DNA from: a virus
Direction: 5' to 3' (one strand)
Virus record (IMG/VR): IMGVR_UViG_3300042691_031577
Location: 46,142 to 110,141 of that record
DNA: 64,000 bases
Position numbers and translations under genes: made by a program. A model generated the notes under the pieces. The model did no database searches, was not told the origin of the DNA, and worked only from the letters and a program-made list of their open reading frames with translations. This document shows positions 1-64,000 of the stretch, one piece after another; positions within the stretch are counted from its first letter, which is position 1; each line of letters opens with the position of its first letter.

Positions 1-1011
1 CATTAATGAGTCAGTATAATAAAATGGATTCTTTTTTAGATTCTTAATTGCGATTTTTGCGGCTTCTTTTTTGGTTAAATCGTTATTTTTTTCAATTTCA
101 TAATCTATACCGATTAAAACTTCTTGACCGTTTAAATTGTCGATTTCAGAAAATTTAGAATATAATTCTTTACCACTGGTGTTAGTAGTATAAGATTCAT
201 TCAATGACATTCTTTGCTCTAAGTCATCAATCATTTTCTTAATTTTCTCAGTTGGCGTTTTAGCATATATTTTCTTTAAGAAATTAAGCTCAGATTGGTC
301 TATTTTTTTATCAACACCATATTTTTCTTCTGGGGTTTGTTTAGGTTTGATACTCATACTAGCTGCTTTTCTTTCTGCTTCTGCTTCAGGGTCACCTGCT
401 ATTCCGTAGATATCAGCTTCTTTTAATGATTCGTATGGTGGTAAATCAAACTCAGTCCATCCTAACCATGAACCTGCTTTTAAAGCAGCATCGTAATATT
501 TTTCAGCTTTTAATAAATCACCTTCAGAGTATGCTTGTAATCCTTTTTCATAGTATTCTTCAGCTTGTACCATAGATTTCATATCAAAATCACGATCGCC
601 ATCAGTTGGATCAGATGAAAAATAAGGATTTTCGTTTTCTTCAGTATACATTCCTGTTTTACCTTTAATAGGATTTAATTCAACAACACCATTAACAGGT
701 TCTGATATTCTATATATAGTATCATCTAATTCTGCTTTTAGTATATTATCAAAAAAAGCTAATTCAGGAAATACTTCTTTACCATTTAAGGTATAAGTAT
801 ATTGATCATATTTTTCTAATTTTTCTTGATTTTTATCTTTAATATCAGCTTCAGTTAAGATAGCTTTATTTCTTAATATTTTAACAGTATCATCAAATGA
901 TGTTGTATTAGTAACTAAATGAGGTAAAGTCATACGAACGTTACGCATAAATTGCGCTTGATTCATTTTACCTTCTTTTAAATCTATAAATTGTTGTTTT
1001 ACACTTTTCAT
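1..1011 (-). CDS. Conserved phage protein in the head-gene region, cut by left edge
   Basis: Reads from ATG at 1011 down through position 1 without a stop, so at least 337 residues with the C-terminus outside the window. A TPR-like helical pair (YYEKGLQAYSEGDLLKAEKYY) lies near residues 180-200. The end in view (EAAKIAIKNLKKNPFYYTD) resembles C-termini common in marine T4-like phage proteins. An LTE-A sequence near residue 55 fits the T4 prohead protease rule (I/L)xE. The start follows ATATTTAT by exactly 4 nt. Being downstream of portal suggests a head or core role, but the function is not recognised. Confidence 0.7.
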   Translation of the reverse strand, partial: MKSVKQQFIDLKEGKMNQAQFMRNVRMTLPHLVTNTTSFDDTVKILRNKAILTEADIKDKNQEKLEKYDQYTYTLNGKEVFPELAFFDNILKAELDDTIYRISEPVNGVVELNPIKGKTGMYTEENENPYFSSDPTDGDRDFDMKSMVQAEEYYEKGLQAYSEGDLLKAEKYYDAALKAGSWLGWTEFDLPPYESLKEADIYGIAGDPEAEAERKAASMSIKPKQTPEEKYGVDKKIDQSELNFLKKIYAKTPTEKIKKMIDDLEQRMSLNESYTTNTSGKELYSKFSEIDNLNGQEVLIGIDYEIEKNNDLTKKEAAKIAIKNLKKNPFYYTDSLM

Positions 1012-1015
1012 GCGT

Positions 1016-1023
1016 ATAAATAT
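1016..1023 (-). promoter_or_regulatory. Late-type promoter box ATATTTAT
   Basis: ATATTTAT on the minus strand, 4 nt before the ATG at 1011; the transcript would be leaderless. Confidence 0.5.
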
Positions 1024-1027
1024 TATG

Positions 1028-1414
1028 TTATATGTTAAAATACTGGCTTTTTAATTTGTCTACAGCTTCTACAATATGGTCTAAAGCTTCTTCTAATAAG
1101 TAAAGATCGTCATTTAAATTATCTAATTTAGTAACTAGATTATCTAATTTAGACACGTTATCTGGGTATTCAGCGACATCATACATTTCAACTACTTTGT
1201 AGTATTTTTGAGCTTTACTATCAAGAAATGATCTAGTTTGTTTTACTTTATCTAACAAAGAATTTATTTCATCTGGAGATTCAATGACGCTTTGTATGCT
1301 AATATCATATATTTTTGAACGTAATGTTCTAAATATATTTTCTGCTGTTGATTTTTCTTTTTCAGCAGATAATACAAATTCATCTATCTTTTCTGGTGTA
1401 TATGATATATCCAT
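1028..1414 (-). CDS. Small helical protein, function unknown
   Basis: 128 residues, almost entirely predicted helix with heptad-like repeats (KLDNLVTKLDNLNDDLYLLEE near residues 90-110), so probably a coiled coil. No cysteines or catalytic motif. Its ATG overlaps the TAA of the 43-residue gene upstream, so the two are translationally coupled. Position downstream of portal suggests a head-associated protein; not recognised. Confidence 0.75.
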   Translation of the reverse strand: MDISYTPEKIDEFVLSAEKEKSTAENIFRTLRSKIYDISIQSVIESPDEINSLLDKVKQTRSFLDSKAQKYYKVVEMYDVAEYPDNVSKLDNLVTKLDNLNDDLYLLEEALDHIVEAVDKLKSQYFNI

Positions 1415-1545
1415 TATCGTCCTTGTCCTCTATAGTTTTGTTCTGAGCTATCGTGTTTGTTAGTGCGTTTTTGAGCTTTGCCTTTTTTACGAACGCCAAA
1501 GCTTATTTTACGTGATTCTTTAGATGCTGCTTTTGCTTTTGCCAT
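1414..1545 (-). CDS. 43-residue basic peptide (MAKAK...YRGQGR)
   Basis: ATG at 1545 overlaps the stop of the 369-residue gene, and its TAA overlaps the start of the next gene, a compact TAATG chain. The sequence is Lys/Arg-rich (RKISFGVRKKGKAQKRTNKH) and ends YRGQGR. Similar tiny basic proteins sit among the head genes of marine T4-like phages. It could bind DNA or serve as an internal head protein; this is inferred from composition and position only. Confidence 0.7.
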   Translation of the reverse strand: MAKAKAASKESRKISFGVRKKGKAQKRTNKHDSSEQNYRGQGR

Positions 1546-2654
1546 TACTGGTAGATTGATTTAATTTTATTGCTAATTTTATTTGATATTTCACTAATTT
1601 CATTTATAGCTTTTAAGCTACGCTTCCAATAGTTTGTACCATCTTCGTTTTCACTTAATTCTTGTTTAATACGAGTAGTATATTCAATTAATTGATCTAC
1701 TTCAGATAATTTACGTTTTACTTCACGAATACTTTTATGAAGCATTTCTGCTTTAGTTCTATATTTAACTTCGTTTTTAAATTTATTATACGATACTTCG
1801 TTTAATAATTCTTCTTTAATAAGATTATTCAACACTTCTTCTAAAGGATAATCAAATGGTTCTTCACCTGTTATTTTACTACTTTTAATATATTCTATTA
1901 AAGATTCAATATTATTAAAATAAGTATATCCTTCTTCTCTTCCTAAATTATCTATTTCTAAAACAAAATATGGTTTATCACCAGATGTAGTTTCTCCACA
2001 TATTAAAGTCATAAATCCAGAACCATCTGCATAATCAACAGGTATTTGTACTCTGGCTAAATTTTTATTTTTACCTGAATAAACTATTTTAGCTTCTTCA
2101 AAAATAGGTTTTATTGCTGATAGTATATTATTTGCAGATTCTTGGTATTTAATATTTTGTTCATTCATTGCTGATTTTTTACCTTTCCAAAGTTCTTTAT
2201 AATCTAACATTTTAGAATTTTTAGGCATACCTTTAACTGTTTTAAATCCCATTTTTTCAGCGTATTTAGTTGCTTTATTTTTCTTTTGTCCTTTAGGAGC
2301 AAAAGCATATGGGGTTTGAATAGGACCTGCTCCAACACCAATAGCGCCAGTAGCTGATTCTTCATTCATACCCATTAATTTTTTATACATAGATAAATCA
2401 GATAAGCTTTGACCTTCAGGATTCTTAGCTAAGTTATCTATTTGATCAATAGTTACTTCACCTGAATCAAGTGCTTTTTTTAACCAAGTACCATTTATTA
2501 TGTTATGTTTATATAAAAATGATTTAGCTTTATCATCATTTCTAGTATAAATATTTAACCAATTATATAATGTATCCCAGTTACTAGATTCATTTTCAAG
2601 AACATTTTCTAGTTCTTCTTTAATAATCTGTTTTAATAAAGATACTTTCATCAT
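1545..2654 (-). CDS. Capsid-targeted internal/core protein candidate
   Basis: 369 residues. The N-terminus KVSLLKQIIKEELENVLE is the clearest long version of the leader found across this genome: amphipathic helix ending in (I/L)xE. A second copy of the motif (NNLIKEELLNE) lies near residue 275. Between them are a Gly-rich linker (residues 100-120) and a beta-rich segment (190-260); the C-terminus is coiled coil. T4 family knowledge: such leaders target internal proteins to the prohead and are cut by gp21. Overlaps the upstream gene by 4 nt. Head function is inferred. Confidence 0.7.
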   Translation of the reverse strand: MMKVSLLKQIIKEELENVLENESSNWDTLYNWLNIYTRNDDKAKSFLYKHNIINGTWLKKALDSGEVTIDQIDNLAKNPEGQSLSDLSMYKKLMGMNEESATGAIGVGAGPIQTPYAFAPKGQKKNKATKYAEKMGFKTVKGMPKNSKMLDYKELWKGKKSAMNEQNIKYQESANNILSAIKPIFEEAKIVYSGKNKNLARVQIPVDYADGSGFMTLICGETTSGDKPYFVLEIDNLGREEGYTYFNNIESLIEYIKSSKITGEEPFDYPLEEVLNNLIKEELLNEVSYNKFKNEVKYRTKAEMLHKSIREVKRKLSEVDQLIEYTTRIKQELSENEDGTNYWKRSLKAINEISEISNKISNKIKSIYQ

Positions 2655-3505
2655 TTAATAGAATTTAACTCGTTAATTAATTGGTGGTACTGGAGTAAAG
2701 AGATGATATTTTCGTCCTTTACGTTTTGATTTTTATTAAGAGGCTGTAGTAAATTAATTACTTCAGTTAATTTAATTTGAGTTGTTTTGTCATCAACACT
2801 TTTAACTAGTTCTGTTAATTCTTTAGTAATTAAAGCATACTGAGTGTTAACAAATTCTTTTAATGCTGTTGTGTTGGTAATATTGTTGATGTATTCTTTT
2901 AATACTGTTTTTTGCTTATTATTCAGAGTAGAATATTTTTTGTTAAATCTTTCTAGCAATACTCTGTAAGCTAGTAAACGAGTACCTTTATCCATCTTAG
3001 CATATTCTTCAAGAATACGGTCTTTAACCTGATCTTTATTTACTTCTTTACGTGTGATATGCTCCAGTAATGTTACTTTATTATCTATAATTTGATTAGG
3101 TTCAACAAACTCACTTGAGTTTTGAGCCTCTATTAAATTATACACAGCAGCATACTGTGAGTAGTGGTTGATTTTTGCTTTAAAAAATTCTTCTATATTG
3201 TAATGCTCGCGAATTTCTTTAATCAAATTATACTTTTCTTTACGTAAAGTAGATTTATTTAAACGCGATGATGCATTTAGAGTACTATTTATGAATATCT
3301 CCGCTTTACTTTCAGTAAGTGCTTTAGAGTTTACAAGAACTTGATACAATTTGTATTCTTTAGCTAATTCAGTTTTGTTAAAATATTTCTTAACTAAATC
3401 AATAGCTGCTGAGTCTTTGTTAGATATAGTATCGGATGCTATTTGTCTAACAAGTAGTTCAAATAATATGCCCGTGTTTTTAAATTTGTTGTGTTTAATT
3501 TTCAT
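2651..3505 (-). CDS. Conserved marine-phage head-region protein
   Basis: 284 residues, mainly alpha-helical. The N-terminal segment FKNTGILFELLVRQIASDT matches, from memory, a protein found beside portal in several marine T4-like phages; no function is known to me. Lies between portal and the core-like protein, and shares ATGA with the latter. ATATTTAT is 19 nt upstream of its ATG. Confidence 0.75.
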   Translation of the reverse strand: MKIKHNKFKNTGILFELLVRQIASDTISNKDSAAIDLVKKYFNKTELAKEYKLYQVLVNSKALTESKAEIFINSTLNASSRLNKSTLRKEKYNLIKEIREHYNIEEFFKAKINHYSQYAAVYNLIEAQNSSEFVEPNQIIDNKVTLLEHITRKEVNKDQVKDRILEEYAKMDKGTRLLAYRVLLERFNKKYSTLNNKQKTVLKEYINNITNTTALKEFVNTQYALITKELTELVKSVDDKTTQIKLTEVINLLQPLNKNQNVKDENIISLLQYHQLINELNSIK

Positions 3506-3524
3506 AAAAAAGTGTACACTATCT

Positions 3525-3532
3525 ATAAATAT
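3525..3532 (-). promoter_or_regulatory. Late-type promoter box ATATTTAT
   Basis: Minus-strand ATATTTAT, 19 nt before the ATG at 3505. Confidence 0.5.
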
Positions 3533-3539
3533 GTAATAA

Positions 3540-5444
3540 TTATATGTCCTTAATATTTTCTTCAGATAATAAGTCAGAATCTAAATCAGGATTATATACT
3601 ATATCTTTTCTTAAATGATTCATAGATTCAAGTAAATGCTTATTCTTATGTAGTTCAGTTAATGCTAATGGAGAACCACCTTTAGGTGTACCACTATCCA
3701 TATCATTACTAGGTTTATTAGCAGTATATAGAGTATTCATGCCTTTTTTACCTAATCTATCTTTACCTAATGGATCTTTCTGTGTGTTTATAATAGAAGA
3801 TTTTTCTTTTGGACGACCTATTGGTGCTTTTTCATCATATCCACCAGGTATGTTTTGTTGTGCTTCCATTCCTGTTCTACCACGACCATACAGTGCTGCT
3901 AAGTCATGAGGTGTTCCGTATGATTTACCTGATTTAGCTGGGTCATTACCCTCGTTTTCGATTTGGCCTAAACGGAATGTACGTTTTTTATCTTCCATTA
4001 CTAAATCACGTAATTCATCATATTGATCTTCTGATAGTTTAAATACATTATCATAAATCCAATCAGACGGGATTAAATTAGTATCTAATAAGTCTTTAGC
4101 TAATGCAACTTTTTCTTTCCATATAGCTATTTTCTCTTGATCATATATGATTGAAGGAGTAGTTAATGATAATTCAAAATTACCTAATGATTCACCATCG
4201 TATCCTTGAACATATAAATGAACTAATGCTATTTTATATAATTCGGATAATACAATACGTTGGATACGTTCTACTGTGCGAGCAAAACGAATATCTTCAG
4301 CTGCTAATGTTGCTTTACCTGTTAAATCTTTTTCAAATCCAAAAAACGCTTTAGGTACTTTAAGAGCAGCTAACATTTCATCACGTAAGAAATTTACGTC
4401 CTCAATAGCATTATACTCTAATCCTTTAATAGTATCGATTTTAGTATTTGAATTAGTACCACGTTGAGGTATATAGAAATCCTCCATAACATTCATCATG
4501 TTATATTTAAGATTATATTCACCTGTGTTTTGGTCAATATAAGGAGTTTTCTTCATTTTTTGCTTTAAACGCTCCATATAACCATCAACCTCATTTGGTG
4601 GCATATTTCCAATATCAACGTAAAATACACGTTTTTCTGGGGCGCGAGTAATACGATGTAGTAACATCGCATCTTTCATTAAAATATATTGTTTATATGT
4701 TTTACGAGCTGGCTCTATGTATGATCTACCATATGGAAGATAGTTAGCATCTGCTAATAATCTAAAGTGAGCTATTTCGTAGTTTTCAAATTTAATCTTT
4801 CCCTCTCTATCGTTTATACGGCTATTAATACCACCAGCAGCAATAACCATTGGATCTATCTTAAAGCATACATAATTAGGATTTTCAGGATCAGTTCCTT
4901 CTTCACGAACCATATCATAAACTGATAATGGAGATACATTATATACTCCAAATTTTTCAGCTATGTCTAAGTGTAAATAAAAATCACCATACTTACACAT
5001 ATTTCTAATCCATACCCATAAATTAAATTCAATATTTAAAATATCGTAGAATAAATTATACAATATGCGTTGAATATTTTCGTCTGAACTTCTAATTTGA
5101 ATTATTTCTCCTGTTTCATTTTTTAATGTAGCTTCATCAGCTACAATATCAAGAGCAGAGGCTATGATTGATTCTGTATCCATTGCTTCATAATCAGTAT
5201 ATAACTGAATACGAAGTGTTTGGTAATTCATTGTAGGATTATAAGGCATATTAGCTCCATATCTATGGAGTTTAGTAAACCTATCAATCAGGGCATTTGT
5301 TTTTACGTTACCATATGCTTGAATGCGGTCAACATCTGTTGTTTTTAGTTGTTTTCCGCCTACATTTCTAATGATAACATCAGTACTAAATAGACGTCTT
5401 AATTGCCCAAATAGTCCCGTGTTATTTATATTATTTTCTGCCAT
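3540..5444 (-). CDS. Portal protein, T4 gp20-like
   Basis: 634 residues. Forms the dodecameric ring at the head vertex through which DNA enters and leaves. Support: length in the gp20 class (T4 gp20 is 524 residues), the conserved run DEMLAALKVPKAFFGFE with RFARTVERIQ after it (about residues 345-385), the early segment NYQTLRIQLYTDYEAMDTES, and the adjacent large terminase. The extra C-terminal ~90 residues are Gly/Pro-rich and likely disordered. Confidence 0.93.
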   Translation of the reverse strand: MAENNINNTGLFGQLRRLFSTDVIIRNVGGKQLKTTDVDRIQAYGNVKTNALIDRFTKLHRYGANMPYNPTMNYQTLRIQLYTDYEAMDTESIIASALDIVADEATLKNETGEIIQIRSSDENIQRILYNLFYDILNIEFNLWVWIRNMCKYGDFYLHLDIAEKFGVYNVSPLSVYDMVREEGTDPENPNYVCFKIDPMVIAAGGINSRINDREGKIKFENYEIAHFRLLADANYLPYGRSYIEPARKTYKQYILMKDAMLLHRITRAPEKRVFYVDIGNMPPNEVDGYMERLKQKMKKTPYIDQNTGEYNLKYNMMNVMEDFYIPQRGTNSNTKIDTIKGLEYNAIEDVNFLRDEMLAALKVPKAFFGFEKDLTGKATLAAEDIRFARTVERIQRIVLSELYKIALVHLYVQGYDGESLGNFELSLTTPSIIYDQEKIAIWKEKVALAKDLLDTNLIPSDWIYDNVFKLSEDQYDELRDLVMEDKKRTFRLGQIENEGNDPAKSGKSYGTPHDLAALYGRGRTGMEAQQNIPGGYDEKAPIGRPKEKSSIINTQKDPLGKDRLGKKGMNTLYTANKPSNDMDSGTPKGGSPLALTELHKNKHLLESMNHLRKDIVYNPDLDSDLLSEENIKDI

Positions 5445-5464
5445 TTTATATACTTAATATATTA

Positions 5465-5472
5465 ATAAATAT
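5465..5472 (-). promoter_or_regulatory. Late-type promoter box ATATTTAT
   Basis: Minus-strand ATATTTAT, 20 nt before the portal start at 5444. Confidence 0.5.
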
Positions 5473-5473
5473 G

Positions 5474-7072
5474 TTAGCCTAATAACCAGCTAATATCTTC
5501 TACTCCACCAACACCATTATCTAGTTGGTATGGATTTTGAAATCCCGGTTGCATGTTACTATACATTCCTGGGGTTTTAGTATTGCTTATATTTAAAACA
5601 GCTGCTCTAGTTAAATCTAAACCTTGAGCGCTAAATTTTAGACCAGTGTCACGAACAAATAAACCAATACCTAATGCCATTGCCAAATCATCATTATATC
5701 CATTTTGCGCTTGTGCTTTACCATTTTGCCAAATAAACACACGTAGCTCTTCTAATAGACGTTTAGAGTGAAAAATAAACGATCTTTCTCTAATGTACGT
5801 CTCCATCTTTGAGATGACAAGTGGTCTTGTACGAGTAGAGTTAGTAAAACCAGGAACTGTGTTATCGCTTTCCATTTTGGCCATCCATTTATCTATATTC
5901 ATTTCACCATATGATCTAGGTGAATAATATAGATTAGGATATCCTCGTTCTATAATTGTATTTACAACGTCCCATCCTATATTAGCGTTTTCTACTACGA
6001 GTAAAGCATTGTTGTATTCACCTGCTATAGAAACTAATACATGACCAAATTCACGGGTACTAACCTGAGATTTGTATTCGGCTACTTGCTCACAATTTTC
6101 TAAATCAATAACATGGAATGTAGAATAGTCAGTTCCATCACCACGAGCAACGTCAGCACATACTATATAGTTTTTAGAGTAATTTGGATATTGCCATATC
6201 CATAAATCACCCCCCATTAATCGTCTTTCTATAGGATCTTGAATATATGTTTGCTCGTAAAATCCTAAAATTTCTGATTCTATTACAGTATTACCTGATC
6301 CTAAAAAGTCACAATCATATTCTTGAGCAAATTCACGAGGCGACATATTAGATCGTTCTCTTTGTTCCCATTCAGGGTCTACAGGGGCAACACGATCAGG
6401 GTGTAAATTCCATGGTAATTTAATTGCTTTAAAGTCGTTGTCACCAACTTCTGCTTCAGTATACATTCTATGAAACCAGTTACCTACACCATTAGGTGAA
6501 GATAAAGCTATAATACCACCACCAGTAGCAATTGTAGGTTTAATACTCGTGTATATTTTATCAATACCCTCGATAAACGCAGCCTCATCCACTATTAGTA
6601 AAGATACTGCGTATGATCGACCAGCATCGGATGCTGCTGATGTAGCTACGATTTGAGAGTTATTAGCTAATTTAAGTGATAATTTGTTATCGGAAATAGG
6701 TTTTTGATTACCTCTTAACCAACTAGGAAGATTGTTATACATAAACTGTACTTTTTCAACCATGCCTTTAGCGGTTTCTTGTTTAGTAGCGATACATAGT
6801 ACTGTTTTATCTTTATGGAATAACATAGTCCATAATGAATATCCAGCTACTAGAGTTGATATACCTAACTGGCGAGATTTATTGATGATAGTAAATCTAT
6901 TATCTCGAATATCTTGTAATGTATCGGCCTGAAATGGATATAGGTGAAATAGTACTCGTCCTTTTACAGGATGGGTTATATAACAATATTTACGAAAAAA
7001 ATGGATTGGATCAGTAGCACATTTAATGTATTCTTGCTTTATGATCTCCTTAATTTGTTGTTGATTACTCAT
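5474..7072 (-). CDS. Terminase large subunit, T4 gp17-like
   Basis: 532 residues; the ATP-driven DNA-packaging motor and headful nuclease that docks on the portal. ATPase half: Walker A-like NKSRQLGIST (residues 64-73), Walker B LLIVDEAAF (158-166), coupling motif ALSSPNG (189-195). Nuclease half (RNase H fold): first acidic residue in VCADVARGDGTDYS (304-317), second in LLVVENAN (357-364), third in YNDDLAMAL (459-467). Ends one intergenic gap before portal. No tail sheath or tube genes separate it from portal, unlike T4. Confidence 0.96.
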   Translation of the reverse strand: MSNQQQIKEIIKQEYIKCATDPIHFFRKYCYITHPVKGRVLFHLYPFQADTLQDIRDNRFTIINKSRQLGISTLVAGYSLWTMLFHKDKTVLCIATKQETAKGMVEKVQFMYNNLPSWLRGNQKPISDNKLSLKLANNSQIVATSAASDAGRSYAVSLLIVDEAAFIEGIDKIYTSIKPTIATGGGIIALSSPNGVGNWFHRMYTEAEVGDNDFKAIKLPWNLHPDRVAPVDPEWEQRERSNMSPREFAQEYDCDFLGSGNTVIESEILGFYEQTYIQDPIERRLMGGDLWIWQYPNYSKNYIVCADVARGDGTDYSTFHVIDLENCEQVAEYKSQVSTREFGHVLVSIAGEYNNALLVVENANIGWDVVNTIIERGYPNLYYSPRSYGEMNIDKWMAKMESDNTVPGFTNSTRTRPLVISKMETYIRERSFIFHSKRLLEELRVFIWQNGKAQAQNGYNDDLAMALGIGLFVRDTGLKFSAQGLDLTRAAVLNISNTKTPGMYSNMQPGFQNPYQLDNGVGGVEDISWLLG

Positions 7073-7093
7073 ATACTACACAATGTGTTGTAT

Positions 7094-7101
7094 ATAAATA
7101 T
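7094..7101 (-). promoter_or_regulatory. Late-type promoter box ATATTTAT
   Basis: Minus-strand ATATTTAT, 21 nt before the terminase start at 7072. Confidence 0.5.
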
Positions 7102-7129
7102 ATAAGATTTATTATCTCAAATAAGATAT

Positions 7130-7792
7130 TTATTTTACTACAAGTATTACAGTTAAAATAGCAGCAACAGCAGTTACGGCCTTAGTACTTAATTTTAAAA
7201 GCTTATTTTGAGTATTTACTTTAGTATACTCTTTATTTAAAGTATTATACTTTACATCTTGTAAAGATATGATATTTTGTTGTGCTGTATCTTTTATTTG
7301 GAACGAGTGTATAGTACTGTCTTTAATGACTATCTGTTGACCTAATACAGTGTTAATACTATCAGCATATGATAAATCTTGTCTATCACCATCACAATAT
7401 AATAGATCACGAGCAGCACCTACTGCTGATTCCTTAGGTAAAGAAAATGCTGTTTTATCTTCAGTTGGGTATCTGTCTACAAAAAATTTATGTAATGTAT
7501 CTGAATTAGATAAATTAGGGTTATTTGCTTTTTTATTAGCTTCAGCTCTAGCTTTATTTCTTTCTTGGGCTAAATAAACTACTTGTTTTGCTAAAGCTGA
7601 GTCCTTTTTAGCTAAACCAGCAATAATTAAATTTTGTTCGTCTACAATTATTTTTTCAGAATCAATTACTTTATTCAAGCTATCTATTGTTTGTTGAAAT
7701 TTAGCGTCCGACGGACCATTACAAACAGAATAAGTAGTAAGTAAAATACCTACTACTATTCCTATTAATAACCATATTAATTTATTTGTCAT
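7130..7792 (-). CDS. Membrane-anchored coiled-coil protein, spanin-like candidate
   Basis: 220 residues. A membrane segment at residues 4-24 (LIWLLIGIVVGILLTTYSVC) is followed by a long periplasmic-looking coiled coil (25-85 and 140-200) and a second hydrophobic stretch at the C-terminus (205-219). One anchor plus a coiled coil is the architecture of inner-membrane spanins (Rz), but the C-terminal hydrophobic segment is atypical. No outer-membrane partner is adjacent. Overlaps the upstream gene by 4 nt. Lysis role is inference only. Confidence 0.7.
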   Translation of the reverse strand: MTNKLIWLLIGIVVGILLTTYSVCNGPSDAKFQQTIDSLNKVIDSEKIIVDEQNLIIAGLAKKDSALAKQVVYLAQERNKARAEANKKANNPNLSNSDTLHKFFVDRYPTEDKTAFSLPKESAVGAARDLLYCDGDRQDLSYADSINTVLGQQIVIKDSTIHSFQIKDTAQQNIISLQDVKYNTLNKEYTKVNTQNKLLKLSTKAVTAVAAILTVILVVK

Positions 7793-8685
7793 TTTATTAT
7801 ATTTGCTAACTTTTGGAACCGTTCCATTATTTCATCTTCAGATGGAGCGTTTTTTTCTTGTTCTACTTTATTTCTAACGTATTCGTTTGAATCAATTATA
7901 CTTTGAACACGTTGTTCAAGAGATGCTTTTAATTTAGTTAAACGTTCTACTTCGCTTGAACCTAATGATAAATCATCTCTACTTTTACCCATTTTTTTAG
8001 CTTGTGTTAATGCACTTTTAGTTCTAGCTAAACGTTCTTTAAATTTAGAATAATCCATCCAAGCATTATAATCTTCATCTGATAATCCTCCTACTGATGG
8101 TCTGTCCATTGGTAGTTCTGGCATTTCTGGCTCTTCCTCTTCTTCAGGTTGAGGCATACCAGATGGGAAAAATTCACCTGTTCTTCCACCTATGAAAAAA
8201 TCTTCCATACTGGGTGGTCCTGAGACTGTTTCAGGTTCACTAACTACTGTAGTCTCTCCCGTTTCATCATCCACTACTACTTCACCCATTTTAGCTATAA
8301 CACCGGCATCTTTCAAACCATTCATTAACGCATTTGCTATTTGTGGACGAATAAAGTTAAATTGATCTTGGATATCTTTCTTTTCTACACCTGGATTCTC
8401 TTTAATGTAATTAATAACATCAGCTACTGACACACCACTAATCATTTTAGTAGCATATGGTGTGGTATCAAATTCAGGATCAACAATTTGGTATCCTTTA
8501 GCTTTACGAGCCATTTCCGTTACTTTTTTATATTTTTGTTGAAAAGCAGAAGATTTTTCTGTATTATCATCAGGATCAATTACTGACGATAAACCTTTAG
8601 TGGCATCTGTTGGATTTTTTAATGTATATAATCCTACTTCTGATATTACTTCTTTAACTACGGCACGAATTTGTTTCGGGGTCAT
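7789..8685 (-). CDS. Protein with capsid-targeting leader and winged-helix-like domain
   Basis: Start chosen at the ATG at 8685 rather than the upstream ATG at 8712, because the ATATTTAT promoter overlaps the latter and the usual leader (MTPKQIRAVVKEVISE) then falls at the N-terminus. About 298 residues. Residues ~85-140 (SVADVINYIKENPGVEKK through the beta hairpin MGEVVVDDETGETTVV) look like a winged helix. Then an acidic Pro-rich linker and a C-terminal coiled coil. Possibly a DNA-binding internal head protein, or the small terminase given its neighbour; neither is demonstrated. Confidence 0.7.
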   Translation of the reverse strand: MTPKQIRAVVKEVISEVGLYTLKNPTDATKGLSSVIDPDDNTEKSSAFQQKYKKVTEMARKAKGYQIVDPEFDTTPYATKMISGVSVADVINYIKENPGVEKKDIQDQFNFIRPQIANALMNGLKDAGVIAKMGEVVVDDETGETTVVSEPETVSGPPSMEDFFIGGRTGEFFPSGMPQPEEEEEPEMPELPMDRPSVGGLSDEDYNAWMDYSKFKERLARTKSALTQAKKMGKSRDDLSLGSSEVERLTKLKASLEQRVQSIIDSNEYVRNKVEQEKNAPSEDEIMERFQKLANIIK

Positions 8686-8710
8686 GATGTTTGCGTTTAT
8701 TTCTGTATAC

Positions 8711-8718
8711 ATAAATAT
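8711..8718 (-). promoter_or_regulatory. Late-type promoter box ATATTTAT
   Basis: Minus-strand ATATTTAT overlapping the rejected ATG at 8712 and 25 nt before the preferred start at 8685. Confidence 0.5.
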
Positions 8719-9242
8719 TAGTTTATTTGGGAAAGTATTGAATTGATGCGTTCTTCTGTAGAACCTTTAATTTCTATTAATTTTTTAGGTGGATATTGTT
8801 GTAGTAAACCTTTTATAACAAAATCAATTTTTTGACGATATTCTGCATCCGTTATGCGCACACCGTTGTCTTCAATATCAACGCCTTCAGGTGATACATA
8901 AATTATAACGTCATAATCACCTCTAATTATTAAAAATGATTCAATTAATTTTATTTTATCTTCCCAACTAATTGACTTAGCACTCATAGTAAATGCACAC
9001 ACATCATATATTGTTCTGTCTGTCAATAAATCATCATGCATTAATTCTAAACTGCGTTCTGCCGCAAACACAAATTGTCCTTTAGTTGTTGAGTCGTCAT
9101 TTAATAAGATTCCTTGATCACGTAAATATTTACTACGTTCTGTAGCTACATGATAATCTTTAAATTGTTCTAATTTGGCTAGCTCTTTAACTAAAGTGCT
9201 TTTGCCTACTGATACTGTTCCTGCTAATCCTATTCGTGCCAT
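8718..9242 (-). CDS. P-loop nucleotide/nucleoside kinase-like protein
   Basis: 174 residues. Walker A GTVSVGKST lies at residues 8-16 after a buried beta strand, a DRTIYDVCAF segment (residues ~75-84) resembles the acidic strand of thymidylate/NadR-type kinases, and IIYVSPEG follows (~114-121). This layout matches the small AAA-type kinase family (NadR/deoxynucleoside kinase-like). A role in nucleotide or cofactor salvage is likely but the substrate cannot be read from the sequence. Confidence 0.8.
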   Translation of the reverse strand: MARIGLAGTVSVGKSTLVKELAKLEQFKDYHVATERSKYLRDQGILLNDDSTTKGQFVFAAERSLELMHDDLLTDRTIYDVCAFTMSAKSISWEDKIKLIESFLIIRGDYDVIIYVSPEGVDIEDNGVRITDAEYRQKIDFVIKGLLQQYPPKKLIEIKGSTEERINSILSQIN

Positions 9243-9248
9243 ATTTTT

Positions 9249-9932
9249 TTATATTTTAAATTTCCAAATAAATCCTCCTGCTGTTTTTTGTTTACCTTTA
9301 CAGCAAGCCTGTATATCTCCTTTTCCTATATATTTTTTAGCTTCAACAATTGAAGGCCATTCTTGAATAAAATCACCTTCTAAATTATATTGGTTAATTG
9401 GTTTACTATTAGCTAATCTTACTCCTTTTATTATATTGTCTTTTTTTAATTTTATGTTATTTTTATGACTTTCAGATTTAAATTTTCCTATAGCTGATTT
9501 TCTCATTTTTTCTTTTGTTATCTCAGATGGAAACTTTCCTATCATTGATATTCTTTTTTTATTTTTAGTTTCATTAGAAACTATTTTTCCTTTATTAGAT
9601 TTACTAATTTTATTTTTAGTTTCTTCTGATCGAGGTCCTGTTCCTCTGTCGTATAATTCACAAAACAATACTTGTTTCCAATCTCCATTTACTTGATCTA
9701 AATAATATTGTTTCCAATATATTTCTCTTTCATTTAATTGTTCTAAATTGCATTCTTCAATTATTTCAAATATGTGTTGTTCCCAACCATATTTTTGATA
9801 TGAATTATATAGTTTAGAACCTATATGAGATTTACTTTTATGTTTATGTTGGTATTTTCTATTTTGTATATTAATAGATTGTCCTACATAAATTTTACCT
9901 TTAGGATTTGTTATTTTATATATTCCTGTCAT
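9249..9932 (-). CDS. GIY-YIG homing endonuclease
   Basis: 227 residues. The catalytic GIY-YIG module is N-terminal: GIYKITN (3-9), KIYVGQSINIQNRKYQH (13-29) and a Glu in LNEREIYWKQYYL near residue 70. It is followed by repeated NUMOD3-like helices (SEETKNKISKSNKGK, SNETKNKKRISMIGK, EITKEKMRKSAIGK) and a C-terminal NUMOD1-like module (SKPINQYNLEGDFIQEWPS). Such free-standing genes spread into intergenic sites of related phages. It sits between the kinase and an unknown gene with no obvious intron scar. Confidence 0.95.
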   Translation of the reverse strand: MTGIYKITNPKGKIYVGQSINIQNRKYQHKHKSKSHIGSKLYNSYQKYGWEQHIFEIIEECNLEQLNEREIYWKQYYLDQVNGDWKQVLFCELYDRGTGPRSEETKNKISKSNKGKIVSNETKNKKRISMIGKFPSEITKEKMRKSAIGKFKSESHKNNIKLKKDNIIKGVRLANSKPINQYNLEGDFIQEWPSIVEAKKYIGKGDIQACCKGKQKTAGGFIWKFKI

Positions 9933-9938
9933 ATGATA

Positions 9939-9946
9939 ATAAATAT
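9939..9946 (-). promoter_or_regulatory. Late-type promoter box ATATTTAT
   Basis: Minus-strand ATATTTAT 6 nt before the homing endonuclease ATG at 9932. Confidence 0.4.
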
Positions 9947-9956
9947 ATAGGAATAC

Positions 9957-10205
9957 CTATTTCCCGTTAGAAGGAGAAGTAAGTCCCAAAGCTCTAGCTC
10001 TCTGGTAGGAAACATATTTACCATTTGCTGGGTTTAAATATTTTTTATCTGTTTTATTGTCTTTAGTATTTTCTACAGTTCCTAAATACTCTTTAGGATA
10101 AGACGTAGTTGTTTCAATAGGTCCACTAGTGGATTTATTTAAATCATATTTCCAAACACAAGTAGTACCATCATCATTAATAAACGTTCTTGTAAATTGT
10201 TTCAT
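9957..10205 (-). CDS. Small protein, function unknown
   Basis: 82 residues. Begins MKQFTRTFINDDGTTCVWKYD, similar in shape to the neighbouring protein's start (MTRTFRTKDGTILHYSD), so the two may be distant relatives. The C-terminus YLNPANGKYVSYQRARALGL is basic. Has its own early-type promoter and hairpin at 10210-10239. Not recognised. Confidence 0.7.
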   Translation of the reverse strand: MKQFTRTFINDDGTTCVWKYDLNKSTSGPIETTTSYPKEYLGTVENTKDNKTDKKYLNPANGKYVSYQRARALGLTSPSNGK

Positions 10206-10209
10206 GTTA

Positions 10210-10239
10210 TAAAGATAAAAAAAGGGTCTTGACGACCCT
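10210..10239 (-). promoter_or_regulatory. Hairpin plus early-type promoter
   Basis: Box GTCAAG (10228-10233), 10-nt spacer, TATCTTTA (10210-10217). The box lies in the loop of a 6-bp hairpin (AGGGTC/GACCCT, 10223-10239) followed on the minus strand by a T run, so it can end the upstream gene and start the next. Confidence 0.6.
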
Positions 10240-10244
10240 AATTT

Positions 10245-10487
10245 TTAAACTCTTGCTCCTGTATTTTTACCTATAGCGGTTTTAAACCATGGTAATCCAT
10301 TAGTATCACGTTTACGGTCTATCCAATCCTCTTTTGAATATTGAATACCGTAGATATAATATTCTGCTAATTTCATGTTACCTTGAGGGATTAAGGCTGG
10401 GCCATCCCAGTTATGGAGCTTATTTACTCCTGTTGTGTCACTATAATGTAATATAGTACCGTCTTTCGTTCTAAAAGTTCTTGTCAT
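10245..10487 (-). CDS. Small WxxxGxxYS-type repeat protein
   Basis: 80 residues. The central HNWDGPALIPQ then YYIYGIQYSKEDW resembles single units of the phage repeat 'HR.dGPA....W..nG..hs...f', a MORN-like beta-hairpin family often found in T4-like phages. One unit only. Role unknown. Confidence 0.7.
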   Translation of the reverse strand: MTRTFRTKDGTILHYSDTTGVNKLHNWDGPALIPQGNMKLAEYYIYGIQYSKEDWIDRKRDTNGLPWFKTAIGKNTGARV

Positions 10488-10528
10488 ATTTTTACTTTCT
10501 TTTTTCGAAAGTTAATATTTCTTTTTCA

Positions 10529-11545
10529 CTAATCCAAGCCTGAAAGTTCGGTATCATCTTTCTTCAGATCTACCTCAATTTCTTTCATCGTGTCTGCTGC
10601 CCATTTCTTTTGAGCTGGGGTTAATTTATTATTAATGATGTTTTCTATAAATAGAAGGAAATTTTTATCGTCTAATTTATATACTTCAGCAAAGAATAAT
10701 TCACGAACACGAGCATCTTCTATATTACTTTGGTTATATAAGTTTGATAAAGCATCATAAATAAATTTACCATATTGAAAATCACGAGGTTCGTTTGATA
10801 CTTTATCTACTTTACCAACAATAGCTTTATTTTGTTCTTTATCAGTTCCAAATCCTTCTGTTCCTACTATTTCATATAATCCTTTTACTATCTCATGAAA
10901 TAACATAGGAAAACATATAGCTCTTGCTTTAATAACAAATCTATCTTCTTCTTCATCATACACCATTTCAGATGATCCACCACTAATATTTTGTTTTTGA
11001 CCAAGAGCCGCTAACATCATAGCGATAGCATTCTCATCATCATATATACCAAAAACTAGTTTCATTATTTCGTTGTATTTTTCAACTAATTCCGGACTTA
11101 AATCATCTAAATGTTCTCTAAATAATAAGAAACCAAAAGTTCCACGTACTGATGCGCCTTGAGTGATACCGTTGATTATACGGCGTTTTTTCTCCATAGC
11201 TTCGGTATCAGTTGATGGTATTTCGTCTATAGATATTTCATCTTCATCTTCATTTTGTTGAACTTGACCCATACTTACTATTTTAGCATCTATTTTTACA
11301 TTAGCATAATCTAAAATAGGGTAAGCTTCTCTAGCCATAATTTCAGCTATCATTGCTAATTCAATACGGTAATCAGATTCAGCCTCAATAATTTGACTTA
11401 GTAATTCCTGAGAACGCATCATTGTTTGCATTAGATTTTTGTTACCTAACATAGCACGCAATGATTCACCTGACTTACCTTTTAAGGCAGCCATTGTTTC
11501 AGGGCTGAATATATCTTCGTATTCTACTTCTAATAAACGTTTCAT
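10529..11545 (-). CDS. Conserved phage protein, function unknown
   Basis: 338 residues, largely helical, acidic. Residues 95-110 are a Glu/Asp-rich linker (NEDEDEISIDEIPSTD). The segment ICFPMLFHEIVKGLYEIVGTEGFGTD near residue 210-235 looks like a conserved core. The first residues MKRLLEVEYED contain an LLE site, but the leader is shorter than in the capsid-targeted set. Overlaps the upstream gene by 1 nt (TAATG). Confidence 0.75.
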   Translation of the reverse strand: MKRLLEVEYEDIFSPETMAALKGKSGESLRAMLGNKNLMQTMMRSQELLSQIIEAESDYRIELAMIAEIMAREAYPILDYANVKIDAKIVSMGQVQQNEDEDEISIDEIPSTDTEAMEKKRRIINGITQGASVRGTFGFLLFREHLDDLSPELVEKYNEIMKLVFGIYDDENAIAMMLAALGQKQNISGGSSEMVYDEEEDRFVIKARAICFPMLFHEIVKGLYEIVGTEGFGTDKEQNKAIVGKVDKVSNEPRDFQYGKFIYDALSNLYNQSNIEDARVRELFFAEVYKLDDKNFLLFIENIINNKLTPAQKKWAADTMKEIEVDLKKDDTELSGLD

Positions 11546-12018
11546 TATTTTGTTTTTTTAGCTTTCATAAAACGAGCAGTAATCTTATCAATCATTTCCT
11601 CTTCCTTTAAATTTTTAGGAGCAGGTTTTACATCAGGATTACCAATTCTTCTACGTTTAGGTTCGTCTGGAGTCACTTTAGGTCTAGGTAAAACTGCTGG
11701 TTCACTTGGTGTAGTAGCTGGTTTAGGTTGATTTTCGTTTAGTTCTTTACGAATTATTTCACGAATAGCTTCGCGTAGTTGTTTAATTTTCATATTTTCT
11801 TTTAATTTAGTTCTAGGTAATTTCATTCCTGCTACCGCAAAATTTGATGGAATTAGGTTTAGGCGTTGCTCTAATGCATTATCAGGAGCAATGGCGCGTT
11901 TTTCAACCCATAACCATTTAAGATATTGTGGATCAATTATCATTATATCAGATACTAATCGGTTTTTATATTTACCAAATGGTATTTTAGATGATAATGT
12001 TAAAGTAACAGGGATCAT
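11545..12018 (-). CDS. ExoX-C/DUF3820-like domain fused to a capsid-targeting leader (or two nested genes)
   Basis: 157 residues. Residues 10-45 (IPFGKYKNRLVSDIMIIDPQ then YLKWLW) match the short domain found at the C-terminus of exonuclease X and in DUF3820 proteins. At residue 76 an internal Met starts MKIKQLREAIREIIRKELNE, a typical leader of this genome, followed by a Pro-rich linker. An independent start at 11793 would give an 82-residue capsid-targeted protein. The main ATG follows ATATTTAT by 4 nt. Confidence 0.75.
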   Translation of the reverse strand: MIPVTLTLSSKIPFGKYKNRLVSDIMIIDPQYLKWLWVEKRAIAPDNALEQRLNLIPSNFAVAGMKLPRTKLKENMKIKQLREAIREIIRKELNENQPKPATTPSEPAVLPRPKVTPDEPKRRRIGNPDVKPAPKNLKEEEMIDKITARFMKAKKTK

Positions 12019-13370
12019 GCCAATAAATATTCAGCAACATATATTCCATGCGCTCCTGATACTGTGATACCACGAGCTGATAAAGCATCACCAACAAAAT
12101 GCACATTTGGATATTCAGTTAATGCTAAACTATTATAATCAACTAATGGTTCAGGACTTAAATATTTTACCTCGGGTATATACATGCCCCAGTCATCACC
12201 AAAGTTAAATACTTCATTCATTTGTTCAATAAAGTTAGTTATATAAAATGCATACTTACCTAATACTTTATCAAAATCTTCTAAATCATCAGTTTGATAT
12301 GCTGATACAACTGCGCCTTCTGATGTTATACCTGGCGTACGAGTTTTATTTGGTGAATAATATAATCCTTTACCATCAACTTGTAACTGTCCTACTACAT
12401 GACGTGACCACTCAAACGGATTTTCAATACCTTTAATTTCCATTAATATACCAAAATTAGTCATATCATTGCGATACTCTTCACCTTTTTTCGCATGACC
12501 ATTGTAAGTAATATCACCATAAGTTTCTTCAACAGCCACATAGGCAGCGTTATTGTTAGTACAAAAACTACGCAAAGATACGTTATCAAATTTTTGATAT
12601 AGTTTAAAATCATAAGAGACATCAATTAATTTTTGGAAATATTTTTGTGGTGCTTCAAAACGAACACCTATTTGAACTGATTTGGGTTCAGTTGGTAATT
12701 TATAATCATTTGATAGCTGTTGAGCAAAGTCAATACCTGATTTACCTACAGCAAATATGAGAGTATCATATTCGATCTCAGTGTTAATATAAGGTCTAAA
12801 ATTAGCCAATCCGCTTTCTTTTCCTAATTTATCAAATCTATCTACTATTGTATTATCGACAAATAATACTATTTGTTTATCAAAATCAATAGATGTAACT
12901 TCACAATTCCAACAAAATTTAACACCTTTATCTAACAAATATTGATACCATGCTTTAGCAATCTCGTGCAAGAAATTGGATCCTATGTGCCATACAGGAA
13001 ACATTCTTAAACCAAAATATGGTTTAATAAATTCAGGTTCTTCCTGAGGATCAGACATGAATATTTCTTCTGGTTTAGGATGGAAACGAGTAAAATTATC
13101 TACTACTTGTTTCATTAATTCCATTGCTTTGTCCTCACCACAATATTTTGATAATTGACCTCCAATTGCTGTGTGATAAGTAAGTTTACCATCTGACCAC
13201 CCACCTGCTCCTAACATACCTGTCATTACCTCTTCAGGTAAACGATTATGTGGGTCGTTGCCTTTATCTATGATAGTGATTAATTCACCTGGGTATCCAT
13301 TGTCTACTAATTTGGTAGCGGCATTTATACCTGCAACACCAGCACCTACGATTACTATTTTTTTATTCAT
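12015..13370 (-). CDS. FAD-dependent oxidoreductase/dehydrogenase
   Basis: 451 residues. The N-terminal Rossmann motif IVIVGAGVAGINAA (residues 5-18) and acidic strand end TIIDKG bind the FAD ADP moiety. A mid-protein TLIFAVGKSG (~residues 205-214) is the second dinucleotide-fold motif, and the C-terminal FVGDALSARGITVSGAHGIY is the FAD-closing motif. The layout resembles the COG2509-type uncharacterised FAD dehydrogenases. An oxidoreductase of this size is unusual in a T4-like phage and is a candidate auxiliary metabolic gene. Substrate unknown. It has its own early-type promoter. Confidence 0.85.
   Translation of the reverse strand: MNKKIVIVGAGVAGINAATKLVDNGYPGELITIIDKGNDPHNRLPEEVMTGMLGAGGWSDGKLTYHTAIGGQLSKYCGEDKAMELMKQVVDNFTRFHPKPEEIFMSDPQEEPEFIKPYFGLRMFPVWHIGSNFLHEIAKAWYQYLLDKGVKFCWNCEVTSIDFDKQIVLFVDNTIVDRFDKLGKESGLANFRPYINTEIEYDTLIFAVGKSGIDFAQQLSNDYKLPTEPKSVQIGVRFEAPQKYFQKLIDVSYDFKLYQKFDNVSLRSFCTNNNAAYVAVEETYGDITYNGHAKKGEEYRNDMTNFGILMEIKGIENPFEWSRHVVGQLQVDGKGLYYSPNKTRTPGITSEGAVVSAYQTDDLEDFDKVLGKYAFYITNFIEQMNEVFNFGDDWGMYIPEVKYLSPEPLVDYNSLALTEYPNVHFVGDALSARGITVSGAHGIYVAEYLLA
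12023..12030 (-). promoter_or_regulatory. Late-type promoter box ATATTTAT
   Basis: Minus-strand ATATTTAT inside the end of the oxidoreductase gene, 4 nt before the ATG at 12018. Confidence 0.5.
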
Positions 13371-13376
13371 ACTTTA

Positions 13377-13400
13377 TAAATTTAATATCTTTATTTTGAC
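13377..13400 (-). promoter_or_regulatory. Early-type promoter of the oxidoreductase
   Basis: GTCAAA (13395-13400), 10-nt spacer, TAAATTTA (13377-13384), just upstream of the ATG at 13370. Confidence 0.55.
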
Positions 13401-13412
13401 TTTCAAACTAAG

Positions 13413-13439
13413 GTGGCCCACCTTTTAGGGGTGGGCCAC
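13413..13439 (-). terminator. Strong 10-bp hairpin
   Basis: Perfect inverted repeat GTGGCCCACC / GGTGGGCCAC with a 7-nt loop in the gap between 13370 and 13502. No long T run follows, so it may be a terminator, a processing site or a structured RNA. A weaker GACCG/CGGTC hairpin lies at 13467-13485. Confidence 0.55.
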
Positions 13440-13501
13440 AGCTCCATAATTTTATCTCTTACGAGCGACCGGCTATGAATCGGTCTATAAATTATTTATT
13501 T

Positions 13502-13873
13502 TTATATCATCTTTATATTAGCTACAAATTCTTTTACGTAATTATCTATTTTATTTTTCTGTTTTTCGGCTTCTTCTTTAGTAAATAATGTTACTTTAAT
13601 ATCCCCCATAGGATGATTAAATAAATCATTTTTAGTTTTATATTGAGCCGGGATACTACTCCCGTCTTTGTATGTACCTATAAAATATCGTCTAACTTTA
13701 TCTCCATATATTTTATCAACGTTTATATCGTTAATATTTACTTCTAAGTCTTTTAACTTATTTATAGTTTTTTCTACTTGTTGATATTTTTTAAGATCCT
13801 CTACAGGAATTAACTCAATGTAGTATTTTTTATTACTATCTATTTCTTGGATTATGTTTACTAACTTAATCAT
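13502..13873 (-). CDS. Capsid-targeted small protein candidate
   Basis: 123 residues. Leader MIKLVNIIQE-ID carries an IxE site after ten residues, the same pattern as the MIKLTD family further right. The remainder is a mixed alpha/beta domain (VRRYFIGTYKDGSSIPAQY, then DIKVTLFTKEEAE). Overlaps the upstream start by 1 nt. Function after packaging unknown. Confidence 0.7.
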   Translation of the reverse strand: MIKLVNIIQEIDSNKKYYIELIPVEDLKKYQQVEKTINKLKDLEVNINDINVDKIYGDKVRRYFIGTYKDGSSIPAQYKTKNDLFNHPMGDIKVTLFTKEEAEKQKNKIDNYVKEFVANIKMI

Positions 13874-14310
13874 TATTGTACATTATATTCGTTATTACCA
13901 ATTTTTAGTTTAGTAATAGTATTAACGTTTATCATTCTGTATCCACCTGTTTTTACATCATATACAGGAATTAATCCTTTTTCATCTGGATTGTAAGGTA
14001 ATTCGCCACCTTTTAAATAAACTTTAACACCTAAACGAGCATTCATTACGCGAGTAGTACCATCTTTTTTAATAAAAGTTACAGTAAAAAACTTACCTTT
14101 AGTATCTTTAATTAATTGTTTAGCTTGTTCTTTAGTAATAGACCCAGCTGGGGTTTCAGGAGTTTCAGCTTCTGATGGTGCTTCTTCTGGTGAAGGAACA
14201 TTAGCTGGTTCTTGTCCCGGTCCTGGGGTAATAGGAGGTAAATCTTCTTGTTCTTTAAGATATTGAGATATAGTTTCTCTGATTAATTGGCGTAATACTT
14301 TGCTGTTCAT
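13873..14310 (-). CDS. Capsid-targeted protein with a small beta domain
   Basis: 145 residues. Leader MNSKVLRQLIRETISQYLKE (LxRE site), a Pro/Glu linker (25-55), then a beta-rich domain with FFTVTFIKKDGTTRVMNARL, VYLKGG and GLIPVYDVKTGGYR (70-130). This last domain, with its 'RxMNxRxGVxxxLKGG' core, is one I recall from many phages and plasmids; its activity is not known to me. Confidence 0.75.
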   Translation of the reverse strand: MNSKVLRQLIRETISQYLKEQEDLPPITPGPGQEPANVPSPEEAPSEAETPETPAGSITKEQAKQLIKDTKGKFFTVTFIKKDGTTRVMNARLGVKVYLKGGELPYNPDEKGLIPVYDVKTGGYRMINVNTITKLKIGNNEYNVQ

Positions 14311-14325
14311 TTTTATTGTTTTTTA

Positions 14326-14349
14326 CAAAGATAATAAAGGTACCTTGCC
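14326..14349 (-). promoter_or_regulatory. Early-type promoter
   Basis: GGCAAG (14344-14349), 10-nt spacer, TATCTTTG (14326-14333), a full match to the Bacteroidota TAnnTTTG box. ATATTTAT at 14351-14358 lies directly upstream, so early and late promoters may be stacked. Confidence 0.6.
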
Positions 14350-14350
14350 A

Positions 14351-14358
14351 ATAAATAT
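14351..14358 (-). promoter_or_regulatory. Late-type promoter box ATATTTAT
   Basis: Minus-strand ATATTTAT directly after the exonuclease gene and 40 nt before the ATG at 14310. Confidence 0.4.
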
Positions 14359-15095
14359 TATAAAGCTATATTCTCAGCTGTTTTTTCAGATACAGTGTGA
14401 TATCTACCGCATTTTTTACATTGCATTTGTACACGAATTGTTCCTAATGCTGACATTCTACGTTTAGAGAATGTCCATTTATTTGAACCGCATGTAGGGC
14501 AATCTGTTTTGTCTTCACTAACGCTACTTTTTTCAGGAAAATGTGGTGCTAATTTATTGTATACTTTTTCTAACAATTCAACATCACCTTTACAATATTC
14601 TACCATTTTTTCCATGGCTTCTTTATCTTTATTTAAGACAATGTCTTTCCATAAATTAAAACCAGTGCTGATTTTAGCACCTAAACCTAAAAACTGAGCA
14701 ATGTAATCTAATTTATTGCTATTAAATTTAAATTTAGATCTGGCGTATTTTAACGTATCTATTGTAGTATATGACGGAAATAAAGAGATGCCATGATATA
14801 GGCATCTAGTTCTAACCCACGGTAAATCGTATTTATCACCGTTATGTCCTACTAATTCATCAGCTTCATTAGCTATTTTAATGAATTTTTCTAGTAGACT
14901 TTTATCGTTTTGTTTAGCATCCCAAGTTAAAGAGTGTACTTCTTTTTCGTCAGCCCATTTGTAACAAATACAAATGATAGCTCTTTCTTTTATAATATTG
15001 TCGTGACCTATATTTAATCTATAACCTGCGGTCCAAAACAAACCAATGTTTGGGCTTGTTTCAATATCAAAAAAGAGTCTTTTTACTTTACTCAT
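14358..15095 (-). CDS. DnaQ-fold 3'-5' exonuclease with zinc ribbon
   Basis: 245 residues. DEDDy-type exonuclease motifs: FFDIETSP (D10, E12), LVGHNGDKYDLPWV (D90) and YCKGDVELLEKVY (Y167, D171). The C-terminus carries a zinc ribbon, CPTCGSNKW (C199, C202) and CKKCG (C226, C229). Similar to the predicted PolB-type exonuclease family. Probably acts in phage DNA replication or repair; a proofreading partner polymerase is not in view. Has an early-type promoter at 15108-15131. Confidence 0.9.
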   Translation of the reverse strand: MSKVKRLFFDIETSPNIGLFWTAGYRLNIGHDNIIKERAIICICYKWADEKEVHSLTWDAKQNDKSLLEKFIKIANEADELVGHNGDKYDLPWVRTRCLYHGISLFPSYTTIDTLKYARSKFKFNSNKLDYIAQFLGLGAKISTGFNLWKDIVLNKDKEAMEKMVEYCKGDVELLEKVYNKLAPHFPEKSSVSEDKTDCPTCGSNKWTFSKRRMSALGTIRVQMQCKKCGRYHTVSEKTAENIAL

Positions 15096-15107
15096 ATGAT
15101 TTTTTTT

Positions 15108-15131
15108 AAAATATAAAACTTATTTTTTGCC
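15108..15131 (-). promoter_or_regulatory. Early-type promoter of the exonuclease
   Basis: GGCAAA (15126-15131), 10-nt spacer, TATATTTT (15108-15115). Confidence 0.5.
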
Positions 15132-15141
15132 TATCCAAATT

Positions 15142-15669
15142 TTAGGCAGCAGGAGTTTCCTCAGGTGCTGGCGTTTCTTCAGGGGTAGGTACTTCTGAAG
15201 GTGGGGCTTCAGGTGTTGGAGGAATACTTCCTGCTTCTAAATCAGCTTTAATATCAGTATTACGTTGTGATGCTAATTCTTCTGCTGACTCTTTAGGAGC
15301 ATAATTTAGTTCAAGTAAATCTGCTATTGCTTGTGATGCTCTTTCAGATTCTCCTATGTTAATTGGATTATATTTTTTTCCAGATACTTTTACAACAAAA
15401 TTATTTTTTCCTAAATATATCATTGTAAAGTCTTGTCCATTAATTAACCCAATACCAAATGTAGTTGGTTTAGGAGCTATTAATGAAACATCTGCTATAT
15501 ATCGTCCAAAAGCAGGTGACATTAATTCTTCTAATGTTTTCTTCAAACCAGGAAAGCGATGTATTAAATACATTGCTTTTTCAGCTTGTTTTTGTTGCTG
15601 TTCTTCTTCCTTTAAAGCCATACGAACAGCTTTTTTAATATATTTTTCTAATAACAGAGTCTTATTCAT
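15142..15669 (-). CDS. Capsid-targeted protein candidate with Pro/Glu-rich tail
   Basis: 175 residues. Leader [20 protein letters not shown] contains LLE and a basic amphipathic helix. A compact beta domain follows ([20 protein letters not shown], residues 70-90), and the last 30 residues are a low-complexity Pro/Glu/Thr tail. Overlaps the next start by 8 nt. Not recognised beyond the leader. Confidence 0.7.
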
Positions 15670-16129
15670 CGTCTCTTAATTCATGAAAACCTTGAGCTGC
15701 TTGCTCAATATAGTTTTCAGCATTGGTAATATGATCTTGAATCCATCCTGGGATGTTACGTTCTACTGTTCCTATCTTTTGAGACAATTCCATAGCTGCT
15801 TTAGCAATAGCTTCTAAACTATTTTGAGCCATAGCAACTTCATGATCCATACCTTCTTTTTTAATATTTTTAGATATTGTCTTACGGCGATTTAAAAGAT
15901 ATTTATCTGTTTTATCAACTTTACCGTCATTGTTTATATCTTTATCTTCTTTACCTACTGGGTCTAAAGCTTCTTCTTTTTTACCTTTACCCATGGCTTT
16001 AGCTGTAGCTATAGGACCTGCTTTTTCAGGAGACATCCCTGAGTCAACTAAGGCATCGTAAATTTCTCCACGCTTTTTCTTTTGGCTAGGAGTCATTTTT
16101 TTCTCTAGTAAATCGATTAATTTTATCAT
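15662..16129 (-). CDS. Capsid-targeted protein with EF-hand-like loop
   Basis: 155 residues. Leader [12 protein letters not shown], then a conserved '[20 protein letters not shown]' segment, a dockerin/EF-hand-like calcium loop [15 protein letters not shown] (~63-77), and a C-terminal helical domain ending [20 protein letters not shown]. The last domain recurs in marine T4-like phages. Calcium binding is inferred from the D-x-N-x-D-G pattern. Confidence 0.7.
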
Positions 16130-16503
16130 TTTAAAAAGCGTAATTTATAGATGGTTGAATTAATAAGAGCAACAACTTCATCAATTTGATTTTGAATATA
16201 TGAATCTTGGCAAAGCATTGTTCTACTTTTTTCAATATAAGAACAAAGTACAGTAAAATACATAATGATACCTTCACAGCTTTGATATTCTTGTAAAGCA
16301 ACATTTGTATACCCAGTAACGATACCGTATTTACCTTGATATGATTCTACTATACCGTCAGTTATACCTACAATTTCATCATAATATTCATTTAATGCTT
16401 TATGAGCAGCAAATGAAGGTGTTTGTAGATGAAATACATGAGCCTGCGTACGAGACGCCATTAACGTAGAAACAAATTGACCCATTAATGCGTTATGTTC
16501 CAT
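16126..16503 (-). CDS. Small helical-bundle protein, ferritin-like shape
   Basis: 125 residues, four long helices. [25 protein letters not shown] and ESYQGKYG are reminiscent of a family widespread in marine myoviruses (DUF5856, by recollection), whose spacing resembles Dps/ferritin-like bundles. Metal ligands are not evident enough to claim ferroxidase activity. Overlaps the downstream gene by 4 nt. Confidence 0.7.
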
Positions 16504-16507
16504 TATT

Positions 16508-17191
16508 TTATTTTTTAACTACTTTTTTTAGTATAGCACCAGCTACTTTTTGACCTGCTTCTTTTGAACCGTATTTTTTAGCTGCTGATTTAGCTATTTT
16601 GGCAAATCCTTTACCAGGTTTACCTACGTCTTCACCTTTTTCAAAGCGAGCTTCTTCCATTTTTTTATCATCGCCTTTTGGTAGACCTTTTTTGTAACTT
16701 CTATATGCGCTACCTATTGCTGCTCCTATTCCACCTACAGTTCCAGCAGCTGCTGCAATTTGTCCTATGAGTTCTCCTACTGAGATATTCATGGATTTGG
16801 CTAAATCTGTAAGAGGTCCCATAATTTCTGACGAGAGACCTTCGTTTATTTTTTTAGCTTCGTCTAATTCTTTTTTTTCAGATTTTTTAGGACCTTTAGA
16901 ATTTTTATCCATTGTTTTTTTCTGGTCTTCTAGATCTTTTTTCTTAGTTTGTAATTCTTTAATACTAGCTTCCATATCATCCATCATATCACCTATAATT
17001 TCTGAGGAAACATAATATTTTAAACCATCCATTGATGTTAATGCTGTTTTAACAGACATAGCATCTTTAATATCTTCGTCTACTTTTTTAATTTTAGCTT
17101 CCAAAGCAGCTATATCACCAGCCTCGTCTATCATTTTGATACGGTCAGCAATTGCTTCTTTAATTAATTTCTTTAATTCGGATTGTTTCAT
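16508..17191 (-). CDS. Capsid-targeted protein with coiled coil and Gly-rich membrane-like segment
   Basis: 227 residues. Leader MKQSELKKLIKEAIADRI has a canonical LIKE-A site, and IDEAGD (21-26) offers a second. Residues 27-110 form a Lys/Glu coiled coil; residues 145-165 (IGQIAAAAGTVGGIGAAIGS) are a small-residue hydrophobic helix; the last 40 residues are strongly basic. Together this suggests a packaged protein able to contact DNA and membranes, but the role is inferred. Confidence 0.75.
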   Translation of the reverse strand: MKQSELKKLIKEAIADRIKMIDEAGDIAALEAKIKKVDEDIKDAMSVKTALTSMDGLKYYVSSEIIGDMMDDMEASIKELQTKKKDLEDQKKTMDKNSKGPKKSEKKELDEAKKINEGLSSEIMGPLTDLAKSMNISVGELIGQIAAAAGTVGGIGAAIGSAYRSYKKGLPKGDDKKMEEARFEKGEDVGKPGKGFAKIAKSAAKKYGSKEAGQKVAGAILKKVVKK

Positions 17192-17207
17192 GGTATTGTT
17201 ATTTTAT

Positions 17208-17215
17208 ATAAATAT
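17208..17215 (-). promoter_or_regulatory. Late-type promoter box ATATTTAT
   Basis: Minus-strand ATATTTAT, 16 nt before the ATG at 17191. Confidence 0.5.
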
Positions 17216-19809
17216 TAACTATTTTTTATTTCTTCAATATGTTTTTTCAATTCGTCAACTCTATCAGGATTACGTTCGATATATTCATTGAATATATAAT
17301 TGCGTATTTCTGTTAAATTACGTTGTCTTAATGCGGCTACCAAATTAGCAGGACTATCTAATTGAAATGCACCGTTTTGTGTTAATAACCAGTGGCTATT
17401 TCCTGGTTGGGCTACTATAGATGCTACTAAATTGCCTGATTCTAATTGGATACCATATATGGCACTAGGGCCTACTATTCGTACATAATCAACGTGACCC
17501 AAATTACCTAATAGATTATCGCGGCGTGATACTCCTCTATCTGTATTTAAATTTCCTCTAGTAGAATCACCGAAGAATTTAGCACGGATATTTACAGGTA
17601 ATTGGTTAAATGAATTTAATAAATTACTATTTTCTAAAGTAGTTTGTAAATCATCACTTATATTACCTTCAATTGGTCTATTAGCACCACCTGCTGGTCT
17701 TCCTCTTCTACCGGTTCCTGCTGCTGGTACTCGTTCACCTGCTCCTAATTGAGCTGGTGTTGGGCGAGGAGTAGTTGTTCTAGGAGCTCTAGCTTGTAAT
17801 ACTCTTCCTGTTTTTTCTGATATTCTAAAACTTTCTGCAGGGTTAGCTGTGTTTACAATGTATATTTTGTTATCTACTACTTTTAATCTATATGTAGAAT
17901 CTTCTGTGTATGGTAAATCAGGGATACTAGCTAATGCTAGTTTATCTTTATATCCTACTTGCCATTGGTTTTGTGAAAATATACTTCTAGTAGTATTGTT
18001 GTCCAATTTTATATTATTATCATTTAAAAATTGTTTATATGCTAAACCTACTTCAGGACTATAAGAAAATCTTATTTCTTCCATTTTATCTGTTTCATCC
18101 GAATATCTAAAAGCTTTAAACTTAAAAGAAGAAGGAATATCAAACACGTATAAGTTTCCATCATACGTAGATATACCTTCTACTCCTCTCATCAATTTAC
18201 TTTTAGGAACATTAGATAATATCTTAGAAGAAATTTCACTATTAAATAAAGGTGATTTATTAAAAATAGAAGTTATTAAATTATTTTGAACTTCTTCATT
18301 TGATGCTGCTTCTTCAACAAATTTATTTTTAGCAGCTATTACATTTTCATTACTAGTATCAGCAGGAATAATACTGTTTCCTTCAACTTGGTATATTTTA
18401 AGTCTATTTCCTGAGGTATCAAAAAGTACTTCAGTATCTCCTATTTTTATTATTTTCTTTGATATATCGTTAGATGTTCTAGCTTTATCAATAATTCCGC
18501 TTATTGCGGTATTATCTAAATTGTTTGCCTGTATAGCACGTGCTAGTGAATCTAAAGGTATATCACTTATGTTTGGGTAATCAAATAAATATTTTTGTGT
18601 TCTTTTAGATAATTTAACATCCTTATATGTTTCTTCTTCAGTAATAACGTCAATGTATGTTCCTGTTCTATCGTATGATATATTTACTATAGTTCTACCA
18701 TCTTCAGTTACATAAAGATTATAATTACTATCAGTAGGTACTTTACCAGTTTTAACTAAAGCTTTAGCAAAATCAAAGTTAAACTCTTTGTTCAAGATAT
18801 TTTCTCCAGTAACATTTATAGGATGACCGGGAGCATTAACTTTTGCTAATAATGATTTTTGGTATTCTGGTTTAAATATTTCTATCTGTTTTAATAAATT
18901 ATCAAAACCAAGAATCCACGGATTTTGAAATATCCATTCTGCTAATTTATCATATTTAGGAAGAACTTTAACAATAAATGAGTCAGTAGATAAATCCCTA
19001 AATAATTCATTGCTTGAATATCTACTTGCTATATAAGAACCTCTTACAGATATGTAAAGTTTTTTCTCTTCAAAATCTAAATCATTAGCCCATTCTCTAA
19101 AACTAATACCATTTTTAAATCTTTTTTCTACATTTATTTCTGCTTGACTTATAGGAATATGCTTAAGAATACTTTTTACATTATCTATAGAATTTAAATA
19201 AGGTACTTCATCAAGTAATTTATCAAAATCCATTTCTTTAGATTCATGAGGACTATTTTTACGATTAGTATAAACATATCGTCCATTATTTCTTGCTTGA
19301 ATAGCAACGAAACTAAGAGGATCACTATCTGGGAGATTGGTATTTCTAACTAAGTAAAAGTTAGGATATCCTCTTCCGGGGTCAAATCGATAATTTCCAA
19401 ATGATCCTCTAGTAATACACCATCTTTCTCCAGCACCATATCTTACACATTTTCCTTCTACATCACCGTTATATATAACAATACCATCTTCATTATACAC
19501 CATATCTGGAGTAGGTACTATAGTAACTTTTTCTTTTTCAAAGCCTGGTTTAGATGAAACTATTTTTAGTAGTTGTTTTAATGAGTACTTACTTAAATCT
19601 TTTTCAGAGACGTTTGGGTCTTGCTTAAATTTAGTATCAAAAACAGTAATAGCCTTTTTAATTTCATCATCAGAAATAGTTATATTAAAGTCTTCTGCTT
19701 CTTCCTTAAATTTCTGGGTTAATGCTTGTACCACTTTTTCACTCATTGCCTCAGTTAGAAAAGGCCAATTAAGTACTACATGTTCTATTAATATGTGTAT
19801 ATTATTCAT
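17215..19809 (-). CDS. 864-residue protein with a 'YGxGxxWC' domain; possible head-packaged effector
   Basis: No known family assigned. An LTE-A site at residues 18-20 could be a prohead protease cut. Residues ~105-185 carry VRYGAGERWCITRG (W130, C131), then FYLVRNTNLPDSDPLSFVAI and RYVYTNRKNSPHE. The same pattern occurs in the 317-residue protein at 52947. Residues 700-735 are a Pro/Gly/Arg linker, and the C-terminal ~150 residues form a separate domain (RAKFFGDSTRGNL, SHWLLTQNGAFQL). Size and neighbourhood among capsid-targeted genes suggest injected cargo. Overlaps the membrane peptide gene by 4 nt. Confidence 0.75.
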   Translation of the reverse strand: MNNIHILIEHVVLNWPFLTEAMSEKVVQALTQKFKEEAEDFNITISDDEIKKAITVFDTKFKQDPNVSEKDLSKYSLKQLLKIVSSKPGFEKEKVTIVPTPDMVYNEDGIVIYNGDVEGKCVRYGAGERWCITRGSFGNYRFDPGRGYPNFYLVRNTNLPDSDPLSFVAIQARNNGRYVYTNRKNSPHESKEMDFDKLLDEVPYLNSIDNVKSILKHIPISQAEINVEKRFKNGISFREWANDLDFEEKKLYISVRGSYIASRYSSNELFRDLSTDSFIVKVLPKYDKLAEWIFQNPWILGFDNLLKQIEIFKPEYQKSLLAKVNAPGHPINVTGENILNKEFNFDFAKALVKTGKVPTDSNYNLYVTEDGRTIVNISYDRTGTYIDVITEEETYKDVKLSKRTQKYLFDYPNISDIPLDSLARAIQANNLDNTAISGIIDKARTSNDISKKIIKIGDTEVLFDTSGNRLKIYQVEGNSIIPADTSNENVIAAKNKFVEEAASNEEVQNNLITSIFNKSPLFNSEISSKILSNVPKSKLMRGVEGISTYDGNLYVFDIPSSFKFKAFRYSDETDKMEEIRFSYSPEVGLAYKQFLNDNNIKLDNNTTRSIFSQNQWQVGYKDKLALASIPDLPYTEDSTYRLKVVDNKIYIVNTANPAESFRISEKTGRVLQARAPRTTTPRPTPAQLGAGERVPAAGTGRRGRPAGGANRPIEGNISDDLQTTLENSNLLNSFNQLPVNIRAKFFGDSTRGNLNTDRGVSRRDNLLGNLGHVDYVRIVGPSAIYGIQLESGNLVASIVAQPGNSHWLLTQNGAFQLDSPANLVAALRQRNLTEIRNYIFNEYIERNPDRVDELKKHIEEIKNS

Positions 19810-20018
19810 TGTGATTTGTTAACTTTAGAGCGCAATAAGAAATATAACCCAAGAAACAACCCCGCAGCTAGGTAAAAAAGTAAATCCGTAATCCAATAAG
19901 AACCGGTCAAGGTCATTATTAGTTTGAACAACACGTCGAATCCAAGAGGATTGAAAAACATTGCTGCCATTAGGCAGAAAGTTGCTAAGTTGCTTAAAAA
20001 TTGTTTTCTCCAGGTCAT
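19806..20018 (-). CDS. Small two-helix membrane protein, holin-like candidate
   Basis: 70 residues with hydrophobic segments at about 9-30 and 38-62 and a basic C-terminus (LRSKVNKSQ). It overlaps the next start by ATGA, supporting this reading over the competing frame at 19825-20046. Two-helix size fits class II holins, but no lysin is adjacent, so the function is open. Confidence 0.65.
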   Translation of the reverse strand: MTWRKQFLSNLATFCLMAAMFFNPLGFDVLFKLIMTLTGSYWITDLLFYLAAGLFLGLYFLLRSKVNKSQ

Positions 20019-20049
20019 TAATTTTGTTTCTACTACCAGGTTCCATATA

Positions 20050-20472
20050 TTATTTATTTAAACGAACAGTAGCAGCTTTAGTATTTTTTACAAACTGTTT
20101 GCCTTTTTTGCTACCGGCTACTTTTTTTCGTGATGTAGCAGCACGTTCGGCTTTAGTTAAACTTTGAGCCTTTTTACGTGGTAAACAACGCGTGGTTGCT
20201 TTACCTTTTTTCATTGTCCCGCAAGGTCCCGTAATATTACCTTGTGTATCTATTCTTACCCAATCTTCTTTTTTAAACCAATCACGAAGTGATTCATGCA
20301 TGTCCAAATCATCTTCTTCCATTAAACCTTTACATACTTTAACAGCACGACCAGAAAGATAAGCGGATGGTTTTTCACCAGCAGCTATACGACGATTATA
20401 ATAAGCTTTGCCTTTAGGGCATAGCTTTTTTTCTGTTAATATTTCGTTTAGTATGTCTGTTAGTTTAATCAT
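20050..20472 (-). CDS. Capsid-targeted Cys-containing basic protein
   Basis: 140 residues. Leader MIKLTDILNE-ILTE, two IxE/LxE sites. Then LCPKGKAYYNRRIAAGEKPS and VKVCKG (Cys pair), and the core WFKKEDWVRIDTQGNITGPC with RCLPRKKAQSLTKAERAATS. That core is a family I recall from marine phages, annotated only as a domain of unknown function. C-terminus is very basic, fitting an internal DNA-associated protein. Confidence 0.8.
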   Translation of the reverse strand: MIKLTDILNEILTEKKLCPKGKAYYNRRIAAGEKPSAYLSGRAVKVCKGLMEEDDLDMHESLRDWFKKEDWVRIDTQGNITGPCGTMKKGKATTRCLPRKKAQSLTKAERAATSRKKVAGSKKGKQFVKNTKAATVRLNK

Positions 20473-20729
20473 GATTTATGTATCTTTAGTTTTAACGTAC
20501 CTGTACCTTTAATAACGCGATGCCAAGTATGTCTCTCAATAAATATTGGCTGATTCATGGAAGTCGGCAGCTGGTTATCAAGCTGTATTTTCCAGTCAGT
20601 TTCACCTATAATTTGCAGTGTGCGATTTTCATCATCGCGATGCCACATTAATTCGATAGGATCTATATTTTCGTTAAATTCACGAATAATGTAGGTATCT
20701 GTAGTTTCTAAATCAGTATAGGGATGCAT
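20469..20729 (-). CDS. Small cupin-like protein
   Basis: 86 residues, all beta. WHRDDENRTLQIIG and ERHTWHRVIKGTGTLKLKI look like the two cupin motifs of a minimal double-stranded beta-helix, with His residues placed to hold a metal. It sits inside the capsid-targeted cluster but lacks the leader. Overlaps both neighbours (4 nt and 1 nt). Confidence 0.7.
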   Translation of the reverse strand: MHPYTDLETTDTYIIREFNENIDPIELMWHRDDENRTLQIIGETDWKIQLDNQLPTSMNQPIFIERHTWHRVIKGTGTLKLKIHKS

Positions 20730-20974
20730 TACTTCTTAGGATGAAACCAATTACTACAATATTTTGATGGGTCTTTGATAGATTCTTTGGTTTTTGGATT
20801 TATTAAATCCTCAGTACCCATAAGTTTTTGGTAATACTTATTTTTACATTTGTGTTTACCTTCTTCCTGATAATGGTATTCACATACGTGACAACCAAAG
20901 CCTATGGATGAATACATGTATGATGGGTATTCCTCACCTTCATGTTCTTTTAATATATCTGTTAGTTTAATCAT
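20729..20974 (-). CDS. Capsid-targeted four-cysteine protein
   Basis: 81 residues. Leader MIKLTDILKE-HE (IxE). CHVCEYHY, HKCKNKYY and KYCSNWFHP supply four Cys and His residues for a zinc or iron-sulfur site. Widespread tiny phage protein type; role unknown. Confidence 0.75.
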   Translation of the reverse strand: MIKLTDILKEHEGEEYPSYMYSSIGFGCHVCEYHYQEEGKHKCKNKYYQKLMGTEDLINPKTKESIKDPSKYCSNWFHPKK

Positions 20975-21318
20975 TTGTTTAATCGTTTAGTTTTTTCTTT
21001 AGATGCTTCTTTACGTTTAGTAATATATTCTAATCCTCTTTTTAATCTTGCTTTTACTTCAGGATCTTTTGCTTTACCATAAGCTGCTCTAACACGTTGG
21101 TGAATTAAATTAATAATTTGTGATTGTCTAGCGTGTGATTTAGATTTGAATGATGTTTTAGATAATGTATCTTTTATATCTTGAACTGTTTTAAATTTAA
21201 CACGAACAGTATCAGATGGATCTTCATCTGTGTATAAGCGACGACCTGATCCTTTAGGTTTTTTACCTGTGCCTACTTTAGGGTCTCTTTCTAATAATAA
21301 ATCTGTTAGTTTGATCAT
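20971..21318 (-). CDS. Capsid-targeted basic protein with GxGRRLYTDEDP core
   Basis: 115 residues. Leader MIKLTDLLLE-RD. Core PKGSGRRLYTDEDPSDTVRV, then SFKSKSHARQSQIINLIHQR and RVRAAYGKAKDPEVK. I recall this as a recurrent T4-like phage domain (annotated DUF5824, from memory). Strongly basic; probably a nucleic-acid-binding internal head protein. Confidence 0.8.
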   Translation of the reverse strand: MIKLTDLLLERDPKVGTGKKPKGSGRRLYTDEDPSDTVRVKFKTVQDIKDTLSKTSFKSKSHARQSQIINLIHQRVRAAYGKAKDPEVKARLKRGLEYITKRKEASKEKTKRLNK

Positions 21319-21330
21319 TTGTTTATTTAT

Positions 21331-21945
21331 TTAAATACTGTATAAATGCTCTACTACAGTACGTTTTACTATTCTTCTAACAGCATTTACCTGTTCTATT
21401 TTACTTTTAGCAGTTATATCACCATTTTTCCAATAATTAACAGCTTGTTGATATGATTCATTTATATGTTCCATTCGTTTTTGAATATTGGCTTCTGCTA
21501 CATCTTCAATACGATTCATAACTACTGAATATTCAGGTGTATTATCAATTTTATATTGGTTATTGAATAAATCTTGTAATTTATTTATAAATGATTGTGA
21601 TTTATAAATATTGGTTTTGGTATCAGTATTACCTGATATCTCTATAGATTTAGGATGTTTATTTTGAATAAAATCTGCTAATATTTTATATGAAGTAGCA
21701 GTTATTTGTTTCCACGCTTCTGGTGTAGTGTTTTGATTATTATCTGTAAAAGACCAAGCTATGGTCCATTTATTGTTTTGTATATCTATTCTTCTAAAGT
21801 AATATTCTGCTTCAATATCTTGTCCATTTCCTACAACGTATTTAGTATCAGATATTTTTTCTATATTAGGTAAAGGTTTATCGAACATTTCTAATATTCG
21901 ACTTAACTCTTCTTTAATATATTTTTTTAAATATGTTACTTTCAT
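21331..21945 (-). CDS. Capsid-targeted protein candidate
   Basis: 204 residues. Leader MKVTYLKKYIKEELSRILE has two (I/L)xE sites. A beta-rich region follows (TKYVVGNGQDIEAEYYFRRI, WTIAWSFTDNNQ), then helices. No family recognised. ATATTTAT is 5 nt before its ATG. Confidence 0.7.
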   Translation of the reverse strand: MKVTYLKKYIKEELSRILEMFDKPLPNIEKISDTKYVVGNGQDIEAEYYFRRIDIQNNKWTIAWSFTDNNQNTTPEAWKQITATSYKILADFIQNKHPKSIEISGNTDTKTNIYKSQSFINKLQDLFNNQYKIDNTPEYSVVMNRIEDVAEANIQKRMEHINESYQQAVNYWKNGDITAKSKIEQVNAVRRIVKRTVVEHLYSI

Positions 21946-21950
21946 TACTT

Positions 21951-21958
21951 ATAAATAT
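21951..21958 (-). promoter_or_regulatory. Late-type promoter box ATATTTAT
   Basis: Minus-strand ATATTTAT, 5 nt before the ATG at 21945. Confidence 0.5.
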
Positions 21959-21959
21959 C

Positions 21960-22607
21960 CTACCAATAACCGCTAAAGCTGGTCTTAAAACCCAAGAGCT
22001 TGCTGTACCTGGGGAGCCTACAACTCCAATACGACGCCTTAGTTCTGTCTTTTTTATTTTTACAATCATGACGAGCAGCAAACGCTTTACGTGCTTTTGG
22101 GTTATTTAATTTAGCACGTAATCCTGTAGTATCACCAAACGATACTTTTTTAATTCCGCCTCCTGGTTTACGAACGTAAACGTAGAATTTTTTAGATCCA
22201 CCACGTTTTGGTTTACCAATAGGCGGTGTTTTTTTCTTTTGTTTAGCGGCCTCAGTAATTAATTCATCAATACTGATTGGATAATCAAGTGGAACAGTTA
22301 TCCCATTATATTCACCAAACTCACCTATATTAGATTCTAATAATTCAGCATCGTCTTCAACTACAGATAATAAACCTTTGTTGTATAATTCACGTGCTTC
22401 ACGGAATAATTCAAAATAATTTTTAGATAATGGGCGGTAAACATTATGAATTAACATTTTACCTTCTCTGATGTGGTATTTTAATCCTTCAGATAAAACT
22501 AAATTATTAGTAGATTCTGTTAGGACTAATTTAGGACCATTACACCCACAATCATCTTCTTTAAATAATTCTTCTTGTATTATTTGGCGTAGTGTTGATA
22601 TTTTCAT
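21960..22607 (-). CDS. Capsid-targeted protein with C-terminal basic Cys domain
   Basis: 215 residues. Leader MKISTLRQIIQEELFKED, then several LxE sites (DDAELLESN, DELITEAAK), the latter a textbook gp21-type site at about residue 118. The C-terminal 90 residues (KKFYVYVRKPGGGIKKVSFG, KARKAFAARHDCKNK, SYWSCRLPRYSKLL) form a basic domain found in marine phages. Maturation could release this domain inside the head. ATG is 4 nt after ATATTTAT. Confidence 0.78.
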   Translation of the reverse strand: MKISTLRQIIQEELFKEDDCGCNGPKLVLTESTNNLVLSEGLKYHIREGKMLIHNVYRPLSKNYFELFREARELYNKGLLSVVEDDAELLESNIGEFGEYNGITVPLDYPISIDELITEAAKQKKKTPPIGKPKRGGSKKFYVYVRKPGGGIKKVSFGDTTGLRAKLNNPKARKAFAARHDCKNKKDRTKASYWSCRLPRYSKLLGFKTSFSGYW

Positions 22608-22611
22608 ACCA

Positions 22612-22619
22612 ATAAATAT
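22612..22619 (-). promoter_or_regulatory. Late-type promoter box ATATTTAT
   Basis: Minus-strand ATATTTAT, 4 nt before the ATG at 22607 (leaderless type). Confidence 0.5.
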
Positions 22620-22620
22620 A

Positions 22621-23205
22621 TTACTTAATACTGTCCTTAAGTTTTTGTATGTATTCTTGAATATCTTTAATTATTTCTTGCTCATCTACACCTTTACCTT
22701 TCCATTCTTCAACATCTCCACTTTCAGTTACGAATGAACCTTCGTTAATACCTAATGATAATTCAAGTAGTATATCTTCCATTTCTTTAATATGTACTTC
22801 AACACCGCGAGATAATATGCTTTTTTGGTATTCCTCAAATTTACCTATGCGTTTTAGTTCGGTTTCATGCGCTATAACGCAATCAGAACATTTTTTATGG
22901 ATACTGTACATATGTTTATCTAAACGGCCTTTATTCATGGCTCGTTTACATTCAGGGCATGTTAGCGGCATTTGTAATATACTCTTAACCAAATCTAGTT
23001 TAGTTATGGTCATCTTTATACCATTTTTAATGGTCCATGTTTTGCCATTTTCTTCCCACACATCACCCTCTTTATAGTCTGTTTGTGCTTTGGTATAACC
23101 TACTTGTGTTACAGTTTTATCTGTATAATTTTTAGAAACTAAGTTACGCAAACGTTGCACATCGCGTTCCTTAAATTCTTTTTTCAATAACGATTCATTG
23201 CTCAT
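22621..23205 (-). CDS. Zinc-finger phage protein
   Basis: 194 residues. Conserved N-terminal half (RLRNLVSKNYTDKTVTQVGY, EGDVWEENGKTWTIKNGIK) and a zinc finger, CPECKRAMNKGRLDKHMYSIHKKCSDC (about residues 83-109; C-x2-C ... C-x2-C). I recall this family from marine T4-like phages with no assigned function. C-terminus is a long helix. Confidence 0.8.
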   Translation of the reverse strand: MSNESLLKKEFKERDVQRLRNLVSKNYTDKTVTQVGYTKAQTDYKEGDVWEENGKTWTIKNGIKMTITKLDLVKSILQMPLTCPECKRAMNKGRLDKHMYSIHKKCSDCVIAHETELKRIGKFEEYQKSILSRGVEVHIKEMEDILLELSLGINEGSFVTESGDVEEWKGKGVDEQEIIKDIQEYIQKLKDSIK

Positions 23206-23209
23206 AACT

Positions 23210-24073
23210 TTATTTTATAAATTTCTTTATAGGAGTATCATATATTCCCTCATATTTTTTTCCAAAATCTCTTAACAATACACCTGCTTTAGCATTTGCT
23301 TCATTTTCGATATCACTACCAGTCTTACCACTTTCATAATTTATTTTTCCATCTTCATCTTGTTTACGATGGATTAATTCATGAGCTAATGTACGAAAAA
23401 TATCAGCCATGTTTCTATCGCCTACGTAAACCCATATTTCATTAGTATTAGGAGAAAAATACCCAAACGAACGTTGTTTTTTAACATGATCAGTATCGTC
23501 TGAGAATTGTATCTTAGGGATTTGGGCTAATCCTAAGTCTTCTTTAACGTAATTAATAAATTCGTTTACTAAATTAACTTCATCTTCTTGGCTTCCATCT
23601 TCCTTTATTTTAGGATTAATAATAGCTACTAATGCCTCAGGAATAAGATTTAATGCTTTATGTAATGATAATATAAATTCACCATTAACCAAATAATACT
23701 TATCACTATCATAATTTAGTATTAATGCTTTAGGTAGTGGTTTTAAATTTTTAACAGCCTTTAAATAAGGAACAGGGTCTATTTTATGTTCTTTAGCGTA
23801 TAGCAATGCTTGACCCAAGCTTTTAATATTGTACGAATTAGTATTTTCTAATTTAGACCAAACGTCATCAATTAATACTACGTCATTAGCACCGTTAAAA
23901 GCTAATTGTAAATCCTCTACAGGAAAATTAAAAACTAATGCTGCTTTATTTAAAGCACTTAAATTATCCTCAACATATTGGTGATTATCATCATCTTCAA
24001 AATTATTTGGGGGAGATTCATGTAATTGAAATGCTTTATTCCACCACTCTTTACTAAATATATTTTTATCCAT
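23210..24073 (-). CDS. HExxH metallopeptidase with possible ParB-like N-terminal domain
   Basis: 287 residues. The zinc motif TLAHELIH gives H231, E232, H235, and Glu in SDIENEANAKAG (256-258) is a good third ligand. This is a gluzincin-type layout. Residues ~110-155 (KALILNYDSDKYYLVNGEFI, LSLHKALNLIPEALVAIINP) resemble a degenerate ParB/sulfiredoxin fold, which is speculative. Substrate unknown. Head maturation is not assumed because T4 gp21 is a serine protease. Confidence 0.82.
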   Translation of the reverse strand: MDKNIFSKEWWNKAFQLHESPPNNFEDDDNHQYVEDNLSALNKAALVFNFPVEDLQLAFNGANDVVLIDDVWSKLENTNSYNIKSLGQALLYAKEHKIDPVPYLKAVKNLKPLPKALILNYDSDKYYLVNGEFILSLHKALNLIPEALVAIINPKIKEDGSQEDEVNLVNEFINYVKEDLGLAQIPKIQFSDDTDHVKKQRSFGYFSPNTNEIWVYVGDRNMADIFRTLAHELIHRKQDEDGKINYESGKTGSDIENEANAKAGVLLRDFGKKYEGIYDTPIKKFIK

Positions 24074-24089
24074 AAATAATTAATATGGT

Positions 24090-24097
24090 ATAAATAT
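24090..24097 (-). promoter_or_regulatory. Late-type promoter box ATATTTAT
   Basis: Minus-strand ATATTTAT, 16 nt before the ATG at 24073. Confidence 0.5.
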
Positions 24098-24098
24098 A

Positions 24099-24887
24099 CT
24101 ACTCTGCTAGTTTAACGGATACAGGCAATGACTGGCTATAAGGTACATCATCTGGGTTTTCTAATTTATATATATCGTATATTTTGGTAAACATTTCAAA
24201 ATTTTTATCAATATCACCAATTACTTTTAATTGCCACCCAGCTCCTTGTATTTTTTCACCTTTTTTATCCTCGCCACGAGTAGCTGCTTTTAACCATATG
24301 ATTCCCGTATCAGTTACATGCTCATCATGAGTCTCGTTCCATGCTTTAGTGTAGGCAGCTAACTGTAAATCGTAGCTAGTGTGTAGTGAATTGGATGTTT
24401 TAATATCTAATAACCATAATTTACCACGTAATCTTACAATTAAGTCGGCTGTTCCTGCGTATTCATGTTGATCTGAGAATAAATGGTATTCTGCTGCTAC
24501 TAACTCAGGTTTTTCACGGTTCCAAAATTCAGTAAAACGTAAGATCATTTTCCAAACATCTAGCGCATAGTTAACGTGACCGTTTTCTTCAATCCACACT
24601 ATTTCTTCACCGTTTATAAATTTTTCAACAGCATTGTGTACTTGTGTACCTTCAGCAGCGGCTTTAGATGCTATAATATCACTATTATGACCTACATCTT
24701 TTAACCAATTATGAAAAAATTGATTTTTAGGAAAGTAATTTAATATCGTTGATACTGAAGGGTAATATTTGTCATTGCGTTTATAAAAACGTTGGTCTAA
24801 AATATTAATTTGTTTATTGTCTTCACTGTATTGAATAATGCGTTTAATTTTGGGATCTTTGATCACATTGAAATTTTTATCTATCAT
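24099..24887 (-). CDS. RecB/Cas4-like PD-(D/E)xK nuclease
   Basis: 262 residues. Nuclease motifs: AEGTQVHNAVE (~79-88), EYAGTADLIV (D148), LWLLDIKTSNS (D161, K163) and YDLQLAAYTKAW (Q175). This order (H, D, DxK, Qx2xY) is that of the RecB-family exonuclease domain. Directly downstream of and overlapping the primase gene (ATGA), so part of the replication/recombination set. Confidence 0.9.
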   Translation of the reverse strand: MIDKNFNVIKDPKIKRIIQYSEDNKQINILDQRFYKRNDKYYPSVSTILNYFPKNQFFHNWLKDVGHNSDIIASKAAAEGTQVHNAVEKFINGEEIVWIEENGHVNYALDVWKMILRFTEFWNREKPELVAAEYHLFSDQHEYAGTADLIVRLRGKLWLLDIKTSNSLHTSYDLQLAAYTKAWNETHDEHVTDTGIIWLKAATRGEDKKGEKIQGAGWQLKVIGDIDKNFEMFTKIYDIYKLENPDDVPYSQSLPVSVKLAE

Positions 24888-25837
24888 ATATTATCTAATT
24901 TTTTTACTAATAAACTTTGGAATGTTAGTGGTAATGTATTTTCTATAATATTAAGAAAATTTTCAAATCCTATTGTGTTTGCATCTTTACCATCTAACTC
25001 TACCAAGTATACTTCTTTACCAAAGGACATTAACATTTCACAATGTTTTAAAGCATCCTTAATAGCATCTTTATCTAATGCTATGTATATTTTTTGTACA
25101 TCAGACGATACTAATTTTTTCATTAGTATTTCATGTATTACCTTACCAAATAATGGAATACAATTACGTTTAATTGTTAGAAAATCAAACATACCTTCTA
25201 CTAATATTATAGGAGCACTCCAATTAATGTATAGTTCCATACCAATTATATTTTTAACAGGTACAGATGGGTTATCATATTTTCTACTTAAGGTATCTGA
25301 GTAGTCTCGTGCTATAAAATAATTTAGTTGACCTAATCCATCATAAGACGGTATAATAATTCTATTAGTATACTTGCCTTCTGCACAAAATCCAATATTG
25401 TATTTTAAAATATCCATCTCCGTCAATCCTCTATTTTTAATGTATTTAATCGCATGTTTTGCGGCTAATTTTATGGATTTATCGGTTGTATTAACATTAT
25501 AAAGAGGAATAAATTCAGCAGGTAATTTTGTATTAGTTTCTGTAGTTTGTTTAGTTTTACCTGGTCTAATTATTAGGTTTAGTTCTTTAGTTTTATCTTC
25601 AGGCGCGTCTAATTTCTTTAATAATGATTTTATTGTTTTACCTTTAGAACTATTTTTTGGTGGGCACGTCCAACAATGCCATGGATTTTCATTTTTTTCA
25701 TTGGTGTCAAGTTGAACCTCTAGTTTACGTTTGTGGTGATTACAAAAGGGACAATGAAATGCTACATTGCCCTTACTAGTAGGATGACCTTTACCTAGTA
25801 CGGATTCAAGTAATATAAGTAAAGCTTGATTTTCCAT
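24884..25837 (-). CDS. DNA primase (CHC2 zinc finger + TOPRIM)
   Basis: 317 residues. N-terminal zinc site CPFCNHHKR (C29, C32) and CWTC (C55, C58). TOPRIM core: ILVEGMFDFLTI (Glu 214) and YIALDKDAIK (D255, D257). Makes RNA primers for lagging-strand synthesis. Compact like T4 gp61. The partner helicase is not in view. A promoter-like GGCTAA-N10-TATATTCC lies at 25844-25867. Confidence 0.9.
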   Translation of the reverse strand: MENQALLILLESVLGKGHPTSKGNVAFHCPFCNHHKRKLEVQLDTNEKNENPWHCWTCPPKNSSKGKTIKSLLKKLDAPEDKTKELNLIIRPGKTKQTTETNTKLPAEFIPLYNVNTTDKSIKLAAKHAIKYIKNRGLTEMDILKYNIGFCAEGKYTNRIIIPSYDGLGQLNYFIARDYSDTLSRKYDNPSVPVKNIIGMELYINWSAPIILVEGMFDFLTIKRNCIPLFGKVIHEILMKKLVSSDVQKIYIALDKDAIKDALKHCEMLMSFGKEVYLVELDGKDANTIGFENFLNIIENTLPLTFQSLLVKKLDNI

Positions 25838-25861
25838 TTTGATGGAATATACAAACTTTAT

Positions 25862-26323
25862 TTAGCCAATCAAATCTTTTGTGTAAAACTTTCCAAGAAT
25901 ATTATCATTAATCCATTTGGTTGAATCTTCTAATACTCCATACTGGAATAGGTATTTGCACTCGTAATATGTTAATTCTTTCTTGGTTTTGCAAAGTTTT
26001 AATATTACTCGTATGAATTTATCTTTAGGATATTTCTTTAGATCCTCTTTTATTTCTTGTGACGAACCATAATATGTTTTCCAGTCACTTGGTTTTACTA
26101 CTAATTTAGTTTGTTTAGTTCTACCACGTGTAACTGGTAAGTTGGCTAATTCTTTTTTACCTAATTTAACATTATTTTTATGAAAGAAATTTTTCTTACC
26201 AATATAACTACGACCTGTTTCTAAGTTAGTAGTCATGTAAATATAACCCTCATATTGGGTTGGGTCAAATGATTCGTCGTTAATTAAATCTTCAACTGTC
26301 AAAACTAATTGTATTTGAAACAT
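25862..26323 (-). CDS. GIY-YIG-like endonuclease
   Basis: 153 residues. YEGYIYMTTN and GRSYIGKKNFF give the GIY-YIG pair, with WKTYYGSSQEIKEDL and a Glu in ELTYYECKYLF downstream. T4-like phages encode similar short nucleases. No NUMOD repeats, so DNA-site specificity of the homing type is not shown. Confidence 0.85.
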   Translation of the reverse strand: MFQIQLVLTVEDLINDESFDPTQYEGYIYMTTNLETGRSYIGKKNFFHKNNVKLGKKELANLPVTRGRTKQTKLVVKPSDWKTYYGSSQEIKEDLKKYPKDKFIRVILKLCKTKKELTYYECKYLFQYGVLEDSTKWINDNILGKFYTKDLIG

Positions 26324-26324
26324 A

Positions 26325-26873
26325 TTATATATCTAATATTTTTATATTGTCTTGTTTATCATATCCAAAATTTTCTCTGTTTGCATCAATTCCATACATT
26401 TCTCTTTTAACTTTAGATAATTTAGATAAATACGTAATTAATTTATTATAAAATTTTTTATTATTATTATCTTTTAAAATATCTTTAATAACTTTTATAG
26501 CATCTTTATTATTATTTTCTAAATGTCTAAATAAATAAGCTACTATATCTATATTACTAAAACTAGGAGTCTCAAACACTATTTCTTGTTTAAGACTATC
26601 AACGTCTTTTCTAAATTTATCTACATCTAGTTTTTGTTGAATCATATATCCTTTTTCGTAGTTTACTTTTTCAATTTTAGCAAACAGATCAGGATATTTT
26701 TTACCTAATTGTTCTTCTTCTTGAACATCATATATACTTTCATTACTTAATCTATCAAATACTTTTATAACTAAATCAGGACGGGTTGATAGGTTGTATA
26801 CGTCTTTATACGTACCGCTACCCATTCTTGGTTTTTGTTTTGTATTTAATTCATTAAACATCATATTTAACAA
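26325..26873 (-). CDS. Protein-kinase-like fold protein
   Basis: 182 residues. Gly-rich loop GSGTYKDVY (18-26), VIKVFD with invariant Lys at 37, Glu in EEEQLGKKYPDLFAK, then near the C-terminus GIDANRENFG (catalytic-loop like, D163/N168) and KILDI (metal Asp 181). The chain ends right after the DFG-equivalent, so it is a minimal kinase lacking the C-lobe end. Could phosphorylate a host protein, or be a bacterial-type kinase-like effector. Overlaps the upstream gene by 20 nt; starts at 26864 or 26861 are alternatives. Confidence 0.65.
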   Translation of the reverse strand: MLNMMFNELNTKQKPRMGSGTYKDVYNLSTRPDLVIKVFDRLSNESIYDVQEEEQLGKKYPDLFAKIEKVNYEKGYMIQQKLDVDKFRKDVDSLKQEIVFETPSFSNIDIVAYLFRHLENNNKDAIKVIKDILKDNNNKKFYNKLITYLSKLSKVKREMYGIDANRENFGYDKQDNIKILDI

Positions 26874-27873
26874 TAAAAGCCATGTCTGTATTTGGTGATA
26901 TAAGAATAGGTTTGGCTAATTTAGCTACCGCTAATAAATCATCATCATCGTTATATAAACCAATAGATGTTACATAAGGAGAAAAATCAGATCCCGTAGC
27001 AAAATCTTTTAAAGTTCCATCATTATAATAAAATACTGAACTAGATATGCTAGCGCTTGTTATTGTTCCAGCTTGCATTGATGGATTATAACTAGCATTA
27101 AATTCACTTTCCTTAACTATACACCTTACTTCAGTTTCATAAATAGTGTAATCATTTTGAAATTCAACTCCAATAGGAAATACAGGAGAACTTAAGAAAT
27201 TAATATAATCGTTGTTAGTTATAACACACATTCCTTGACCATAAAATATATTACCTATATGAATAGGAACAAAATCACTTCCGTCTTCGGTTAGATATGA
27301 TGATGTAAGATAGCTAGATGATATATAACCTGTAGATAAAGCATAATATGGGTTTACATATAAACTATCTACATATAATGTAGGAATATAAGTAACATCG
27401 TATAAATTACCTTGTCCATCATCAATCATTACTATTAAAGATGAAGATACTCTAAAACTATATGGCAAAATACTGTTACCGTATAAATCACTACTAATAC
27501 CTAATAGACCTATTCTATCTCCAGAACTTGAAGGAAAATTTTTAATTATATTTAATTCTCCATATTTGTAATAAGATGAAGTAGGTCTTTGAGAAGAGGC
27601 TGATTCGTAATATACTGATACCGCTAATGATTGTGTGTTTAGTGAACTAGTATAAGATTGGTAATAAAGTTGGTTAGCTATTGTATAAACTAAAGATTGG
27701 TATTCTCCATTAGTTGTAGTTGAACCACTAGTTGAAAATGATGTATTAGTACCTATATAGTAGGTAATATATCCATCATTGGGAGTAGCATTATAAGAGA
27801 ATGACCATAGCTTATTAGCTGTGTAGGGGGTTACTGTAGTATCCGATTTGAAAAGCTGTTTGAACGCGCTCAT
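26854..27873 (-). CDS. Tail/baseplate appendage protein, paralog 1
   Basis: 339 residues, Ser/Thr/Tyr-rich beta protein. The C-terminus (FATGSDFSPYVTSIGLYNDD, DDLLAVAKLAKPILI, IVKYDV) is shared with the next gene, showing duplication. The N-termini differ, as expected for interchangeable surface-exposed parts. Same transcription block as baseplate genes; virion role inferred. Confidence 0.8.
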   Translation of the reverse strand: MSAFKQLFKSDTTVTPYTANKLWSFSYNATPNDGYITYYIGTNTSFSTSGSTTTNGEYQSLVYTIANQLYYQSYTSSLNTQSLAVSVYYESASSQRPTSSYYKYGELNIIKNFPSSSGDRIGLLGISSDLYGNSILPYSFRVSSSLIVMIDDGQGNLYDVTYIPTLYVDSLYVNPYYALSTGYISSSYLTSSYLTEDGSDFVPIHIGNIFYGQGMCVITNNDYINFLSSPVFPIGVEFQNDYTIYETEVRCIVKESEFNASYNPSMQAGTITSASISSSVFYYNDGTLKDFATGSDFSPYVTSIGLYNDDDDLLAVAKLAKPILISPNTDMAFIVKYDV

Positions 27874-27882
27874 GCATTTTTA

Positions 27883-28869
27883 TTAGTAATCTAATTTAAT
27901 TCTAATTAATGCCTCTTTAGTAAAATCTTTAACTAATGGTCTTGATAATTTAGCTACAGCTAATAATTCATTATTATCATTGTACATACCAACAGTTGTA
28001 ATATACGTTTGTGGATTATTAACTAAGCTAGTATATAATAAATTACCATTTGAATCTATAATAGAAGGATTAGTAGTATAATTAAATTCACTATTTTTTA
28101 CACGAGTAAAGAAATAACGAGAAGATACTGTTTCTGCTGATTTAGCAGTCATTGGATTTCCTGCTACTCCTGAAGCTGAAATAGCATTAAATATTTTTCC
28201 TTGATTGTTATTACTAGCAAATGATTTAGTAACAGGTGCAACAAAAGATGCTACTGAGTTAGACCCACTTGCTTTTAAAACTACAATGTTAAGATCAGGA
28301 AACATAAATCCATAATATGTTGAAGCAGCACTTGAAGTAAAAGCTGATCCATTACTACCACTGATTATATTGTAATATCTGTTTTCGCCAATAAAATTAG
28401 CTGTACTAGATTCGTTACTGTCATCTGTTAAAAATATTTGAGCACTACCTGATCTAAGCCTTATATTTAAGGCTCCAGGAAGTAATGATTCTTTATATCT
28501 AGCTCTTGAATAATTAATAACATATATATCTTCTGCTGTTGTAGTTCCATCAAAACTAAAATTTACAGTTTCAGTACCGTAAACTAAATTTCTATACTGT
28601 CCGTAAACAATACGACTTGGAGATGAGCCTGTTACAGATGAATTAATTAAAGCTGAGCCTGAACCGTATAAATTACCATATTGTACAGTAAATTGAACAG
28701 ATGATGAAGGATTAGAAGTAACTAAATCGTATACATTCAAATAATATTCTGTGTTACTACTTGCTGTAAAGAATGTAGATAATGTATTAGCATCATTACT
28801 AAATAAACCTCTTACTACGGTTTCTGAACTTACTACTGAATCGTCTTGTGCGTATCTTATAAATGACAT
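27883..28869 (-). CDS. Tail/baseplate appendage protein, paralog 2
   Basis: 328 residues. C-terminal ~90 residues (EFNYTTNPSIIDSNGNLLY, YITTVGMYNDNNELLAVAKL, IRIKLDY) match the preceding paralog. Ser-rich beta structure throughout. Probably a fibre or collar component of the baseplate periphery. Confidence 0.8.
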   Translation of the reverse strand: MSFIRYAQDDSVVSSETVVRGLFSNDANTLSTFFTASSNTEYYLNVYDLVTSNPSSSVQFTVQYGNLYGSGSALINSSVTGSSPSRIVYGQYRNLVYGTETVNFSFDGTTTAEDIYVINYSRARYKESLLPGALNIRLRSGSAQIFLTDDSNESSTANFIGENRYYNIISGSNGSAFTSSAASTYYGFMFPDLNIVVLKASGSNSVASFVAPVTKSFASNNNQGKIFNAISASGVAGNPMTAKSAETVSSRYFFTRVKNSEFNYTTNPSIIDSNGNLLYTSLVNNPQTYITTVGMYNDNNELLAVAKLSRPLVKDFTKEALIRIKLDY

Positions 28870-28881
28870 ATTTTATTATTT

Positions 28882-29535
28882 TTAGATTTTATTTACAACT
28901 AAAGGAATAGTAATTCTAGCACCACTATCTCTACCTACTACTGTAATAGTTGTAGTTAATGATGTCAATGTTGTGCCATATAATGTATTGATTGTTGTAC
29001 CTGTAATGGTAAACGATGTTCCTACTTGGGTTACAGATAATGTAGCTCCAGTTGTTGTATTTAAAGTAGTTCCAGGAGTTGTTGTGGTTATACCAGTACC
29101 TTGGAAAGATGATAATAATCTTCCGTCTGCTACAGTAACTGTGTATCCACTACTTTCAAATGTACTAGTGGCTCCTAGATAATTTAATGTTTGAGGAGTA
29201 ATAGTTAATGAAGCTCCTTGTTTAATGGTAATACTATTGTACCCAATATTAATAACAGGTAATTTAGCTGTTCCACGTGGAAGTGTTACTAATTTATATC
29301 TCATCATTTGAGTATCATTAGGTATAGCTTCTAATACAGGGGTAGCCTCAATAGCTTGTCCATAATATGCTGAGCCTGATGGATGATCAGGATTATATAA
29401 TGTATAATCAATCTCGTCATCTGCTAAAGCAAATTGAGTTATTTGAAATGAACCATCATTACGCGCTAATAATTGGCGTCCTTTTGTGGTTAAAATTGCG
29501 TCTACTGTTATTGTTGTAGGATTTAATATAGCCAT
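28882..29535 (-). CDS. Virion structural protein with Ig-like C-terminus
   Basis: 217 residues. N-terminal segment LTTKGRQLLARNDGSFQITQ then FALADDEIDYTLY is a conserved opening I recall from marine T4-like tail proteins. Residues 115-217 are Thr-rich beta repeats like an Ig/BIG fold (ITGTTINTLYGTTLTSL), often used for host-surface attachment. Confidence 0.78.
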   Translation of the reverse strand: MAILNPTTITVDAILTTKGRQLLARNDGSFQITQFALADDEIDYTLYNPDHPSGSAYYGQAIEATPVLEAIPNDTQMMRYKLVTLPRGTAKLPVINIGYNSITIKQGASLTITPQTLNYLGATSTFESSGYTVTVADGRLLSSFQGTGITTTTPGTTLNTTTGATLSVTQVGTSFTITGTTINTLYGTTLTSLTTTITVVGRDSGARITIPLVVNKI

Positions 29536-29555
29536 TTGTGTATATTTTTACTGTT

Positions 29556-29563
29556 ATAAATAT
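29556..29563 (-). promoter_or_regulatory. Late-type promoter box ATATTTAT
   Basis: Minus-strand ATATTTAT, 20 nt before the ATG at 29535. Confidence 0.5.
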
Positions 29564-32500
29564 TATAATATTCCGTTTTCTTTTAAAGTTTCAACAACGC
29601 CATTTAAATTAGTGGCTAATTCAGGAGACATATATTGTGGTGTCATATACCCTGGGGCATTACCTACTAATTTGGGGGCGTTTATTACTAGTTTAGATGG
29701 GTCTATTTGATATTCTCTAATTAAATATCCATTATTAATAGTAGTTGCTGTTAAATTAGTTGAAATTGATTTATCTAAATAAAGATAAAGATAAAAAAAT
29801 GCTGGGGTAAATATTACAGGAGGAGTCATATCAAAAGATATTATATTGTATACATAATCTTCATTTTGTAAAAATCTAATTTCTTGACCTACTTTAGGTA
29901 TAGTTGGTATAGGAGTGTCGTATCCACCAACTCCAGCAAAACTTTGAGATGTTATATCTTGAGCCCATGGATAATTTAAATCACTATAAATTGTTCCAGC
30001 ATTTTTTGAATAATAAAATATAGACGCTAAATCACTAGAAGCTGTTAATACATTTCTACTATTAGCTCCAAAAGACCAAGATGCCTCTAATCGAGTAAGT
30101 TGTCTTTTATTAATAATACTACCAGTACTATTACTTTCATAAAATGCTAAAGAAGCGGTCACCCACTGAGGATATCCAAGAGTAGTATTACTTCCTGATT
30201 CATTAGTTAATATGACTTTAGGCCATAATAAAGCAGGTCTATATACTGTTGTTGATTGATCTAAATCTGTTTGAGATGACCCAGCTGGGAGTGTAGTGAT
30301 TTGTAAGTTAACAACACTATCTTTTACAAAATTATTAATTAAATTATAATAGTATGCTGAGCCTGTACTAAAATTTACAGTTGTTTGATTACCATCTTTA
30401 TCAACTAAACTATTAATCCATAATGTTGATTTATTTACTAACTCAGGATAAGCACCTCTAATTTCTTTAAATGTTAAGAAAAATGCTTGAAATTTATCTA
30501 TAGCTGATGTTAGACCAAAAGAACCTGAGTCACCGTTTGTAAATTCATTATATCGAGACGATATTATTTTGCTACCATCGTGTCTAGAATTTTTATATGA
30601 TGTTAAAGATAAATACGAATCTTGTAGTTCAGCTGAAGAAGATATAGAGCTTGTTTTTTGTTCTAAAACAATATCTGGTAATCCTGGATTTTCTATTATT
30701 TTTCTAACACTAGATGTTACACTGCTAGATACATTATTAAATAATACATTATAATCAGATAAAGCAAATTTTTCAAGACTTATACTTTCAGTAACATCAT
30801 GTTGTGAATTCCAAACATCAATATCTGTTAAGTATGGATTTTCATTACTTGGTATAAAGTAAGTATCGTATAAATTAACTTTACTACCGCTTATTTCTCC
30901 ATCATAATATGCTGCTTTATCATCTGGTAGATTATCATATAAAAATCCATATTCTGATCCTATGCTTCCACTATTGATTTCACCCTCATGTATACTTTCA
31001 GTTGTGCTCGTAGTAGGGTTAGCATATGCAAACTTATTCCTTTCTAAAACAGGTGAATTAATTGTAATACCAGTAGATAAACTTGTACGAGCAGGTACAA
31101 AACTTTCTAGTGTTTTAAACAATGAATTATCAAAGAACTGAATTAAACGGATAAATCCGTTGTAATCTAAATAAGATGAAGTAAAACCAGAATATGAACC
31201 TGTTCCCTGTTCAAAATATATTTTGCGTTGAATATCTAAATCAGGATAAGTGTTGTAATATTGTTGTCTAGGATCTCCTATATATTCATCCATATCCCAT
31301 GAAGGATTACTAGAAGATATAGATTGAGATATATATAAATCTATCTGTGTTTGGGGTGAAAACGATATATCTACAAACTGCAAATCATTATCTAAGTAAT
31401 CTACAGACGATGTTGGAATTTGTTGGATAGTAGTTAAAGGAGATAAAACGCTTCCTGTACTTATAGTATCAGATAATCTAACTTTGTTTGTACTATACCC
31501 TTTTAAATATTCAGTTTTTGACTCACCTCCATATTCTTTAACATTTAAAATACTACTAGTTACACCAAACATAGTTATTATGTTTTGTAAACCAGCTGTT
31601 GTTCCTTTAGTTTTAACTAATAGAGGTAAATTATGATATATTCGTTTATATAATTCGTATGTTAAGTCTTTTCTAGGTATATTATTTAAGTAGCTACTTG
31701 TAGCCGAGAAATCAGTTAATGAACCACTATATATAAAACTACCGGTATTATTACCTACTATATATTGTTCTAAACTTTCTCCTTCATTACTGTTAAATAA
31801 ATCTATCCCTAATGATTTTAAAACTTGGTAAACTAAATCATTAGATATGCCTTTATTTGGATTATTATTAGCTAAATTAATGTCAGTTACTGATTTTAGT
31901 AGAATCCAAATATTATCAAAATAATGGCCTATCATATTTAGGAAAAGTAAATACTGGTTATTATCCGGATCATCTCTTAAGTATGTAGGTATCCCATTGA
32001 TTAAGTTATTTGCATTTAATTCATCATATATAGAAGCAGATGATATAGCATTATTAAACCATACTGATGCTGATGTTGACCCTGTTGGAAATAACGTGTA
32101 TGGTAGTGTTGAAGTGGATTTAGGCCAAGCGTATGATGTAGATTCAAAATAAAGATATGTTTCGTATCCATCAAAATTAGAAATAATATTATTAATACTA
32201 GCTGAGTATTTGTTAATCTCTAATTTAAGATAAGGATTAAAAGAGGCACTAGATGAATAATTTAAAATAAGATTACTGTAGTCTTCTATATCTTTTACTT
32301 TATTGTAAAATCCATCCAAACGTTGTTCTACAGAACCAAAAAAGCTAAAATTATCATAATCAGTATAATCAACATTAATAGCAATACTATTTGATGTTAA
32401 AGCATTTGATAATTTATTATAAGTATTAGATTGTGTGAGTTGTAATGATGAAAATAAGTTATTATATCCTGAGTATTGAGTAGATATTGTATTTATTTCT

Positions 32501-33318
32501 TTAGAAATAGGGATACTAAAATTAGCTCCTCTTAACATTAATGGTGGTGGAGGAGAGATTAAAGTATCTAAATTAATACTAAAAGCATATGGGCTTACTT
32601 TTTCTTCAACTACCCATAAATCTGCTTTTTCAATAATATTATCTGGTAGAGGGTCATAAAGTTTAAATAGGATCTCATACCCAGCATCTATTTTATCTAA
32701 AGCTATGTTTACCGTTATAACTTGAGTATTTAAACCAAAGTTAACAAGATAATTAATAAAATAAGGAGATGAATTTATTTCATCTATTAAACTATTAGCA
32801 ATAGTTTCTATTTCTTCATTTGATTTAGAAGTAGAAGCTATACTAATTTCTGTTCTATCAGCTGATATTCTTTTTAAGAAAAATGTATCATCAGGTGAAC
32901 CTACTTTATTTTTAAAGAAATTATATTGTGTTCTAAATTCACCTGATCTATACCCAGAATCTTGTAAATCTTTTACAGGATCGATTTCAATAGAGGTAAA
33001 TGAAGAACCGGTATCCGGTGTATTAGAGTTTAATGTTCCTAAATCACTATTTGTTATTTGATTTTCTGAGTTAGGAGCAGGAGTAAATGCTGGGGTTAAA
33101 CCTGAATCTGTTGGAAGTTTAAATTTACTGTAAGCGTAATCTAATCCTAATAATGAAGCCCCACTAACATCGTATATAAAATATTCTATATAATCTGTAT
33201 CAGGATCAAAATAGTTTTGAATTTCTTGTACTCCAATTAATCTAATATCATCTATTGAGTATCTACTGACAATATCAGTATCTGTTATATTTCCTATTAT
33301 CTGAATATTATTGGCCAT
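29563..33318 (-). CDS. Large baseplate/tail structural protein (positional match to T4 gp7)
   Basis: 1251 residues, the largest protein in the window. Tyr/Ser/Asn-rich, with mixed beta and coiled regions and no catalytic motif. Order gp25 - gp6 - ... - this gene parallels T4 wedge genes 25, 6, 7 (gp7 is 1032 residues), so a wedge role is plausible but unproven by sequence. Overlaps the 115-residue gene upstream by 11 nt. Confidence 0.8.
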   Translation of the reverse strand: MANNIQIIGNITDTDIVSRYSIDDIRLIGVQEIQNYFDPDTDYIEYFIYDVSGASLLGLDYAYSKFKLPTDSGLTPAFTPAPNSENQITNSDLGTLNSNTPDTGSSFTSIEIDPVKDLQDSGYRSGEFRTQYNFFKNKVGSPDDTFFLKRISADRTEISIASTSKSNEEIETIANSLIDEINSSPYFINYLVNFGLNTQVITVNIALDKIDAGYEILFKLYDPLPDNIIEKADLWVVEEKVSPYAFSINLDTLISPPPPLMLRGANFSIPISKEINTISTQYSGYNNLFSSLQLTQSNTYNKLSNALTSNSIAINVDYTDYDNFSFFGSVEQRLDGFYNKVKDIEDYSNLILNYSSSASFNPYLKLEINKYSASINNIISNFDGYETYLYFESTSYAWPKSTSTLPYTLFPTGSTSASVWFNNAISSASIYDELNANNLINGIPTYLRDDPDNNQYLLFLNMIGHYFDNIWILLKSVTDINLANNNPNKGISNDLVYQVLKSLGIDLFNSNEGESLEQYIVGNNTGSFIYSGSLTDFSATSSYLNNIPRKDLTYELYKRIYHNLPLLVKTKGTTAGLQNIITMFGVTSSILNVKEYGGESKTEYLKGYSTNKVRLSDTISTGSVLSPLTTIQQIPTSSVDYLDNDLQFVDISFSPQTQIDLYISQSISSSNPSWDMDEYIGDPRQQYYNTYPDLDIQRKIYFEQGTGSYSGFTSSYLDYNGFIRLIQFFDNSLFKTLESFVPARTSLSTGITINSPVLERNKFAYANPTTSTTESIHEGEINSGSIGSEYGFLYDNLPDDKAAYYDGEISGSKVNLYDTYFIPSNENPYLTDIDVWNSQHDVTESISLEKFALSDYNVLFNNVSSSVTSSVRKIIENPGLPDIVLEQKTSSISSSAELQDSYLSLTSYKNSRHDGSKIISSRYNEFTNGDSGSFGLTSAIDKFQAFFLTFKEIRGAYPELVNKSTLWINSLVDKDGNQTTVNFSTGSAYYYNLINNFVKDSVVNLQITTLPAGSSQTDLDQSTTVYRPALLWPKVILTNESGSNTTLGYPQWVTASLAFYESNSTGSIINKRQLTRLEASWSFGANSRNVLTASSDLASIFYYSKNAGTIYSDLNYPWAQDITSQSFAGVGGYDTPIPTIPKVGQEIRFLQNEDYVYNIISFDMTPPVIFTPAFFYLYLYLDKSISTNLTATTINNGYLIREYQIDPSKLVINAPKLVGNAPGYMTPQYMSPELATNLNGVVETLKENGIL

Positions 33319-33655
33319 TTCTACCCGATGTTAATGTCTGTATTGTTTGTTGTGCTGTTAAAACTTCTTGTCTTAAAGTAGTTATTTCTGCTAGTAACGC
33401 CTGAACGTCATCTGTGTTTAAATTAATTCCTAAATATTCCGCTTCTTTTTCTAAGATAAATCTATGAGAATCTGCATCTCCTTCTTTAGGAATTTGAAAA
33501 AATAATTGTTCATATAACGTAAAAAAATCCTCTAATGTAAAACTAAGAGTATCTTCTCCTTGTGTAGTATCAATTAATTGAGAAAATTGAGTATCTACTA
33601 CTTTAGGAAAATTATCTTTGTCAAATATCTGTTTTTGTATAGGTATTTTAGACAT
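33308..33655 (-). CDS. Small virion-associated protein
   Basis: 115 residues. Helical, with a C-terminal coiled coil (LLAEITTLRQEVLTAQQTIQ). Sits between two structural genes with short overlaps, so it probably belongs to the baseplate. Not recognised. Confidence 0.72.
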   Translation of the reverse strand: MSKIPIQKQIFDKDNFPKVVDTQFSQLIDTTQGEDTLSFTLEDFFTLYEQLFFQIPKEGDADSHRFILEKEAEYLGINLNTDDVQALLAEITTLRQEVLTAQQTIQTLTSGRNGQ

Positions 33656-34746
33656 TATCTTATAACTTTAAAATAATAATCTTGGTTTAAAACTAAAACT
33701 TCTTTATTAGACAATACTGTTTTAACTAGTAATTGATAATAACGTTCTGGTTGTAATCCATTCATATAAACATCAAAATAATTGCCTTGTGAATCAGCAC
33801 TTATTTTTGTATAATTAGTGTCGAAATCTACAATAATTTCTTCAGTATCCAAATCTTTTATTGACCAATATGAAGAAGAAGGTAATATTTTATTATTCAA
33901 ATATACGGAAGCAGTTTGGAAAGTCCTAGTAGGAAATTTATCTCTTACATTTACTCTAAAACGTTGTACTGAGTCTTGCTGATATTCGCTCTGATTATTT
34001 GTTATAGTAGCTACTATTAAATCAGATGTGATTTGCGTTAATGAACTACTATAAACTGAGTCATTCCAACGAATTTCTAAACAAGGTGGGTATATAGTAT
34101 GAGTCTCTGCTGAAAAGTATTTAGTTTCAAATTTAGAAGCAGTGGTAAATTCTATAGAATTTGAATGTTTTACTATAAATCCTTCATTAGAAATAGAAGA
34201 GCTTGACCATGCATTTACAGTATTGGTTACCTTTAATTCAATATCTTTTGAACTATTGTGACTGAAGGATTGGCTAGTTTCATATGACCCAGTAAACCAT
34301 AATCCACCACCTGAATTAGAACCTGTGTATGAACCTGTTGTTCCTGCTGGGAATCCTATGCCAAACCATGTACTTCCACTTATTTCATCTCTATATTTCC
34401 AACTAACACCATCAGTAGTTATGGGTGAATCAGCTAATTTACCAGTACCCACATTCCAACTTCCGGATATAGGATAACCATATATTGTATAATCTAATGG
34501 AATTTCACTAGCATATGCTAGATATAGTTTTAGGTAGGCATCATACGTGCTTCCTGAAATTTTATTGCTTATTACGTCTGTAATTTCGCTTTGTGGAAAT
34601 TTTAATAACAAACGTGATACCTCATTGGTACTTGTTATTGTGTAAAATGTACTTAATTCTAATATTTCATCTAATCCTGAATTAAGACTATTATAATATG
34701 AATACAACGTGGCGCTTTTTTCAGGAAATATTTTATAAACTGCCAT
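33655..34746 (-). CDS. Virion beta-sandwich protein, DNRLRE-like
   Basis: 363 residues. The pattern of residues 1-210 (VYKIFPEKSATLYSYYNS, LLLKFPQSEI, YLKLYLAYASE, SWNVGTGK, GFIVKHSNSIEF) resembles DNRLRE/carbohydrate-binding beta sandwiches. C-terminal ~130 residues (VQRFRVNVRDKFPTRTFQTA) form another beta domain. Likely a tail or baseplate decoration that touches host glycans; inferred. Confidence 0.72.
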   Translation of the reverse strand: MAVYKIFPEKSATLYSYYNSLNSGLDEILELSTFYTITSTNEVSRLLLKFPQSEITDVISNKISGSTYDAYLKLYLAYASEIPLDYTIYGYPISGSWNVGTGKLADSPITTDGVSWKYRDEISGSTWFGIGFPAGTTGSYTGSNSGGGLWFTGSYETSQSFSHNSSKDIELKVTNTVNAWSSSSISNEGFIVKHSNSIEFTTASKFETKYFSAETHTIYPPCLEIRWNDSVYSSSLTQITSDLIVATITNNQSEYQQDSVQRFRVNVRDKFPTRTFQTASVYLNNKILPSSSYWSIKDLDTEEIIVDFDTNYTKISADSQGNYFDVYMNGLQPERYYQLLVKTVLSNKEVLVLNQDYYFKVIR

Positions 34747-34765
34747 AAATATAGTTTTTATACAT

Positions 34766-34773
34766 ATAAATAT
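34766..34773 (-). promoter_or_regulatory. Late-type promoter box ATATTTAT
   Basis: Minus-strand ATATTTAT, 19 nt before the ATG at 34746; a second copy overlaps that ATG. Confidence 0.45.
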
Positions 34774-34857
34774 GGCAGTTATAAATTTTTATTTATATAT
34801 CGTAATTATCTATAAAATCAGGATATTCTTCCTCTATTACTTCCATAATTTGGTCAC

Positions 34858-34959
34858 TTAGTTAGCTTTTAAAGAAGCAATTACTTTACGATTTTCTTGT
34901 ATACGTTTTATATTTTTTAAAACGTTTTTTCTGTTGCGTTTTTTAGGTTGACTTTTCAT
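34858..34959 (-). CDS. 33-residue highly basic peptide
   Basis: ATG at 34959 overlaps the TAA of the lysin gene (TAATG). Sequence MKSQPKKRNRKNVLKNIKRI then QENRKVIASLKAN: 13 Lys/Arg of 33, one amphipathic helix. Coupling to the lysin suggests it is translated. Could bind nucleic acid or membrane. Not recognised. Confidence 0.55.
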   Translation of the reverse strand: MKSQPKKRNRKNVLKNIKRIQENRKVIASLKAN

Positions 34960-35549
34960 TACTTAATATCAGCACTTTCAATTAAAGTATAAGTAAATGA
35001 TGGGCCATGGATTTTAGCTGCTTCACGAGCAATAACCATGAATGCTTCAAAATCAGCTGCTTTTTTAAACACTTGACATCCTTCAGACCAGTTTTCTACA
35101 TAAGTAGAATCAACACCTGCTTTATGAATATTAATACCAAAAATACCTTCTTGTATTTTAGTTTCATCATAAGTCATGTCTTTGTTTGCATCACGATAAA
35201 CTTTAACTGGTTTAGCTTGTTTTAAAGCCTCATATTTACCTTGGTGTAAACCTAAAGTGTGTGAACCACGATATTGTCCTTCAACTAAACGAGCAACACC
35301 TGCTGCGTTGTGAAATTCTTTTACACCTTTAGTACCTGGATCAGTTGTGCACTGCCATTGTTTAAATACCCAGTTACCACCTACTTTGTAAGATACAGTC
35401 ATTGTATCATCAAATACGTTTGTAACTTTGTTACCTGTTGCTGAGTTACGAACACCAACAATATTTAGATCGTAATCTTTAGTTCCTTCGAACCATACAT
35501 AACCTTTTGCTTTTACAGCTGCTTCGATTTGTTCTTTTGTGTATGCCAT
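34959..35549 (-). CDS. Predicted peptidoglycan-acting lysin, L,D-transpeptidase-like
   Basis: Start taken at the ATG at 35549 (MAYTKEQIEAAVKAKGY), 21 nt after ATATTTAT; the longer frame to 35600 would cross this promoter. 196 residues. FGINIHKAG (His 142) and NWSEGCQVF (Cys 158) form the His...S-x-G-C signature of YkuD-type L,D-transpeptidase/carboxypeptidase folds. Probably the endolysin or a wall-remodelling enzyme. No signal peptide, so export needs a holin. The lipoprotein gene lies next upstream. Confidence 0.7.
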   Translation of the reverse strand: MAYTKEQIEAAVKAKGYVWFEGTKDYDLNIVGVRNSATGNKVTNVFDDTMTVSYKVGGNWVFKQWQCTTDPGTKGVKEFHNAAGVARLVEGQYRGSHTLGLHQGKYEALKQAKPVKVYRDANKDMTYDETKIQEGIFGINIHKAGVDSTYVENWSEGCQVFKKAADFEAFMVIAREAAKIHGPSFTYTLIESADIK

Positions 35550-35570
35550 AATTATAAGATTTATTTTCCT

Positions 35571-35578
35571 ATAAATAT
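35571..35578 (-). promoter_or_regulatory. Late-type promoter box ATATTTAT
   Basis: Minus-strand ATATTTAT, 21 nt before the lysin ATG at 35549. Confidence 0.5.
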
Positions 35579-35592
35579 GGTATATACATGTT

Positions 35593-36249
35593 TTATTCAA
35601 AAATTACTTTCATCTCGTAATTCTTAATTTCTTGACGACCAAAATCACTATTGAAAACAACTCTCATAAAAATAGTAGCAGTATCCCCAATCATTTCATC
35701 ATCTAAAAATATATTAATTCCCGGTTGATACGTGTACTTACTGTAAACTGCTAATATTGTACGAGCATATGGTTTTTCCCATCCTGTGAATTTTTTAGGT
35801 ATTTGATATCCAACAATATTAGTGGGAGACATAAAATCAGATAAACCAGCCATTGTGTAAGTACGTGTCCCAACAGGAATTGGATCTTTAAAACGCTTAT
35901 CCGTGTATAGTCCTAAAAATGAATATACTGGGTATCTATATCTAACTGTGTCAAACAATACAAAATAATCCGAATCAAAACCTACTTCAATTAATGGAAC
36001 TTCATTGATTACGTATTTTGGAATTAATTCTGATAGTTCTCCTCTTATTGTAAAGTAATTTAATCCAATATATTTTATATGGTGATATCCATTTAAATCA
36101 ATTGAATCTTCTCCAGGACCTGAAATGTAAAAGAAGCCTTCACAGTTTCCATTTAAACAAGGGTAAGGCCCTTTTTCTTCTTCATCTTCTGGTTTAACAC
36201 AAGAAAATAAACTAATGCTTAGTAAAGCAAATAAAATAATTTTTTTCAT
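35593..36249 (-). CDS. Surface lipoprotein with Bacteroidota export signal
   Basis: 218 residues. Signal peptide MKKIILFALLSISLFSC with lipobox LFSC (Cys 17), followed by VKPEDEEEK. Acidic residues just after the Cys are the Bacteroidota lipoprotein export signal for the outer-membrane surface. The mature part is a beta-rich domain of unknown family with two more Cys (CLNGNC). Unlike its virion neighbours it has an early-type promoter. Superinfection exclusion or receptor blocking is a reasonable guess; an outer-membrane spanin is the alternative. Confidence 0.8.
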   Translation of the reverse strand: MKKIILFALLSISLFSCVKPEDEEEKGPYPCLNGNCEGFFYISGPGEDSIDLNGYHHIKYIGLNYFTIRGELSELIPKYVINEVPLIEVGFDSDYFVLFDTVRYRYPVYSFLGLYTDKRFKDPIPVGTRTYTMAGLSDFMSPTNIVGYQIPKKFTGWEKPYARTILAVYSKYTYQPGINIFLDDEMIGDTATIFMRVVFNSDFGRQEIKNYEMKVIFE

Positions 36250-36261
36250 AACCTTTTTTTG

Positions 36262-36291
36262 TAAACATAAGAAGAGGACTTTGCCCTCCTC
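36262..36291 (-). promoter_or_regulatory. Hairpin plus early-type promoter of the lipoprotein gene
   Basis: GGCAAA (36280-36285), 10-nt spacer, TATGTTTA (36262-36269); the box is in the loop of a GAGGA/TCCTC hairpin (36274-36291). The only such module inside the 26-43 kb virion block. Confidence 0.6.
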
Positions 36292-36295
36292 ATAT

Positions 36296-38119
36296 TTAAA
36301 GTATTACTACTCTTCCTTGTATGTCTGTATTAGGGTATCTAATCTCAAAAATAGAAGGATCTAATGAAGGATAAATAACTCCATTACTTGTAGCTCCAGG
36401 AATATCATATCCATATAAAGAATAAGTAGCTCCTGTTGAATCTTGTTTATTTATTATTTCAACCTTTACTACTGACTGTACACCTCTTACTCTTAATAAT
36501 TTAGATGTTATTTCAGATAATATAATAGGTTGATTAATTTGCCATTTATCTATATTAAAATGATCTTGTAATGTTGATATACAGTTACTAATTACTTCGT
36601 TATTATTAGAACCAGCGGCGGTAGTGATATCAAAATTAACACCTATATTAATATAAAATGCATCTTTAATATTAATAGCATCAGTTGTCATTCTGTACTC
36701 ATTAATATAAGTAACTAAATTATTTTTTAAATTACTGGTTGCGTTGATTAATTGCTTGCTAGAATTATATGCTAGAACGTGCATATCTAATGCTAGTGAA
36801 TTAGGTGTATTACCACTATTATCTGATGATAATGGTTGAGTGGCATATACTTTAGCTATACTTCCGTATTCTGAAGGTAAAGATAAGGCTCTTACTATGT
36901 AGTCTGTTTTAGTTACAGCTCTCATTTGAGATGAATAAGCATATAAAGCATTATTTCTAATTTCTTCAACTTGATCTCCATCTCTACCACCAGTAGCAGG
37001 AGCAGGATTATTACTAACCACGCTTTGTAACACTTGGGTAGGTAAACCTATACCTGGTGGAGTTCCATTCTTAAAATATACTCCAGCGGTATCTATACGT
37101 GTTAAATCATTTGATGGTACGTTTGATGTTATACCACCACCAACTAAATATCTAACTTGTAGTGTAGTATTAGATGGAGCTAAACCATATTCTCTAGTAA
37201 AAAATACAGATGCTTTATTATAGTTATTAGACAAATCCGAAATTCCAGGAACTAATCCTAATTGAATATTATCTGGTGTAGGAATAATATTAGTATCAGA
37301 AGTATTAGATATTCCAGCTCCAAACTCTAGTTGTACTGTATTATCAGATAATAATCTAGATACAAATCGTCTTGGGGTTCTTTGTAGTTGTAATAAATAA
37401 GGAACTTGAGAAGCATCTGATCCGGTATTGGCTATCTTTTGGTATACTGTTCCTTGAGCTAGATAAGGTACTTCATACCATTGGTTACTATCACTTCCTG
37501 TTACGTCTAAAATTTGTAATATATTAGTATCAGTTAAAGTAACAGTTTGAAATTTTTGTGGTGTGGTAAAAGTAGAAGTAGAAGTTTTTATTTCAGCTGA
37601 TATAGCTTTAACTGTTTTTTTAATTAAAAAGAAATTACTATCTACAAAACTTACCTCAGCTCCTGTTAAATCAGTAAAGTCTACCGCTTCAGTTGTTATA
37701 AAATTTATTCCGGTAGAGGTTGAAGTTATATTTGTATTAGCTGGGATTATTAAACCATATACTGTATTATTAGGTACAGTTTCTCCTGTTACTACATTTA
37801 TAGTAGAAGGCATTATTTGATATACATCTAAGTCAACAGAAGAAGCATATGATGCTTTAGGTCTATATCCCATAACATAAGACATGGCATATAAATTTTC
37901 TTTTTCCTTAGCATATAATAAAAAGTTTTCTTGAATTTGTGTATCTAAATAAAATGACATTACATCACCTACATAAGAGGCTAGTTCAATGAACATATTT
38001 CCTGGAGACGCATCCGAAAAATCGTTGTATGTATTTGGAAAATATGTTTTAGCGTAATTTATTAAATTCGCTTTAAAATCACCAAAACTCTTATTTATGT
38101 ATGATATATTATTTGCCAT
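36296..38119 (-). CDS. Baseplate wedge protein, T4 gp6/J-like
   Basis: 607 residues. N-terminal FKANLINYAKTYFPNTYNDF then SPGNMFIELASYVGDVMSFY is diagnostic of the gp6 wedge family, followed by a beta-rich centre and the DYIVRALSLPSEYGSIAKVY / YINEYRMTTDAI region of Baseplate_J proteins. It builds the inner ring of the baseplate together with gp25, encoded next upstream. Confidence 0.93.
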   Translation of the reverse strand: MANNISYINKSFGDFKANLINYAKTYFPNTYNDFSDASPGNMFIELASYVGDVMSFYLDTQIQENFLLYAKEKENLYAMSYVMGYRPKASYASSVDLDVYQIMPSTINVVTGETVPNNTVYGLIIPANTNITSTSTGINFITTEAVDFTDLTGAEVSFVDSNFFLIKKTVKAISAEIKTSTSTFTTPQKFQTVTLTDTNILQILDVTGSDSNQWYEVPYLAQGTVYQKIANTGSDASQVPYLLQLQRTPRRFVSRLLSDNTVQLEFGAGISNTSDTNIIPTPDNIQLGLVPGISDLSNNYNKASVFFTREYGLAPSNTTLQVRYLVGGGITSNVPSNDLTRIDTAGVYFKNGTPPGIGLPTQVLQSVVSNNPAPATGGRDGDQVEEIRNNALYAYSSQMRAVTKTDYIVRALSLPSEYGSIAKVYATQPLSSDNSGNTPNSLALDMHVLAYNSSKQLINATSNLKNNLVTYINEYRMTTDAINIKDAFYINIGVNFDITTAAGSNNNEVISNCISTLQDHFNIDKWQINQPIILSEITSKLLRVRGVQSVVKVEIINKQDSTGATYSLYGYDIPGATSNGVIYPSLDPSIFEIRYPNTDIQGRVVIL

Positions 38120-38121
38120 TT

Positions 38122-38532
38122 TTATTGAAATTCTATAGTAACTTGATCTGGGGTTCCTGAAATATTTAAGGTATAATTAACTGTTACGTTTATGGTATTT
38201 GTATCTTCGCTAAAAACCACATCAACATTGCTTATACTTGCTTGTGGGATATAAGTTGTAAATGAAGCAGCTACTCTATCTTGAATTATACTTTTAAGAT
38301 TATCTGTCATCCCCTCAAATAATAGATCTTTTATATCAGCCCCAAAATTAGGGTTCATTATTCTTTCACCTCTATTTGTTAATAAAAGATTAATAACGTT
38401 AGATTTTATTTGATCTTTAGTACTATATGTTTTATTAAATACCCCGGGTCCATTAAAAGGTAGAGATACCCCAATAGCAATATTTTTTTGCAAATCTAAG
38501 GGATCTATACGTGTTACTTGAGGTATGGGCAT
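38122..38532 (-). CDS. Baseplate wedge protein, T4 gp25-like
   Basis: 136 residues. KDQIKSNVINLLLTNRGERI then MNPNFGADIKDLLFE contains the GW/GPW_gp25 core, including the GxR-x6-FG pattern. Works in the wedge with gp6, whose gene follows 2 nt later. Family length is about 130 residues, so complete. Confidence 0.95.
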   Translation of the reverse strand: MPIPQVTRIDPLDLQKNIAIGVSLPFNGPGVFNKTYSTKDQIKSNVINLLLTNRGERIMNPNFGADIKDLLFEGMTDNLKSIIQDRVAASFTTYIPQASISNVDVVFSEDTNTINVTVNYTLNISGTPDQVTIEFQ

Positions 38533-38533
38533 G

Positions 38534-38875
38534 TTATCCTAAATTACTTAAACCGGCTTTATCCTGAGCAGTCATACTTAATGCAGCATCCATTATAAAA
38601 TTAGTAAATGGATTTTCATTGGTTTTATCAACAACTAACGGTACACCGTTATTAGATACAGTAGGTTGTTCAAAACCAAACATGGCTCCCATTTTACTTC
38701 TCAATTGTGCTCTTACATCACCTGCGGCTGAAACATCATTGCTAGTAAAATTAAATGTTTTATTTTCTTGCAATGGTTTTGCTGGTTTATTTTCATTTAA
38801 AATAGCATGTAATTCCTCGCGAACTGCTTCGGCTACTGCCTCTTTGATTAAATTTTTAAATGTTTTTACATTCAT
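38534..38875 (-). CDS. Capsid-targeted protein candidate next to baseplate genes
   Basis: 113 residues. Leader MNVKTFKNLIKEAVAEAVRE has a perfect LIKE-A site and repeats of AxE. Downstream the protein is polar and helix-poor (FNFTSNDVSAAGDVRAQLRS). Odd location: the only leader-bearing protein inside the baseplate operon, 2 nt from the gp25 gene. ATG is 4 nt after ATATTTAT. Confidence 0.75.
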   Translation of the reverse strand: MNVKTFKNLIKEAVAEAVREELHAILNENKPAKPLQENKTFNFTSNDVSAAGDVRAQLRSKMGAMFGFEQPTVSNNGVPLVVDKTNENPFTNFIMDAALSMTAQDKAGLSNLG

Positions 38876-38879
38876 ACGT

Positions 38880-38887
38880 ATAAATAT
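38880..38887 (-). promoter_or_regulatory. Late-type promoter box ATATTTAT
   Basis: Minus-strand ATATTTAT, 4 nt before the ATG at 38875 (leaderless type). Confidence 0.5.
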
Positions 38888-38888
38888 T

Positions 38889-40094
38889 TTAAGCTTGTAA
38901 ATTTCGTTGGTCTATAATTATTTTTAATTGATCTATTAATATTTGTGGTTCTAATGTATACGAATAATCACTTTTAACTACTTCTACATTATCTTTATCA
39001 AACGCAGCTGCATAGTGGCGTTTAATGCTGTCTTTAACAAAAGTACGAGGATCTTGATCTTCTTTAATTCTTAATCTAAATCCTTTATAAATTTCATCTT
39101 TTGGTTGTTTAATATCATTTAATAATGCATTGAGATTATCAAGTGAATTTGTGTTTATAGTTTCTATATCTAATTTATTATCAACAGTTTTTAATTGAGC
39201 TTTTAAATCATTTAATTCATCAATTATAGGAATTAAAAGAGCAGTCAGTGTTGCTAATACAATTTGGGCTAACGATAATTTCTTTTGAAGTTCTTCAATT
39301 AGCGGTAAAGGAGGAACTGGGAGTAGGAATAATAAAGGAATTAATATTTGAGTTACTGTGATTATAATTTGAATAATTTGTAAACTTTCTTGAATTCTTG
39401 TAAATGTTCTTTCATTATTATCTAAAACATTATAAGCTGAGTTACGACTTACCCGAGCATTATCTAATTGTTCTGGGGTTTGAGCGTTATCTATTATATC
39501 GTTAGTATTGTCTACTAAAGTTTGAAGACTACTATTTTGAACTGCTAATTTAGAAATTAAAATAGTTCCACTCAATATTAAAAGAGGGGCAAATGATTTA
39601 GTTGTACTGCTTATTAAAGCAGAAATAGCTTTTGTTTTATTTGCTTTATTTCTAATATCTTTTCGTTTTTGTTTGTCCTTTTGTTTTTTCTGTTTATCTT
39701 TTCTACGTTTTTTAGGATCTTTAGTTATGCTTTGAATCTGATTTTCAGTATTTTGCTGTTGGTTATTTAATGATTCTTTTTCAGCAGCGTATCTAGCATT
39801 TTCACTTGCTACTGCTTCTTTATATTCTTCCTCGGTTAATGTAGGTTTAGTTGGAGGTTTAGGTTGATACTGATTTTCTAATTTATTTAGATTAGATTTA
39901 TGTGTTACTTCTAATTCTAATTTTTTCTTTATTATATCTTCTAATTTTTGTTGAAGAATTTGAACCTGTCCTAAAGCAGCAGATATTATTTTTTTCTTTG
40001 CTGCTTCTTTAACTTGATCACCAAAAGCACTAGGTAAGCCAGTACTGGTTAAAGTTTTAGTTATTCCTGGTGATATTAAAGATGATACGTTCAT
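38889..40094 (-). CDS. Coiled-coil baseplate/tail protein with hydrophobic segments
   Basis: 401 residues. N-terminal coiled coil (35-120), a very basic stretch (KDPKKRRKDKQKKQKDKQKR, ~125-145), hydrophobic segments at ~165-180 and ~245-295 (IQIIITVTQILIPLLFLLPV), then helices. Lies between gp5-like and gp25-like genes. It could be a membrane-penetrating hub or tape-measure-like part; not recognised. Confidence 0.75.
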   Translation of the reverse strand: MNVSSLISPGITKTLTSTGLPSAFGDQVKEAAKKKIISAALGQVQILQQKLEDIIKKKLELEVTHKSNLNKLENQYQPKPPTKPTLTEEEYKEAVASENARYAAEKESLNNQQQNTENQIQSITKDPKKRRKDKQKKQKDKQKRKDIRNKANKTKAISALISSTTKSFAPLLILSGTILISKLAVQNSSLQTLVDNTNDIIDNAQTPEQLDNARVSRNSAYNVLDNNERTFTRIQESLQIIQIIITVTQILIPLLFLLPVPPLPLIEELQKKLSLAQIVLATLTALLIPIIDELNDLKAQLKTVDNKLDIETINTNSLDNLNALLNDIKQPKDEIYKGFRLRIKEDQDPRTFVKDSIKRHYAAAFDKDNVEVVKSDYSYTLEPQILIDQLKIIIDQRNLQA

Positions 40095-41314
40095 TATGAT
40101 ATGAATACTTGGTTAGAAGCTATATATTTGTCAGTATTTTCAGGTTTAAACATATCTTTTACCTTTTCCAAATCAGTATTAAGACGGTCAGCAGCTGCTT
40201 TTAAAGTAGGAATAGGTGCTCCTGTACTATCAACTGATGGAGAAGCAGTAGTAGTAAATGTTTGTAATGCTTTTACTAAATCAGATAATAAATCTATTAC
40301 TTTAAAACCTAATAAAACGGGTTCAAGAGGTAAAGAACCATCTGTGTTTTTACCTAAATATATATCATTTGAAGTAAGTTGAATAGAATTTCCTACTAAA
40401 TTAATTCCATTTCCTTTTAAGATAGTATTTGTTTTAGAAAATAACATCACTTCATCCTTTTTAGAATTAATTAATATTCTATCACCATTTAGTACAACTT
40501 GTGAACTATTATAAGAATCAGGTGATGTTGGTTCTCCAATTAATGGAGATTTTAAACCGGTAGAATCTATTTCTATAGGTAAAGCCTGAGTTGACGTTAA
40601 ATAAATGGAAGAAGCATCTTTATTTATTCGTTCTGAGTATAAAGGTTGTGGGGTACTATTAAAACTTAATCCGTTGGAAAGTATTAAAATAGGACTTCCA
40701 TTGTCTCCTATTTTACTCCATTCGTTATAATTTGGGTTATCAGGATTACTATATAATCCAACGGTACTACCGAAACGAATAGATTGGCCTGTTCGACCAG
40801 ATAATATATAATCGCCTTCATATGTTATTAAATTTTTTATATTTCCATTTTCATTATATGTTTTTCCTAAAGGAGAATTACTATCAGAAGATTGAGCATT
40901 TTGTTCACTGTTTCCCCAAAGATTAACAGTACATAGCCAATATGATATATCTCCTTTAGTATCTTTTTTTGTTTGAGACCCTATAGATGCTCCTGGTAGT
41001 ATAAGAATTATTTCACTTAATAAAGGATAGTCTTGAATATTACTGTAGAAAGGGTAAGCAATATCACATGTATTTAAAAAATCATCTGTCAAACTTCCAT
41101 TTTCAGTTCGGCTAGCATAATAGTCTTTATAAAATACGGCTCCTACCCTTTTATTTGCTTTTTCATACATCTTGGCAGTAGGCAGATTAATACCAGTAAC
41201 TACCCCAAAAACCTTTCCATATGAAGAAATAGAAGCTTCATTTTGCTCTGTAGTTTTTTTCTTTACAGGGTTGCTTATTTGGTTACTACCTTTTAAACCG
41301 TATTTTAAAGCCAT
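40094..41314 (-). CDS. Baseplate central spike, gp5-like
   Basis: 406 residues. OB-fold-like start (GKVFGVVTGINLPTAKMYEK), then a long beta region: EGDYILSGRTGQSIRFGS (~165-182), VVLNGDRILINSKKDEVMLF, GNGINLVGNSIQLTSNDIYL, ending in EPVLLGFKVIDLL before a helix. Repeating short strands of this kind form the beta-helix needle of gp5/VgrG-type spikes. No lysozyme domain, as in many T4-like relatives. Overlaps the coiled-coil gene by 1 nt. Confidence 0.8.
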   Translation of the reverse strand: MALKYGLKGSNQISNPVKKKTTEQNEASISSYGKVFGVVTGINLPTAKMYEKANKRVGAVFYKDYYASRTENGSLTDDFLNTCDIAYPFYSNIQDYPLLSEIILILPGASIGSQTKKDTKGDISYWLCTVNLWGNSEQNAQSSDSNSPLGKTYNENGNIKNLITYEGDYILSGRTGQSIRFGSTVGLYSNPDNPNYNEWSKIGDNGSPILILSNGLSFNSTPQPLYSERINKDASSIYLTSTQALPIEIDSTGLKSPLIGEPTSPDSYNSSQVVLNGDRILINSKKDEVMLFSKTNTILKGNGINLVGNSIQLTSNDIYLGKNTDGSLPLEPVLLGFKVIDLLSDLVKALQTFTTTASPSVDSTGAPIPTLKAAADRLNTDLEKVKDMFKPENTDKYIASNQVFIS

Positions 41315-41315
41315 T

Positions 41316-41705
41316 TTATTCTAAACGTTTTTGTAAATCTTTCTGAGCAGCCTCTAACAGTTTTGTACCTTCTTCCTTAATAGCATTTTGTTCGTCTAAC
41401 AATAATTGAATTTCGCTCATATCTATCAACGATTCACTAGTTGAAGACGAATTATTAGTAGCTCGCTGTGCTATCCCAGCCATTTTTATTAATTGATCAT
41501 TATTTTTTACGTTAACATCAATTAGATCTTTTATAGTAGGCATTAACATTACAGCAGAACCAGCATTAGATGATGCAAGAGGCTTGATAGCCCCTATTAA
41601 TTCATTGATCTGACTATCAACAGATTTATTATTTTTATGTATCTGCTTAAATATGTCTGACAATGAAGTATTACCAAAAAGCGTTATATCATCAAAATTG
41701 GTCAT
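41316..41705 (-). CDS. Small helical baseplate-region protein
   Basis: 129 residues, helical with a C-terminal coiled coil (LLLDEQNAIKEEGTKLLEAA). One nucleotide from the gp5-like gene, so likely co-expressed with baseplate hub proteins. Not recognised. Confidence 0.72.
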   Translation of the reverse strand: MTNFDDITLFGNTSLSDIFKQIHKNNKSVDSQINELIGAIKPLASSNAGSAVMLMPTIKDLIDVNVKNNDQLIKMAGIAQRATNNSSSTSESLIDMSEIQLLLDEQNAIKEEGTKLLEAAQKDLQKRLE

Positions 41706-41719
41706 AATCGTTGTTTATT

Positions 41720-41727
41720 ATAAATAT
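41720..41727 (-). promoter_or_regulatory. Late-type promoter box ATATTTAT
   Basis: Minus-strand ATATTTAT, 14 nt before the ATG at 41705. Confidence 0.5.
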
Positions 41728-41734
41728 GAGTTAT

Positions 41735-42439
41735 TTAGAACTTTATATATCCTGTAGAATAATATTCATTATATAATTTAACTCTTAGGGTATTTAATTT
41801 TTTAGTTACCTTAGTTATTTGAGGAGTAGAGGCATCTGTTATTTCACGAATGTATATATATAAAGCTTTTTTATTAAATATTTCCAACGATTCTCTTTTT
41901 CGGAACAATTCCATAACGGCGTCTGCTGTTTTAGCATCCTGTGGTTTGGGGAATAATTTATAAAGATACTTATCAACGTATTTTACGTATAAATCTATAA
42001 ATAAGTTTAAATTGATATCATCTTCAGATTCCCTTATAGTCCTATCTAAAAACGATTTATCTTCCTCAATTTCATCCATTTCTCCATGTTTCTGGAGTTT
42101 TTTATAATTATTGTTATTGTATATAATTAGGTATCGTTTAGCGATAGTTCCAAAATATGAATACGCTTTACCTTTTCCCTGAGCATATAGATGAAGTTTC
42201 TCTAGTAGAAATGTAACCACCTCGTGTTTTAATTCCTCAATAGTGTTTATATCTGTATAGTAGAATTTGAAGGTATGTATAATGTTTTCTGCTAATTTAT
42301 AGAAAGCATACCTAATCTTATCATTGTAGATTCTATTCCTTTCGATTTCATCTGTAGTTTGTAAAAACTCCAGAATGGCGTCCTCAGTTTCTTGGGTAAA
42401 ATATACACTAGGACCTGTCTTGTTTTGATTATTTTCCAT
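41735..42439 (-). CDS. Late-transcription sigma factor, T4 gp55-like
   Basis: 234 residues. Residues ~45-118 match sigma-70 region 2: IEELKHEVVTFLLEKLHLYA followed by GKGKAYSYFGTIAKRYLIIY, the typical phage gp55 signature. C-terminal TPQITKVTKKLNTLRVKLY could be a reduced region 4 or clamp-binding helix. Expected to redirect host RNA polymerase to late promoters, here probably the ATATTTAT boxes that precede virion genes. Confidence 0.82.
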   Translation of the reverse strand: MENNQNKTGPSVYFTQETEDAILEFLQTTDEIERNRIYNDKIRYAFYKLAENIIHTFKFYYTDINTIEELKHEVVTFLLEKLHLYAQGKGKAYSYFGTIAKRYLIIYNNNNYKKLQKHGEMDEIEEDKSFLDRTIRESEDDINLNLFIDLYVKYVDKYLYKLFPKPQDAKTADAVMELFRKRESLEIFNKKALYIYIREITDASTPQITKVTKKLNTLRVKLYNEYYSTGYIKF

Positions 42440-42477
42440 TAATTACGATGGTAATAAGGAAAGATGTGGTAGCCAAG

Positions 42478-42750
42478 TTATTTTTTAGAAACGTTTTCTA
42501 AAAGTTCTTTTAGATCACTTATATCCTTAAATACTTCTTCTAGCTCGGCATCGCCTTCAACGTACATACGTTCATCTATTTTAGATAAACTAGATATTAG
42601 CTGAGATGAAATAAAATCTATATTCTCAATATATTGTTGTTGTTGAATAACAACTTTTTCTAAAGTAGTATTTTTTCTAATTAAAAAATAAACACCTACT
42701 CCCAACAATTCAGCTAGGTGTACTCCTAATACCCATAAAAATATTTCCAT
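42478..42750 (-). CDS. Membrane-anchored coiled-coil small protein
   Basis: 90 residues. One membrane helix (IFLWVLGVHLAELLGVGVYF) at the N-terminus, then a coiled coil. Two nucleotides after the 69-residue gene. Similar pairs sit near sigma genes in related phages, from memory. Function unknown. Confidence 0.72.
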   Translation of the reverse strand: MEIFLWVLGVHLAELLGVGVYFLIRKNTTLEKVVIQQQQYIENIDFISSQLISSLSKIDERMYVEGDAELEEVFKDISDLKELLENVSKK

Positions 42751-42752
42751 AA

Positions 42753-42962
42753 TTATCCGTTATATGTTTGGTTAAAAGCAAAATCAAAATCGTCATGCTC
42801 AGTACTAACCAATTCTTTAACTTTTTCTAAGTGTTCTTTTAATTGTTCTACGGTTTCAATAAGTTCCTCTTGGGACATACCGCGATTAACTTGAACTTGT
42901 AATTTATGTCCAATGTTTTGGGCTTGTGTTAAGCCGTCTATAACTTGATTTTTAAATCTCAT
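42753..42962 (-). CDS. Small helical protein
   Basis: 69 residues, mostly coiled coil (LIETVEQLKEHLEKVKELVS) with an acidic C-terminus. Preceded by ATATTTAT (18 nt). Not recognised. Confidence 0.7.
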   Translation of the reverse strand: MRFKNQVIDGLTQAQNIGHKLQVQVNRGMSQEELIETVEQLKEHLEKVKELVSTEHDDFDFAFNQTYNG

Positions 42963-42980
42963 AATTGTATATGTTTATAT

Positions 42981-42988
42981 ATAAATAT
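42981..42988 (-). promoter_or_regulatory. Late-type promoter box ATATTTAT
   Basis: Minus-strand ATATTTAT, 18 nt before the ATG at 42962. Confidence 0.45.
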
Positions 42989-43071
42989 ACGTCGTTCCCC
43001 GTCCCCACTGTCTGTCTCTCCCTTTCCTACCTTTTTAACCAAACCCGTAGGCAAAAAATACTAAAAATCTT

Positions 43072-43260
43072 TTAGGTATCCAAACTTCCTTCATAGAAAG
43101 TAAGAAAAAGTTTAAAATCTTCTTCTAACTCGCTCATTGTTATATTTTCGTAGGCATCTTCATTATCATAATCGTAAATGCCACTAACATATTCCTTAAT
43201 CTGTAGATCACGATCAACGAACATGTTTTTTAAATTTGATTCAACTTCAGGTAAAGTCAT
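43072..43260 (-). CDS. Acidic 62-residue protein
   Basis: Strongly acidic (GIYDYDNEDAYENITMSELE). 3 nt from the next gene upstream, so in an operon with it. Acidic DNA-mimic behaviour is possible but unsupported. Confidence 0.6.
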   Translation of the reverse strand: MTLPEVESNLKNMFVDRDLQIKEYVSGIYDYDNEDAYENITMSELEEDFKLFLTFYEGSLDT

Positions 43261-43263
43261 ATT

Positions 43264-44193
43264 TTAATTAGCTACGGTAAGTGTATCTCCATCAACATCA
43301 GTAATATAATACCCATCAAGCCCTGTGTTAAATAAGGTACATTCCATTTCATAAATAACACCTCTACTATCTATAGCCCGACAAATACCTCCGGTATCTT
43401 CATTTAGGCCTACTTCTTCTCCCACATCTTCTAAACTAAACGATATTGTTTCCTCTTCTCCATTCACAGTTAATATTTTACATTTAACAGAGTCACCTCT
43501 ATCTAATTCCCCTACCCCTAATAATTCAGGATCAATTTCCCACTCATATTCTTCAGGATTAAAATCCTCCATCATTTTTTTAGATATAATTTTATTATAG
43601 TCATTCATATTCAATGTTCGTCCTTCAGAGGCCATACTAATTATATTTTCGGCTACATCATGAAGATCCATATCTGTTTTAGCATCTTCACGAGCATACT
43701 CAAGTAAACGAATAAATAAAGGTACATCTAATTTAATAACGTCTTTTGGATTTTCCACCTCTTTTAGCGCACTGCCTTTCCCATTCGCCTTTTTATCCGT
43801 ATATACGCTTTTAGGCGATTTAACTTGGTTTATTTTAGAGGAACGCCTCAACACTTGATTAACCATGTCGATAGCTTGAGGATCAATAAATTCAATTGAG
43901 AAAGTACCATTCAATTTATCATCTTCAATAGCATAGCTATCAATAGCTATTCCTAATTTTTCAAGGCGATTGATGAATGCTGCTTTATCTTCGGATTTAA
44001 TAGTGAATTTTTTAATTTCACTTAATCCCTGTTTTTTCTGGGATAAATAATTTTTAACCCCATCTTTGTACATGTTGTACATTTTAATAACCTCAACTGG
44101 ATTATTTTTAATTTGTTGGAGCTTTTCAAGTGGACCAGCCAAACTAGGGGTATTTGACATGTATTGGAATAATTCCTCGTAATAATTCTTCAT
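43264..44193 (-). CDS. Conserved-looking protein of unknown function
   Basis: 309 residues. N-terminal helical third, a central PLFIRLLEYAREDAKTDMDL / DVAENIISM segment shared, by memory, with other marine phage proteins, and an acidic beta C-terminus (VNGEEETISFSLEDVGEEVG). ATG lies 4 nt after ATATTTAT. Role unknown. Confidence 0.75.
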   Translation of the reverse strand: MKNYYEELFQYMSNTPSLAGPLEKLQQIKNNPVEVIKMYNMYKDGVKNYLSQKKQGLSEIKKFTIKSEDKAAFINRLEKLGIAIDSYAIEDDKLNGTFSIEFIDPQAIDMVNQVLRRSSKINQVKSPKSVYTDKKANGKGSALKEVENPKDVIKLDVPLFIRLLEYAREDAKTDMDLHDVAENIISMASEGRTLNMNDYNKIISKKMMEDFNPEEYEWEIDPELLGVGELDRGDSVKCKILTVNGEEETISFSLEDVGEEVGLNEDTGGICRAIDSRGVIYEMECTLFNTGLDGYYITDVDGDTLTVAN

Positions 44194-44197
44194 ATTA

Positions 44198-44205
44198 ATA
44201 AATAT
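44198..44205 (-). promoter_or_regulatory. Late-type promoter box ATATTTAT
   Basis: Minus-strand ATATTTAT, 4 nt before the ATG at 44193 (leaderless type). Confidence 0.5.
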
Positions 44206-44228
44206 TTGGAGACTTAAAGAAAAAATTT

Positions 44229-44241
44229 TATCTTTACATCA
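44229..44241 (+). promoter_or_regulatory. Plus-strand early-type -10 box
   Basis: TATCTTTACATCA on the plus strand, identical to the extended -10 of the minus-strand early promoters, 14 nt before tRNA-like element 1. The upstream box is poor (CTTAAA). Confidence 0.45.
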
Positions 44242-44254
44242 TAATAAATAAAAT

Positions 44255-44372
44255 AGTCAGGTGGCGAAAGGATCGGGATATCCCGGTCGTGGTAGACGCA
44301 GGTCGTAGGTAGCACCGTTTGCAAACAGCCTTAACGTGGTAAACATTACAGGTTCGAATCCTGTCCTGACTA
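44255..44372 (+). tRNA. tRNA-like element 1 (118 nt, enlarged D arm)
   Basis: Acceptor AGTCAGG / CCTGACT with discriminator A, T arm ACAGG-TTCGAAT-CCTGT. The D arm starts GCG and ends GGTAGACGC as in tRNA-Leu, but holds an extra self-complementary insert (CGGGATATCCCG). The anticodon arm cannot be drawn with a normal 5-bp stem and 7-nt loop, so no isotype is assigned. Lone plus-strand element. Confidence 0.6.
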
Positions 44373-44745
44373 CAATATAAGTATATACTTTTGTCGACAC
44401 AAAAAGATCGTTTAAAAGAGTTCTTTGACATCTTGCAAAATTTCCCAAAAGGGGTTAGTCCGAAAATGCGAACGCAAAAATTGGAGATATACGTATATAC
44501 TGTCGATGGCGAAGAGGTGTTTGCGAGTTGTGAATACGTCACATTAAATTTTGTACCAACATCATCCCGCGCATGGACCGCGGCTAGCATGGGGACAGAT
44601 CGCTATTAGATCGCCGGCGGGCCGCTATCGCCTGCACTTCCCTAGATCTCTTTTGCCCGGCGGGTGATTTTTTATCGAGCGCGCTAGCTCGCGTAAATAT
44701 TGCTTTATACTAGCACACCTGCGATCATATGCGATAGAGACAAAA
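44373..44745 (+). other. GC-rich plus-strand segment with a possible 72-residue gene
   Basis: Visibly richer in G and C than its surroundings, with several short palindromes (GATCGCCGGCGGGCC, GAGCGCGCTAGCTCGCG). A TTG-start reading frame at 44391-44609 encodes DRLKEFFDILQNFPKGVSP then KLEIYVYTVDGEEVFA, protein-like but unproven. A weak CCCGGCGGG hairpin with a T run lies at 44656-44673. Probably acquired DNA. Confidence 0.4.
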
Positions 44746-44775
44746 GAGCGCATGCTTTTATGTTCGCATGCGCTC
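44746..44775 (-). terminator. 10-bp hairpin terminator
   Basis: GAGCGCATGC / GCATGCGCTC with a 10-nt loop; on the minus strand TTTT follows. Ends the transcript of the gene starting at 45195. Confidence 0.65.
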
Positions 44776-44799
44776 AATCGTTTAAACCGTATGTTCTTA

Positions 44800-45195
44800 T
44801 TATCCGAATATAATGTCTTGATAGAATACGGTCTGCAGCATTACATCAGCTGTTTCCGCATCATCATTTTCAGTAATCATATTCGTCAGATGTTCTATTG
44901 GTGTCTGAGCTACTCTCTCATGAACGTCCGATAGATCAATTGTACTATTCATTTCACCATCACCTTCTTCATCTATTATAGTTAATGATTTACCTAAACG
45001 AAGTACCTCTAATAAAACATCCTCGTAACAGATTCCTTGATCGGGATTCTTTGATTTGAGGCTCTGCTTAGCGGCTTGATAATCTTGCTCATCTGTTTCT
45101 AAGATGAGACCGTAGCCTGAAATGTAAGACAATCCGTTACATAATGCATTGTGGAACATTTCTTCTGATTCTTGTGGTGTTAAAATTATTTTCAT
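44800..45195 (-). CDS. Acidic protein, function unknown
   Basis: Start taken at the ATG at 45195 (MKIILTPQESEEMFHNALC), since the early-type promoter lies at 45218-45241 and would exclude the longer frame to 45282. 131 residues, Asp/Glu-rich, mixed alpha/beta. First gene of the accessory region. Not recognised. Confidence 0.68.
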   Translation of the reverse strand: MKIILTPQESEEMFHNALCNGLSYISGYGLILETDEQDYQAAKQSLKSKNPDQGICYEDVLLEVLRLGKSLTIIDEEGDGEMNSTIDLSDVHERVAQTPIEHLTNMITENDDAETADVMLQTVFYQDIIFG

Positions 45196-45217
45196 TTGTT
45201 TGTTAATTATTATGAGA

Positions 45218-45249
45218 TAAAGATAGTGGACGAGCTTTGCCCGTCCACT
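45218..45249 (-). promoter_or_regulatory. Hairpin plus early-type promoter
   Basis: GGCAAA (45236-45241), 10-nt spacer, TATCTTTA (45218-45225); overlapping AGTGGACG/CGTCCACT hairpin (45225-45249). Confidence 0.6.
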
Positions 45250-45369
45250 TTTCCTTAAAACAACTAAACAATAATCAAACAAACAATCAATTATTAAACA
45301 TTATGAAATTGAATTTCGGTGTGATAAATGCTACTATAGCTAAGTTTTCCGGATCCGCTATTATTTTTA

Positions 45370-45585
45370 TCATTGCATTAGCCCTTTCATTCTTAGGATC
45401 TGATGTCTTAATTTCTCGATCTCCTCTTTCTGCTCGCCCATAATCATAAAACACATAAATGTAATTGCCATCATCAATACTAAGAAACCAATGATAAAAT
45501 CTTGATCGCTTTGTGCTTTAACAAACATTAAATACAGTGAGATAAAGCCTAATACTACACTGATAATTCCGTTTAAAATTTTCAT
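45370..45585 (-). CDS. Small two-helix membrane protein
   Basis: 71 residues: hydrophobic helices at ~6-22 and ~31-50, then a charged coil (EQKEEIEKLRHQILRMK). Early-type promoter at 45610-45633. Holin-like size, but role unknown. Confidence 0.65.
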   Translation of the reverse strand: MKILNGIISVVLGFISLYLMFVKAQSDQDFIIGFLVLMMAITFMCFMIMGEQKEEIEKLRHQILRMKGLMQ

Positions 45586-45609
45586 ATCGTTTTGTTTTTA
45601 ATTGTGATG

Positions 45610-45638
45610 TAAAGGTAAGTGGCGAGCTTTGACTCGCC
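45610..45638 (-). promoter_or_regulatory. Hairpin plus early-type promoter
   Basis: GTCAAA (45628-45633), 10-nt spacer, TACCTTTA (45610-45617); GGCGAG/CTCGCC hairpin at 45621-45638. Confidence 0.6.
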
Positions 45639-45644
45639 AAACAA

Positions 45645-45833
45645 TTAGTACATTTGATTTTTACAAAAGCGAGTAGTTCGGAATTTTGATTTACTCGTTG
45701 AACAAGAAGACATTACCGCAATACCTAGTATAAGTAAAACCCATACTACAAATAAAGCTTTAGCTTTGAATTGATGATTTTTTGTTACTTCGAAATCACC
45801 GTTCTCTAATTTTGTTACGTTAAAATCTGACAT
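45645..45833 (-). CDS. Small single-helix membrane protein
   Basis: 62 residues. A membrane helix ALFVVWVLLILGIAVMSSC at 26-44 with a basic Cys-containing C-terminus. Not a classical lipobox because the helix is internal. Function unknown. Confidence 0.6.
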   Translation of the reverse strand: MSDFNVTKLENGDFEVTKNHQFKAKALFVVWVLLILGIAVMSSCSTSKSKFRTTRFCKNQMY

Positions 45834-45857
45834 AATATTTTTGTTTTAATTGTGATA

Positions 45858-45889
45858 TAAATGTAATAAAAAAGGCTCTGACGAGCCTT
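45858..45889 (-). promoter_or_regulatory. Hairpin plus early-type promoter
   Basis: GTCAGA (45877-45882), 11-nt spacer, TACATTTA (45858-45865). AAGGCTC/GAGCCTT hairpin (45872-45889) with loop GTCA, followed by a T run: a clear terminator-promoter joint. Confidence 0.6.
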
Positions 45890-45895
45890 AAATAA

Positions 45896-46075
45896 TTAAC
45901 CTTGAATCATTATTCCGTTTTCAAATATAACCCAAGCATAATTTGAATAATGATCATTGGGTTCCATTAACTCTAACTCAGTTAGAACATCATTTAATTC
46001 TTCTCTAGTACATGTAGTAGTTAAATTAGAATAAATGTCACTTGGATTTGGGAAAATTAGATAAGTGTTTTTCAT
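45896..46075 (-). CDS. 59-residue acidic protein
   Basis: ATG 46075 to TAA 45896: MKNTYLIFPNPSDIYSNLTT, then REELNDVLTELELMEP and YAWVIFENGIMIQG. Own early-type promoter. Not recognised. Confidence 0.6.
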   Translation of the reverse strand: MKNTYLIFPNPSDIYSNLTTTCTREELNDVLTELELMEPNDHYSNYAWVIFENGIMIQG

Positions 46076-46094
46076 ATCGTTATTAATTGTGATA

Positions 46095-46123
46095 TAAAAA
46101 TAAATGGGTAGTCTTGACTACCC
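46095..46123 (-). promoter_or_regulatory. Hairpin plus early-type promoter
   Basis: GTCAAG (46113-46118), 10-nt spacer, TATTTTTA (46095-46102); GGGTAG/CTACCC hairpin at 46106-46123. Confidence 0.6.
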
Positions 46124-46132
46124 AAATATTAA

Positions 46133-46366
46133 TTAATAATCTAAATTAAATGTAATGACTTTAGGTCCTATATACTTACCTTCATCATCGAAGATATCAT
46201 CATCGTCTTCATCAAAATTATCACAACATAAGTCATCGTCTAAATCAATGTCTTCTTCTTGTAATTCTAATTTGACTGTGTAATCAGTAGGATCAGTGTT
46301 TTTTAAACATATTACTGTTTCTGGATCTTGTTGAGATAGTATCTCAATTAATTCTTTTACTTTCAT
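46133..46366 (-). CDS. Very acidic 77-residue protein
   Basis: Central run EEDIDLDDDLCCDNFDEDDD; about 25 acidic residues. Opening MKVKELIEILSQQDPETVIC is a common small-phage-protein start. An acidic DNA mimic is possible, unproven. Confidence 0.65.
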   Translation of the reverse strand: MKVKELIEILSQQDPETVICLKNTDPTDYTVKLELQEEDIDLDDDLCCDNFDEDDDDIFDDEGKYIGPKVITFNLDY

Positions 46367-46390
46367 TGTTTTATTTATTTAATTGTGATG

Positions 46391-46414
46391 TAAATATAAA
46401 CAACGAATTTTGAC
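46391..46414 (-). promoter_or_regulatory. Early-type promoter
   Basis: GTCAAA (46409-46414), 10-nt spacer, TATATTTA (46391-46398), upstream of the ATG at 46366. Confidence 0.55.
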
Positions 46415-46424
46415 TAAACAACAA

Positions 46425-46586
46425 TTATTTCAATCGATATTGAAGTGTATCATTTACATTGTACTTAGCTGTGCTATAAACAGTGTATGTTAAGGTATCA
46501 TTCGCTGATTTAGCCTCATACTGGAAACTACCATTGCTGTACCCACAGCATGATATTATGATTATTTTTGCTATTAATATTTTCAT
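46425..46586 (-). CDS. 53-residue secreted/lipoprotein-like peptide, paralog A
   Basis: MKILIAKIIIISCCGYSNGS: hydrophobic signal with Cys-Cys-Gly, possibly a lipobox. The remainder (FQYEAKSANDTLTYTVYSTA, KYNVNDTLQYRLK) is closely similar to the 54-residue protein at 52468-52632, a duplicated pair. Function unknown. Confidence 0.65.
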   Translation of the reverse strand: MKILIAKIIIISCCGYSNGSFQYEAKSANDTLTYTVYSTAKYNVNDTLQYRLK

Positions 46587-46598
46587 GATATAAAGATA

Positions 46599-46787
46599 TT
46601 ATCCTTTACCTTCTTCATAGATATCATAACTAGGATCATTATCATTTTCTTCTAGTTCTTGATCTAGAGACAAAAAATCACCTTTGAGTGCTTTATCTAA
46701 AGCTTCTTCTTCATTGTTTGCTTCAACAACATAAGTGTAAATAGACGTTATAGGTCTAATTTCATTTACAATAAATCTTTTTGACAT
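46599..46787 (-). CDS. 62-residue acidic protein
   Basis: MSKRFIVNEIRPITSIYTYV then EANNEEEALDKALKGDF, a beta-hairpin plus helix typical of tiny phage proteins. Early-type promoter at 46811-46834. Not recognised. Confidence 0.62.
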   Translation of the reverse strand: MSKRFIVNEIRPITSIYTYVVEANNEEEALDKALKGDFLSLDQELEENDNDPSYDIYEEGKG

Positions 46788-46810
46788 AGTATTTTTATTT
46801 AATTGTGATG

Positions 46811-46834
46811 TAAAAATAACAAAAAAATCTTGAC
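46811..46834 (-). promoter_or_regulatory. Early-type promoter
   Basis: GTCAAG (46829-46834), 10-nt spacer, TATTTTTA (46811-46818), directly after a terminator. Confidence 0.6.
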
Positions 46835-46840
46835 AAACAA

Positions 46841-46869
46841 CAAAAAAAGCGCCTCATTTCTGAGACGCT
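46841..46869 (-). terminator. Intrinsic terminator of the AT-hook gene
   Basis: 9-bp stem with one mismatch (46848-46856 / 46861-46869), loop of 4, then seven T on the minus strand. Confidence 0.75.
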
Positions 46870-46896
46870 CTGTCTAATAAAAAACAACTATAACAA

Positions 46897-47292
46897 TCAA
46901 GAAACAACTTCTGCTTTAACTACCTTAGGCCTACCCGGTTTGATCTGAATACCGGCTGCTAGCTTCTCAGCGCGCGCCTGCATTCTTTGTTGACGGGCTG
47001 ATCCCTCTACAGCTGGCCTACCTCTGCGCAACAAACCTTCTTCACGCAAACGAGTTTTTTCAGCAATACGAATCTGTCTAGGTGAATTTGGATCCACCGG
47101 TCTACCTTTTTTCTTGGTAACACCCTCGTTTGTGATGTTGATGACAACATTCTCAGTTTGGGGTTCCACCTCTTGTTTGCCTGCGATTGCAGCTTCGATT
47201 TCGGCTTTTTTCATTCCGGTAATGTCAATACCTAATGATTTTGCTTCTGCTTTCATTGCGTTGAATAACGCTAATCCGTTTTGATTTTTCAT
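46897..47292 (-). CDS. AT-hook DNA-binding protein with SAP/HeH-like N-terminus
   Basis: 131 residues. Residues 1-38 resemble a short helix-extended loop-helix domain (GIDITGMKKAEIEAAI). Three GRP hooks follow: KKKGRPVDP, RRGRPAVE and KPGRPKV. AT hooks bind the minor groove of AT-rich DNA. A second protein (48631-48894) shares the hook-plus-RQQRMQARAEKLAAG repeat unit. Possibly shapes phage or host DNA, or controls transcription. Confidence 0.82.
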   Translation of the reverse strand: MKNQNGLALFNAMKAEAKSLGIDITGMKKAEIEAAIAGKQEVEPQTENVVINITNEGVTKKKGRPVDPNSPRQIRIAEKTRLREEGLLRRGRPAVEGSARQQRMQARAEKLAAGIQIKPGRPKVVKAEVVS

Positions 47293-47320
47293 AACCTTTA
47301 TTTTTTTATTAATTGTGATT

Positions 47321-47344
47321 TAAATGTACAAAATTAGTTTTGAC
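47321..47344 (-). promoter_or_regulatory. Early-type promoter
   Basis: GTCAAA (47339-47344), 10-nt spacer, TACATTTA (47321-47328); overlaps the end of the next gene. Confidence 0.55.
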
Positions 47345-47510
47345 CATCAAGTTCTTTTCGCTCAGCAACTAGATACTCGATTTGATCAACAGGCATAGTC
47401 ATGATCAATTGTCTTAACATTTGATCTTCCATCCCTACTTCTCTGATGATGTTTTCCATTGTTTCACCATCTACTTCTTTTAATGCGTTGATAATTTCTT
47501 GTGTGTTCAT
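47334..47510 (-). CDS. 58-residue helical protein
   Basis: MNTQEIINALKEVDGETMEN, then MLRQLIMTMPVDQIEYLVAE. Two helices, acidic. Stop lies inside the next gene's promoter. Not recognised. Confidence 0.6.
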   Translation of the reverse strand: MNTQEIINALKEVDGETMENIIREVGMEDQMLRQLIMTMPVDQIEYLVAERKELDGQN

Positions 47511-47530
47511 AATCGTTTTTATTTATGATA

Positions 47531-47555
47531 TAAAGATAATACAAATAACTGTGCC
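47531..47555 (-). promoter_or_regulatory. Early-type promoter (variant box)
   Basis: GGCACA (47550-47555), 11-nt spacer, TATCTTTA (47531-47538). Confidence 0.45.
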
Positions 47556-47560
47556 TGACA

Positions 47561-47584
47561 CAAAAAAAGCGCTCATAGAGCGCT
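47561..47584 (-). terminator. Intrinsic terminator
   Basis: AGCGCTC/GAGCGCT stem (47568-47584), 3-nt loop, then T7 on the minus strand; ends the 137-residue gene. Confidence 0.75.
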
Positions 47585-47589
47585 TTAAT

Positions 47590-48003
47590 TTAAATTACTT
47601 CGTGCCATCCGTGAACGTTCCAATCTTTTTCTGTTTGACGATTTTCACTGAATTGAGTTAGATCATCTACTAGATAAAGACAACTGTCGCCACTCACGTA
47701 GATGTAGGCTTTGTCTTTAGGTACGGAAAAATCACTATCGATGTGCAAAACGCAATACATATCTTTTTTGATTTTGTATTCTTCTCCGAATATCTCTTTA
47801 CCTATCTTCTTGAGCAATGATTTGAATTCTTGATTGTCTTTTAAAAATTGTTCCCATTGTTTGCCTATACAATCATAACGATTATGCTCGTAATTTAATG
47901 CAGGCAAATTCTCAATTTTGATTAATTCAGTAAATGATAATTTACTTTTTCCGTGACCTAAAAAGGCCTTAGCAGCAGTGCTGCTGTTGATTGCTGTTGT
48001 CAT
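47590..48003 (-). CDS. 137-residue protein, function unknown
   Basis: Starts MTTAINSSTAAKAFLGHGKS; C-terminal half is beta (MYCVLHIDSDFSVPKDKAYI). Followed by a good terminator and preceded by an early-type promoter (48031-48054), so a single-gene unit. Not recognised. Confidence 0.68.
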   Translation of the reverse strand: MTTAINSSTAAKAFLGHGKSKLSFTELIKIENLPALNYEHNRYDCIGKQWEQFLKDNQEFKSLLKKIGKEIFGEEYKIKKDMYCVLHIDSDFSVPKDKAYIYVSGDSCLYLVDDLTQFSENRQTEKDWNVHGWHEVI

Positions 48004-48030
48004 AATTCAAAGAACTTATTAATTGTGATG

Positions 48031-48054
48031 TAAATATAATAAAATTACTTTGAT
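48031..48054 (-). promoter_or_regulatory. Early-type promoter (variant box)
   Basis: ATCAAA (48049-48054), 10-nt spacer, TATATTTA (48031-48038). Confidence 0.5.
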
Positions 48055-48248
48055 CTACCAATATTTCTGAAGCTGCTTCGTTGTTTAAAAAATTTACTGT
48101 CGGACAAAGGAGCCCTCTTTGGAGCTGGAGCCCCAGGCCCTCCAGACCATCCTTCCCTCAGCTTCCCTCTTCTACACGCCGGACAAGGATCCCCAGGATC
48201 GTACGATAAAAATTGCTTAGAGCATTTATTACACTTAGTTCTCACCAT
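48045..48248 (-). CDS. Zinc-ribbon small protein
   Basis: 67 residues. CNKCSKQF and CPACRRGK give a CxxC-CxxC ribbon in the first 28 residues; the rest is basic, Gly/Pro-rich and likely disordered. Possible nucleic-acid or transcription-complex binder. Confidence 0.7.
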   Translation of the reverse strand: MVRTKCNKCSKQFLSYDPGDPCPACRRGKLREGWSGGPGAPAPKRAPLSDSKFFKQRSSFRNIGRSK

Positions 48249-48263
48249 AATACATAATAAAAA

Positions 48264-48283
48264 TGGCGCTCAGATAAGCGCCA
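48264..48283 (-). terminator. Hairpin terminator
   Basis: TGGCGCT/AGCGCCA stem, 6-nt loop, then ATTTTTATT on the minus strand; ends the 78-residue gene. Confidence 0.6.
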
Positions 48284-48291
48284 AAACCGTA

Positions 48292-48528
48292 CTAATAATC
48301 ATCAAATAGATCATCATCCTCATCTACATCGTCCCATACACCTTCTTCGGCGTCCGTCTCTAATTCATCGATCTCTTCTAATTCAGCAATCATGCTATTT
48401 ACTTGCTGACCCATGTATTCTAAGTCAATGTTGGTGATTACGGTATTAGATTCCATCGCTTCATCTAATATGTTATTGATTTCCTCTTCTGCTTTACGCA
48501 GGTGTCTTAATATTTTTTCCTTATTCAT
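48292..48528 (-). CDS. Acidic helical 78-residue protein
   Basis: Helical start (KILRHLRKAEEEINNILDEA) and extremely acidic C-terminus (AEEGVWDDVDEDDDLFDDY). Not recognised; acidic tail hints at binding to a basic surface. Confidence 0.65.
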   Translation of the reverse strand: MNKEKILRHLRKAEEEINNILDEAMESNTVITNIDLEYMGQQVNSMIAELEEIDELETDAEEGVWDDVDEDDDLFDDY

Positions 48529-48583
48529 GGTACAAAATTTTAGATAAATATAATAAAAAGGAATAAAAAAACAAAGAAAAAAC

Positions 48584-48610
48584 CGCCTGCAGGCAAAAAG
48601 TCTACAGGCG
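48584..48610 (-). terminator. Intrinsic terminator of second AT-hook gene
   Basis: CGCCTG/CAGGCG stem, then GTTTTTTC on the minus strand. Confidence 0.6.
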
Positions 48611-48630
48611 ATTTAGGTAAAAAACCGTTA

Positions 48631-48894
48631 CTAAGCAGCAACGGTTTCGGTTTGTTTTTTCGGACGTCCGGGACCTACTTTCTCACCGTTAGCAATACGC
48701 GCTGCGCGATCAGCTAATTTTTGCTGGCGTTTGCTTGTAGTTGATGCTGGACGACCTCTTTTAATTTGATCACCATTAGCGATTCGCTCTGCGCGAGCAG
48801 CTAATACTTGTTGACGCTTTGAACCTTCAACTGTTGGACGACCTTTACGTTTTGATTCTGTTGCAGTAGCAACTGTTGTGTTTTCTGTACTCAT
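48631..48894 (-). CDS. AT-hook protein, paralog
   Basis: 87 residues with three hooks: KRKGRPTVE, KRGRPAST and GPGRPKK, separated by the repeat RQQVLAARAERIANG / RQQKLADRAARIANG. Paralog of the 131-residue AT-hook protein. Early-type promoter at 48929-48952. Predicted AT-rich DNA binder. Confidence 0.82.
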   Translation of the reverse strand: MSTENTTVATATESKRKGRPTVEGSKRQQVLAARAERIANGDQIKRGRPASTTSKRQQKLADRAARIANGEKVGPGRPKKQTETVAA

Positions 48895-48928
48895 AACCTT
48901 TATTATTTATTTTTTAAATTTAACGATG

Positions 48929-48952
48929 TAAATATACGACTTGAGTTTTGCC
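48929..48952 (-). promoter_or_regulatory. Early-type promoter
   Basis: GGCAAA (48947-48952), 10-nt spacer, TATATTTA (48929-48936). Confidence 0.6.
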
Positions 48953-48959
48953 TTCCAAC

Positions 48960-49275
48960 ATTTTTTGTTGCAAAAAATTCGTAGTAAAAAGAAATTGGCT
49001 ACAAGATACAAACAAAAGCTTTGCCAAGCACAAAGATAGCCTGCACAAAAGTGCTAGGTTTTCTAAAAATTTGTTCGTACATTGGTAATCATTTTCTGGA
49101 TTACTACAGTTGCTAAATTGTTTGTTGGTGATTATTGTCTGAACCTACCACAGTTTACATATTTGTTTGTTCGTACTGACTATAACCGTTGGCGGTGCTA
49201 CAAAGGGCTGTGCTACTAGGTTGAGTAACTCACGGGCTACTTAGACGAATTCATCGTTTGAACAACAATAAATAT
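48960..49275 (-). other. Gene-free 320-nt segment, possible structured RNA
   Basis: No reading frame of note on either strand. Bounded upstream by ATATTTAT (49268-49275) and a terminator, downstream by the AT-hook promoter, so a ~300-nt non-coding transcript is possible. Contains short inverted repeats (AGCCTGCAC...GTGCTAGGTT) and less AT bias than usual spacers. No known RNA family recognised. Confidence 0.35.
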
Positions 49276-49280
49276 ACGAG

Positions 49281-49312
49281 AACAAAAAAAGACAACCATT
49301 ACAGTTGTCTTT
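49281..49312 (-). terminator. Intrinsic terminator
   Basis: AAAGACAAC/GTTGTCTTT stem (49288-49312), 7-nt loop, T7 on the minus strand; ends the gene at 49343. Confidence 0.78.
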
Positions 49313-49342
49313 CCTTAACTAAATTTGCGCGTTTGCTTTGCG

Positions 49343-49606
49343 TTATCTGTGCGGCTTATATTCCTTCGCCATCCTATCCGCTCCTAATCCTTCATACTTA
49401 AGTAATGCGTTAGCAATATACATTTGAAAACGTTGAATTGTTTTACATTCATTAATTGCTTTTAAAATTGACTGTTTGTCTTTGTCGTTGATGTTTTTTG
49501 ACTGAACAAATTCGATTGTGTTTTGCTTTGCAAAATTCAGATCGGCTGTGTTGAATACTACTTCTGAAATCTGTTCAAAAATAGACTTGATTTGTACTTT
49601 TGACAT
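49343..49606 (-). CDS. 87-residue helical protein
   Basis: KVQIKSIFEQISEVVFNTAD; helical throughout, basic C-terminus. Has promoter and terminator of its own. Not recognised. Confidence 0.65.
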   Translation of the reverse strand: MSKVQIKSIFEQISEVVFNTADLNFAKQNTIEFVQSKNINDKDKQSILKAINECKTIQRFQMYIANALLKYEGLGADRMAKEYKPHR

Positions 49607-49626
49607 GTTGTTTGTTGTTTATGATG

Positions 49627-49650
49627 TAAATGTAGGCAAAAAATCTTGCC
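49627..49650 (-). promoter_or_regulatory. Early-type promoter
   Basis: GGCAAG (49645-49650), 10-nt spacer, TACATTTA (49627-49634). Confidence 0.6.
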
Positions 49651-49971
49651 AAAACAACAAAAAAGAACAAAAAGAACGTAAAAAATTGGTACAAAATGCG
49701 TGAAAAGTATATCTGGATATATGGTCGAGTTGTAAGATGGGTGTTGGTGTGTACAATTTTCTCGATCTGCACCAATTCATCACCACCAATCACCACAACT
49801 CATTCCACCCATCACCCTAATCTTATTTTTCGAGCGCCCGAAACTCTCTTTTCAATTTCCCTACACTCTAGTTTTTGTCATCCGTTACTACCTTTTCGTA
49901 TCACCTAACCTCCATTACCTTCAGCGCCACTTTGCGCATCTTTAGTGCATCTAACACATTTGTTATTTTAG
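49651..49971. other. Gene-free 320-nt segment
   Basis: Pyrimidine-rich on the plus strand, with no convincing gene. The frames that cross it give low-complexity Thr/Ser/His strings. No terminator or strong repeat seen. Ends at tRNA-like element 2. Confidence 0.5.
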
Positions 49972-50054
49972 TAGTCAGGACAGGATTCGAACCTGCTTTA
50001 GGGCTTACGACCTATGATATTCTATTTACGACAACACCATGTCGCCACCTGACT
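49972..50054 (-). tRNA. tRNA-like element 2 (83 nt)
   Basis: Acceptor AGTCAGG/CCTGACT, discriminator A, D arm GCGAC-ATGGTGTT-GTCGT, T arm GCAGG-TTCGAAT-CCTGT. The 32-nt centre offers only a TAGG/CCTA stem with an 8-nt loop, so the anticodon cannot be placed. Length would fit a long-variable-arm class (Leu/Ser). 17 nt after the 50072 gene, so likely cotranscribed. Confidence 0.6.
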
Positions 50055-50071
50055 ATTTTATTATTCTGGAT

Positions 50072-50263
50072 TTATATTATTCTCCATTTAAATTCATTTG
50101 TTTGTCCTATCTCATCTCCCACATCATTACTCCAAAGTATCAACATAGTATTTTCCTTATCATTTAACAATGATTTGAACCATTCCAATTCTTCCACATC
50201 ATTGTGGCTATACCACAACTCATCATCTATTTCTATTTCACACTCTATTTTTAGTTTTGCCAT
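50072..50263 (-). CDS. Small acidic protein
   Basis: Start at 50263 (MAKLKIECEIEIDDELWYSH) keeps the overlap with the upstream gene short. 63 residues; beta strands with WFKSLLNDKENTMLILW. Not recognised. Confidence 0.6.
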   Translation of the reverse strand: MAKLKIECEIEIDDELWYSHNDVEELEWFKSLLNDKENTMLILWSNDVGDEIGQTNEFKWRII

Positions 50264-50495
50264 AGGTTTCGTTGTAATATTGTTCAAATTCTTCTTTATG
50301 AAACTTTAATGAATTTTCTCCATTAACATAGTTCTTTTTAATATATTCAAACATCTCTTCCTTCTCCATTGCTTTGGCTTGTTGGAATTCTTCTTTAAAA
50401 GCTACATAAAAAGACATGGCAATAAAACTATCACTATCTTTTGTGGCTATTTTTTCCATTAACCATTCTACTGCTGTCTGTTTTTTATTTTCCAT
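50238..50495 (-). CDS. Small conserved helical phage protein
   Basis: Start at 50495 (MENKKQTAVEWLMEKIATKD) is the usual opening of a family common in Bacteroidota phages; longer start at 50534 is possible. 85 residues, helical, with FEYIKKNYVNGENSL then HKEEFEQYYNETYG. Function unknown. Confidence 0.7.
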   Translation of the reverse strand: MENKKQTAVEWLMEKIATKDSDSFIAMSFYVAFKEEFQQAKAMEKEEMFEYIKKNYVNGENSLKFHKEEFEQYYNETYGKTKNRV

Positions 50496-50505
50496 TGTTA
50501 CCTCC

Positions 50506-50697
50506 TTATTGTTTTGTTTCATCTTCACCCTCATCTAACCCAAACTCATCATACACATGTTCCATAACATTATATGCTTGTTCACCCGATAGAAAATGAC
50601 TTATAATCAGATCTAGTATTTGTGAATCCTGATAACCAAATTCTCTTAGGTTATCTAACATTGCAATAGCATTGTTTCTGTTTCGTAGTGTTGCCAT
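50506..50697 (-). CDS. 63-residue helical protein
   Basis: MATLRNRNNAIAMLDNLREF then QAYNVMEHVYDEFGLDEGED. Short helical protein in the same run of genes; not recognised. Confidence 0.62.
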   Translation of the reverse strand: MATLRNRNNAIAMLDNLREFGYQDSQILDLIISHFLSGEQAYNVMEHVYDEFGLDEGEDETKQ

Positions 50698-50703
50698 TGT
50701 TAT

Positions 50704-50931
50704 TTATTCATTAGGGACAGTAAAAATACCTATGTCAACTACTTGTACTTGTTTACCAACAAGATCATCAATAAAATATTTACAACCCCGTTCATCATAA
50801 AACATCATATCATCATTCCAATCCATTGGATTGTTCAAAACGGAAAATATATTATGGCCCTTTGCTGAGCTTTCTGTTCTACCCCAGTTATCAATAACCT
50901 CCGAGTAGTAAACAATTTTGATTGGTGTCAT
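50704..50931 (-). CDS. 75-residue protein
   Basis: Mixed beta structure (MTPIKIVYYSEVIDNWGRTE, VGKQVQVVDIGIFTVPNE). 6 nt upstream of the next gene. Not recognised. Confidence 0.62.
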   Translation of the reverse strand: MTPIKIVYYSEVIDNWGRTESSAKGHNIFSVLNNPMDWNDDMMFYDERGCKYFIDDLVGKQVQVVDIGIFTVPNE

Positions 50932-50933
50932 CG

Positions 50934-51095
50934 TTACTTAATTTTACCTTCTAAATGTGAAATAGCTACTTCAATTGCACCCTGTAAATAACCTACTATT
51001 TGAGCGTGTGGTATTTTATTATCCCACTGTTGTTCAGATGAAGCTAAACCTGTTTTTAACGCTTCAATTACTGCTTCAATTTCTTGTTTTGACAT
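50934..51095 (-). CDS. 53-residue helical protein
   Basis: ATG 51095 to TAA 50934: MSKQEIEAVIEALKTGLASS, then QIVGYLQGAIEVAISHLEGK. Early-type promoter immediately upstream. Not recognised. Confidence 0.6.
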   Translation of the reverse strand: MSKQEIEAVIEALKTGLASSEQQWDNKIPHAQIVGYLQGAIEVAISHLEGKIK

Positions 51096-51119
51096 AACCT
51101 TAATTTATTAATTGTGATG

Positions 51120-51149
51120 TAAATGTATAAAGGAGGGCTTTGCCCTCCT
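51120..51149 (-). promoter_or_regulatory. Hairpin plus early-type promoter
   Basis: GGCAAA (51139-51144), 11-nt spacer, TACATTTA (51120-51127). An AGGAGGGC/GCCCTCCT hairpin (51131-51149) holds the box and overlaps the stop of the next gene. Confidence 0.6.
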
Positions 51150-51294
51150 AATCAACTTGAGTTTTAACCCAATCATGCAATGCTATTATTTCTTCGTAGA
51201 ATTGATAAACATCCATATCACCATCTTTAATAGCATCACGAAAATTTTCAATATCGTTTATTAACGTATTTAGTAAATATTCTTGTTCTGACAT
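51148..51294 (-). CDS. 48-residue acidic helical protein
   Basis: ATG 51294 to TAG 51148: MSEQEYLLNTLINDIENFRD, then VYQFYEEIIALHDWVKTQVD. Not recognised. Confidence 0.58.
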   Translation of the reverse strand: MSEQEYLLNTLINDIENFRDAIKDGDMDVYQFYEEIIALHDWVKTQVD

Positions 51295-51330
51295 ATTATT
51301 TATTTATTATTACTTAGTAAATATAACATC

Positions 51331-51528
51331 CTACTTCTCAGAAGCCAAACATGTTTTAACTTTTGATAAAACAAATTCATAAATATCTTGTTCATCAAAA
51401 CCTTCTTCAATCCAATTTTTACTTAGGATTTTAATAGTTTGTTCTAAAATTTCTACATGTTTAGTAGGACTCATACCTTCCATGTAATCTAATTTTTCTA
51501 AAAACATATTATTTATTAATTGTGACAT
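51331..51528 (-). CDS. 65-residue helical protein
   Basis: MSQLINNMFLEKLDYMEGMS then ILEQTIKILSKNWIEEGFDE. Helical; similar in style to the preceding small genes. Not recognised. Confidence 0.6.
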   Translation of the reverse strand: MSQLINNMFLEKLDYMEGMSPTKHVEILEQTIKILSKNWIEEGFDEQDIYEFVLSKVKTCLASEK

Positions 51529-51543
51529 TGTAAATATAACATT

Positions 51544-51783
51544 CTACTCCTCAGAAGCCAAATATTCATTTAACCCTACTAAATAACCTACTAACTCAGC
51601 TTCAACTACTTCATTAAAGATATTACTATTAACCAAACCATCAATTGTATCTTTAATATAAAGTAAGGCATTATAATTTTGTTTTTCAAAATCCTCACCA
51701 TTCCAAGTATCAATAAATTGTTCTGCTACAGCCCAACCATGTTTACTTTCAATAATTCCTGAGGTAATCGTTTCTATTCTCAT
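51544..51783 (-). CDS. 79-residue helical protein
   Basis: MRIETITSGIIESKHGWAVA, ending VVEAELVGYLVGLNEYLASE. Its C-terminal ELVGYLxGL is reminiscent of the 53-residue protein's QIVGYLQGAIE. Not recognised. Confidence 0.6.
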   Translation of the reverse strand: MRIETITSGIIESKHGWAVAEQFIDTWNGEDFEKQNYNALLYIKDTIDGLVNSNIFNEVVEAELVGYLVGLNEYLASEE

Positions 51784-51788
51784 ATTAT

Positions 51789-52001
51789 TTATTTATTAGA
51801 GTTAAACATATTGGAATAAACCTTATTACACACCTCACAATTGGCCTCAGTCAATCCCTCAATACGAGCCCAATTAGTTGCTAATGCAGGGGTACCACAT
51901 AAGTTACCTTTACCTGATTCATAGATGTGAGCGTTGTTACTCCATACTGTGCCTTTGTTTCCGTAAATACTAAACTGTGATTTTAATTCTGCTACTTTCA
52001 T
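51789..52001 (-). CDS. 70-residue possible zinc-binding protein
   Basis: YESGKGNLCGTPALATNWAR, then LTEANCEVCNKVY: Cys and CxxC spacing suggests a small metal site. A plausible relative of short phage proteins with 'LCGTPAL.TNWA'. Function unknown. Confidence 0.65.
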   Translation of the reverse strand: MKVAELKSQFSIYGNKGTVWSNNAHIYESGKGNLCGTPALATNWARIEGLTEANCEVCNKVYSNMFNSNK

Positions 52002-52024
52002 GTTTTAATTTATTAATTGTGATG

Positions 52025-52049
52025 TAAATGTACGAATAGTAGTCTTGCC
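52025..52049 (-). promoter_or_regulatory. Early-type promoter
   Basis: GGCAAG (52044-52049), 11-nt spacer, TACATTTA (52025-52032). Confidence 0.6.
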
Positions 52050-52071
52050 AAACAAATAAACATTTTTTATG

Positions 52072-52170
52072 TTATACAGATAATAAAATTAATGTTAATG
52101 GTAAAAATGTTAAGATAATGCTTACAATAGCACTAAATAAATCTTCATGTTTCTTGATAAATTGTTTCAT
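52072..52170 (-). CDS. 32-residue membrane peptide
   Basis: Start at 52170 (MKQFIKKHEDLFSAIVSIIL); an upstream extension would read through tRNA-like element 3 and is rejected. One membrane helix (FSAIVSIILTFLPLTLILLS). Flanks the element with another tiny membrane peptide on the other side. Confidence 0.5.
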   Translation of the reverse strand: MKQFIKKHEDLFSAIVSIILTFLPLTLILLSV

Positions 52171-52193
52171 TTCAGTTTTGTTTTTAAAGTTAG

Positions 52194-52300
52194 TAGTCAG
52201 GACAGGATTCGAACCTGTATGCGTAACTTTCTTGGCCCCTCCCCAATGGCACGCTGTCCACTCGTTAATATAAGCGTCTAACCAATTCCGCCACCTGACT
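52194..52300 (-). tRNA. tRNA-like element 3 (107 nt, Leu-like D arm)
   Basis: Acceptor AGTCAGG/CCTGACT, discriminator A, T arm ACAGG-TTCGAAT-CCTGT. D arm GCGGAATTGGTTAGACGC is nearly that of bacterial tRNA-Leu. The middle (~58 nt) is too long and pairs as ACGCT/AGCGT around 17 nt, with a further GCC...GGC stem, instead of a normal anticodon arm. An insertion is possible. Confidence 0.6.
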
Positions 52301-52307
52301 ATGTTTT

Positions 52308-52412
52308 TTACATAAAGATTGCCATTAATAAACAAGCAATCAATATAATGGTTATTCCAACTGTTCCTCCAAATGATTTAGTTTCCAATTGGTTTATTAT
52401 GAACTTTTTCAT
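52308..52412 (-). CDS. 34-residue membrane peptide
   Basis: MKKFIINQLETKSFGGTVGI, then ITIILIACLLMAIFM: one membrane helix at the C-terminus. Early-type promoter at 52436-52460. Not recognised. Confidence 0.5.
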   Translation of the reverse strand: MKKFIINQLETKSFGGTVGITIILIACLLMAIFM

Positions 52413-52435
52413 ATTATTTAATTTTTATTATGATG

Positions 52436-52460
52436 TAAATATATAAACAATAATCTTGCC
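52436..52460 (-). promoter_or_regulatory. Early-type promoter
   Basis: GGCAAG (52455-52460), 11-nt spacer, TATATTTA (52436-52443). Confidence 0.6.
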
Positions 52461-52467
52461 AATCAAA

Positions 52468-52632
52468 CTATCTTACAGTGTATTGGATCGTATCACCAAC
52501 ATTGTACTTTGTAGTGCTATAAACACTGTACGTAGTACTGTCTTTTGGTGATTTAGCCTCGTAGTGATAAGTACCATTACTGTACTCACCACAACATACA
52601 ATTACAAATAATTTTATGATAAGTGTTTTCAT
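52468..52632 (-). CDS. 54-residue secreted/lipoprotein-like peptide, paralog B
   Basis: MKTLIIKLFVIVCCGEYSNG then TYHYEAKSPKDSTTYSVYST and KYNVGDTIQYTVR. Matches the protein at 46425-46586 over nearly its full length. Overlaps the 87-residue gene by ATGA. Confidence 0.65.
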   Translation of the reverse strand: MKTLIIKLFVIVCCGEYSNGTYHYEAKSPKDSTTYSVYSTTKYNVGDTIQYTVR

Positions 52633-52892
52633 AGCGCCTCAATTTGAGTTAATAATTCATCAACTTCATTATCCTGCAAATAACCTAACACATCACTTGT
52701 TATTGGTGTAGTGTAACATATGTCCCATTCTTCCTCATTACCTTTAATTACGGCTAGCTCCCACAATCCCCTATTTCCACCATATGAGAATTCATGTTGA
52801 ACAATTGATGCTCCATATCCGTTTGGATAGAAAACTAAATACTGAATACCGGTGTCGTATACAACACGACTTGGCAATGATTTAAATGACAT
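52629..52892 (-). CDS. Conserved 87-residue phage protein
   Basis: GIQYLVFYPNGYGASIVQHE, FSYGGNRGLWELAVIKG and an acidic C-terminal helix. A family I recall from several phages, without known function. Early-type promoter at 52913-52936. Confidence 0.72.
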   Translation of the reverse strand: MSFKSLPSRVVYDTGIQYLVFYPNGYGASIVQHEFSYGGNRGLWELAVIKGNEEEWDICYTTPITSDVLGYLQDNEVDELLTQIEAL

Positions 52893-52912
52893 ATTGTTTT
52901 AATTTATTGATG

Positions 52913-52936
52913 TAAAGATAATATTTTAGCTTTGCC
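52913..52936 (-). promoter_or_regulatory. Early-type promoter
   Basis: GGCAAA (52931-52936), 10-nt spacer, TATCTTTA (52913-52920). Confidence 0.6.
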
Positions 52937-52946
52937 AATCCACCAT

Positions 52947-53900
52947 TTAAATTTCTGCAATAACATCATTCTCATCAATGTCAGTTGGAGTTGGTGTACG
53001 ATTAGCCCATTCTGATATAGCTTGTTGGAGATGAGCTCTTGCTTCTTGTACTGGGTTTGGGCGAGGTTCTGCTATCTCGTTCTCTAATAATGTATATTTG
53101 CTCATAATTAGACGTTCTTCTGCTTCAACTAATTCCTCACTACGTAAATCAGCGTTTGTAACCTTATTAGCTATTTGTTCTTTGATAATGTCTAATACAA
53201 AACTAGGTAAATCTGATTCCATTGAATCTATACGATCGTCTTTAGCATTCCAAAAACTAGTTTCCTTATCATAATCAGAGTTAATATTATGGAAAAATGC
53301 TACTTTATCACCTGTTTTTGTGTTTATACAATAAATCAATATACCACGACGTATGTACCTAAAAAAGTGTTCACTTTCATTTTTCATTGCAGTACACCAT
53401 TTAGTACCATAACCATATTTGACTGATGATTCGTGTGACAGCGGTTTGATAACCAGCCAATCTCTATCATCATTTAAAACGATAATTTGTTTTTCTAATT
53501 CCTTATCATTTAATCTTAACTCAGCCAAACCAATAGCTTTACTTAAATCAGAAAGAGTTGAGTAAGTTGATATATCGTTATTGGCAATAAGTTGTCTTTC
53601 ATTTAACTCATGGAATTTGTAAACATTAGACAAATCGCTGTGTTCAAAAAGACGTAAAAACTCATGAAACAATACTTTGGTAAAACGATCTTGATTTTTT
53701 ATTGTTTGAGGACATCCTACCTCTATGAATTCATCAAGATATGAATCTATATCTCTAAGTCCTAAAAATCTTTGTTTGATACTTGCTACAAACAAATCAA
53801 CATATTTTGATTTACCTGATGGGTCTATCATTTGGATAACATCCATCAATGTTAAATTCAAAAAATCATGTTGTTTTTTTAATGTTTTAACTTTGCTCAT
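52947..53900 (-). CDS. Protein with 'YGYGTKWC' domain, relative of the 864-residue protein
   Basis: 317 residues. Helical N-terminal half; then DDRDWLVIKPLSHESSVKYG and YGTKWCTAMKNE (W168, C169), ILIYCINTKTGDKVAFFHNI and FWNAKDDRIDS. The same WC-centred pattern is in the protein at 17215-19809. C-terminus is a Pro-rich tail. Overlaps the upstream GTG-start gene by 4 nt. Function unknown. Confidence 0.75.
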   Translation of the reverse strand: MSKVKTLKKQHDFLNLTLMDVIQMIDPSGKSKYVDLFVASIKQRFLGLRDIDSYLDEFIEVGCPQTIKNQDRFTKVLFHEFLRLFEHSDLSNVYKFHELNERQLIANNDISTYSTLSDLSKAIGLAELRLNDKELEKQIIVLNDDRDWLVIKPLSHESSVKYGYGTKWCTAMKNESEHFFRYIRRGILIYCINTKTGDKVAFFHNINSDYDKETSFWNAKDDRIDSMESDLPSFVLDIIKEQIANKVTNADLRSEELVEAEERLIMSKYTLLENEIAEPRPNPVQEARAHLQQAISEWANRTPTPTDIDENDVIAEI

Positions 53901-54088
53901 ATTCTGATGTTTAGAATATCTTTTTTAATGTAACTAAGTTTAAGTTGATTTGTTTTAACAAAACTAGATTGAATATCGATTAACTCACAGACAATAAACT
54001 TATCTTCAACTTCAACCGACTTAAGAGCATAACTGAGTTGACATTTAAGTAAATTATCAGGAGTATATCTTATCTTGAATTTAATCAC
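53897..54088 (-). CDS. 63-residue beta protein, GTG start
   Basis: GTG at 54088 overlaps the stop of the 46-residue gene (GTGA). Sequence is beta-rich and basic (IKFKIRYTPDNLLKCQLSYA). Not recognised. Confidence 0.55.
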   Translation of the reverse strand: MIKFKIRYTPDNLLKCQLSYALKSVEVEDKFIVCELIDIQSSFVKTNQLKLSYIKKDILNIRI

Positions 54089-54225
54089 TTTCTTTTTCTA
54101 GGTTTGTAATTGAATTCGGCTTCGTCTTCAACAATAATTTGTTTTTTGGGTTTACCATACTTATTGTTCTTTTTCATTTGCTCTAACCAAGCACTTAAGC
54201 ATTCCCATTTTAATCTTTGACTCAT
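54085..54225 (-). CDS. 46-residue basic protein
   Basis: ATG 54225 to TGA 54085: MSQRLKWECLSAWLEQMKKN then EDEAEFNYKPRKRK. Translationally coupled to the next gene. Not recognised. Confidence 0.55.
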   Translation of the reverse strand: MSQRLKWECLSAWLEQMKKNNKYGKPKKQIIVEDEAEFNYKPRKRK

Positions 54226-54228
54226 ATA

Positions 54229-54384
54229 TTAGTTATTAATAGGTGTATATTGACGAATTTTAATACCAGCATACTTTGACTCTAACATAGCCTTAGCATA
54301 CGACCATTGAGAGGCCTCAACTACTTCTGTAAGTGACCTACCGTTAGCGGCAGGTGTAGTGAATGTAACTTTCCATTTATACAT
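54229..54384 (-). CDS. 51-residue protein
   Basis: MYKWKVTFTTPAANGRSLTE then VVEASQWSYAKAMLESKYAG: a beta-alpha unit like small ssrA-like or ribosome-contact domains, but unassigned. Early-type promoter at 54406-54429. Confidence 0.58.
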   Translation of the reverse strand: MYKWKVTFTTPAANGRSLTEVVEASQWSYAKAMLESKYAGIKIRQYTPINN

Positions 54385-54405
54385 AATCTTCTTTATTTAT
54401 TGATT

Positions 54406-54429
54406 TAAAGATAATAAAATCGTTTTGCC
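54406..54429 (-). promoter_or_regulatory. Early-type promoter
   Basis: GGCAAA (54424-54429), 10-nt spacer, TATCTTTA (54406-54413). Confidence 0.6.
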
Positions 54430-54433
54430 TTCC

Positions 54434-54991
54434 CTAATCTAAGGCATAATAAAATCGTTGTTGATTGTATTTGGCAACCTGATTTGACTCAGCCAATACA
54501 CGATACGCTTGATTTGTATTATCATACACTCGCTCGAGTGATGATTCAGCCAGTAGTTGTTGACCTAATATTTGAGCAAACATATCATTTGATTCATTTA
54601 CTTGTTCTTGAGTTGAAGGTATCCCACAATAAACAGACTCACCTACTTCAGATACAAACATACCTGAATATATTCCATTCAAACCATACCAATCAACAAA
54701 TTTATCTGCATTACACCAAATAAACACGCTATTGTCTTTCTTTCTAAGAACCCCTACTACATTGTGGTCTATGATAAATCCATTTGTATTTTTAAATTTT
54801 CCAACTGAAAATAATCCAAATGGTGCTCCATGCCCCATCATCATAACTTGATCATGTTGGTCAATCATATCTATAACCTGCTCTTTGGTTACCCCACCTG
54901 TAACTACAGTTGTATTAGGTAACTGTTGATATATAGGGCGTAGAAAATCTGTAGACCTATCATCAGGATGTATTACTAAAATCTTTTTCAT
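54434..54991 (-). CDS. Putative His-Cys (caspase/CHAT-like) protein
   Basis: 185 residues. Begins KKILVIHPDDRSTDFLRPIY; QVMMMGHGAPFGLFSV places His 54 after a hydrophobic strand, and VFIWCNADKFVDWYG places Cys 93 after the next strand, the spacing of the caspase-hemoglobinase fold dyad. GMFVSEVGESVYCGIP follows. If active it is a Cys protease or a fold relative. Possible role in countering or controlling host defence is inference. Own early-type promoter. Confidence 0.65.
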   Translation of the reverse strand: MKKILVIHPDDRSTDFLRPIYQQLPNTTVVTGGVTKEQVIDMIDQHDQVMMMGHGAPFGLFSVGKFKNTNGFIIDHNVVGVLRKKDNSVFIWCNADKFVDWYGLNGIYSGMFVSEVGESVYCGIPSTQEQVNESNDMFAQILGQQLLAESSLERVYDNTNQAYRVLAESNQVAKYNQQRFYYALD

Positions 54992-55002
54992 ATTATAAAG
55001 TA

Positions 55003-55032
55003 TAAAGATAAGAAAGGGGTTTTGACAACCCC
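55003..55032 (-). promoter_or_regulatory. Hairpin plus early-type promoter
   Basis: GTCAAA (55021-55026), 10-nt spacer, TATCTTTA (55003-55010); loop of a GGGGTT/AACCCC hairpin (55016-55032). Confidence 0.65.
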
Positions 55033-55087
55033 AATCTTACACAATTAAAAACTAAAACACATGTGCCACAAACAAAGCACAGTTTCT

Positions 55088-55258
55088 TTATTCGAAATAC
55101 AACATTTCAACGCACGCTTGGTGATCAAACATACCCATATCTTCAAACATTGAATATGCACCATCTGGGTCTGATACAGATACAACTTCAATTACTTCGT
55201 GAACTACGTTTGCGCCAAATTCCTCTATAGCGTCTTGTATTTTATTATCTGTTGTCAT
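55088..55258 (-). CDS. 56-residue acidic protein
   Basis: ATG 55258 to TAA 55088: MTTDNKIQDAIEEFGANVVH then MFEDMGMFDHQACVEMLYFE. 1 nt from the upstream stop. Not recognised. Confidence 0.6.
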   Translation of the reverse strand: MTTDNKIQDAIEEFGANVVHEVIEVVSVSDPDGAYSMFEDMGMFDHQACVEMLYFE

Positions 55259-55259
55259 A

Positions 55260-55451
55260 TTATTCTCTCCACCATTTATAGTGATCGGGTGATGTATTTA
55301 ATATACGTTTAGAGGGTTTTGGTTTGCGACCTCGTTTTGGACGACGTTCCTCCAAATCCTCTGGTTCTATTTTAGGCCATTTTGAAGCTGGGTTTTCGTA
55401 AAATGCTTTTTTACGTTCTTCATATGGAATATCATTCATTTCATTTTCCAT
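55260..55451 (-). CDS. 63-residue protein with AT-hook-like motif
   Basis: Acidic N-terminus, then ERRPKRGRKPKPSKR, an AT-hook (RGRKP) in a basic patch. Third AT-hook-bearing protein in the region. Early-type promoter at 55456-55479. Confidence 0.65.
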   Translation of the reverse strand: MENEMNDIPYEERKKAFYENPASKWPKIEPEDLEERRPKRGRKPKPSKRILNTSPDHYKWWRE

Positions 55452-55455
55452 GATT

Positions 55456-55479
55456 TAAATATACAAACTTTATTTTGCC
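55456..55479 (-). promoter_or_regulatory. Early-type promoter
   Basis: GGCAAA (55474-55479), 10-nt spacer, TATATTTA (55456-55463). Confidence 0.6.
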
Positions 55480-55493
55480 TTCCAAAATATATT

Positions 55494-55802
55494 TTAAATT
55501 AATGCTGTTAACCATTTTGCAAACAAATAACCACTATATGCTCCTAAAGCAGCGGCCATAGGTAATACTATAAACTTGCCTAATTTAGTTTCATACTTAT
55601 TCCTATTCAATATAAATGAAATTAAAGTATAGTACAGTATGAAATTAATAAACACAGCTATGTCTATTTGTTTAGCCATAAACACTACAATACTATTACC
55701 TAAAAATCCCCAACCATAATTAACTAATGATTCTTGAATAATTTCTAGTGGTGTTGTTTTGGCGTCTAGTATTTTGATTTTTTTATTTATATGTTTTTTC
55801 AT
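55494..55802 (-). CDS. Small multi-helix membrane protein
   Basis: 102 residues with hydrophobic helices at ~32-65 and ~76-98, plus a basic N-terminus. Similar in plan to phage 2-3 TM proteins of unknown role (DUF7220-like). Overlaps the 76-residue gene by 4 nt. Confidence 0.65.
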   Translation of the reverse strand: MKKHINKKIKILDAKTTPLEIIQESLVNYGWGFLGNSIVVFMAKQIDIAVFINFILYYTLISFILNRNKYETKLGKFIVLPMAAALGAYSGYLFAKWLTALI

Positions 55803-56029
55803 TTATTTAAACTATTAGAAATACCACATTTGTGTTTATGTTGAACATACCATAATATCCTAAATGTCCCTAAAACAAAAAAGTAAGTATCAAATTCATT
55901 TATCTCATCTGTTGATTTACATATACCTGTATGGTAAGCTGGTATTTTTGTTTTAATAGTCTTAGCTGATTTAGGGAAAGTTTCAAATGATATACTATAT
56001 CGCTTTGTTAATTTGAATGATTTATACAT
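55799..56029 (-). CDS. 76-residue basic protein
   Basis: KSFKLTKRYSISFETFPKSA; YHTGICKSTDEINEFDTYFF. Three Cys, beta-rich. 3 nt from the next gene. Not recognised. Confidence 0.6.
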   Translation of the reverse strand: MYKSFKLTKRYSISFETFPKSAKTIKTKIPAYHTGICKSTDEINEFDTYFFVLGTFRILWYVQHKHKCGISNSLNK

Positions 56030-56032
56030 AAT

Positions 56033-56284
56033 TTACTTATTGTTATTAAATTTATAAATATAAGTTGTATCACATTTACCATCAACACATTCAATTTTTA
56101 TTGATGGTGTGATTTGTTTTTTAATTTCAAATGATTGCTTATCATTCCAACCCACATACATACTTAATATTACTAACGCAAATAAAGCAAATATAAATGT
56201 TCCTATATAATCATTATATCTATCTATAATAAACATTGCTATAAGTAAACATACTAATACAAATACTATTATTAATTCTATCAT
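56033..56284 (-). CDS. Small membrane protein
   Basis: Start at 56284 (MIELIIVFVLVCLLIAMFII) overlaps the previous stop by 4 nt (ATGA). 83 residues; two membrane helices, then a soluble tail with CVDGKC. Not recognised. Confidence 0.62.
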   Translation of the reverse strand: MIELIIVFVLVCLLIAMFIIDRYNDYIGTFIFALFALVILSMYVGWNDKQSFEIKKQITPSIKIECVDGKCDTTYIYKFNNNK

Positions 56285-56526
56285 AATTTTTCTATTTCTT
56301 GTTTTACCAATTGCCAATAATGCATTACCATATCTTCATTTACCAAATTGAATTTTAGTAGCACATTCCTTTCTGCTTTTTCTATTTCATCTACTGCTAT
56401 TAAAGCACATTGTTTTACTCTTTGATTACTACCACCCAATGCAGTATCCAAAACAACTAAATTATATTTTTGAATCAGCTCTATTGCTTTTTCTCTCGGT
56501 GTCATAATCTCTTTTAATTTTTTCAT
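56281..56526 (-). CDS. Small helical phage protein
   Basis: Core PREKAIELIQKYNLVVL; RVKQCALIAVDEIEKAERNV; a recurrent small phage protein type. An ATG at 56505 is an equally good start. Overlaps the next upstream gene substantially. Confidence 0.65.
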   Translation of the reverse strand: MKKLKEIMTPREKAIELIQKYNLVVLDTALGGSNQRVKQCALIAVDEIEKAERNVLLKFNLVNEDMVMHYWQLVKQEIEKL

Positions 56527-56725
56527 TTATCGCCTCAGCGATGAATTTACCTACTTCATCCTGAAATTTAGCAGCCTCATCTTCTGTATCAAATTCATGT
56601 TGTAAAGCACCCCAACCTCTAACTTCTCCAATCATTTGACTCCCACCATCATCATCTTGTTTACTCCATAGGTACTGACCAAATGGATCATAATAAACAT
56701 CTTTAAGCCATTCTTTTAATTTCAT
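56462..56725 (-). CDS. 87-residue protein
   Basis: MKLKEWLKDVYYDPFGQYLW, then FDTEDEAAKFQDEVGKFIAE. Looks like a folded alpha/beta protein; 4-nt overlap with the upstream gene supports the start. Not recognised. Confidence 0.65.
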   Translation of the reverse strand: MKLKEWLKDVYYDPFGQYLWSKQDDDGGSQMIGEVRGWGALQHEFDTEDEAAKFQDEVGKFIAEAINEKIKRDYDTERKSNRADSKI

Positions 56726-57018
56726 ATTTCAACTTCATATTTTGTATGTGGATAATAATCTAAACAATACACTTTAACCTTATCTTTTATAATCTCACCT
56801 CCAAATAAAAACTCATACTCATAATATCCCTCATAAGCATCACCATATTTAGATTGGTAAGGTATAAATCCTAAACATTTTGCTGTTTCATCTTTACCTA
56901 TACCATACCATTCATCTAATGCTAATCTTAAATCTCCAAATGTTGATGCTGTTGTTAATGGTATATTTTCATCTGAATCAACTGCTAAGTATGTTACTTT
57001 AATTCTTGTTTGTTTCAT
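56722..57018 (-). CDS. 98-residue protein
   Basis: RIKVTYLAVDSDENIPLTTA; YYEYEFLFGGEIIKDKVKVY: beta-rich. Overlaps both neighbours by 4 nt. Not recognised. Confidence 0.65.
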   Translation of the reverse strand: MKQTRIKVTYLAVDSDENIPLTTASTFGDLRLALDEWYGIGKDETAKCLGFIPYQSKYGDAYEGYYEYEFLFGGEIIKDKVKVYCLDYYPHTKYEVEI

Positions 57019-57344
57019 AATTTATTCAAATCTTCTTTTAATCGTCTTAAAAATGATTCTTCACCATCATCACCACTCACCAACCAATCTATTCGTTGAG
57101 CATAGATTTCAGCTTTTCTAAGTATGTCTAATCCCTCTTTAAACTTATCAATTACTTCATCAGAGTATTTATGATGATACAATTCATTGGGGTGTCGTTC
57201 ATAAAAATCATCTCCATACCATCGTTGATTTTCTTTAATCAACTCATCATCTATTTTCTTACCATTCTTTTCAATAAGTCGTTCTACACTATCAGCTATT
57301 TCTCTGATACGGTATTGATTATAATCAAAATGTCCTCCACTCAT
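57015..57344 (-). CDS. Conserved 'MSGGHFDYNQY' phage protein
   Basis: 109 residues. MSGGHFDYNQYRIREIADSV is the signature opening of a family found in many phages; helical with YAQRIDWLVSGDDGEESFL. Function unknown. Early-type promoter at 57365-57388. Confidence 0.78.
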   Translation of the reverse strand: MSGGHFDYNQYRIREIADSVERLIEKNGKKIDDELIKENQRWYGDDFYERHPNELYHHKYSDEVIDKFKEGLDILRKAEIYAQRIDWLVSGDDGEESFLRRLKEDLNKL

Positions 57345-57364
57345 ATTATTATTTTCTTACATTG

Positions 57365-57388
57365 TAAATGTAACAAACTTATTTTGAT
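57365..57388 (-). promoter_or_regulatory. Early-type promoter (variant box)
   Basis: ATCAAA (57383-57388), 10-nt spacer, TACATTTA (57365-57372). Confidence 0.5.
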
Positions 57389-57966
57389 GAGCCAAATCTC
57401 ATTTTTAAATTTTCTCTATTAATCATATCCTTTAATATTGAAACATAATTAGGATTCTCAGCGTATGATTGAGATAAATAATCAAAATACAGTTCTTCAG
57501 TTGTAATGTTTGATAGATATTTACATTGATAAAATGAGTAATCTAAAACTGATTCATACCATGTATGATAATAAGCATGGTTATTTTCAGTTCCTTTAGC
57601 AGTTGTTATACGTTGATGTGCTTCACGCATACCGAACAGATTATTATTTTCCCTAAATACTTTACTTGTAAAATTACCTGTTTCAAGTTTTGCTTGAGCT
57701 AATACTATGTGAGGGAATTTAATGTTTAATTCTTTTAGTTTTTCAATTAATTTGTCTTCTGAGAATTTATTATACTCTTGAATAACAATCAATTTTTCTT
57801 CCTCAGATAAACTGAGTAAAACATTTTTACCCAATTTATAGCCTGAGTAAAATAAAATAGAACCTAATACTGTTGTCACAATAATAGTGATGACAATAAT
57901 TTTACCTACTACATTAATTGGTTTTGGTTGTAGTGTTTTGGGATCAATTCTAAAGATGTTTTTCAT
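57379..57966 (-). CDS. Membrane-anchored glucosaminidase (GH73-like) cell-wall hydrolase
   Basis: Start at 57966 (MKNIFRIDPKTLQPKPINVV), just after the early promoter module; the longer frame to 58047 would run through it. 195 residues. Membrane anchor ~20-43, then PHIVLAQAKLETGNFTSKVF (Glu 95, catalytic) and ENNNLFGMRE, with YHTWYESVLDYSFYQ. Cleaves peptidoglycan glycan strands; likely a signal-anchored endolysin, or a host-wall remodeller. Confidence 0.85.
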   Translation of the reverse strand: MKNIFRIDPKTLQPKPINVVGKIIVITIIVTTVLGSILFYSGYKLGKNVLLSLSEEEKLIVIQEYNKFSEDKLIEKLKELNIKFPHIVLAQAKLETGNFTSKVFRENNNLFGMREAHQRITTAKGTENNHAYYHTWYESVLDYSFYQCKYLSNITTEELYFDYLSQSYAENPNYVSILKDMINRENLKMRFGSSK

Positions 57967-57980
57967 ATTATTTGTTTTTA

Positions 57981-58010
57981 TAAAGATAATAAAGGGGCTT
58001 TGACAGCCCC
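57981..58010 (-). promoter_or_regulatory. Hairpin plus early-type promoter
   Basis: GTCAAA (57999-58004), 10-nt spacer, TATCTTTA (57981-57988); loop of a GGGGCT/AGCCCC hairpin (57994-58010) directly after the RNA ligase stop. Confidence 0.65.
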
Positions 58011-58015
58011 TATCT

Positions 58016-59176
58016 TTAGTGTGAATCTCCAACATCATGTTTTTCACTCCAAATTAAATAATCTGGGTTAATACACTTGTACACTTTATTTCGTTCTCCT
58101 GATGTATGTTTAATAACAATACCTTCATGTGGTACTTTAGTATCTTCAATATTATTATTGAATGTATATTTGTCTTGCATTTCTTGATTCCAATAACCTA
58201 TATATAAAACAGGTACGTGTGGTAAATCAATACCACCGATAAAATCAAAAGCCTTCCCAGCCATTGTGTAGTAAGTTTGCTCAGTAGATAAATAATTACC
58301 ATTCCATATAATATCAAACCCAGCAAACTCTAATTCTTTTAATCCGTAATCATAATTCTTTTGAATACCAGGACCATATATCTCACCATAAACCACTATC
58401 CCATTTCCAATTTCTGATGGTTTATGATTTTTAACAAACGCCCATAATTTATTTTTAATGTCGTATTTTTCAGCTACTGTTCTCCATACGTCTGTATCAT
58501 AGAAACCTTGTGAGTCACTACCTTTTTCTACATTATGAGAACCATAAACATATTCATAGTCAATCCATTTATCAGCTAAACCAAAGAATTTCTTTAACTT
58601 ATCCCAGAATGATAATTTATTTTTCTTAACAATACCATAACGAGCATTAGTACCATGTAACTTACGGGTGATTTGAACTTCATCTTCTTCAGTAAACATA
58701 CCGCTAACATTTTTAGCATTAGGAAATTTATAGTATACTTGGAAGTTTGGATTCTGGTGGTATTTAATTTTACGACCTGAAGACAATTGTACTTGTACTG
58801 CTGGTGGTTCGTATTTATAGATTTTAAATAAATCCATCATATCAGCACCTTCAGCCCATTTAGCTTTAGGATGTGTTAATTTCTCAGCATATCTAAATGG
58901 AATAATTAAACATTCACTATATACTCCTCTCAATTTAACAGTACGTACACGTTGACCTTTTCTTAAATAATTAGTCACGCCCATACTATCTGATAACTCT
59001 TGAGGTATAACAGCATCGGTAGTAGCTATGATTACTAAATCACCTACACTGTATTCACCTTTTTTAGTAATACAATTCCATCCACCAGCAACAACTTGTT
59101 CAATGTTGTCTGCACCTGGGATTGGTTTTACTTCGTTGATTGTTGTAACATAACAAACACTATTATTATTTTCCAT
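58016..59176 (-). CDS. RNA ligase (Rnl5/DRB0094-like)
   Basis: 386 residues. N-terminal OB-like domain (~1-120), then nucleotidyltransferase motif I ITRKLHGTNAR (Lys 172, nucleophile), motif III-like VVYGEIYGPGIQ, motif IV HEGIVIKH and motif V NKVYKCIN. The domain order with an N-terminal OB fold matches Rnl5-type ligases. Likely mends broken tRNA or other RNA, relevant to the tRNA-like elements nearby. Confidence 0.88.
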   Translation of the reverse strand: MENNNSVCYVTTINEVKPIPGADNIEQVVAGGWNCITKKGEYSVGDLVIIATTDAVIPQELSDSMGVTNYLRKGQRVRTVKLRGVYSECLIIPFRYAEKLTHPKAKWAEGADMMDLFKIYKYEPPAVQVQLSSGRKIKYHQNPNFQVYYKFPNAKNVSGMFTEEDEVQITRKLHGTNARYGIVKKNKLSFWDKLKKFFGLADKWIDYEYVYGSHNVEKGSDSQGFYDTDVWRTVAEKYDIKNKLWAFVKNHKPSEIGNGIVVYGEIYGPGIQKNYDYGLKELEFAGFDIIWNGNYLSTEQTYYTMAGKAFDFIGGIDLPHVPVLYIGYWNQEMQDKYTFNNNIEDTKVPHEGIVIKHTSGERNKVYKCINPDYLIWSEKHDVGDSH

Positions 59177-59202
59177 AACTTAAAGTTTTATTTCAAATCT
59201 AT

Positions 59203-60285
59203 TTACTCATAAGAATCTCTATCAATTTTAATTACATATGGAAATCTTGGAACACCATCAGGTGTTAAATTAAAATACTTAACTGTTGCTTGTTTACCTA
59301 TTAATGTGTCTTTTTGTTTCCACATTTCAGTACATTCTTCCCAATTGAATTTAGGTGAGGCATTAAATCGTTTACCATCTTTATTTTCAAATACAAATGA
59401 TCCTATCATACCTGTTTTATTACCACCACCTTCTTCAATATCAAGTATAGTATATTCTTCATCAATAAATGATTTATGTTTGAGTAATGATTTAGAACGT
59501 TTGTTTTCATATTCATTATCTAAACGAATCATTTGACCTTCATAACCTTGTTCAACATACTCAAAATAATAATTTTCTATATCTTCATCATCAAAACATT
59601 GATGAGTATCAACTAATACACAACATTCAGGTAATTGTAAACTCCACAATTTATTATATCTATCTGAAAATACTCCACTATATGAAGGTAAATCATAAAT
59701 GTGATACTGGATTGATTCAGCGCTTTTTTCTAAATCTTGTGCTGTTGGTTTAGTTTTCTTAACTAACGAGCATATAGCATTGAAATCATTTGCGAATTTA
59801 TCTGCGTATAACTCGCCGTCAAATATAAGGTCAGGGTTTGTGTCAAATAATGAAGACAACGCGTTAAAAATGTGAGGAGCCGATATAATCTTCTTACCAT
59901 TTCTACTCCACATACCGTCTGCTCTTACAATACAACGAATACCATCTAATTTAGGTTGTGAGTAAACTGGGTATTTGATTTTACTTTTATAATCATTGAA
60001 GTCTTGTGCTAACATTGGTTTGAAGAACACAGGTGTGTCGATGTCGTTTATATTTTCAAACGAACCTAATTCAATACGTTTACGATGTATTGCTTGTGCT
60101 TCTTTAAGTGCTTGCTCTTCTGCTGTGCAATATGATTTGGCTTCACAACACGTCCATTCACTTGTTGTTTTAATACCATCAGTATAACCTGATATTGTTC
60201 TATAGCAGTTATTCTCAACTTCAATAGTCCATTGAGTAACTTTACCTGTTGTTGATCGTTTGTATAGTGTGTTTAATAGTACCAT
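59203..60285 (-). CDS. ATP-dependent DNA ligase
   Basis: 360 residues. N-terminal ~75 residues resemble a WGR-type domain (TQWTIEVENNCYRTISGY). Motif I YSQPKLDGIRCIV (Lys 112), motif III FDGELYA, motif IV EGQMIR, motif V SKSLLKHK, then a C-terminal OB fold (NKTGMIGSFVFENKDG). Seals nicks during phage replication. Confidence 0.92.
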   Translation of the reverse strand: MVLLNTLYKRSTTGKVTQWTIEVENNCYRTISGYTDGIKTTSEWTCCEAKSYCTAEEQALKEAQAIHRKRIELGSFENINDIDTPVFFKPMLAQDFNDYKSKIKYPVYSQPKLDGIRCIVRADGMWSRNGKKIISAPHIFNALSSLFDTNPDLIFDGELYADKFANDFNAICSLVKKTKPTAQDLEKSAESIQYHIYDLPSYSGVFSDRYNKLWSLQLPECCVLVDTHQCFDDEDIENYYFEYVEQGYEGQMIRLDNEYENKRSKSLLKHKSFIDEEYTILDIEEGGGNKTGMIGSFVFENKDGKRFNASPKFNWEECTEMWKQKDTLIGKQATVKYFNLTPDGVPRFPYVIKIDRDSYE

Positions 60286-60286
60286 A

Positions 60287-60568
60287 TTAATTACTTGCTC
60301 TATGTGGTTGATTATCGTTTACGTTTTCAGTTGTTTTTGGTGGTGGAGGTGGTGGTGTTGATTCTTTAGATTTTATAATAAAGTAAAATTTATCATTATT
60401 TTCTAATCCGTACTCTGCCACTTCATATATATCCAAATCAACTACTTTACGTTCATGTATTAAAAAACGAGCTATAATATCAATACGCTCTGTACCTTGA
60501 AGTTCATAAGTGACTTTTGTTTTTTTATCTTTATAAAACAAACTAATAAATCTTTTACCCCAATCCAT
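60287..60568 (-). CDS. Small protein with poly-Pro tail
   Basis: 93 residues. Beta-rich domain (KTKVTYELQGTERIDIIARF) and tail STPPPPPPKTTE. 1 nt from the DNA ligase gene. Not recognised. Confidence 0.65.
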   Translation of the reverse strand: MDWGKRFISLFYKDKKTKVTYELQGTERIDIIARFLIHERKVVDLDIYEVAEYGLENNDKFYFIIKSKESTPPPPPPKTTENVNDNQPHRASN

Positions 60569-60583
60569 AACCTTTATTTTTAA

Positions 60584-60790
60584 TTAATTAAGGAAATCTA
60601 ATATAATTTCCTTGCCAAAAGAACCTCTTTTGATCGTCTCAAATTGCTCGATGTTAGTAAGTGGTTTGGCATCAGATAATTCAAATGACCATCTAAATTT
60701 ACCTCCGTTATGTAGCCCAGCAAAATAACCATCATCGCTTATCACAATAAATTCTTTGGGTGGAATCCATTTTTTACGTTTCTTTACCAT
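60584..60790 (-). CDS. 68-residue basic protein
   Basis: KKRKKWIPPKEFIVISDDGY; beta-rich, ends KEIILDFLN. Overlaps the 233-residue gene by 7 nt. Not recognised. Confidence 0.62.
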   Translation of the reverse strand: MVKKRKKWIPPKEFIVISDDGYFAGLHNGGKFRWSFELSDAKPLTNIEQFETIKRGSFGKEIILDFLN

Positions 60791-61485
60791 CTGCTGCCTT
60801 TTAGTTGACCTTCTGTTATCTCAGCATTCAAATATAATATAACATTATCTGTTAGTTTTTTAAGTGCTTGTGCTCTTTCTTCTATCTCAATCCTTAGCTC
60901 AGCACCATATTTTTCTAATAAACGTTCTTTAGCCATTTCCTTTAATTCAGGTATTGGTCTTAGTTCATCGGCCCAACGTGCAATTAAATACTTATCACAT
61001 ATTGATTCTGTGGTACCATAGTAATCAAAACCTACAGTCTCAGCATAGTTTTTAGCTTGTTCACTTGAATCAAACAACATATCTTTATTGTTTGTATCTT
61101 TAAGACGATTATATGATTTATTGTATGGAGTCCATTTTTGTACATAACCTACAGCAAATGGATCAGGTGATTTATCATCATACCATATTTCAATTTTAGT
61201 GAAATGTTTTTCTTTTACTGAGTATCCTATTTGCCTAAGTACCTCAAGAGGTATAGTTGTTTTACTATACGTCTTAAAATCAGTACTTGCAGGACATAAT
61301 GTTTTAAAAATAAGATTCATTGAATTGTTAATGTGAGGATATGGAATAGGTGATTCTGCTTTTCTAACAAAATCTAATTGAGATTCCATCCCCAATTCAT
61401 TAGCTAACTCTTTCCATTCATCTAATGCTTCAATTTGAAACATGATGTCATTTAATTCTTCGTTTTGGTAAATTTGTACGGCCAT
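60784..61485 (-). CDS. 233-residue protein, function unknown
   Basis: Helical N-terminus, a central mixed domain (KIEIWYDDKSPDPFAVGYVQ), and a C-terminal coiled coil (ELRIEIEERAQALKKLTDNV). Early-type promoter at 61500-61523. Not recognised; could be an adaptor protein. Confidence 0.7.
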   Translation of the reverse strand: MAVQIYQNEELNDIMFQIEALDEWKELANELGMESQLDFVRKAESPIPYPHINNSMNLIFKTLCPASTDFKTYSKTTIPLEVLRQIGYSVKEKHFTKIEIWYDDKSPDPFAVGYVQKWTPYNKSYNRLKDTNNKDMLFDSSEQAKNYAETVGFDYYGTTESICDKYLIARWADELRPIPELKEMAKERLLEKYGAELRIEIEERAQALKKLTDNVILYLNAEITEGQLKGSRW

Positions 61486-61499
61486 AACATTTATTTTTG

Positions 61500-61523
61500 T
61501 AAATATAAGTAAAGTATTTTGCC
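61500..61523 (-). promoter_or_regulatory. Early-type promoter
   Basis: GGCAAA (61518-61523), 10-nt spacer, TATATTTA (61500-61507). Confidence 0.6.
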
Positions 61524-61525
61524 TA

Positions 61526-61795
61526 CTATAATCCTTTTTTCGAAAGATGTTTTAATGTTTCTAAATCATCATTACTAATGAATCTTCTATTATCCCATAC
61601 TTTATCAAGTATATCAGCTAATTCTTTTTCTAAATTAGTTTGAGGTATTCTACTTTCCCAAATAGCAACCTCAGCATTAAGTTCTTTAGGTATAATACCT
61701 TCCTCATATAACGCCTCAGCCATTTCTTGTTTTTCATACTTAGACATATCCCACATCAAATCGTCTATGTCTATGTCAACTGTGATACTTGCCAT
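61526..61795 (-). CDS. 89-residue acidic protein
   Basis: MASITVDIDIDDLMWDMSKY then EKQEMAEALYEEGIIPKELN. Helical; adjacent to a membrane protein gene 1 nt away. Not recognised. Confidence 0.65.
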   Translation of the reverse strand: MASITVDIDIDDLMWDMSKYEKQEMAEALYEEGIIPKELNAEVAIWESRIPQTNLEKELADILDKVWDNRRFISNDDLETLKHLSKKGL

Positions 61796-61796
61796 A

Positions 61797-62048
61797 CTAT
61801 GCTTCTCCTTTTATTTTATTGTGATTATATAATTTATTTAATTGTTCAATTTCAGATGCTTCTTTAAGTGCTTGAACTAGTGTCATATGAGCAATCATTA
61901 TGTTTCTGATGTCCTCATTCTGACGAGATTGTTCTTCACTTATTGCATTTAATTCACTATTAATTTTATTAATGTGTATTACACAATATATCGCAAGCGA
62001 GGTAACTATCGCTAATAATGTTGAGAGAATTGTTATCGCTATAATCAT
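61797..62048 (-). CDS. Small membrane-anchored coiled-coil protein
   Basis: 83 residues. One membrane helix (ITILSTLLAIVTSLAIYCVI, 4-23), then a coiled coil (INKINSELNAISEEQSRQNE). Upstream of it lies tRNA-like element 4. Not recognised. Confidence 0.65.
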   Translation of the reverse strand: MIIAITILSTLLAIVTSLAIYCVIHINKINSELNAISEEQSRQNEDIRNIMIAHMTLVQALKEASEIEQLNKLYNHNKIKGEA

Positions 62049-62061
62049 ATTTTGATGTTAG

Positions 62062-62130
62062 TAGTCAGGACAGGAATCGAACCTGTGTCTCCCATACCAA
62101 TATGGGGCGTTACCACTACGCTACCTGACT
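62062..62130 (-). tRNA. tRNA-like element 4 (69 nt)
   Basis: Closest to a normal tRNA: acceptor AGTCAGG/CCTGACT, discriminator A, D arm GCGT-AGTGGTA-ACGC, T arm ACAGG-TTCGATT-CCTGT. The anticodon arm is CCCAT-ATTGGT-ATGGG, a 6-nt loop (or 4 bp with an 8-nt loop), so the anticodon is uncertain; UGG is possible. 3-4 nt shorter than usual. Confidence 0.65.
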
Positions 62131-62262
62131 AATGATCCTGCAGGACCTGCCTTTTTCTGTTTATTGACGGATTACAAAAGACAAACGTCATCCGTTCTCA
62201 CCCACCTTGAAAATCCTTCCTGTGCACAGAACAAGAAAATGGGGCGGGGTTGTTTCTACTTA
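62131..62262. other. 132-nt spacer with hairpins, no gene
   Basis: Holds the palindromic GATCCTGCAGGAC and an ACGGAT/ATCCGT hairpin (about 62164-62195), and a G-rich stretch GGGGCGGGG. More GC than neighbours. No gene or clear terminator. Confidence 0.4.
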
Positions 62263-62424
62263 TTATTTGATGAATTGATGTATAAAGTCTGCTATAAAAA
62301 TACCAACAGCAATACTTGTTAATACTAAATTTGTTCCTAAACGCTTACGTTCATCCTTGATAAATGGTTTTGGAATCCATGAGGCTATAATAAACAGCCA
62401 ACCGATAATAAATACTATACTCAT
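62263..62424 (-). CDS. Small two-helix membrane protein
   Basis: Start at 62424 (MSIVFIIGWLFIIASWIPKP), since the early-type promoter (62446-62469) lies inside the longer frame to 62475. 53 residues, two membrane helices with a basic loop (KDERKRLG). Not recognised. Confidence 0.62.
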   Translation of the reverse strand: MSIVFIIGWLFIIASWIPKPFIKDERKRLGTNLVLTSIAVGIFIADFIHQFIK

Positions 62425-62445
62425 AACTTTAAATTTTAATTTACT

Positions 62446-62469
62446 TAAATATAATATTTTTGTTTTGCC
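62446..62469 (-). promoter_or_regulatory. Early-type promoter
   Basis: GGCAAA (62464-62469), 10-nt spacer, TATATTTA (62446-62453). Confidence 0.6.
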
Positions 62470-62476
62470 CTCCAAA

Positions 62477-62866
62477 CTAATCCCACCAATAGTTAAAATA
62501 TTTTTCCATCATTCTACAAAACAATCTCCAATCTCTTTCTTCTAACTGGCTTGACAATAATAGGTCTTCATGTGTTTGACCTCTACTCCACCAATACTCA
62601 GTATAATAATTATTTTTTCTACGCTCAAGTATTTGAATACATAATTTTAATGCTTTAAGTGCTTTACTAGCATAATATGACTCCCAATTAACATAAGTGG
62701 TATCTGGGTTAGAGAATCGTTTATACATGTTATTTAACTTAAATAACAACATATCCTCAATATAACCATGATCCCAGTCTCTATCATTCCATATTACTGA
62801 AAACCACTTAATTAAGTTTTTAATACTTCTATAAATGTAATATATGTTGGTATTAAGTTTATTCAT
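62477..62866 (-). CDS. 129-residue helical protein rich in Trp/Tyr
   Basis: FSVIWNDRDWDHGYIEDMLL then SYYASKALKALKLCIQILER: helical, with a C-terminal MMEKYFNYWWD. Overlaps the upstream gene by 4 nt. Phage-family-like, unnamed. Confidence 0.68.
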   Translation of the reverse strand: MNKLNTNIYYIYRSIKNLIKWFSVIWNDRDWDHGYIEDMLLFKLNNMYKRFSNPDTTYVNWESYYASKALKALKLCIQILERRKNNYYTEYWWSRGQTHEDLLLSSQLEERDWRLFCRMMEKYFNYWWD

Positions 62867-63294
62867 TTATTTTCTTCTATTTCAATTACAGTAATTTTAC
62901 CTGTTGTTTGTTCTAAAAATATAGTATAATATCTTATTGCAATATCAGGATCTTTACCATATTGACCAATAACAAGTACATACCCATTATTGGTTTCAGA
63001 ATGTAGTTTAAAAATTTTCTCCTCAGGTTTATAATAACGTTTAGTTAAATAGGTTCTTATTTCAGAATAAGTTACATATTTATTTTTTACTTTATTACCA
63101 TTAATATGAGTTATTAAAATATTATCTAAACATAATGTATCAAATTTAAACATACGATTCATTGCTTTAACATACATAGTTGGGTCAATAGCAGCATATG
63201 TTTTTATAGCTTCATACTCAGTGTCATTAGTTTGAGCACTTACATTTGTTGCTAAAACTAAAGCAACAATCATTGTTTTTAAATAATCTTTCAT
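62863..63294 (-). CDS. Secreted/periplasmic protein
   Basis: 143 residues with a cleavable signal peptide MKDYLKTMIVALVLATNVSA, cut after VSA. Mature part is mixed alpha/beta (TLCLDNILITHINGNKVKNK, YVLVIGQYGKDPDIAIRYYT). Role in the host envelope unknown. Early-type promoter at 63305-63327. Confidence 0.7.
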   Translation of the reverse strand: MKDYLKTMIVALVLATNVSAQTNDTEYEAIKTYAAIDPTMYVKAMNRMFKFDTLCLDNILITHINGNKVKNKYVTYSEIRTYLTKRYYKPEEKIFKLHSETNNGYVLVIGQYGKDPDIAIRYYTIFLEQTTGKITVIEIEENK

Positions 63295-63304
63295 AATCTT
63301 ATTT

Positions 63305-63327
63305 TAAATATAATATATTATCTTGAC
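63305..63327 (-). promoter_or_regulatory. Early-type promoter
   Basis: GTCAAG (63322-63327), 9-nt spacer, TATATTTA (63305-63312), right after a terminator. Confidence 0.55.
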
Positions 63328-63470
63328 ATAGAAAAAGACTCTTTCGAGTCTTTACTATTTTTTCTTGAATATATCTTACCACTTGGTTTTACTTTAGAGA
63401 GCATCCGTCGCCTAATTAATTGGGCCAGGTGTCGTTCGTTGTATCCCTCTATTTTGTTCTTGTTTTTCAT
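63318..63470 (-). CDS. 50-residue basic protein
   Basis: MKNKNKIEGYNERHLAQLIR then RRMLSKVKPSGKIYSRKNSK. ATG lies 4 nt after ATATTTAT. The frame runs through the terminator hairpin at 63334-63353, so expression as full length is uncertain. Confidence 0.5.
   Translation of the reverse strand: MKNKNKIEGYNERHLAQLIRRRMLSKVKPSGKIYSRKNSKDSKESFSMSR
63334..63353 (-). terminator. Hairpin terminator
   Basis: Perfect AAAGACTC/GAGTCTTT stem, TTTC loop; T-rich on the minus strand side (TCTTTTTC). Confidence 0.6.
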
Positions 63471-63474
63471 ACAT

Positions 63475-63482
63475 ATAAATAT
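63475..63482 (-). promoter_or_regulatory. Late-type promoter box ATATTTAT
   Basis: Minus-strand ATATTTAT, 4 nt before the ATG at 63470 (leaderless type). Confidence 0.45.
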
Positions 63483-63524
63483 ACAAAACGAGTTGTGCCG
63501 ACACTATTAATTTGATAAAGTGAT

Positions 63525-64000
63525 TTAATTATTATGATAATCTATTAATTTCCACTCTCCATGTTTTTTTTCTACTAATGCTGTACAATTTTCACACCAA
63601 TCTCCTGAATTGAGGTATTCTTTTTTTATTGCTGGTTGATGGATATGACCACAAATAGCTATGTCACATCCTTTTTGTTTTGCTAATCGTGTAGCATTAT
63701 CTTCAAAATCATTTATAAAATTAGTTGCTTTTTTTATACCGTTTTTAATATCTTTAGATATAGAATAATAAGGTAATCCTTTAAATGATCTCCATCTATT
63801 ATACCATCTATTTATCCAAAGTGCAATGTCATATCCAATACTACCGATATATGCTAACCATTTTACTTTTGTGATAAAAATATCTAACACATCCCCATGA
63901 AAAATATAATAACGTGTTTTATTTGATTGGTGAATCCAATCCTCTACAATTTTAATATTTCCAAGATGAAATGGAAGAAAATCTTTTAAAAACTCATCAT
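63525..64000 (-). CDS. Metallophosphoesterase, N-terminus cut by right edge
   Basis: Reads open to position 64000, at least 158 residues. YYIFHGDVLDIF holds the metal-binding HGD..D motif and CDIAICGHIHQPAIK the GHxH motif; both are typical of calcineurin-like phosphoesterases, closest in layout to LpxH/UDP-2,3-diacylglucosamine hydrolases. Substrate could be a sugar-lipid or a nucleotide. The HGD motif precedes the GTG codon near 63890, so that codon is not the start. Confidence 0.85.
   Translation of the reverse strand, partial: DEFLKDFLPFHLGNIKIVEDWIHQSNKTRYYIFHGDVLDIFITKVKWLAYIGSIGYDIALWINRWYNRWRSFKGLPYYSISKDIKNGIKKATNFINDFEDNATRLAKQKGCDIAICGHIHQPAIKKEYLNSGDWCENCTALVEKKHGEWKLIDYHNN

What the first reader, a model, noticed from the sequence alone, without database searches (positions are those of the whole stretch)
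44255..62130. Four tRNA-like elements with one shared acceptor/T arm and divergent centres
All four have acceptor AGTCAGG/CCTGACT and a T arm with CAGGTTCGAATCCTG (one A/T change), yet lengths are 118, 83, 107 and 69 nt and the anticodon arms are abnormal: inserts in the D arm of element 1, an over-long centre in element 3, a 6-nt or 8-nt anticodon loop in element 4. A phage-specific tRNA family that could escape anticodon nucleases, act as decoys or need processing would look like this. An RNA ligase lies in the same region.
Basis: seen in the sequence. Interest (0 to 1): 0.8.

Follow-up and report, generated by a model that had tools for sequence, protein, structure and literature searches.

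The report
Phage tRNA-shell RNAs with swappable cores
Many uncultured phages, apparently of Bacteroidota, carry small RNA genes that keep the outer half of a transfer RNA but have its decoding arm replaced by one of several hundred exchangeable structured inserts, which looks like a natural RNA-cargo system that I could not find described.

Summary
The four elements are real and the finding is much larger than the window. They belong to a widespread, apparently undescribed family of phage RNA genes. Acceptor stem, T arm, D arm and tRNA elbow contacts are kept; the anticodon arm is replaced by a structured "centre" of very variable length and sequence. I examined 420 unique copies in about 280 contigs, forming 287 centre families. 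The fold is supported by covariation in samples fetched without the shell sequence (99.6% of cells paired, 10 of 23 pairs with double changes) and by the 15-48 Levitt pair (p about 1e-11). Centres are on average 91% conserved between phages with unrelated flanks. Conversely, one locus behind a host-type promoter carried the shell in all 49 evaluable phages but 14 different centres. Only 8 contigs from 84,980 bacterial and archaeal species genomes match, all tRNA-like; one metagenomic phage record matches.

They are not four ordinary tRNAs. Decayed tRNAs do not fit, and splicing or an RNA ligase is not needed. Best reading: RNA effector cassettes on a tRNA scaffold, matured by host tRNA enzymes. 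What the centres do (anti-defence, exclusion or regulation) is unknown.

The parts
44255..44372 (+). Element 1 (118 nt): acceptor 44255-44261/44365-44371, D arm 44264-44299 with inserted hairpin, centre 44300-44347, T arm 44348-44364, A73 44372
   Evidence: Sequence. The same centre occurs with a plain D loop in L310. Antisense to the local genes.
44271..44288 (+). Hairpin module inserted in the D loop of element 1 (7 bp including one U-G pair, ATAT loop)
   Evidence: Sequence; absent from the L310 copy with the same centre. Other D-loop inserts recur with different centres.
44317..44344 (+). Centre helix of element 1: GTTTGC (44317-44322) with GTAAAC (44339-44344)
   Evidence: Compensatory in L310: GTTCAC/GTGAAC.
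49972..50054 (-). Element 2 (83 nt); centre 49997-50027 with hairpin TAGG[TCGTAAGC]CCTA
   Evidence: Centre nearly invariant in other phage contigs, D stem compensated (GCGAC/GTCGT, GCTAC/GTAGT).
52194..52300 (-). Element 3 (107 nt); centre 52219-52273, two helices and no anticodon arm
   Evidence: 40 contigs share the centre. Covariation in acceptor, T and centre helices.
62062..62130 (-). Element 4 (69 nt); closest to an ordinary tRNA but with a 6-nt loop (stem-loop 62091-62106); G15-C48 Levitt pair
   Evidence: Rfam tRNA 56.8 bits; ARAGORN 'tRNA-???'. Identical copy in L249.
58016..59176 (-).
   Evidence: a ligase is not found in most element-bearing contigs.

Best explanation
These are genes for small structured RNAs built as cassettes on a tRNA scaffold. 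The shell (acceptor stem, T arm, D arm, elbow contacts) is a carrier: host RNase P, 3' processing and the CCA-adding enzyme, which read the acceptor-T stack and elbow, would cut the RNA out of its transcript, protect it and keep it abundant. The centre, in place of the anticodon arm and sometimes with a second module in the D loop, is the effector. Centres are exchanged between phages by recombination through the conserved shells, like allelic accessory ('moron') genes. Shown here by sequence: the fold, the conserved and exchangeable centres, host-type promoters ending at nucleotide 1. Inferred: maturation by host tRNA enzymes, and that the effector acts as decoy, inhibitor or regulator of variable host or rival-phage factors, most likely in defence, counter-defence or exclusion.
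For: Fold: centre-anchored alignment A3, 99.6% of cells paired, 10 of 23 pairs changed on both sides, 0/500 shuffles; second family A5, 99.7%, 9 of 22 pairs, 0/500, with several different compensated acceptor stems. Elbow: 15-48 covaries (A-U 316, G-C 12, G-U 4, A-C 17; p 1.4e-11; one per family 1.3e-9), U8-A14 in 342 of 413. Selection on centres: mean 91% identity, while identity falls to about 0.35 beyond nucleotides -2 and 74; 51 of 58 families have a pair with both flanks unrelated. Swap in place: 41 of 50 pairs with homologous flanks fall in different centre families (at least 8 of about 14 loci after inspection). Anchored on a promoter 20-mer, 49 of 49 contigs carry the shell, with 14 centre families, 8 of them also elsewhere. 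Expression: Bacteroidota-type TAnnTTTG boxes just upstream, 29 against 2.9 expected, mostly at -12. tRNA-like maturation signals: U at -1 in 83% (70% of 707 ordinary tRNAs, background 32%) and C74 as in ordinary phage tRNAs.
Against: No transcript, processing or function data exist. No motif, protein partner or target was found: no shared neighbour gene, no long antisense match to the phage's own DNA, no significant rRNA resemblance. A minority resemble ordinary tRNAs (tRNA-Lys UUU in L018, L044, L255). The main set of 420 was fetched by an exact T-arm/acceptor query, so its shell conservation is partly by construction; searches are free of this.
Confidence: 0.6

Rival explanations
1. Punctuation or stability elements: the shell is only a processing signal in phage operons (as tRNAs punctuate mitochondrial transcripts), and the centre is largely free filler.
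For: 31% of copies begin within 20 nt after a stop codon (7% of random positions) and 23% end within 20 nt before an ATG (14%). Window element 4 lies 13 nt before an ORF start.
Against: Centres are conserved at 91% and compensated between phages with unrelated flanks. Some copies have their own promoter ending at nucleotide 1. Ordinary tRNAs would do the job.
Confidence: 0.13
2. tRNAs with introns or inserts that are spliced, perhaps with the RNA ligase, to give working tRNAs.
For: Inserts occur at more than one place (D loop, centre); the window has an RNA ligase.
Against: A closing 5-bp stem at the place of the anticodon stem is only slightly above chance (14 against 9.0 +/- 2.6). The conserved part is the 'insert' itself. 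A PF09414 ligase was found in 14 of 38 element-bearing contigs. No consistent anticodon.
Confidence: 0.05
3. Baits or nuclease-proof tRNAs against anticodon nucleases or other tRNA-cutting defences.
For: Elbow and acceptor intact while the anticodon loop is missing or altered, as a non-cleavable bait would be. Fast exchange of alleles fits an arms race.
Against: The shell copies no ordinary host tRNA in 84,980 species genomes. A simple bait needs no repertoire of hundreds of conserved centres. Ordinary tRNAs lie in the same phages, up to 24 in one 10-kb stretch.
Confidence: 0.12
4. A DNA-level mobile cassette or recombination site (attC-like) whose RNA fold is incidental.
For: The shared unit ends sharply at nucleotides -2 and 74. 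Ends form an inverted repeat; lengths 53-181 recall attC sites; clusters with up to 12 copies in 3.4 kb.
Against: Covariation reaches tRNA tertiary contacts (15-48). 36 of 44 variant 5' acceptor words are G-U-preserving changes. Promoters are aligned to nucleotide 1. No integrase-like or other gene is common to the loci.
Confidence: 0.08

Closest known systems
Engineered 'tRNA scaffold' for making recombinant RNA in E. coli (described in PMC3753655)
   Same: Acceptor stem, T arm and D arm kept; anticodon arm replaced by an inserted RNA; the scaffold is recognised by cellular factors and the insert is described as embedded in and protected by it.
   Different: Man-made. Here the design occurs in phages, with hundreds of insert families exchanged in nature.
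tmRNA (SsrA)
   Same: A natural tRNA-like domain carrying another functional RNA where the anticodon arm would be.
   Different: No tag ORF and no tmRNA call in the window. Far shorter (53-181 nt), with no common centre. A separate tmRNA was seen in L010.
Ordinary phage-encoded tRNAs
   Same: Same upper half, same 3' format (N73, C74, usually no encoded CCA), same preference for U at -1, often near ordinary tRNA genes.
   Different: No canonical anticodon arm in nearly all copies; centre length median 53 nt; ARAGORN of 420, 22 of them undefined.
Murine gammaherpesvirus vtRNA/TMER RNAs and bacterial Y-like RNAs (YrlA)
   Same: Viral or bacterial non-coding RNAs that use a tRNA-like module for processing or recognition (from memory, not tested).
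   Different: There the tRNA-like part is joined to other RNA; here the cargo sits inside the tRNA fold and is allelic.

Membership tests
Functional elongator tRNA | 7-bp acceptor stem, T arm, D arm and elbow contacts | tested here: met
Functional elongator tRNA | 5-bp anticodon stem with 7-nt loop directly after the D arm | tested here: not met
   0 of 157 copies with Leu-type D arm; 5 of 223 family representatives against 0.7 by chance. Window elements 1-3 lack it; element 4 has a 6-nt loop.
tmRNA | Tag-peptide ORF and pseudoknots between the tRNA halves, about 350 nt | tested here: not met
   ARAGORN tmRNA search and Rfam on the window give none; lengths 53-181 nt.
Intron-containing tRNA | Canonical anticodon stem closes around the insert | tested here: inconclusive
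   Closing stem 14 against 9.0 +/- 2.6 expected: slight excess at most, absent in most copies.
Intron-containing tRNA | Insert removed and halves ligated in vivo | not testable with these tools
   Needs RNA sequencing.
RNA carried on a tRNA scaffold | RNA domain replaces the anticodon arm while acceptor, T and D arms are kept | tested here: met
RNA carried on a tRNA scaffold | Matured by RNase P, 3' processing and CCA addition; stable in the cell | not testable with these tools
   Only indirect signals: U at -1, C74, elbow contacts.
Phage moron gene (accessory gene with its own promoter, allelic, at a fixed site) | Own host-type promoter, exchangeable alleles, site within the structural gene module | tested here: met
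   Locus A between terminase and tape measure genes: 49 contigs, 14 centre families.
Phage moron gene (accessory gene with its own promoter, allelic, at a fixed site) | Expressed from the prophage and changes the lysogen's phenotype | not testable with these tools
   No expression data; temperate life style of these phages not shown.
Integron attC site | Site bound by a tyrosine recombinase that moves gene cassettes | not tested
   No such gene is common to the loci, but recombinases were not searched for specifically.

The most novel reading that the evidence does not exclude
Phages, apparently of Bacteroidota, share a large natural library of structured RNA effectors (decoys, inhibitors or aptamers), each mounted in a tRNA shell so that host tRNA enzymes make and protect it, and swap the effector in place between generations as an RNA counterpart of allelic anti-defence or exclusion genes.
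Probability: 0.4. Interest if true: 0.95.

Novelty: categorically new. Interest (0 to 1): 0.85.

Why it matters
If true, there is a whole class of phage non-coding RNAs, abundant in environmental viromes and almost absent from the annotated phage records searched, in which a tRNA fold serves as a chassis for exchangeable RNA cargo. It would be the natural counterpart of a laboratory design (the tRNA scaffold), would explain some of the undetermined tRNAs in phage genomes, and would offer hundreds of ready-made structured RNAs to test as inhibitors of bacterial proteins or defences. It also makes a direct question testable: what selects for replacing an RNA core in place while keeping its shell?

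Tried and rejected
(1) Ordinary, decayed or intron-bearing tRNAs: canonical anticodon arms are rare, centres are conserved and compensated. (2) Antisense RNAs against the phage's own genes: matches no longer than in shuffles for the four window elements against the whole 110-kb record and for 165 other copies against their own loci. (3) Mimicry of rRNA: one centre family looks like the 16S 530-loop region (20 of 23 nt), but the score lies within the maxima of shuffled sets, and relatives do not keep the match. (4) A protein partner encoded beside the elements: 5,457 ORFs in 350 loci, largest cluster in 66 loci only. (5) RNA ligase link. (6) C74 as a special mark: ordinary tRNAs of the same phages have it too. 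(7) Rfam: no family other than tRNA matches the window's elements; freshwater-1 RNA was found near but outside an element. (8) Short shared motifs in centres: almost none beyond D-arm remnants. (9) Literature: nine full-text searches of the open library found no description; subscription papers and bioRxiv preprints are largely missing from it.
Full report
WHAT WAS CLAIMED AND WHAT IS THERE. All four elements are present as described: 44255-44372 on the + strand and 49972-50054, 52194-52300 and 62062-62130 on the - strand. The T-arm word is found four times against 0.07 expected. ARAGORN reports only element 4, as a tRNA without a defined anticodon. The Rfam tRNA model scores 56.8, 36.1 and 26.9 bits for elements 4, 3 and 2 and does not see element 1. 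The window is part of a 110,141-base virus record with the same four copies and no more. It carries a T4-like portal and terminase and lies in IMG/VR.

HOW COMMON IT IS. Further scans brought the set to 420 unique copies in about 280 contigs. Length from acceptor to acceptor is mostly 70-160 nt, median 104; the highest values up to 259 join two neighbouring copies. Of 42 contigs above 100 kb, 41 have matches at up to 3 mismatches, up to 14 each, often in clusters (12 within 3.4 kb in one), with none for the reversed control pattern. In genomes of 84,980 bacterial and archaeal species only eight contigs match, mostly binned as Bacteroidota. All eight hold tRNA-like copies and none an ordinary host tRNA. 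Among 50,697 phage records, no full-length match was found with an element 3-type sequence. Twenty-four centres found one record: a complete 60.9-kb podovirus-like genome from spring water, with the centre in a different, compensated shell AGTGCAG/CTGCACT.

ANATOMY. The shell is a tRNA upper half plus D arm. In family representatives the stretch between D stem and T stem has a median of 53 nt; 64% exceed 45 nt, against about 22 nt in a class I tRNA. None of 157 copies with a tRNA-Leu-type D arm has a canonical anticodon arm at the right place. ARAGORN accepts 84 of 420, 22 of them with undefined anticodons; the clear ordinary tRNAs are a tRNA-Lys(UUU) type. Several copies have an extra module in the D loop. 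The same D-loop module occurs with different centres, and the same centre with and without it. Window element 1 is an example: its centre occurs in L310 with a plain D loop and a compensated helix (GTTTGC/GTAAAC against GTTCAC/GTGAAC).

PROOF OF FOLD THAT DOES NOT DEPEND ON THE QUERY. Forty contigs were fetched by the centre of element 3 alone. In 22 of them aligned (A3), 99.6% of cells in acceptor, D, T and two centre helices pair, 10 of 23 pairs change on both sides, and no shuffle of 500 reaches this. A second family fetched by part of its D arm and centre (A5) gives 99.7%, 9 of 22 pairs, 0/500, with acceptor stems as different as AGTCAGG/CCTGACT, AGCAAGG/CCTTGCT and GATCGGA/TCCGATC, and a centre helix with three pair types at two positions. 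Over all copies, tRNA position 15 covaries with position 48 as in the Levitt pair (A-U 316, G-C 12, G-U 4, A-C 17; p 1.4e-11, or 1.3e-9 with one copy per family); U8-A14 is kept in 342 of 413 and a GG in the D loop in 378 of 413. Of 44 variant 5' acceptor words, 36 keep pairing through G-U. The RNA therefore folds as a tRNA elbow with a foreign domain where the anticodon arm should be.

CENTRES ARE CONSERVED MODULES, NOT FILLER. Clustering gives 287 families from 420 copies (Chao1 about 900, a rough figure from a biased sample). Centres are more structured than shuffles (mean z -0.68 +/- 0.07). Within families mean centre identity is 0.91, position 73 is 0.95 and C74 is 1.00, but 75 is 0.42; on the 5' side -1 and -2 are about 0.7, then about 0.35. 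In 51 of 58 families there is a pair with both flanks unrelated. The unit that is shared between phages is exactly the RNA gene.

ALLELES ARE SWAPPED IN PLACE. Fifty pairs of copies have homologous flanks right up to the element on both sides; 41 fall in different centre families. Some flanks are 97-99% identical (L288/L322, L064/L177). Two of the small groups are the same centre split by clustering, so by locus at least 8 of about 14 show replacement. The cleanest test: a scan with a 20-mer upstream of one such locus, which contains a TAnnTTTG promoter and no shell sequence, found 53 stretches. All 49 that could be evaluated carry the shell AGTCAGG/CCTGACT (one CCTGACG) starting three bases after the 20-mer, with 14 unrelated centre families; the upstream DNA is 89% identical at the median. 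Of the four others, three are cut by the contig end and one is an unrelated chance match. Among 32 pairs with at least 95% identical upstream DNA, 3 differ in centre. Eight of the 14 centre families were also seen elsewhere. The locus lies between terminase and tape-measure genes, a typical place for an accessory gene with its own promoter.

EXPRESSION AND MATURATION SIGNALS. The Bacteroidota-type promoter word TAnnTTTG lies just upstream of 29 copies against 2.9 expected, most often at -12, so that transcription would begin at or next to nucleotide 1. That this word is the host -7 box, and its position, is from my own knowledge. Other copies lie between genes of operons or near ordinary tRNA genes (37% within 1 kb, 23% for random positions). 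U at -1 is found in 83% of copies and in 70% of 707 ordinary tRNAs of the same contigs, background 32%. C74 without encoded CCA is common to both. RNase P binds the T-stem/acceptor stack and measures from the elbow, and the CCA-adding enzyme also measures from the elbow (PMC4919913). Laboratory 'tRNA scaffolds' use just this design, with the anticodon stem-loop turned into an insertion region (PMC3753655). These steps are inferred for the phage RNAs, not shown.

WHAT THE CENTRES DO. Not known. I found no long antisense match to the phage's own DNA, no significant rRNA resemblance, no common protein neighbour, no recurrent short motif and no Rfam match other than tRNA for the window's elements. 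The pattern of constant carrier and promoter, exchangeable structured core, replacement in place and wide sharing is what one expects of effectors in a conflict with variable partners, such as counter-defence, superinfection exclusion or host modulation. That last step is inference.

'A phage-specific tRNA-like family' is right, and processing is likely. The RNA ligase is not a general companion, and the copies are not anticodon-nuclease-resistant working tRNAs. A bait role cannot be excluded.

LIMITS. Most copies come from metagenomic contigs of unknown host; Bacteroidota is inferred from the promoter and from binning. The 420-copy set is biased by its query; anchored surveys correct this for three loci or families only. 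Copies in related contigs are not independent. The literature search covered open-access papers only, so novelty is 'not found', not proven.

Noticed in passing
L010 7609-8193 (- strand): A tmRNA (49.2 bits) directly followed by a group I intron (97.8 bits) in a phage contig that also carries two elements; possibly an intron in or at the end of a phage tmRNA gene.
   Followed up: no
L356 5473-5534 (- strand): Match to Rfam freshwater-1 RNA (70 bits, cut-off 72) a short distance upstream of another AGTCAGG tRNA-like element, outside it; this orphan RNA family may come from the same phages.
   Followed up: partly
L353 about 1955-1985, and upstream of elements in L182, L190, L211: A leader hairpin of the type GACAGCTYGGAAAGACRAGC (loop around GGAAAGA, stem apparently compensated) just before several elements; seen in 9 of 405 upstream regions.
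   Followed up: partly
L363 5790-6236 (Tenacibaculum phage pT24, isolated): Two near-identical genes annotated tRNA-Undet with an abnormal anticodon arm, plus an odd 'tRNA-Pro' ending CAGGTTCGAATCCTGTCTTGACC; a possible cultured relative of the family.
   Followed up: partly
L035, L024, L264, L265, L026, L205, L096: Some centres contain a second T-arm-like hairpin (e.g. GGTTCGAATCC) inside the shell, so the RNA would have two T arms.
   Followed up: no
L353, L305, L355 (L353 about 2060-2125, 2800-2862, 3485-3551, 4630-4670): A repeated upstream sequence of about 65 nt (ATTCTCATTTTTTATCTACGTTCTTAGTTCTTA..TTTACAGTATCAAA) before both elements and small ORFs; looks like a phage promoter.
   Followed up: no
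window 12015-13370 (- strand): A 451-aa protein with N-terminal matches to FAD/NAD-dependent oxidoreductase families within the structural gene region of a T4-like phage.
   Followed up: no
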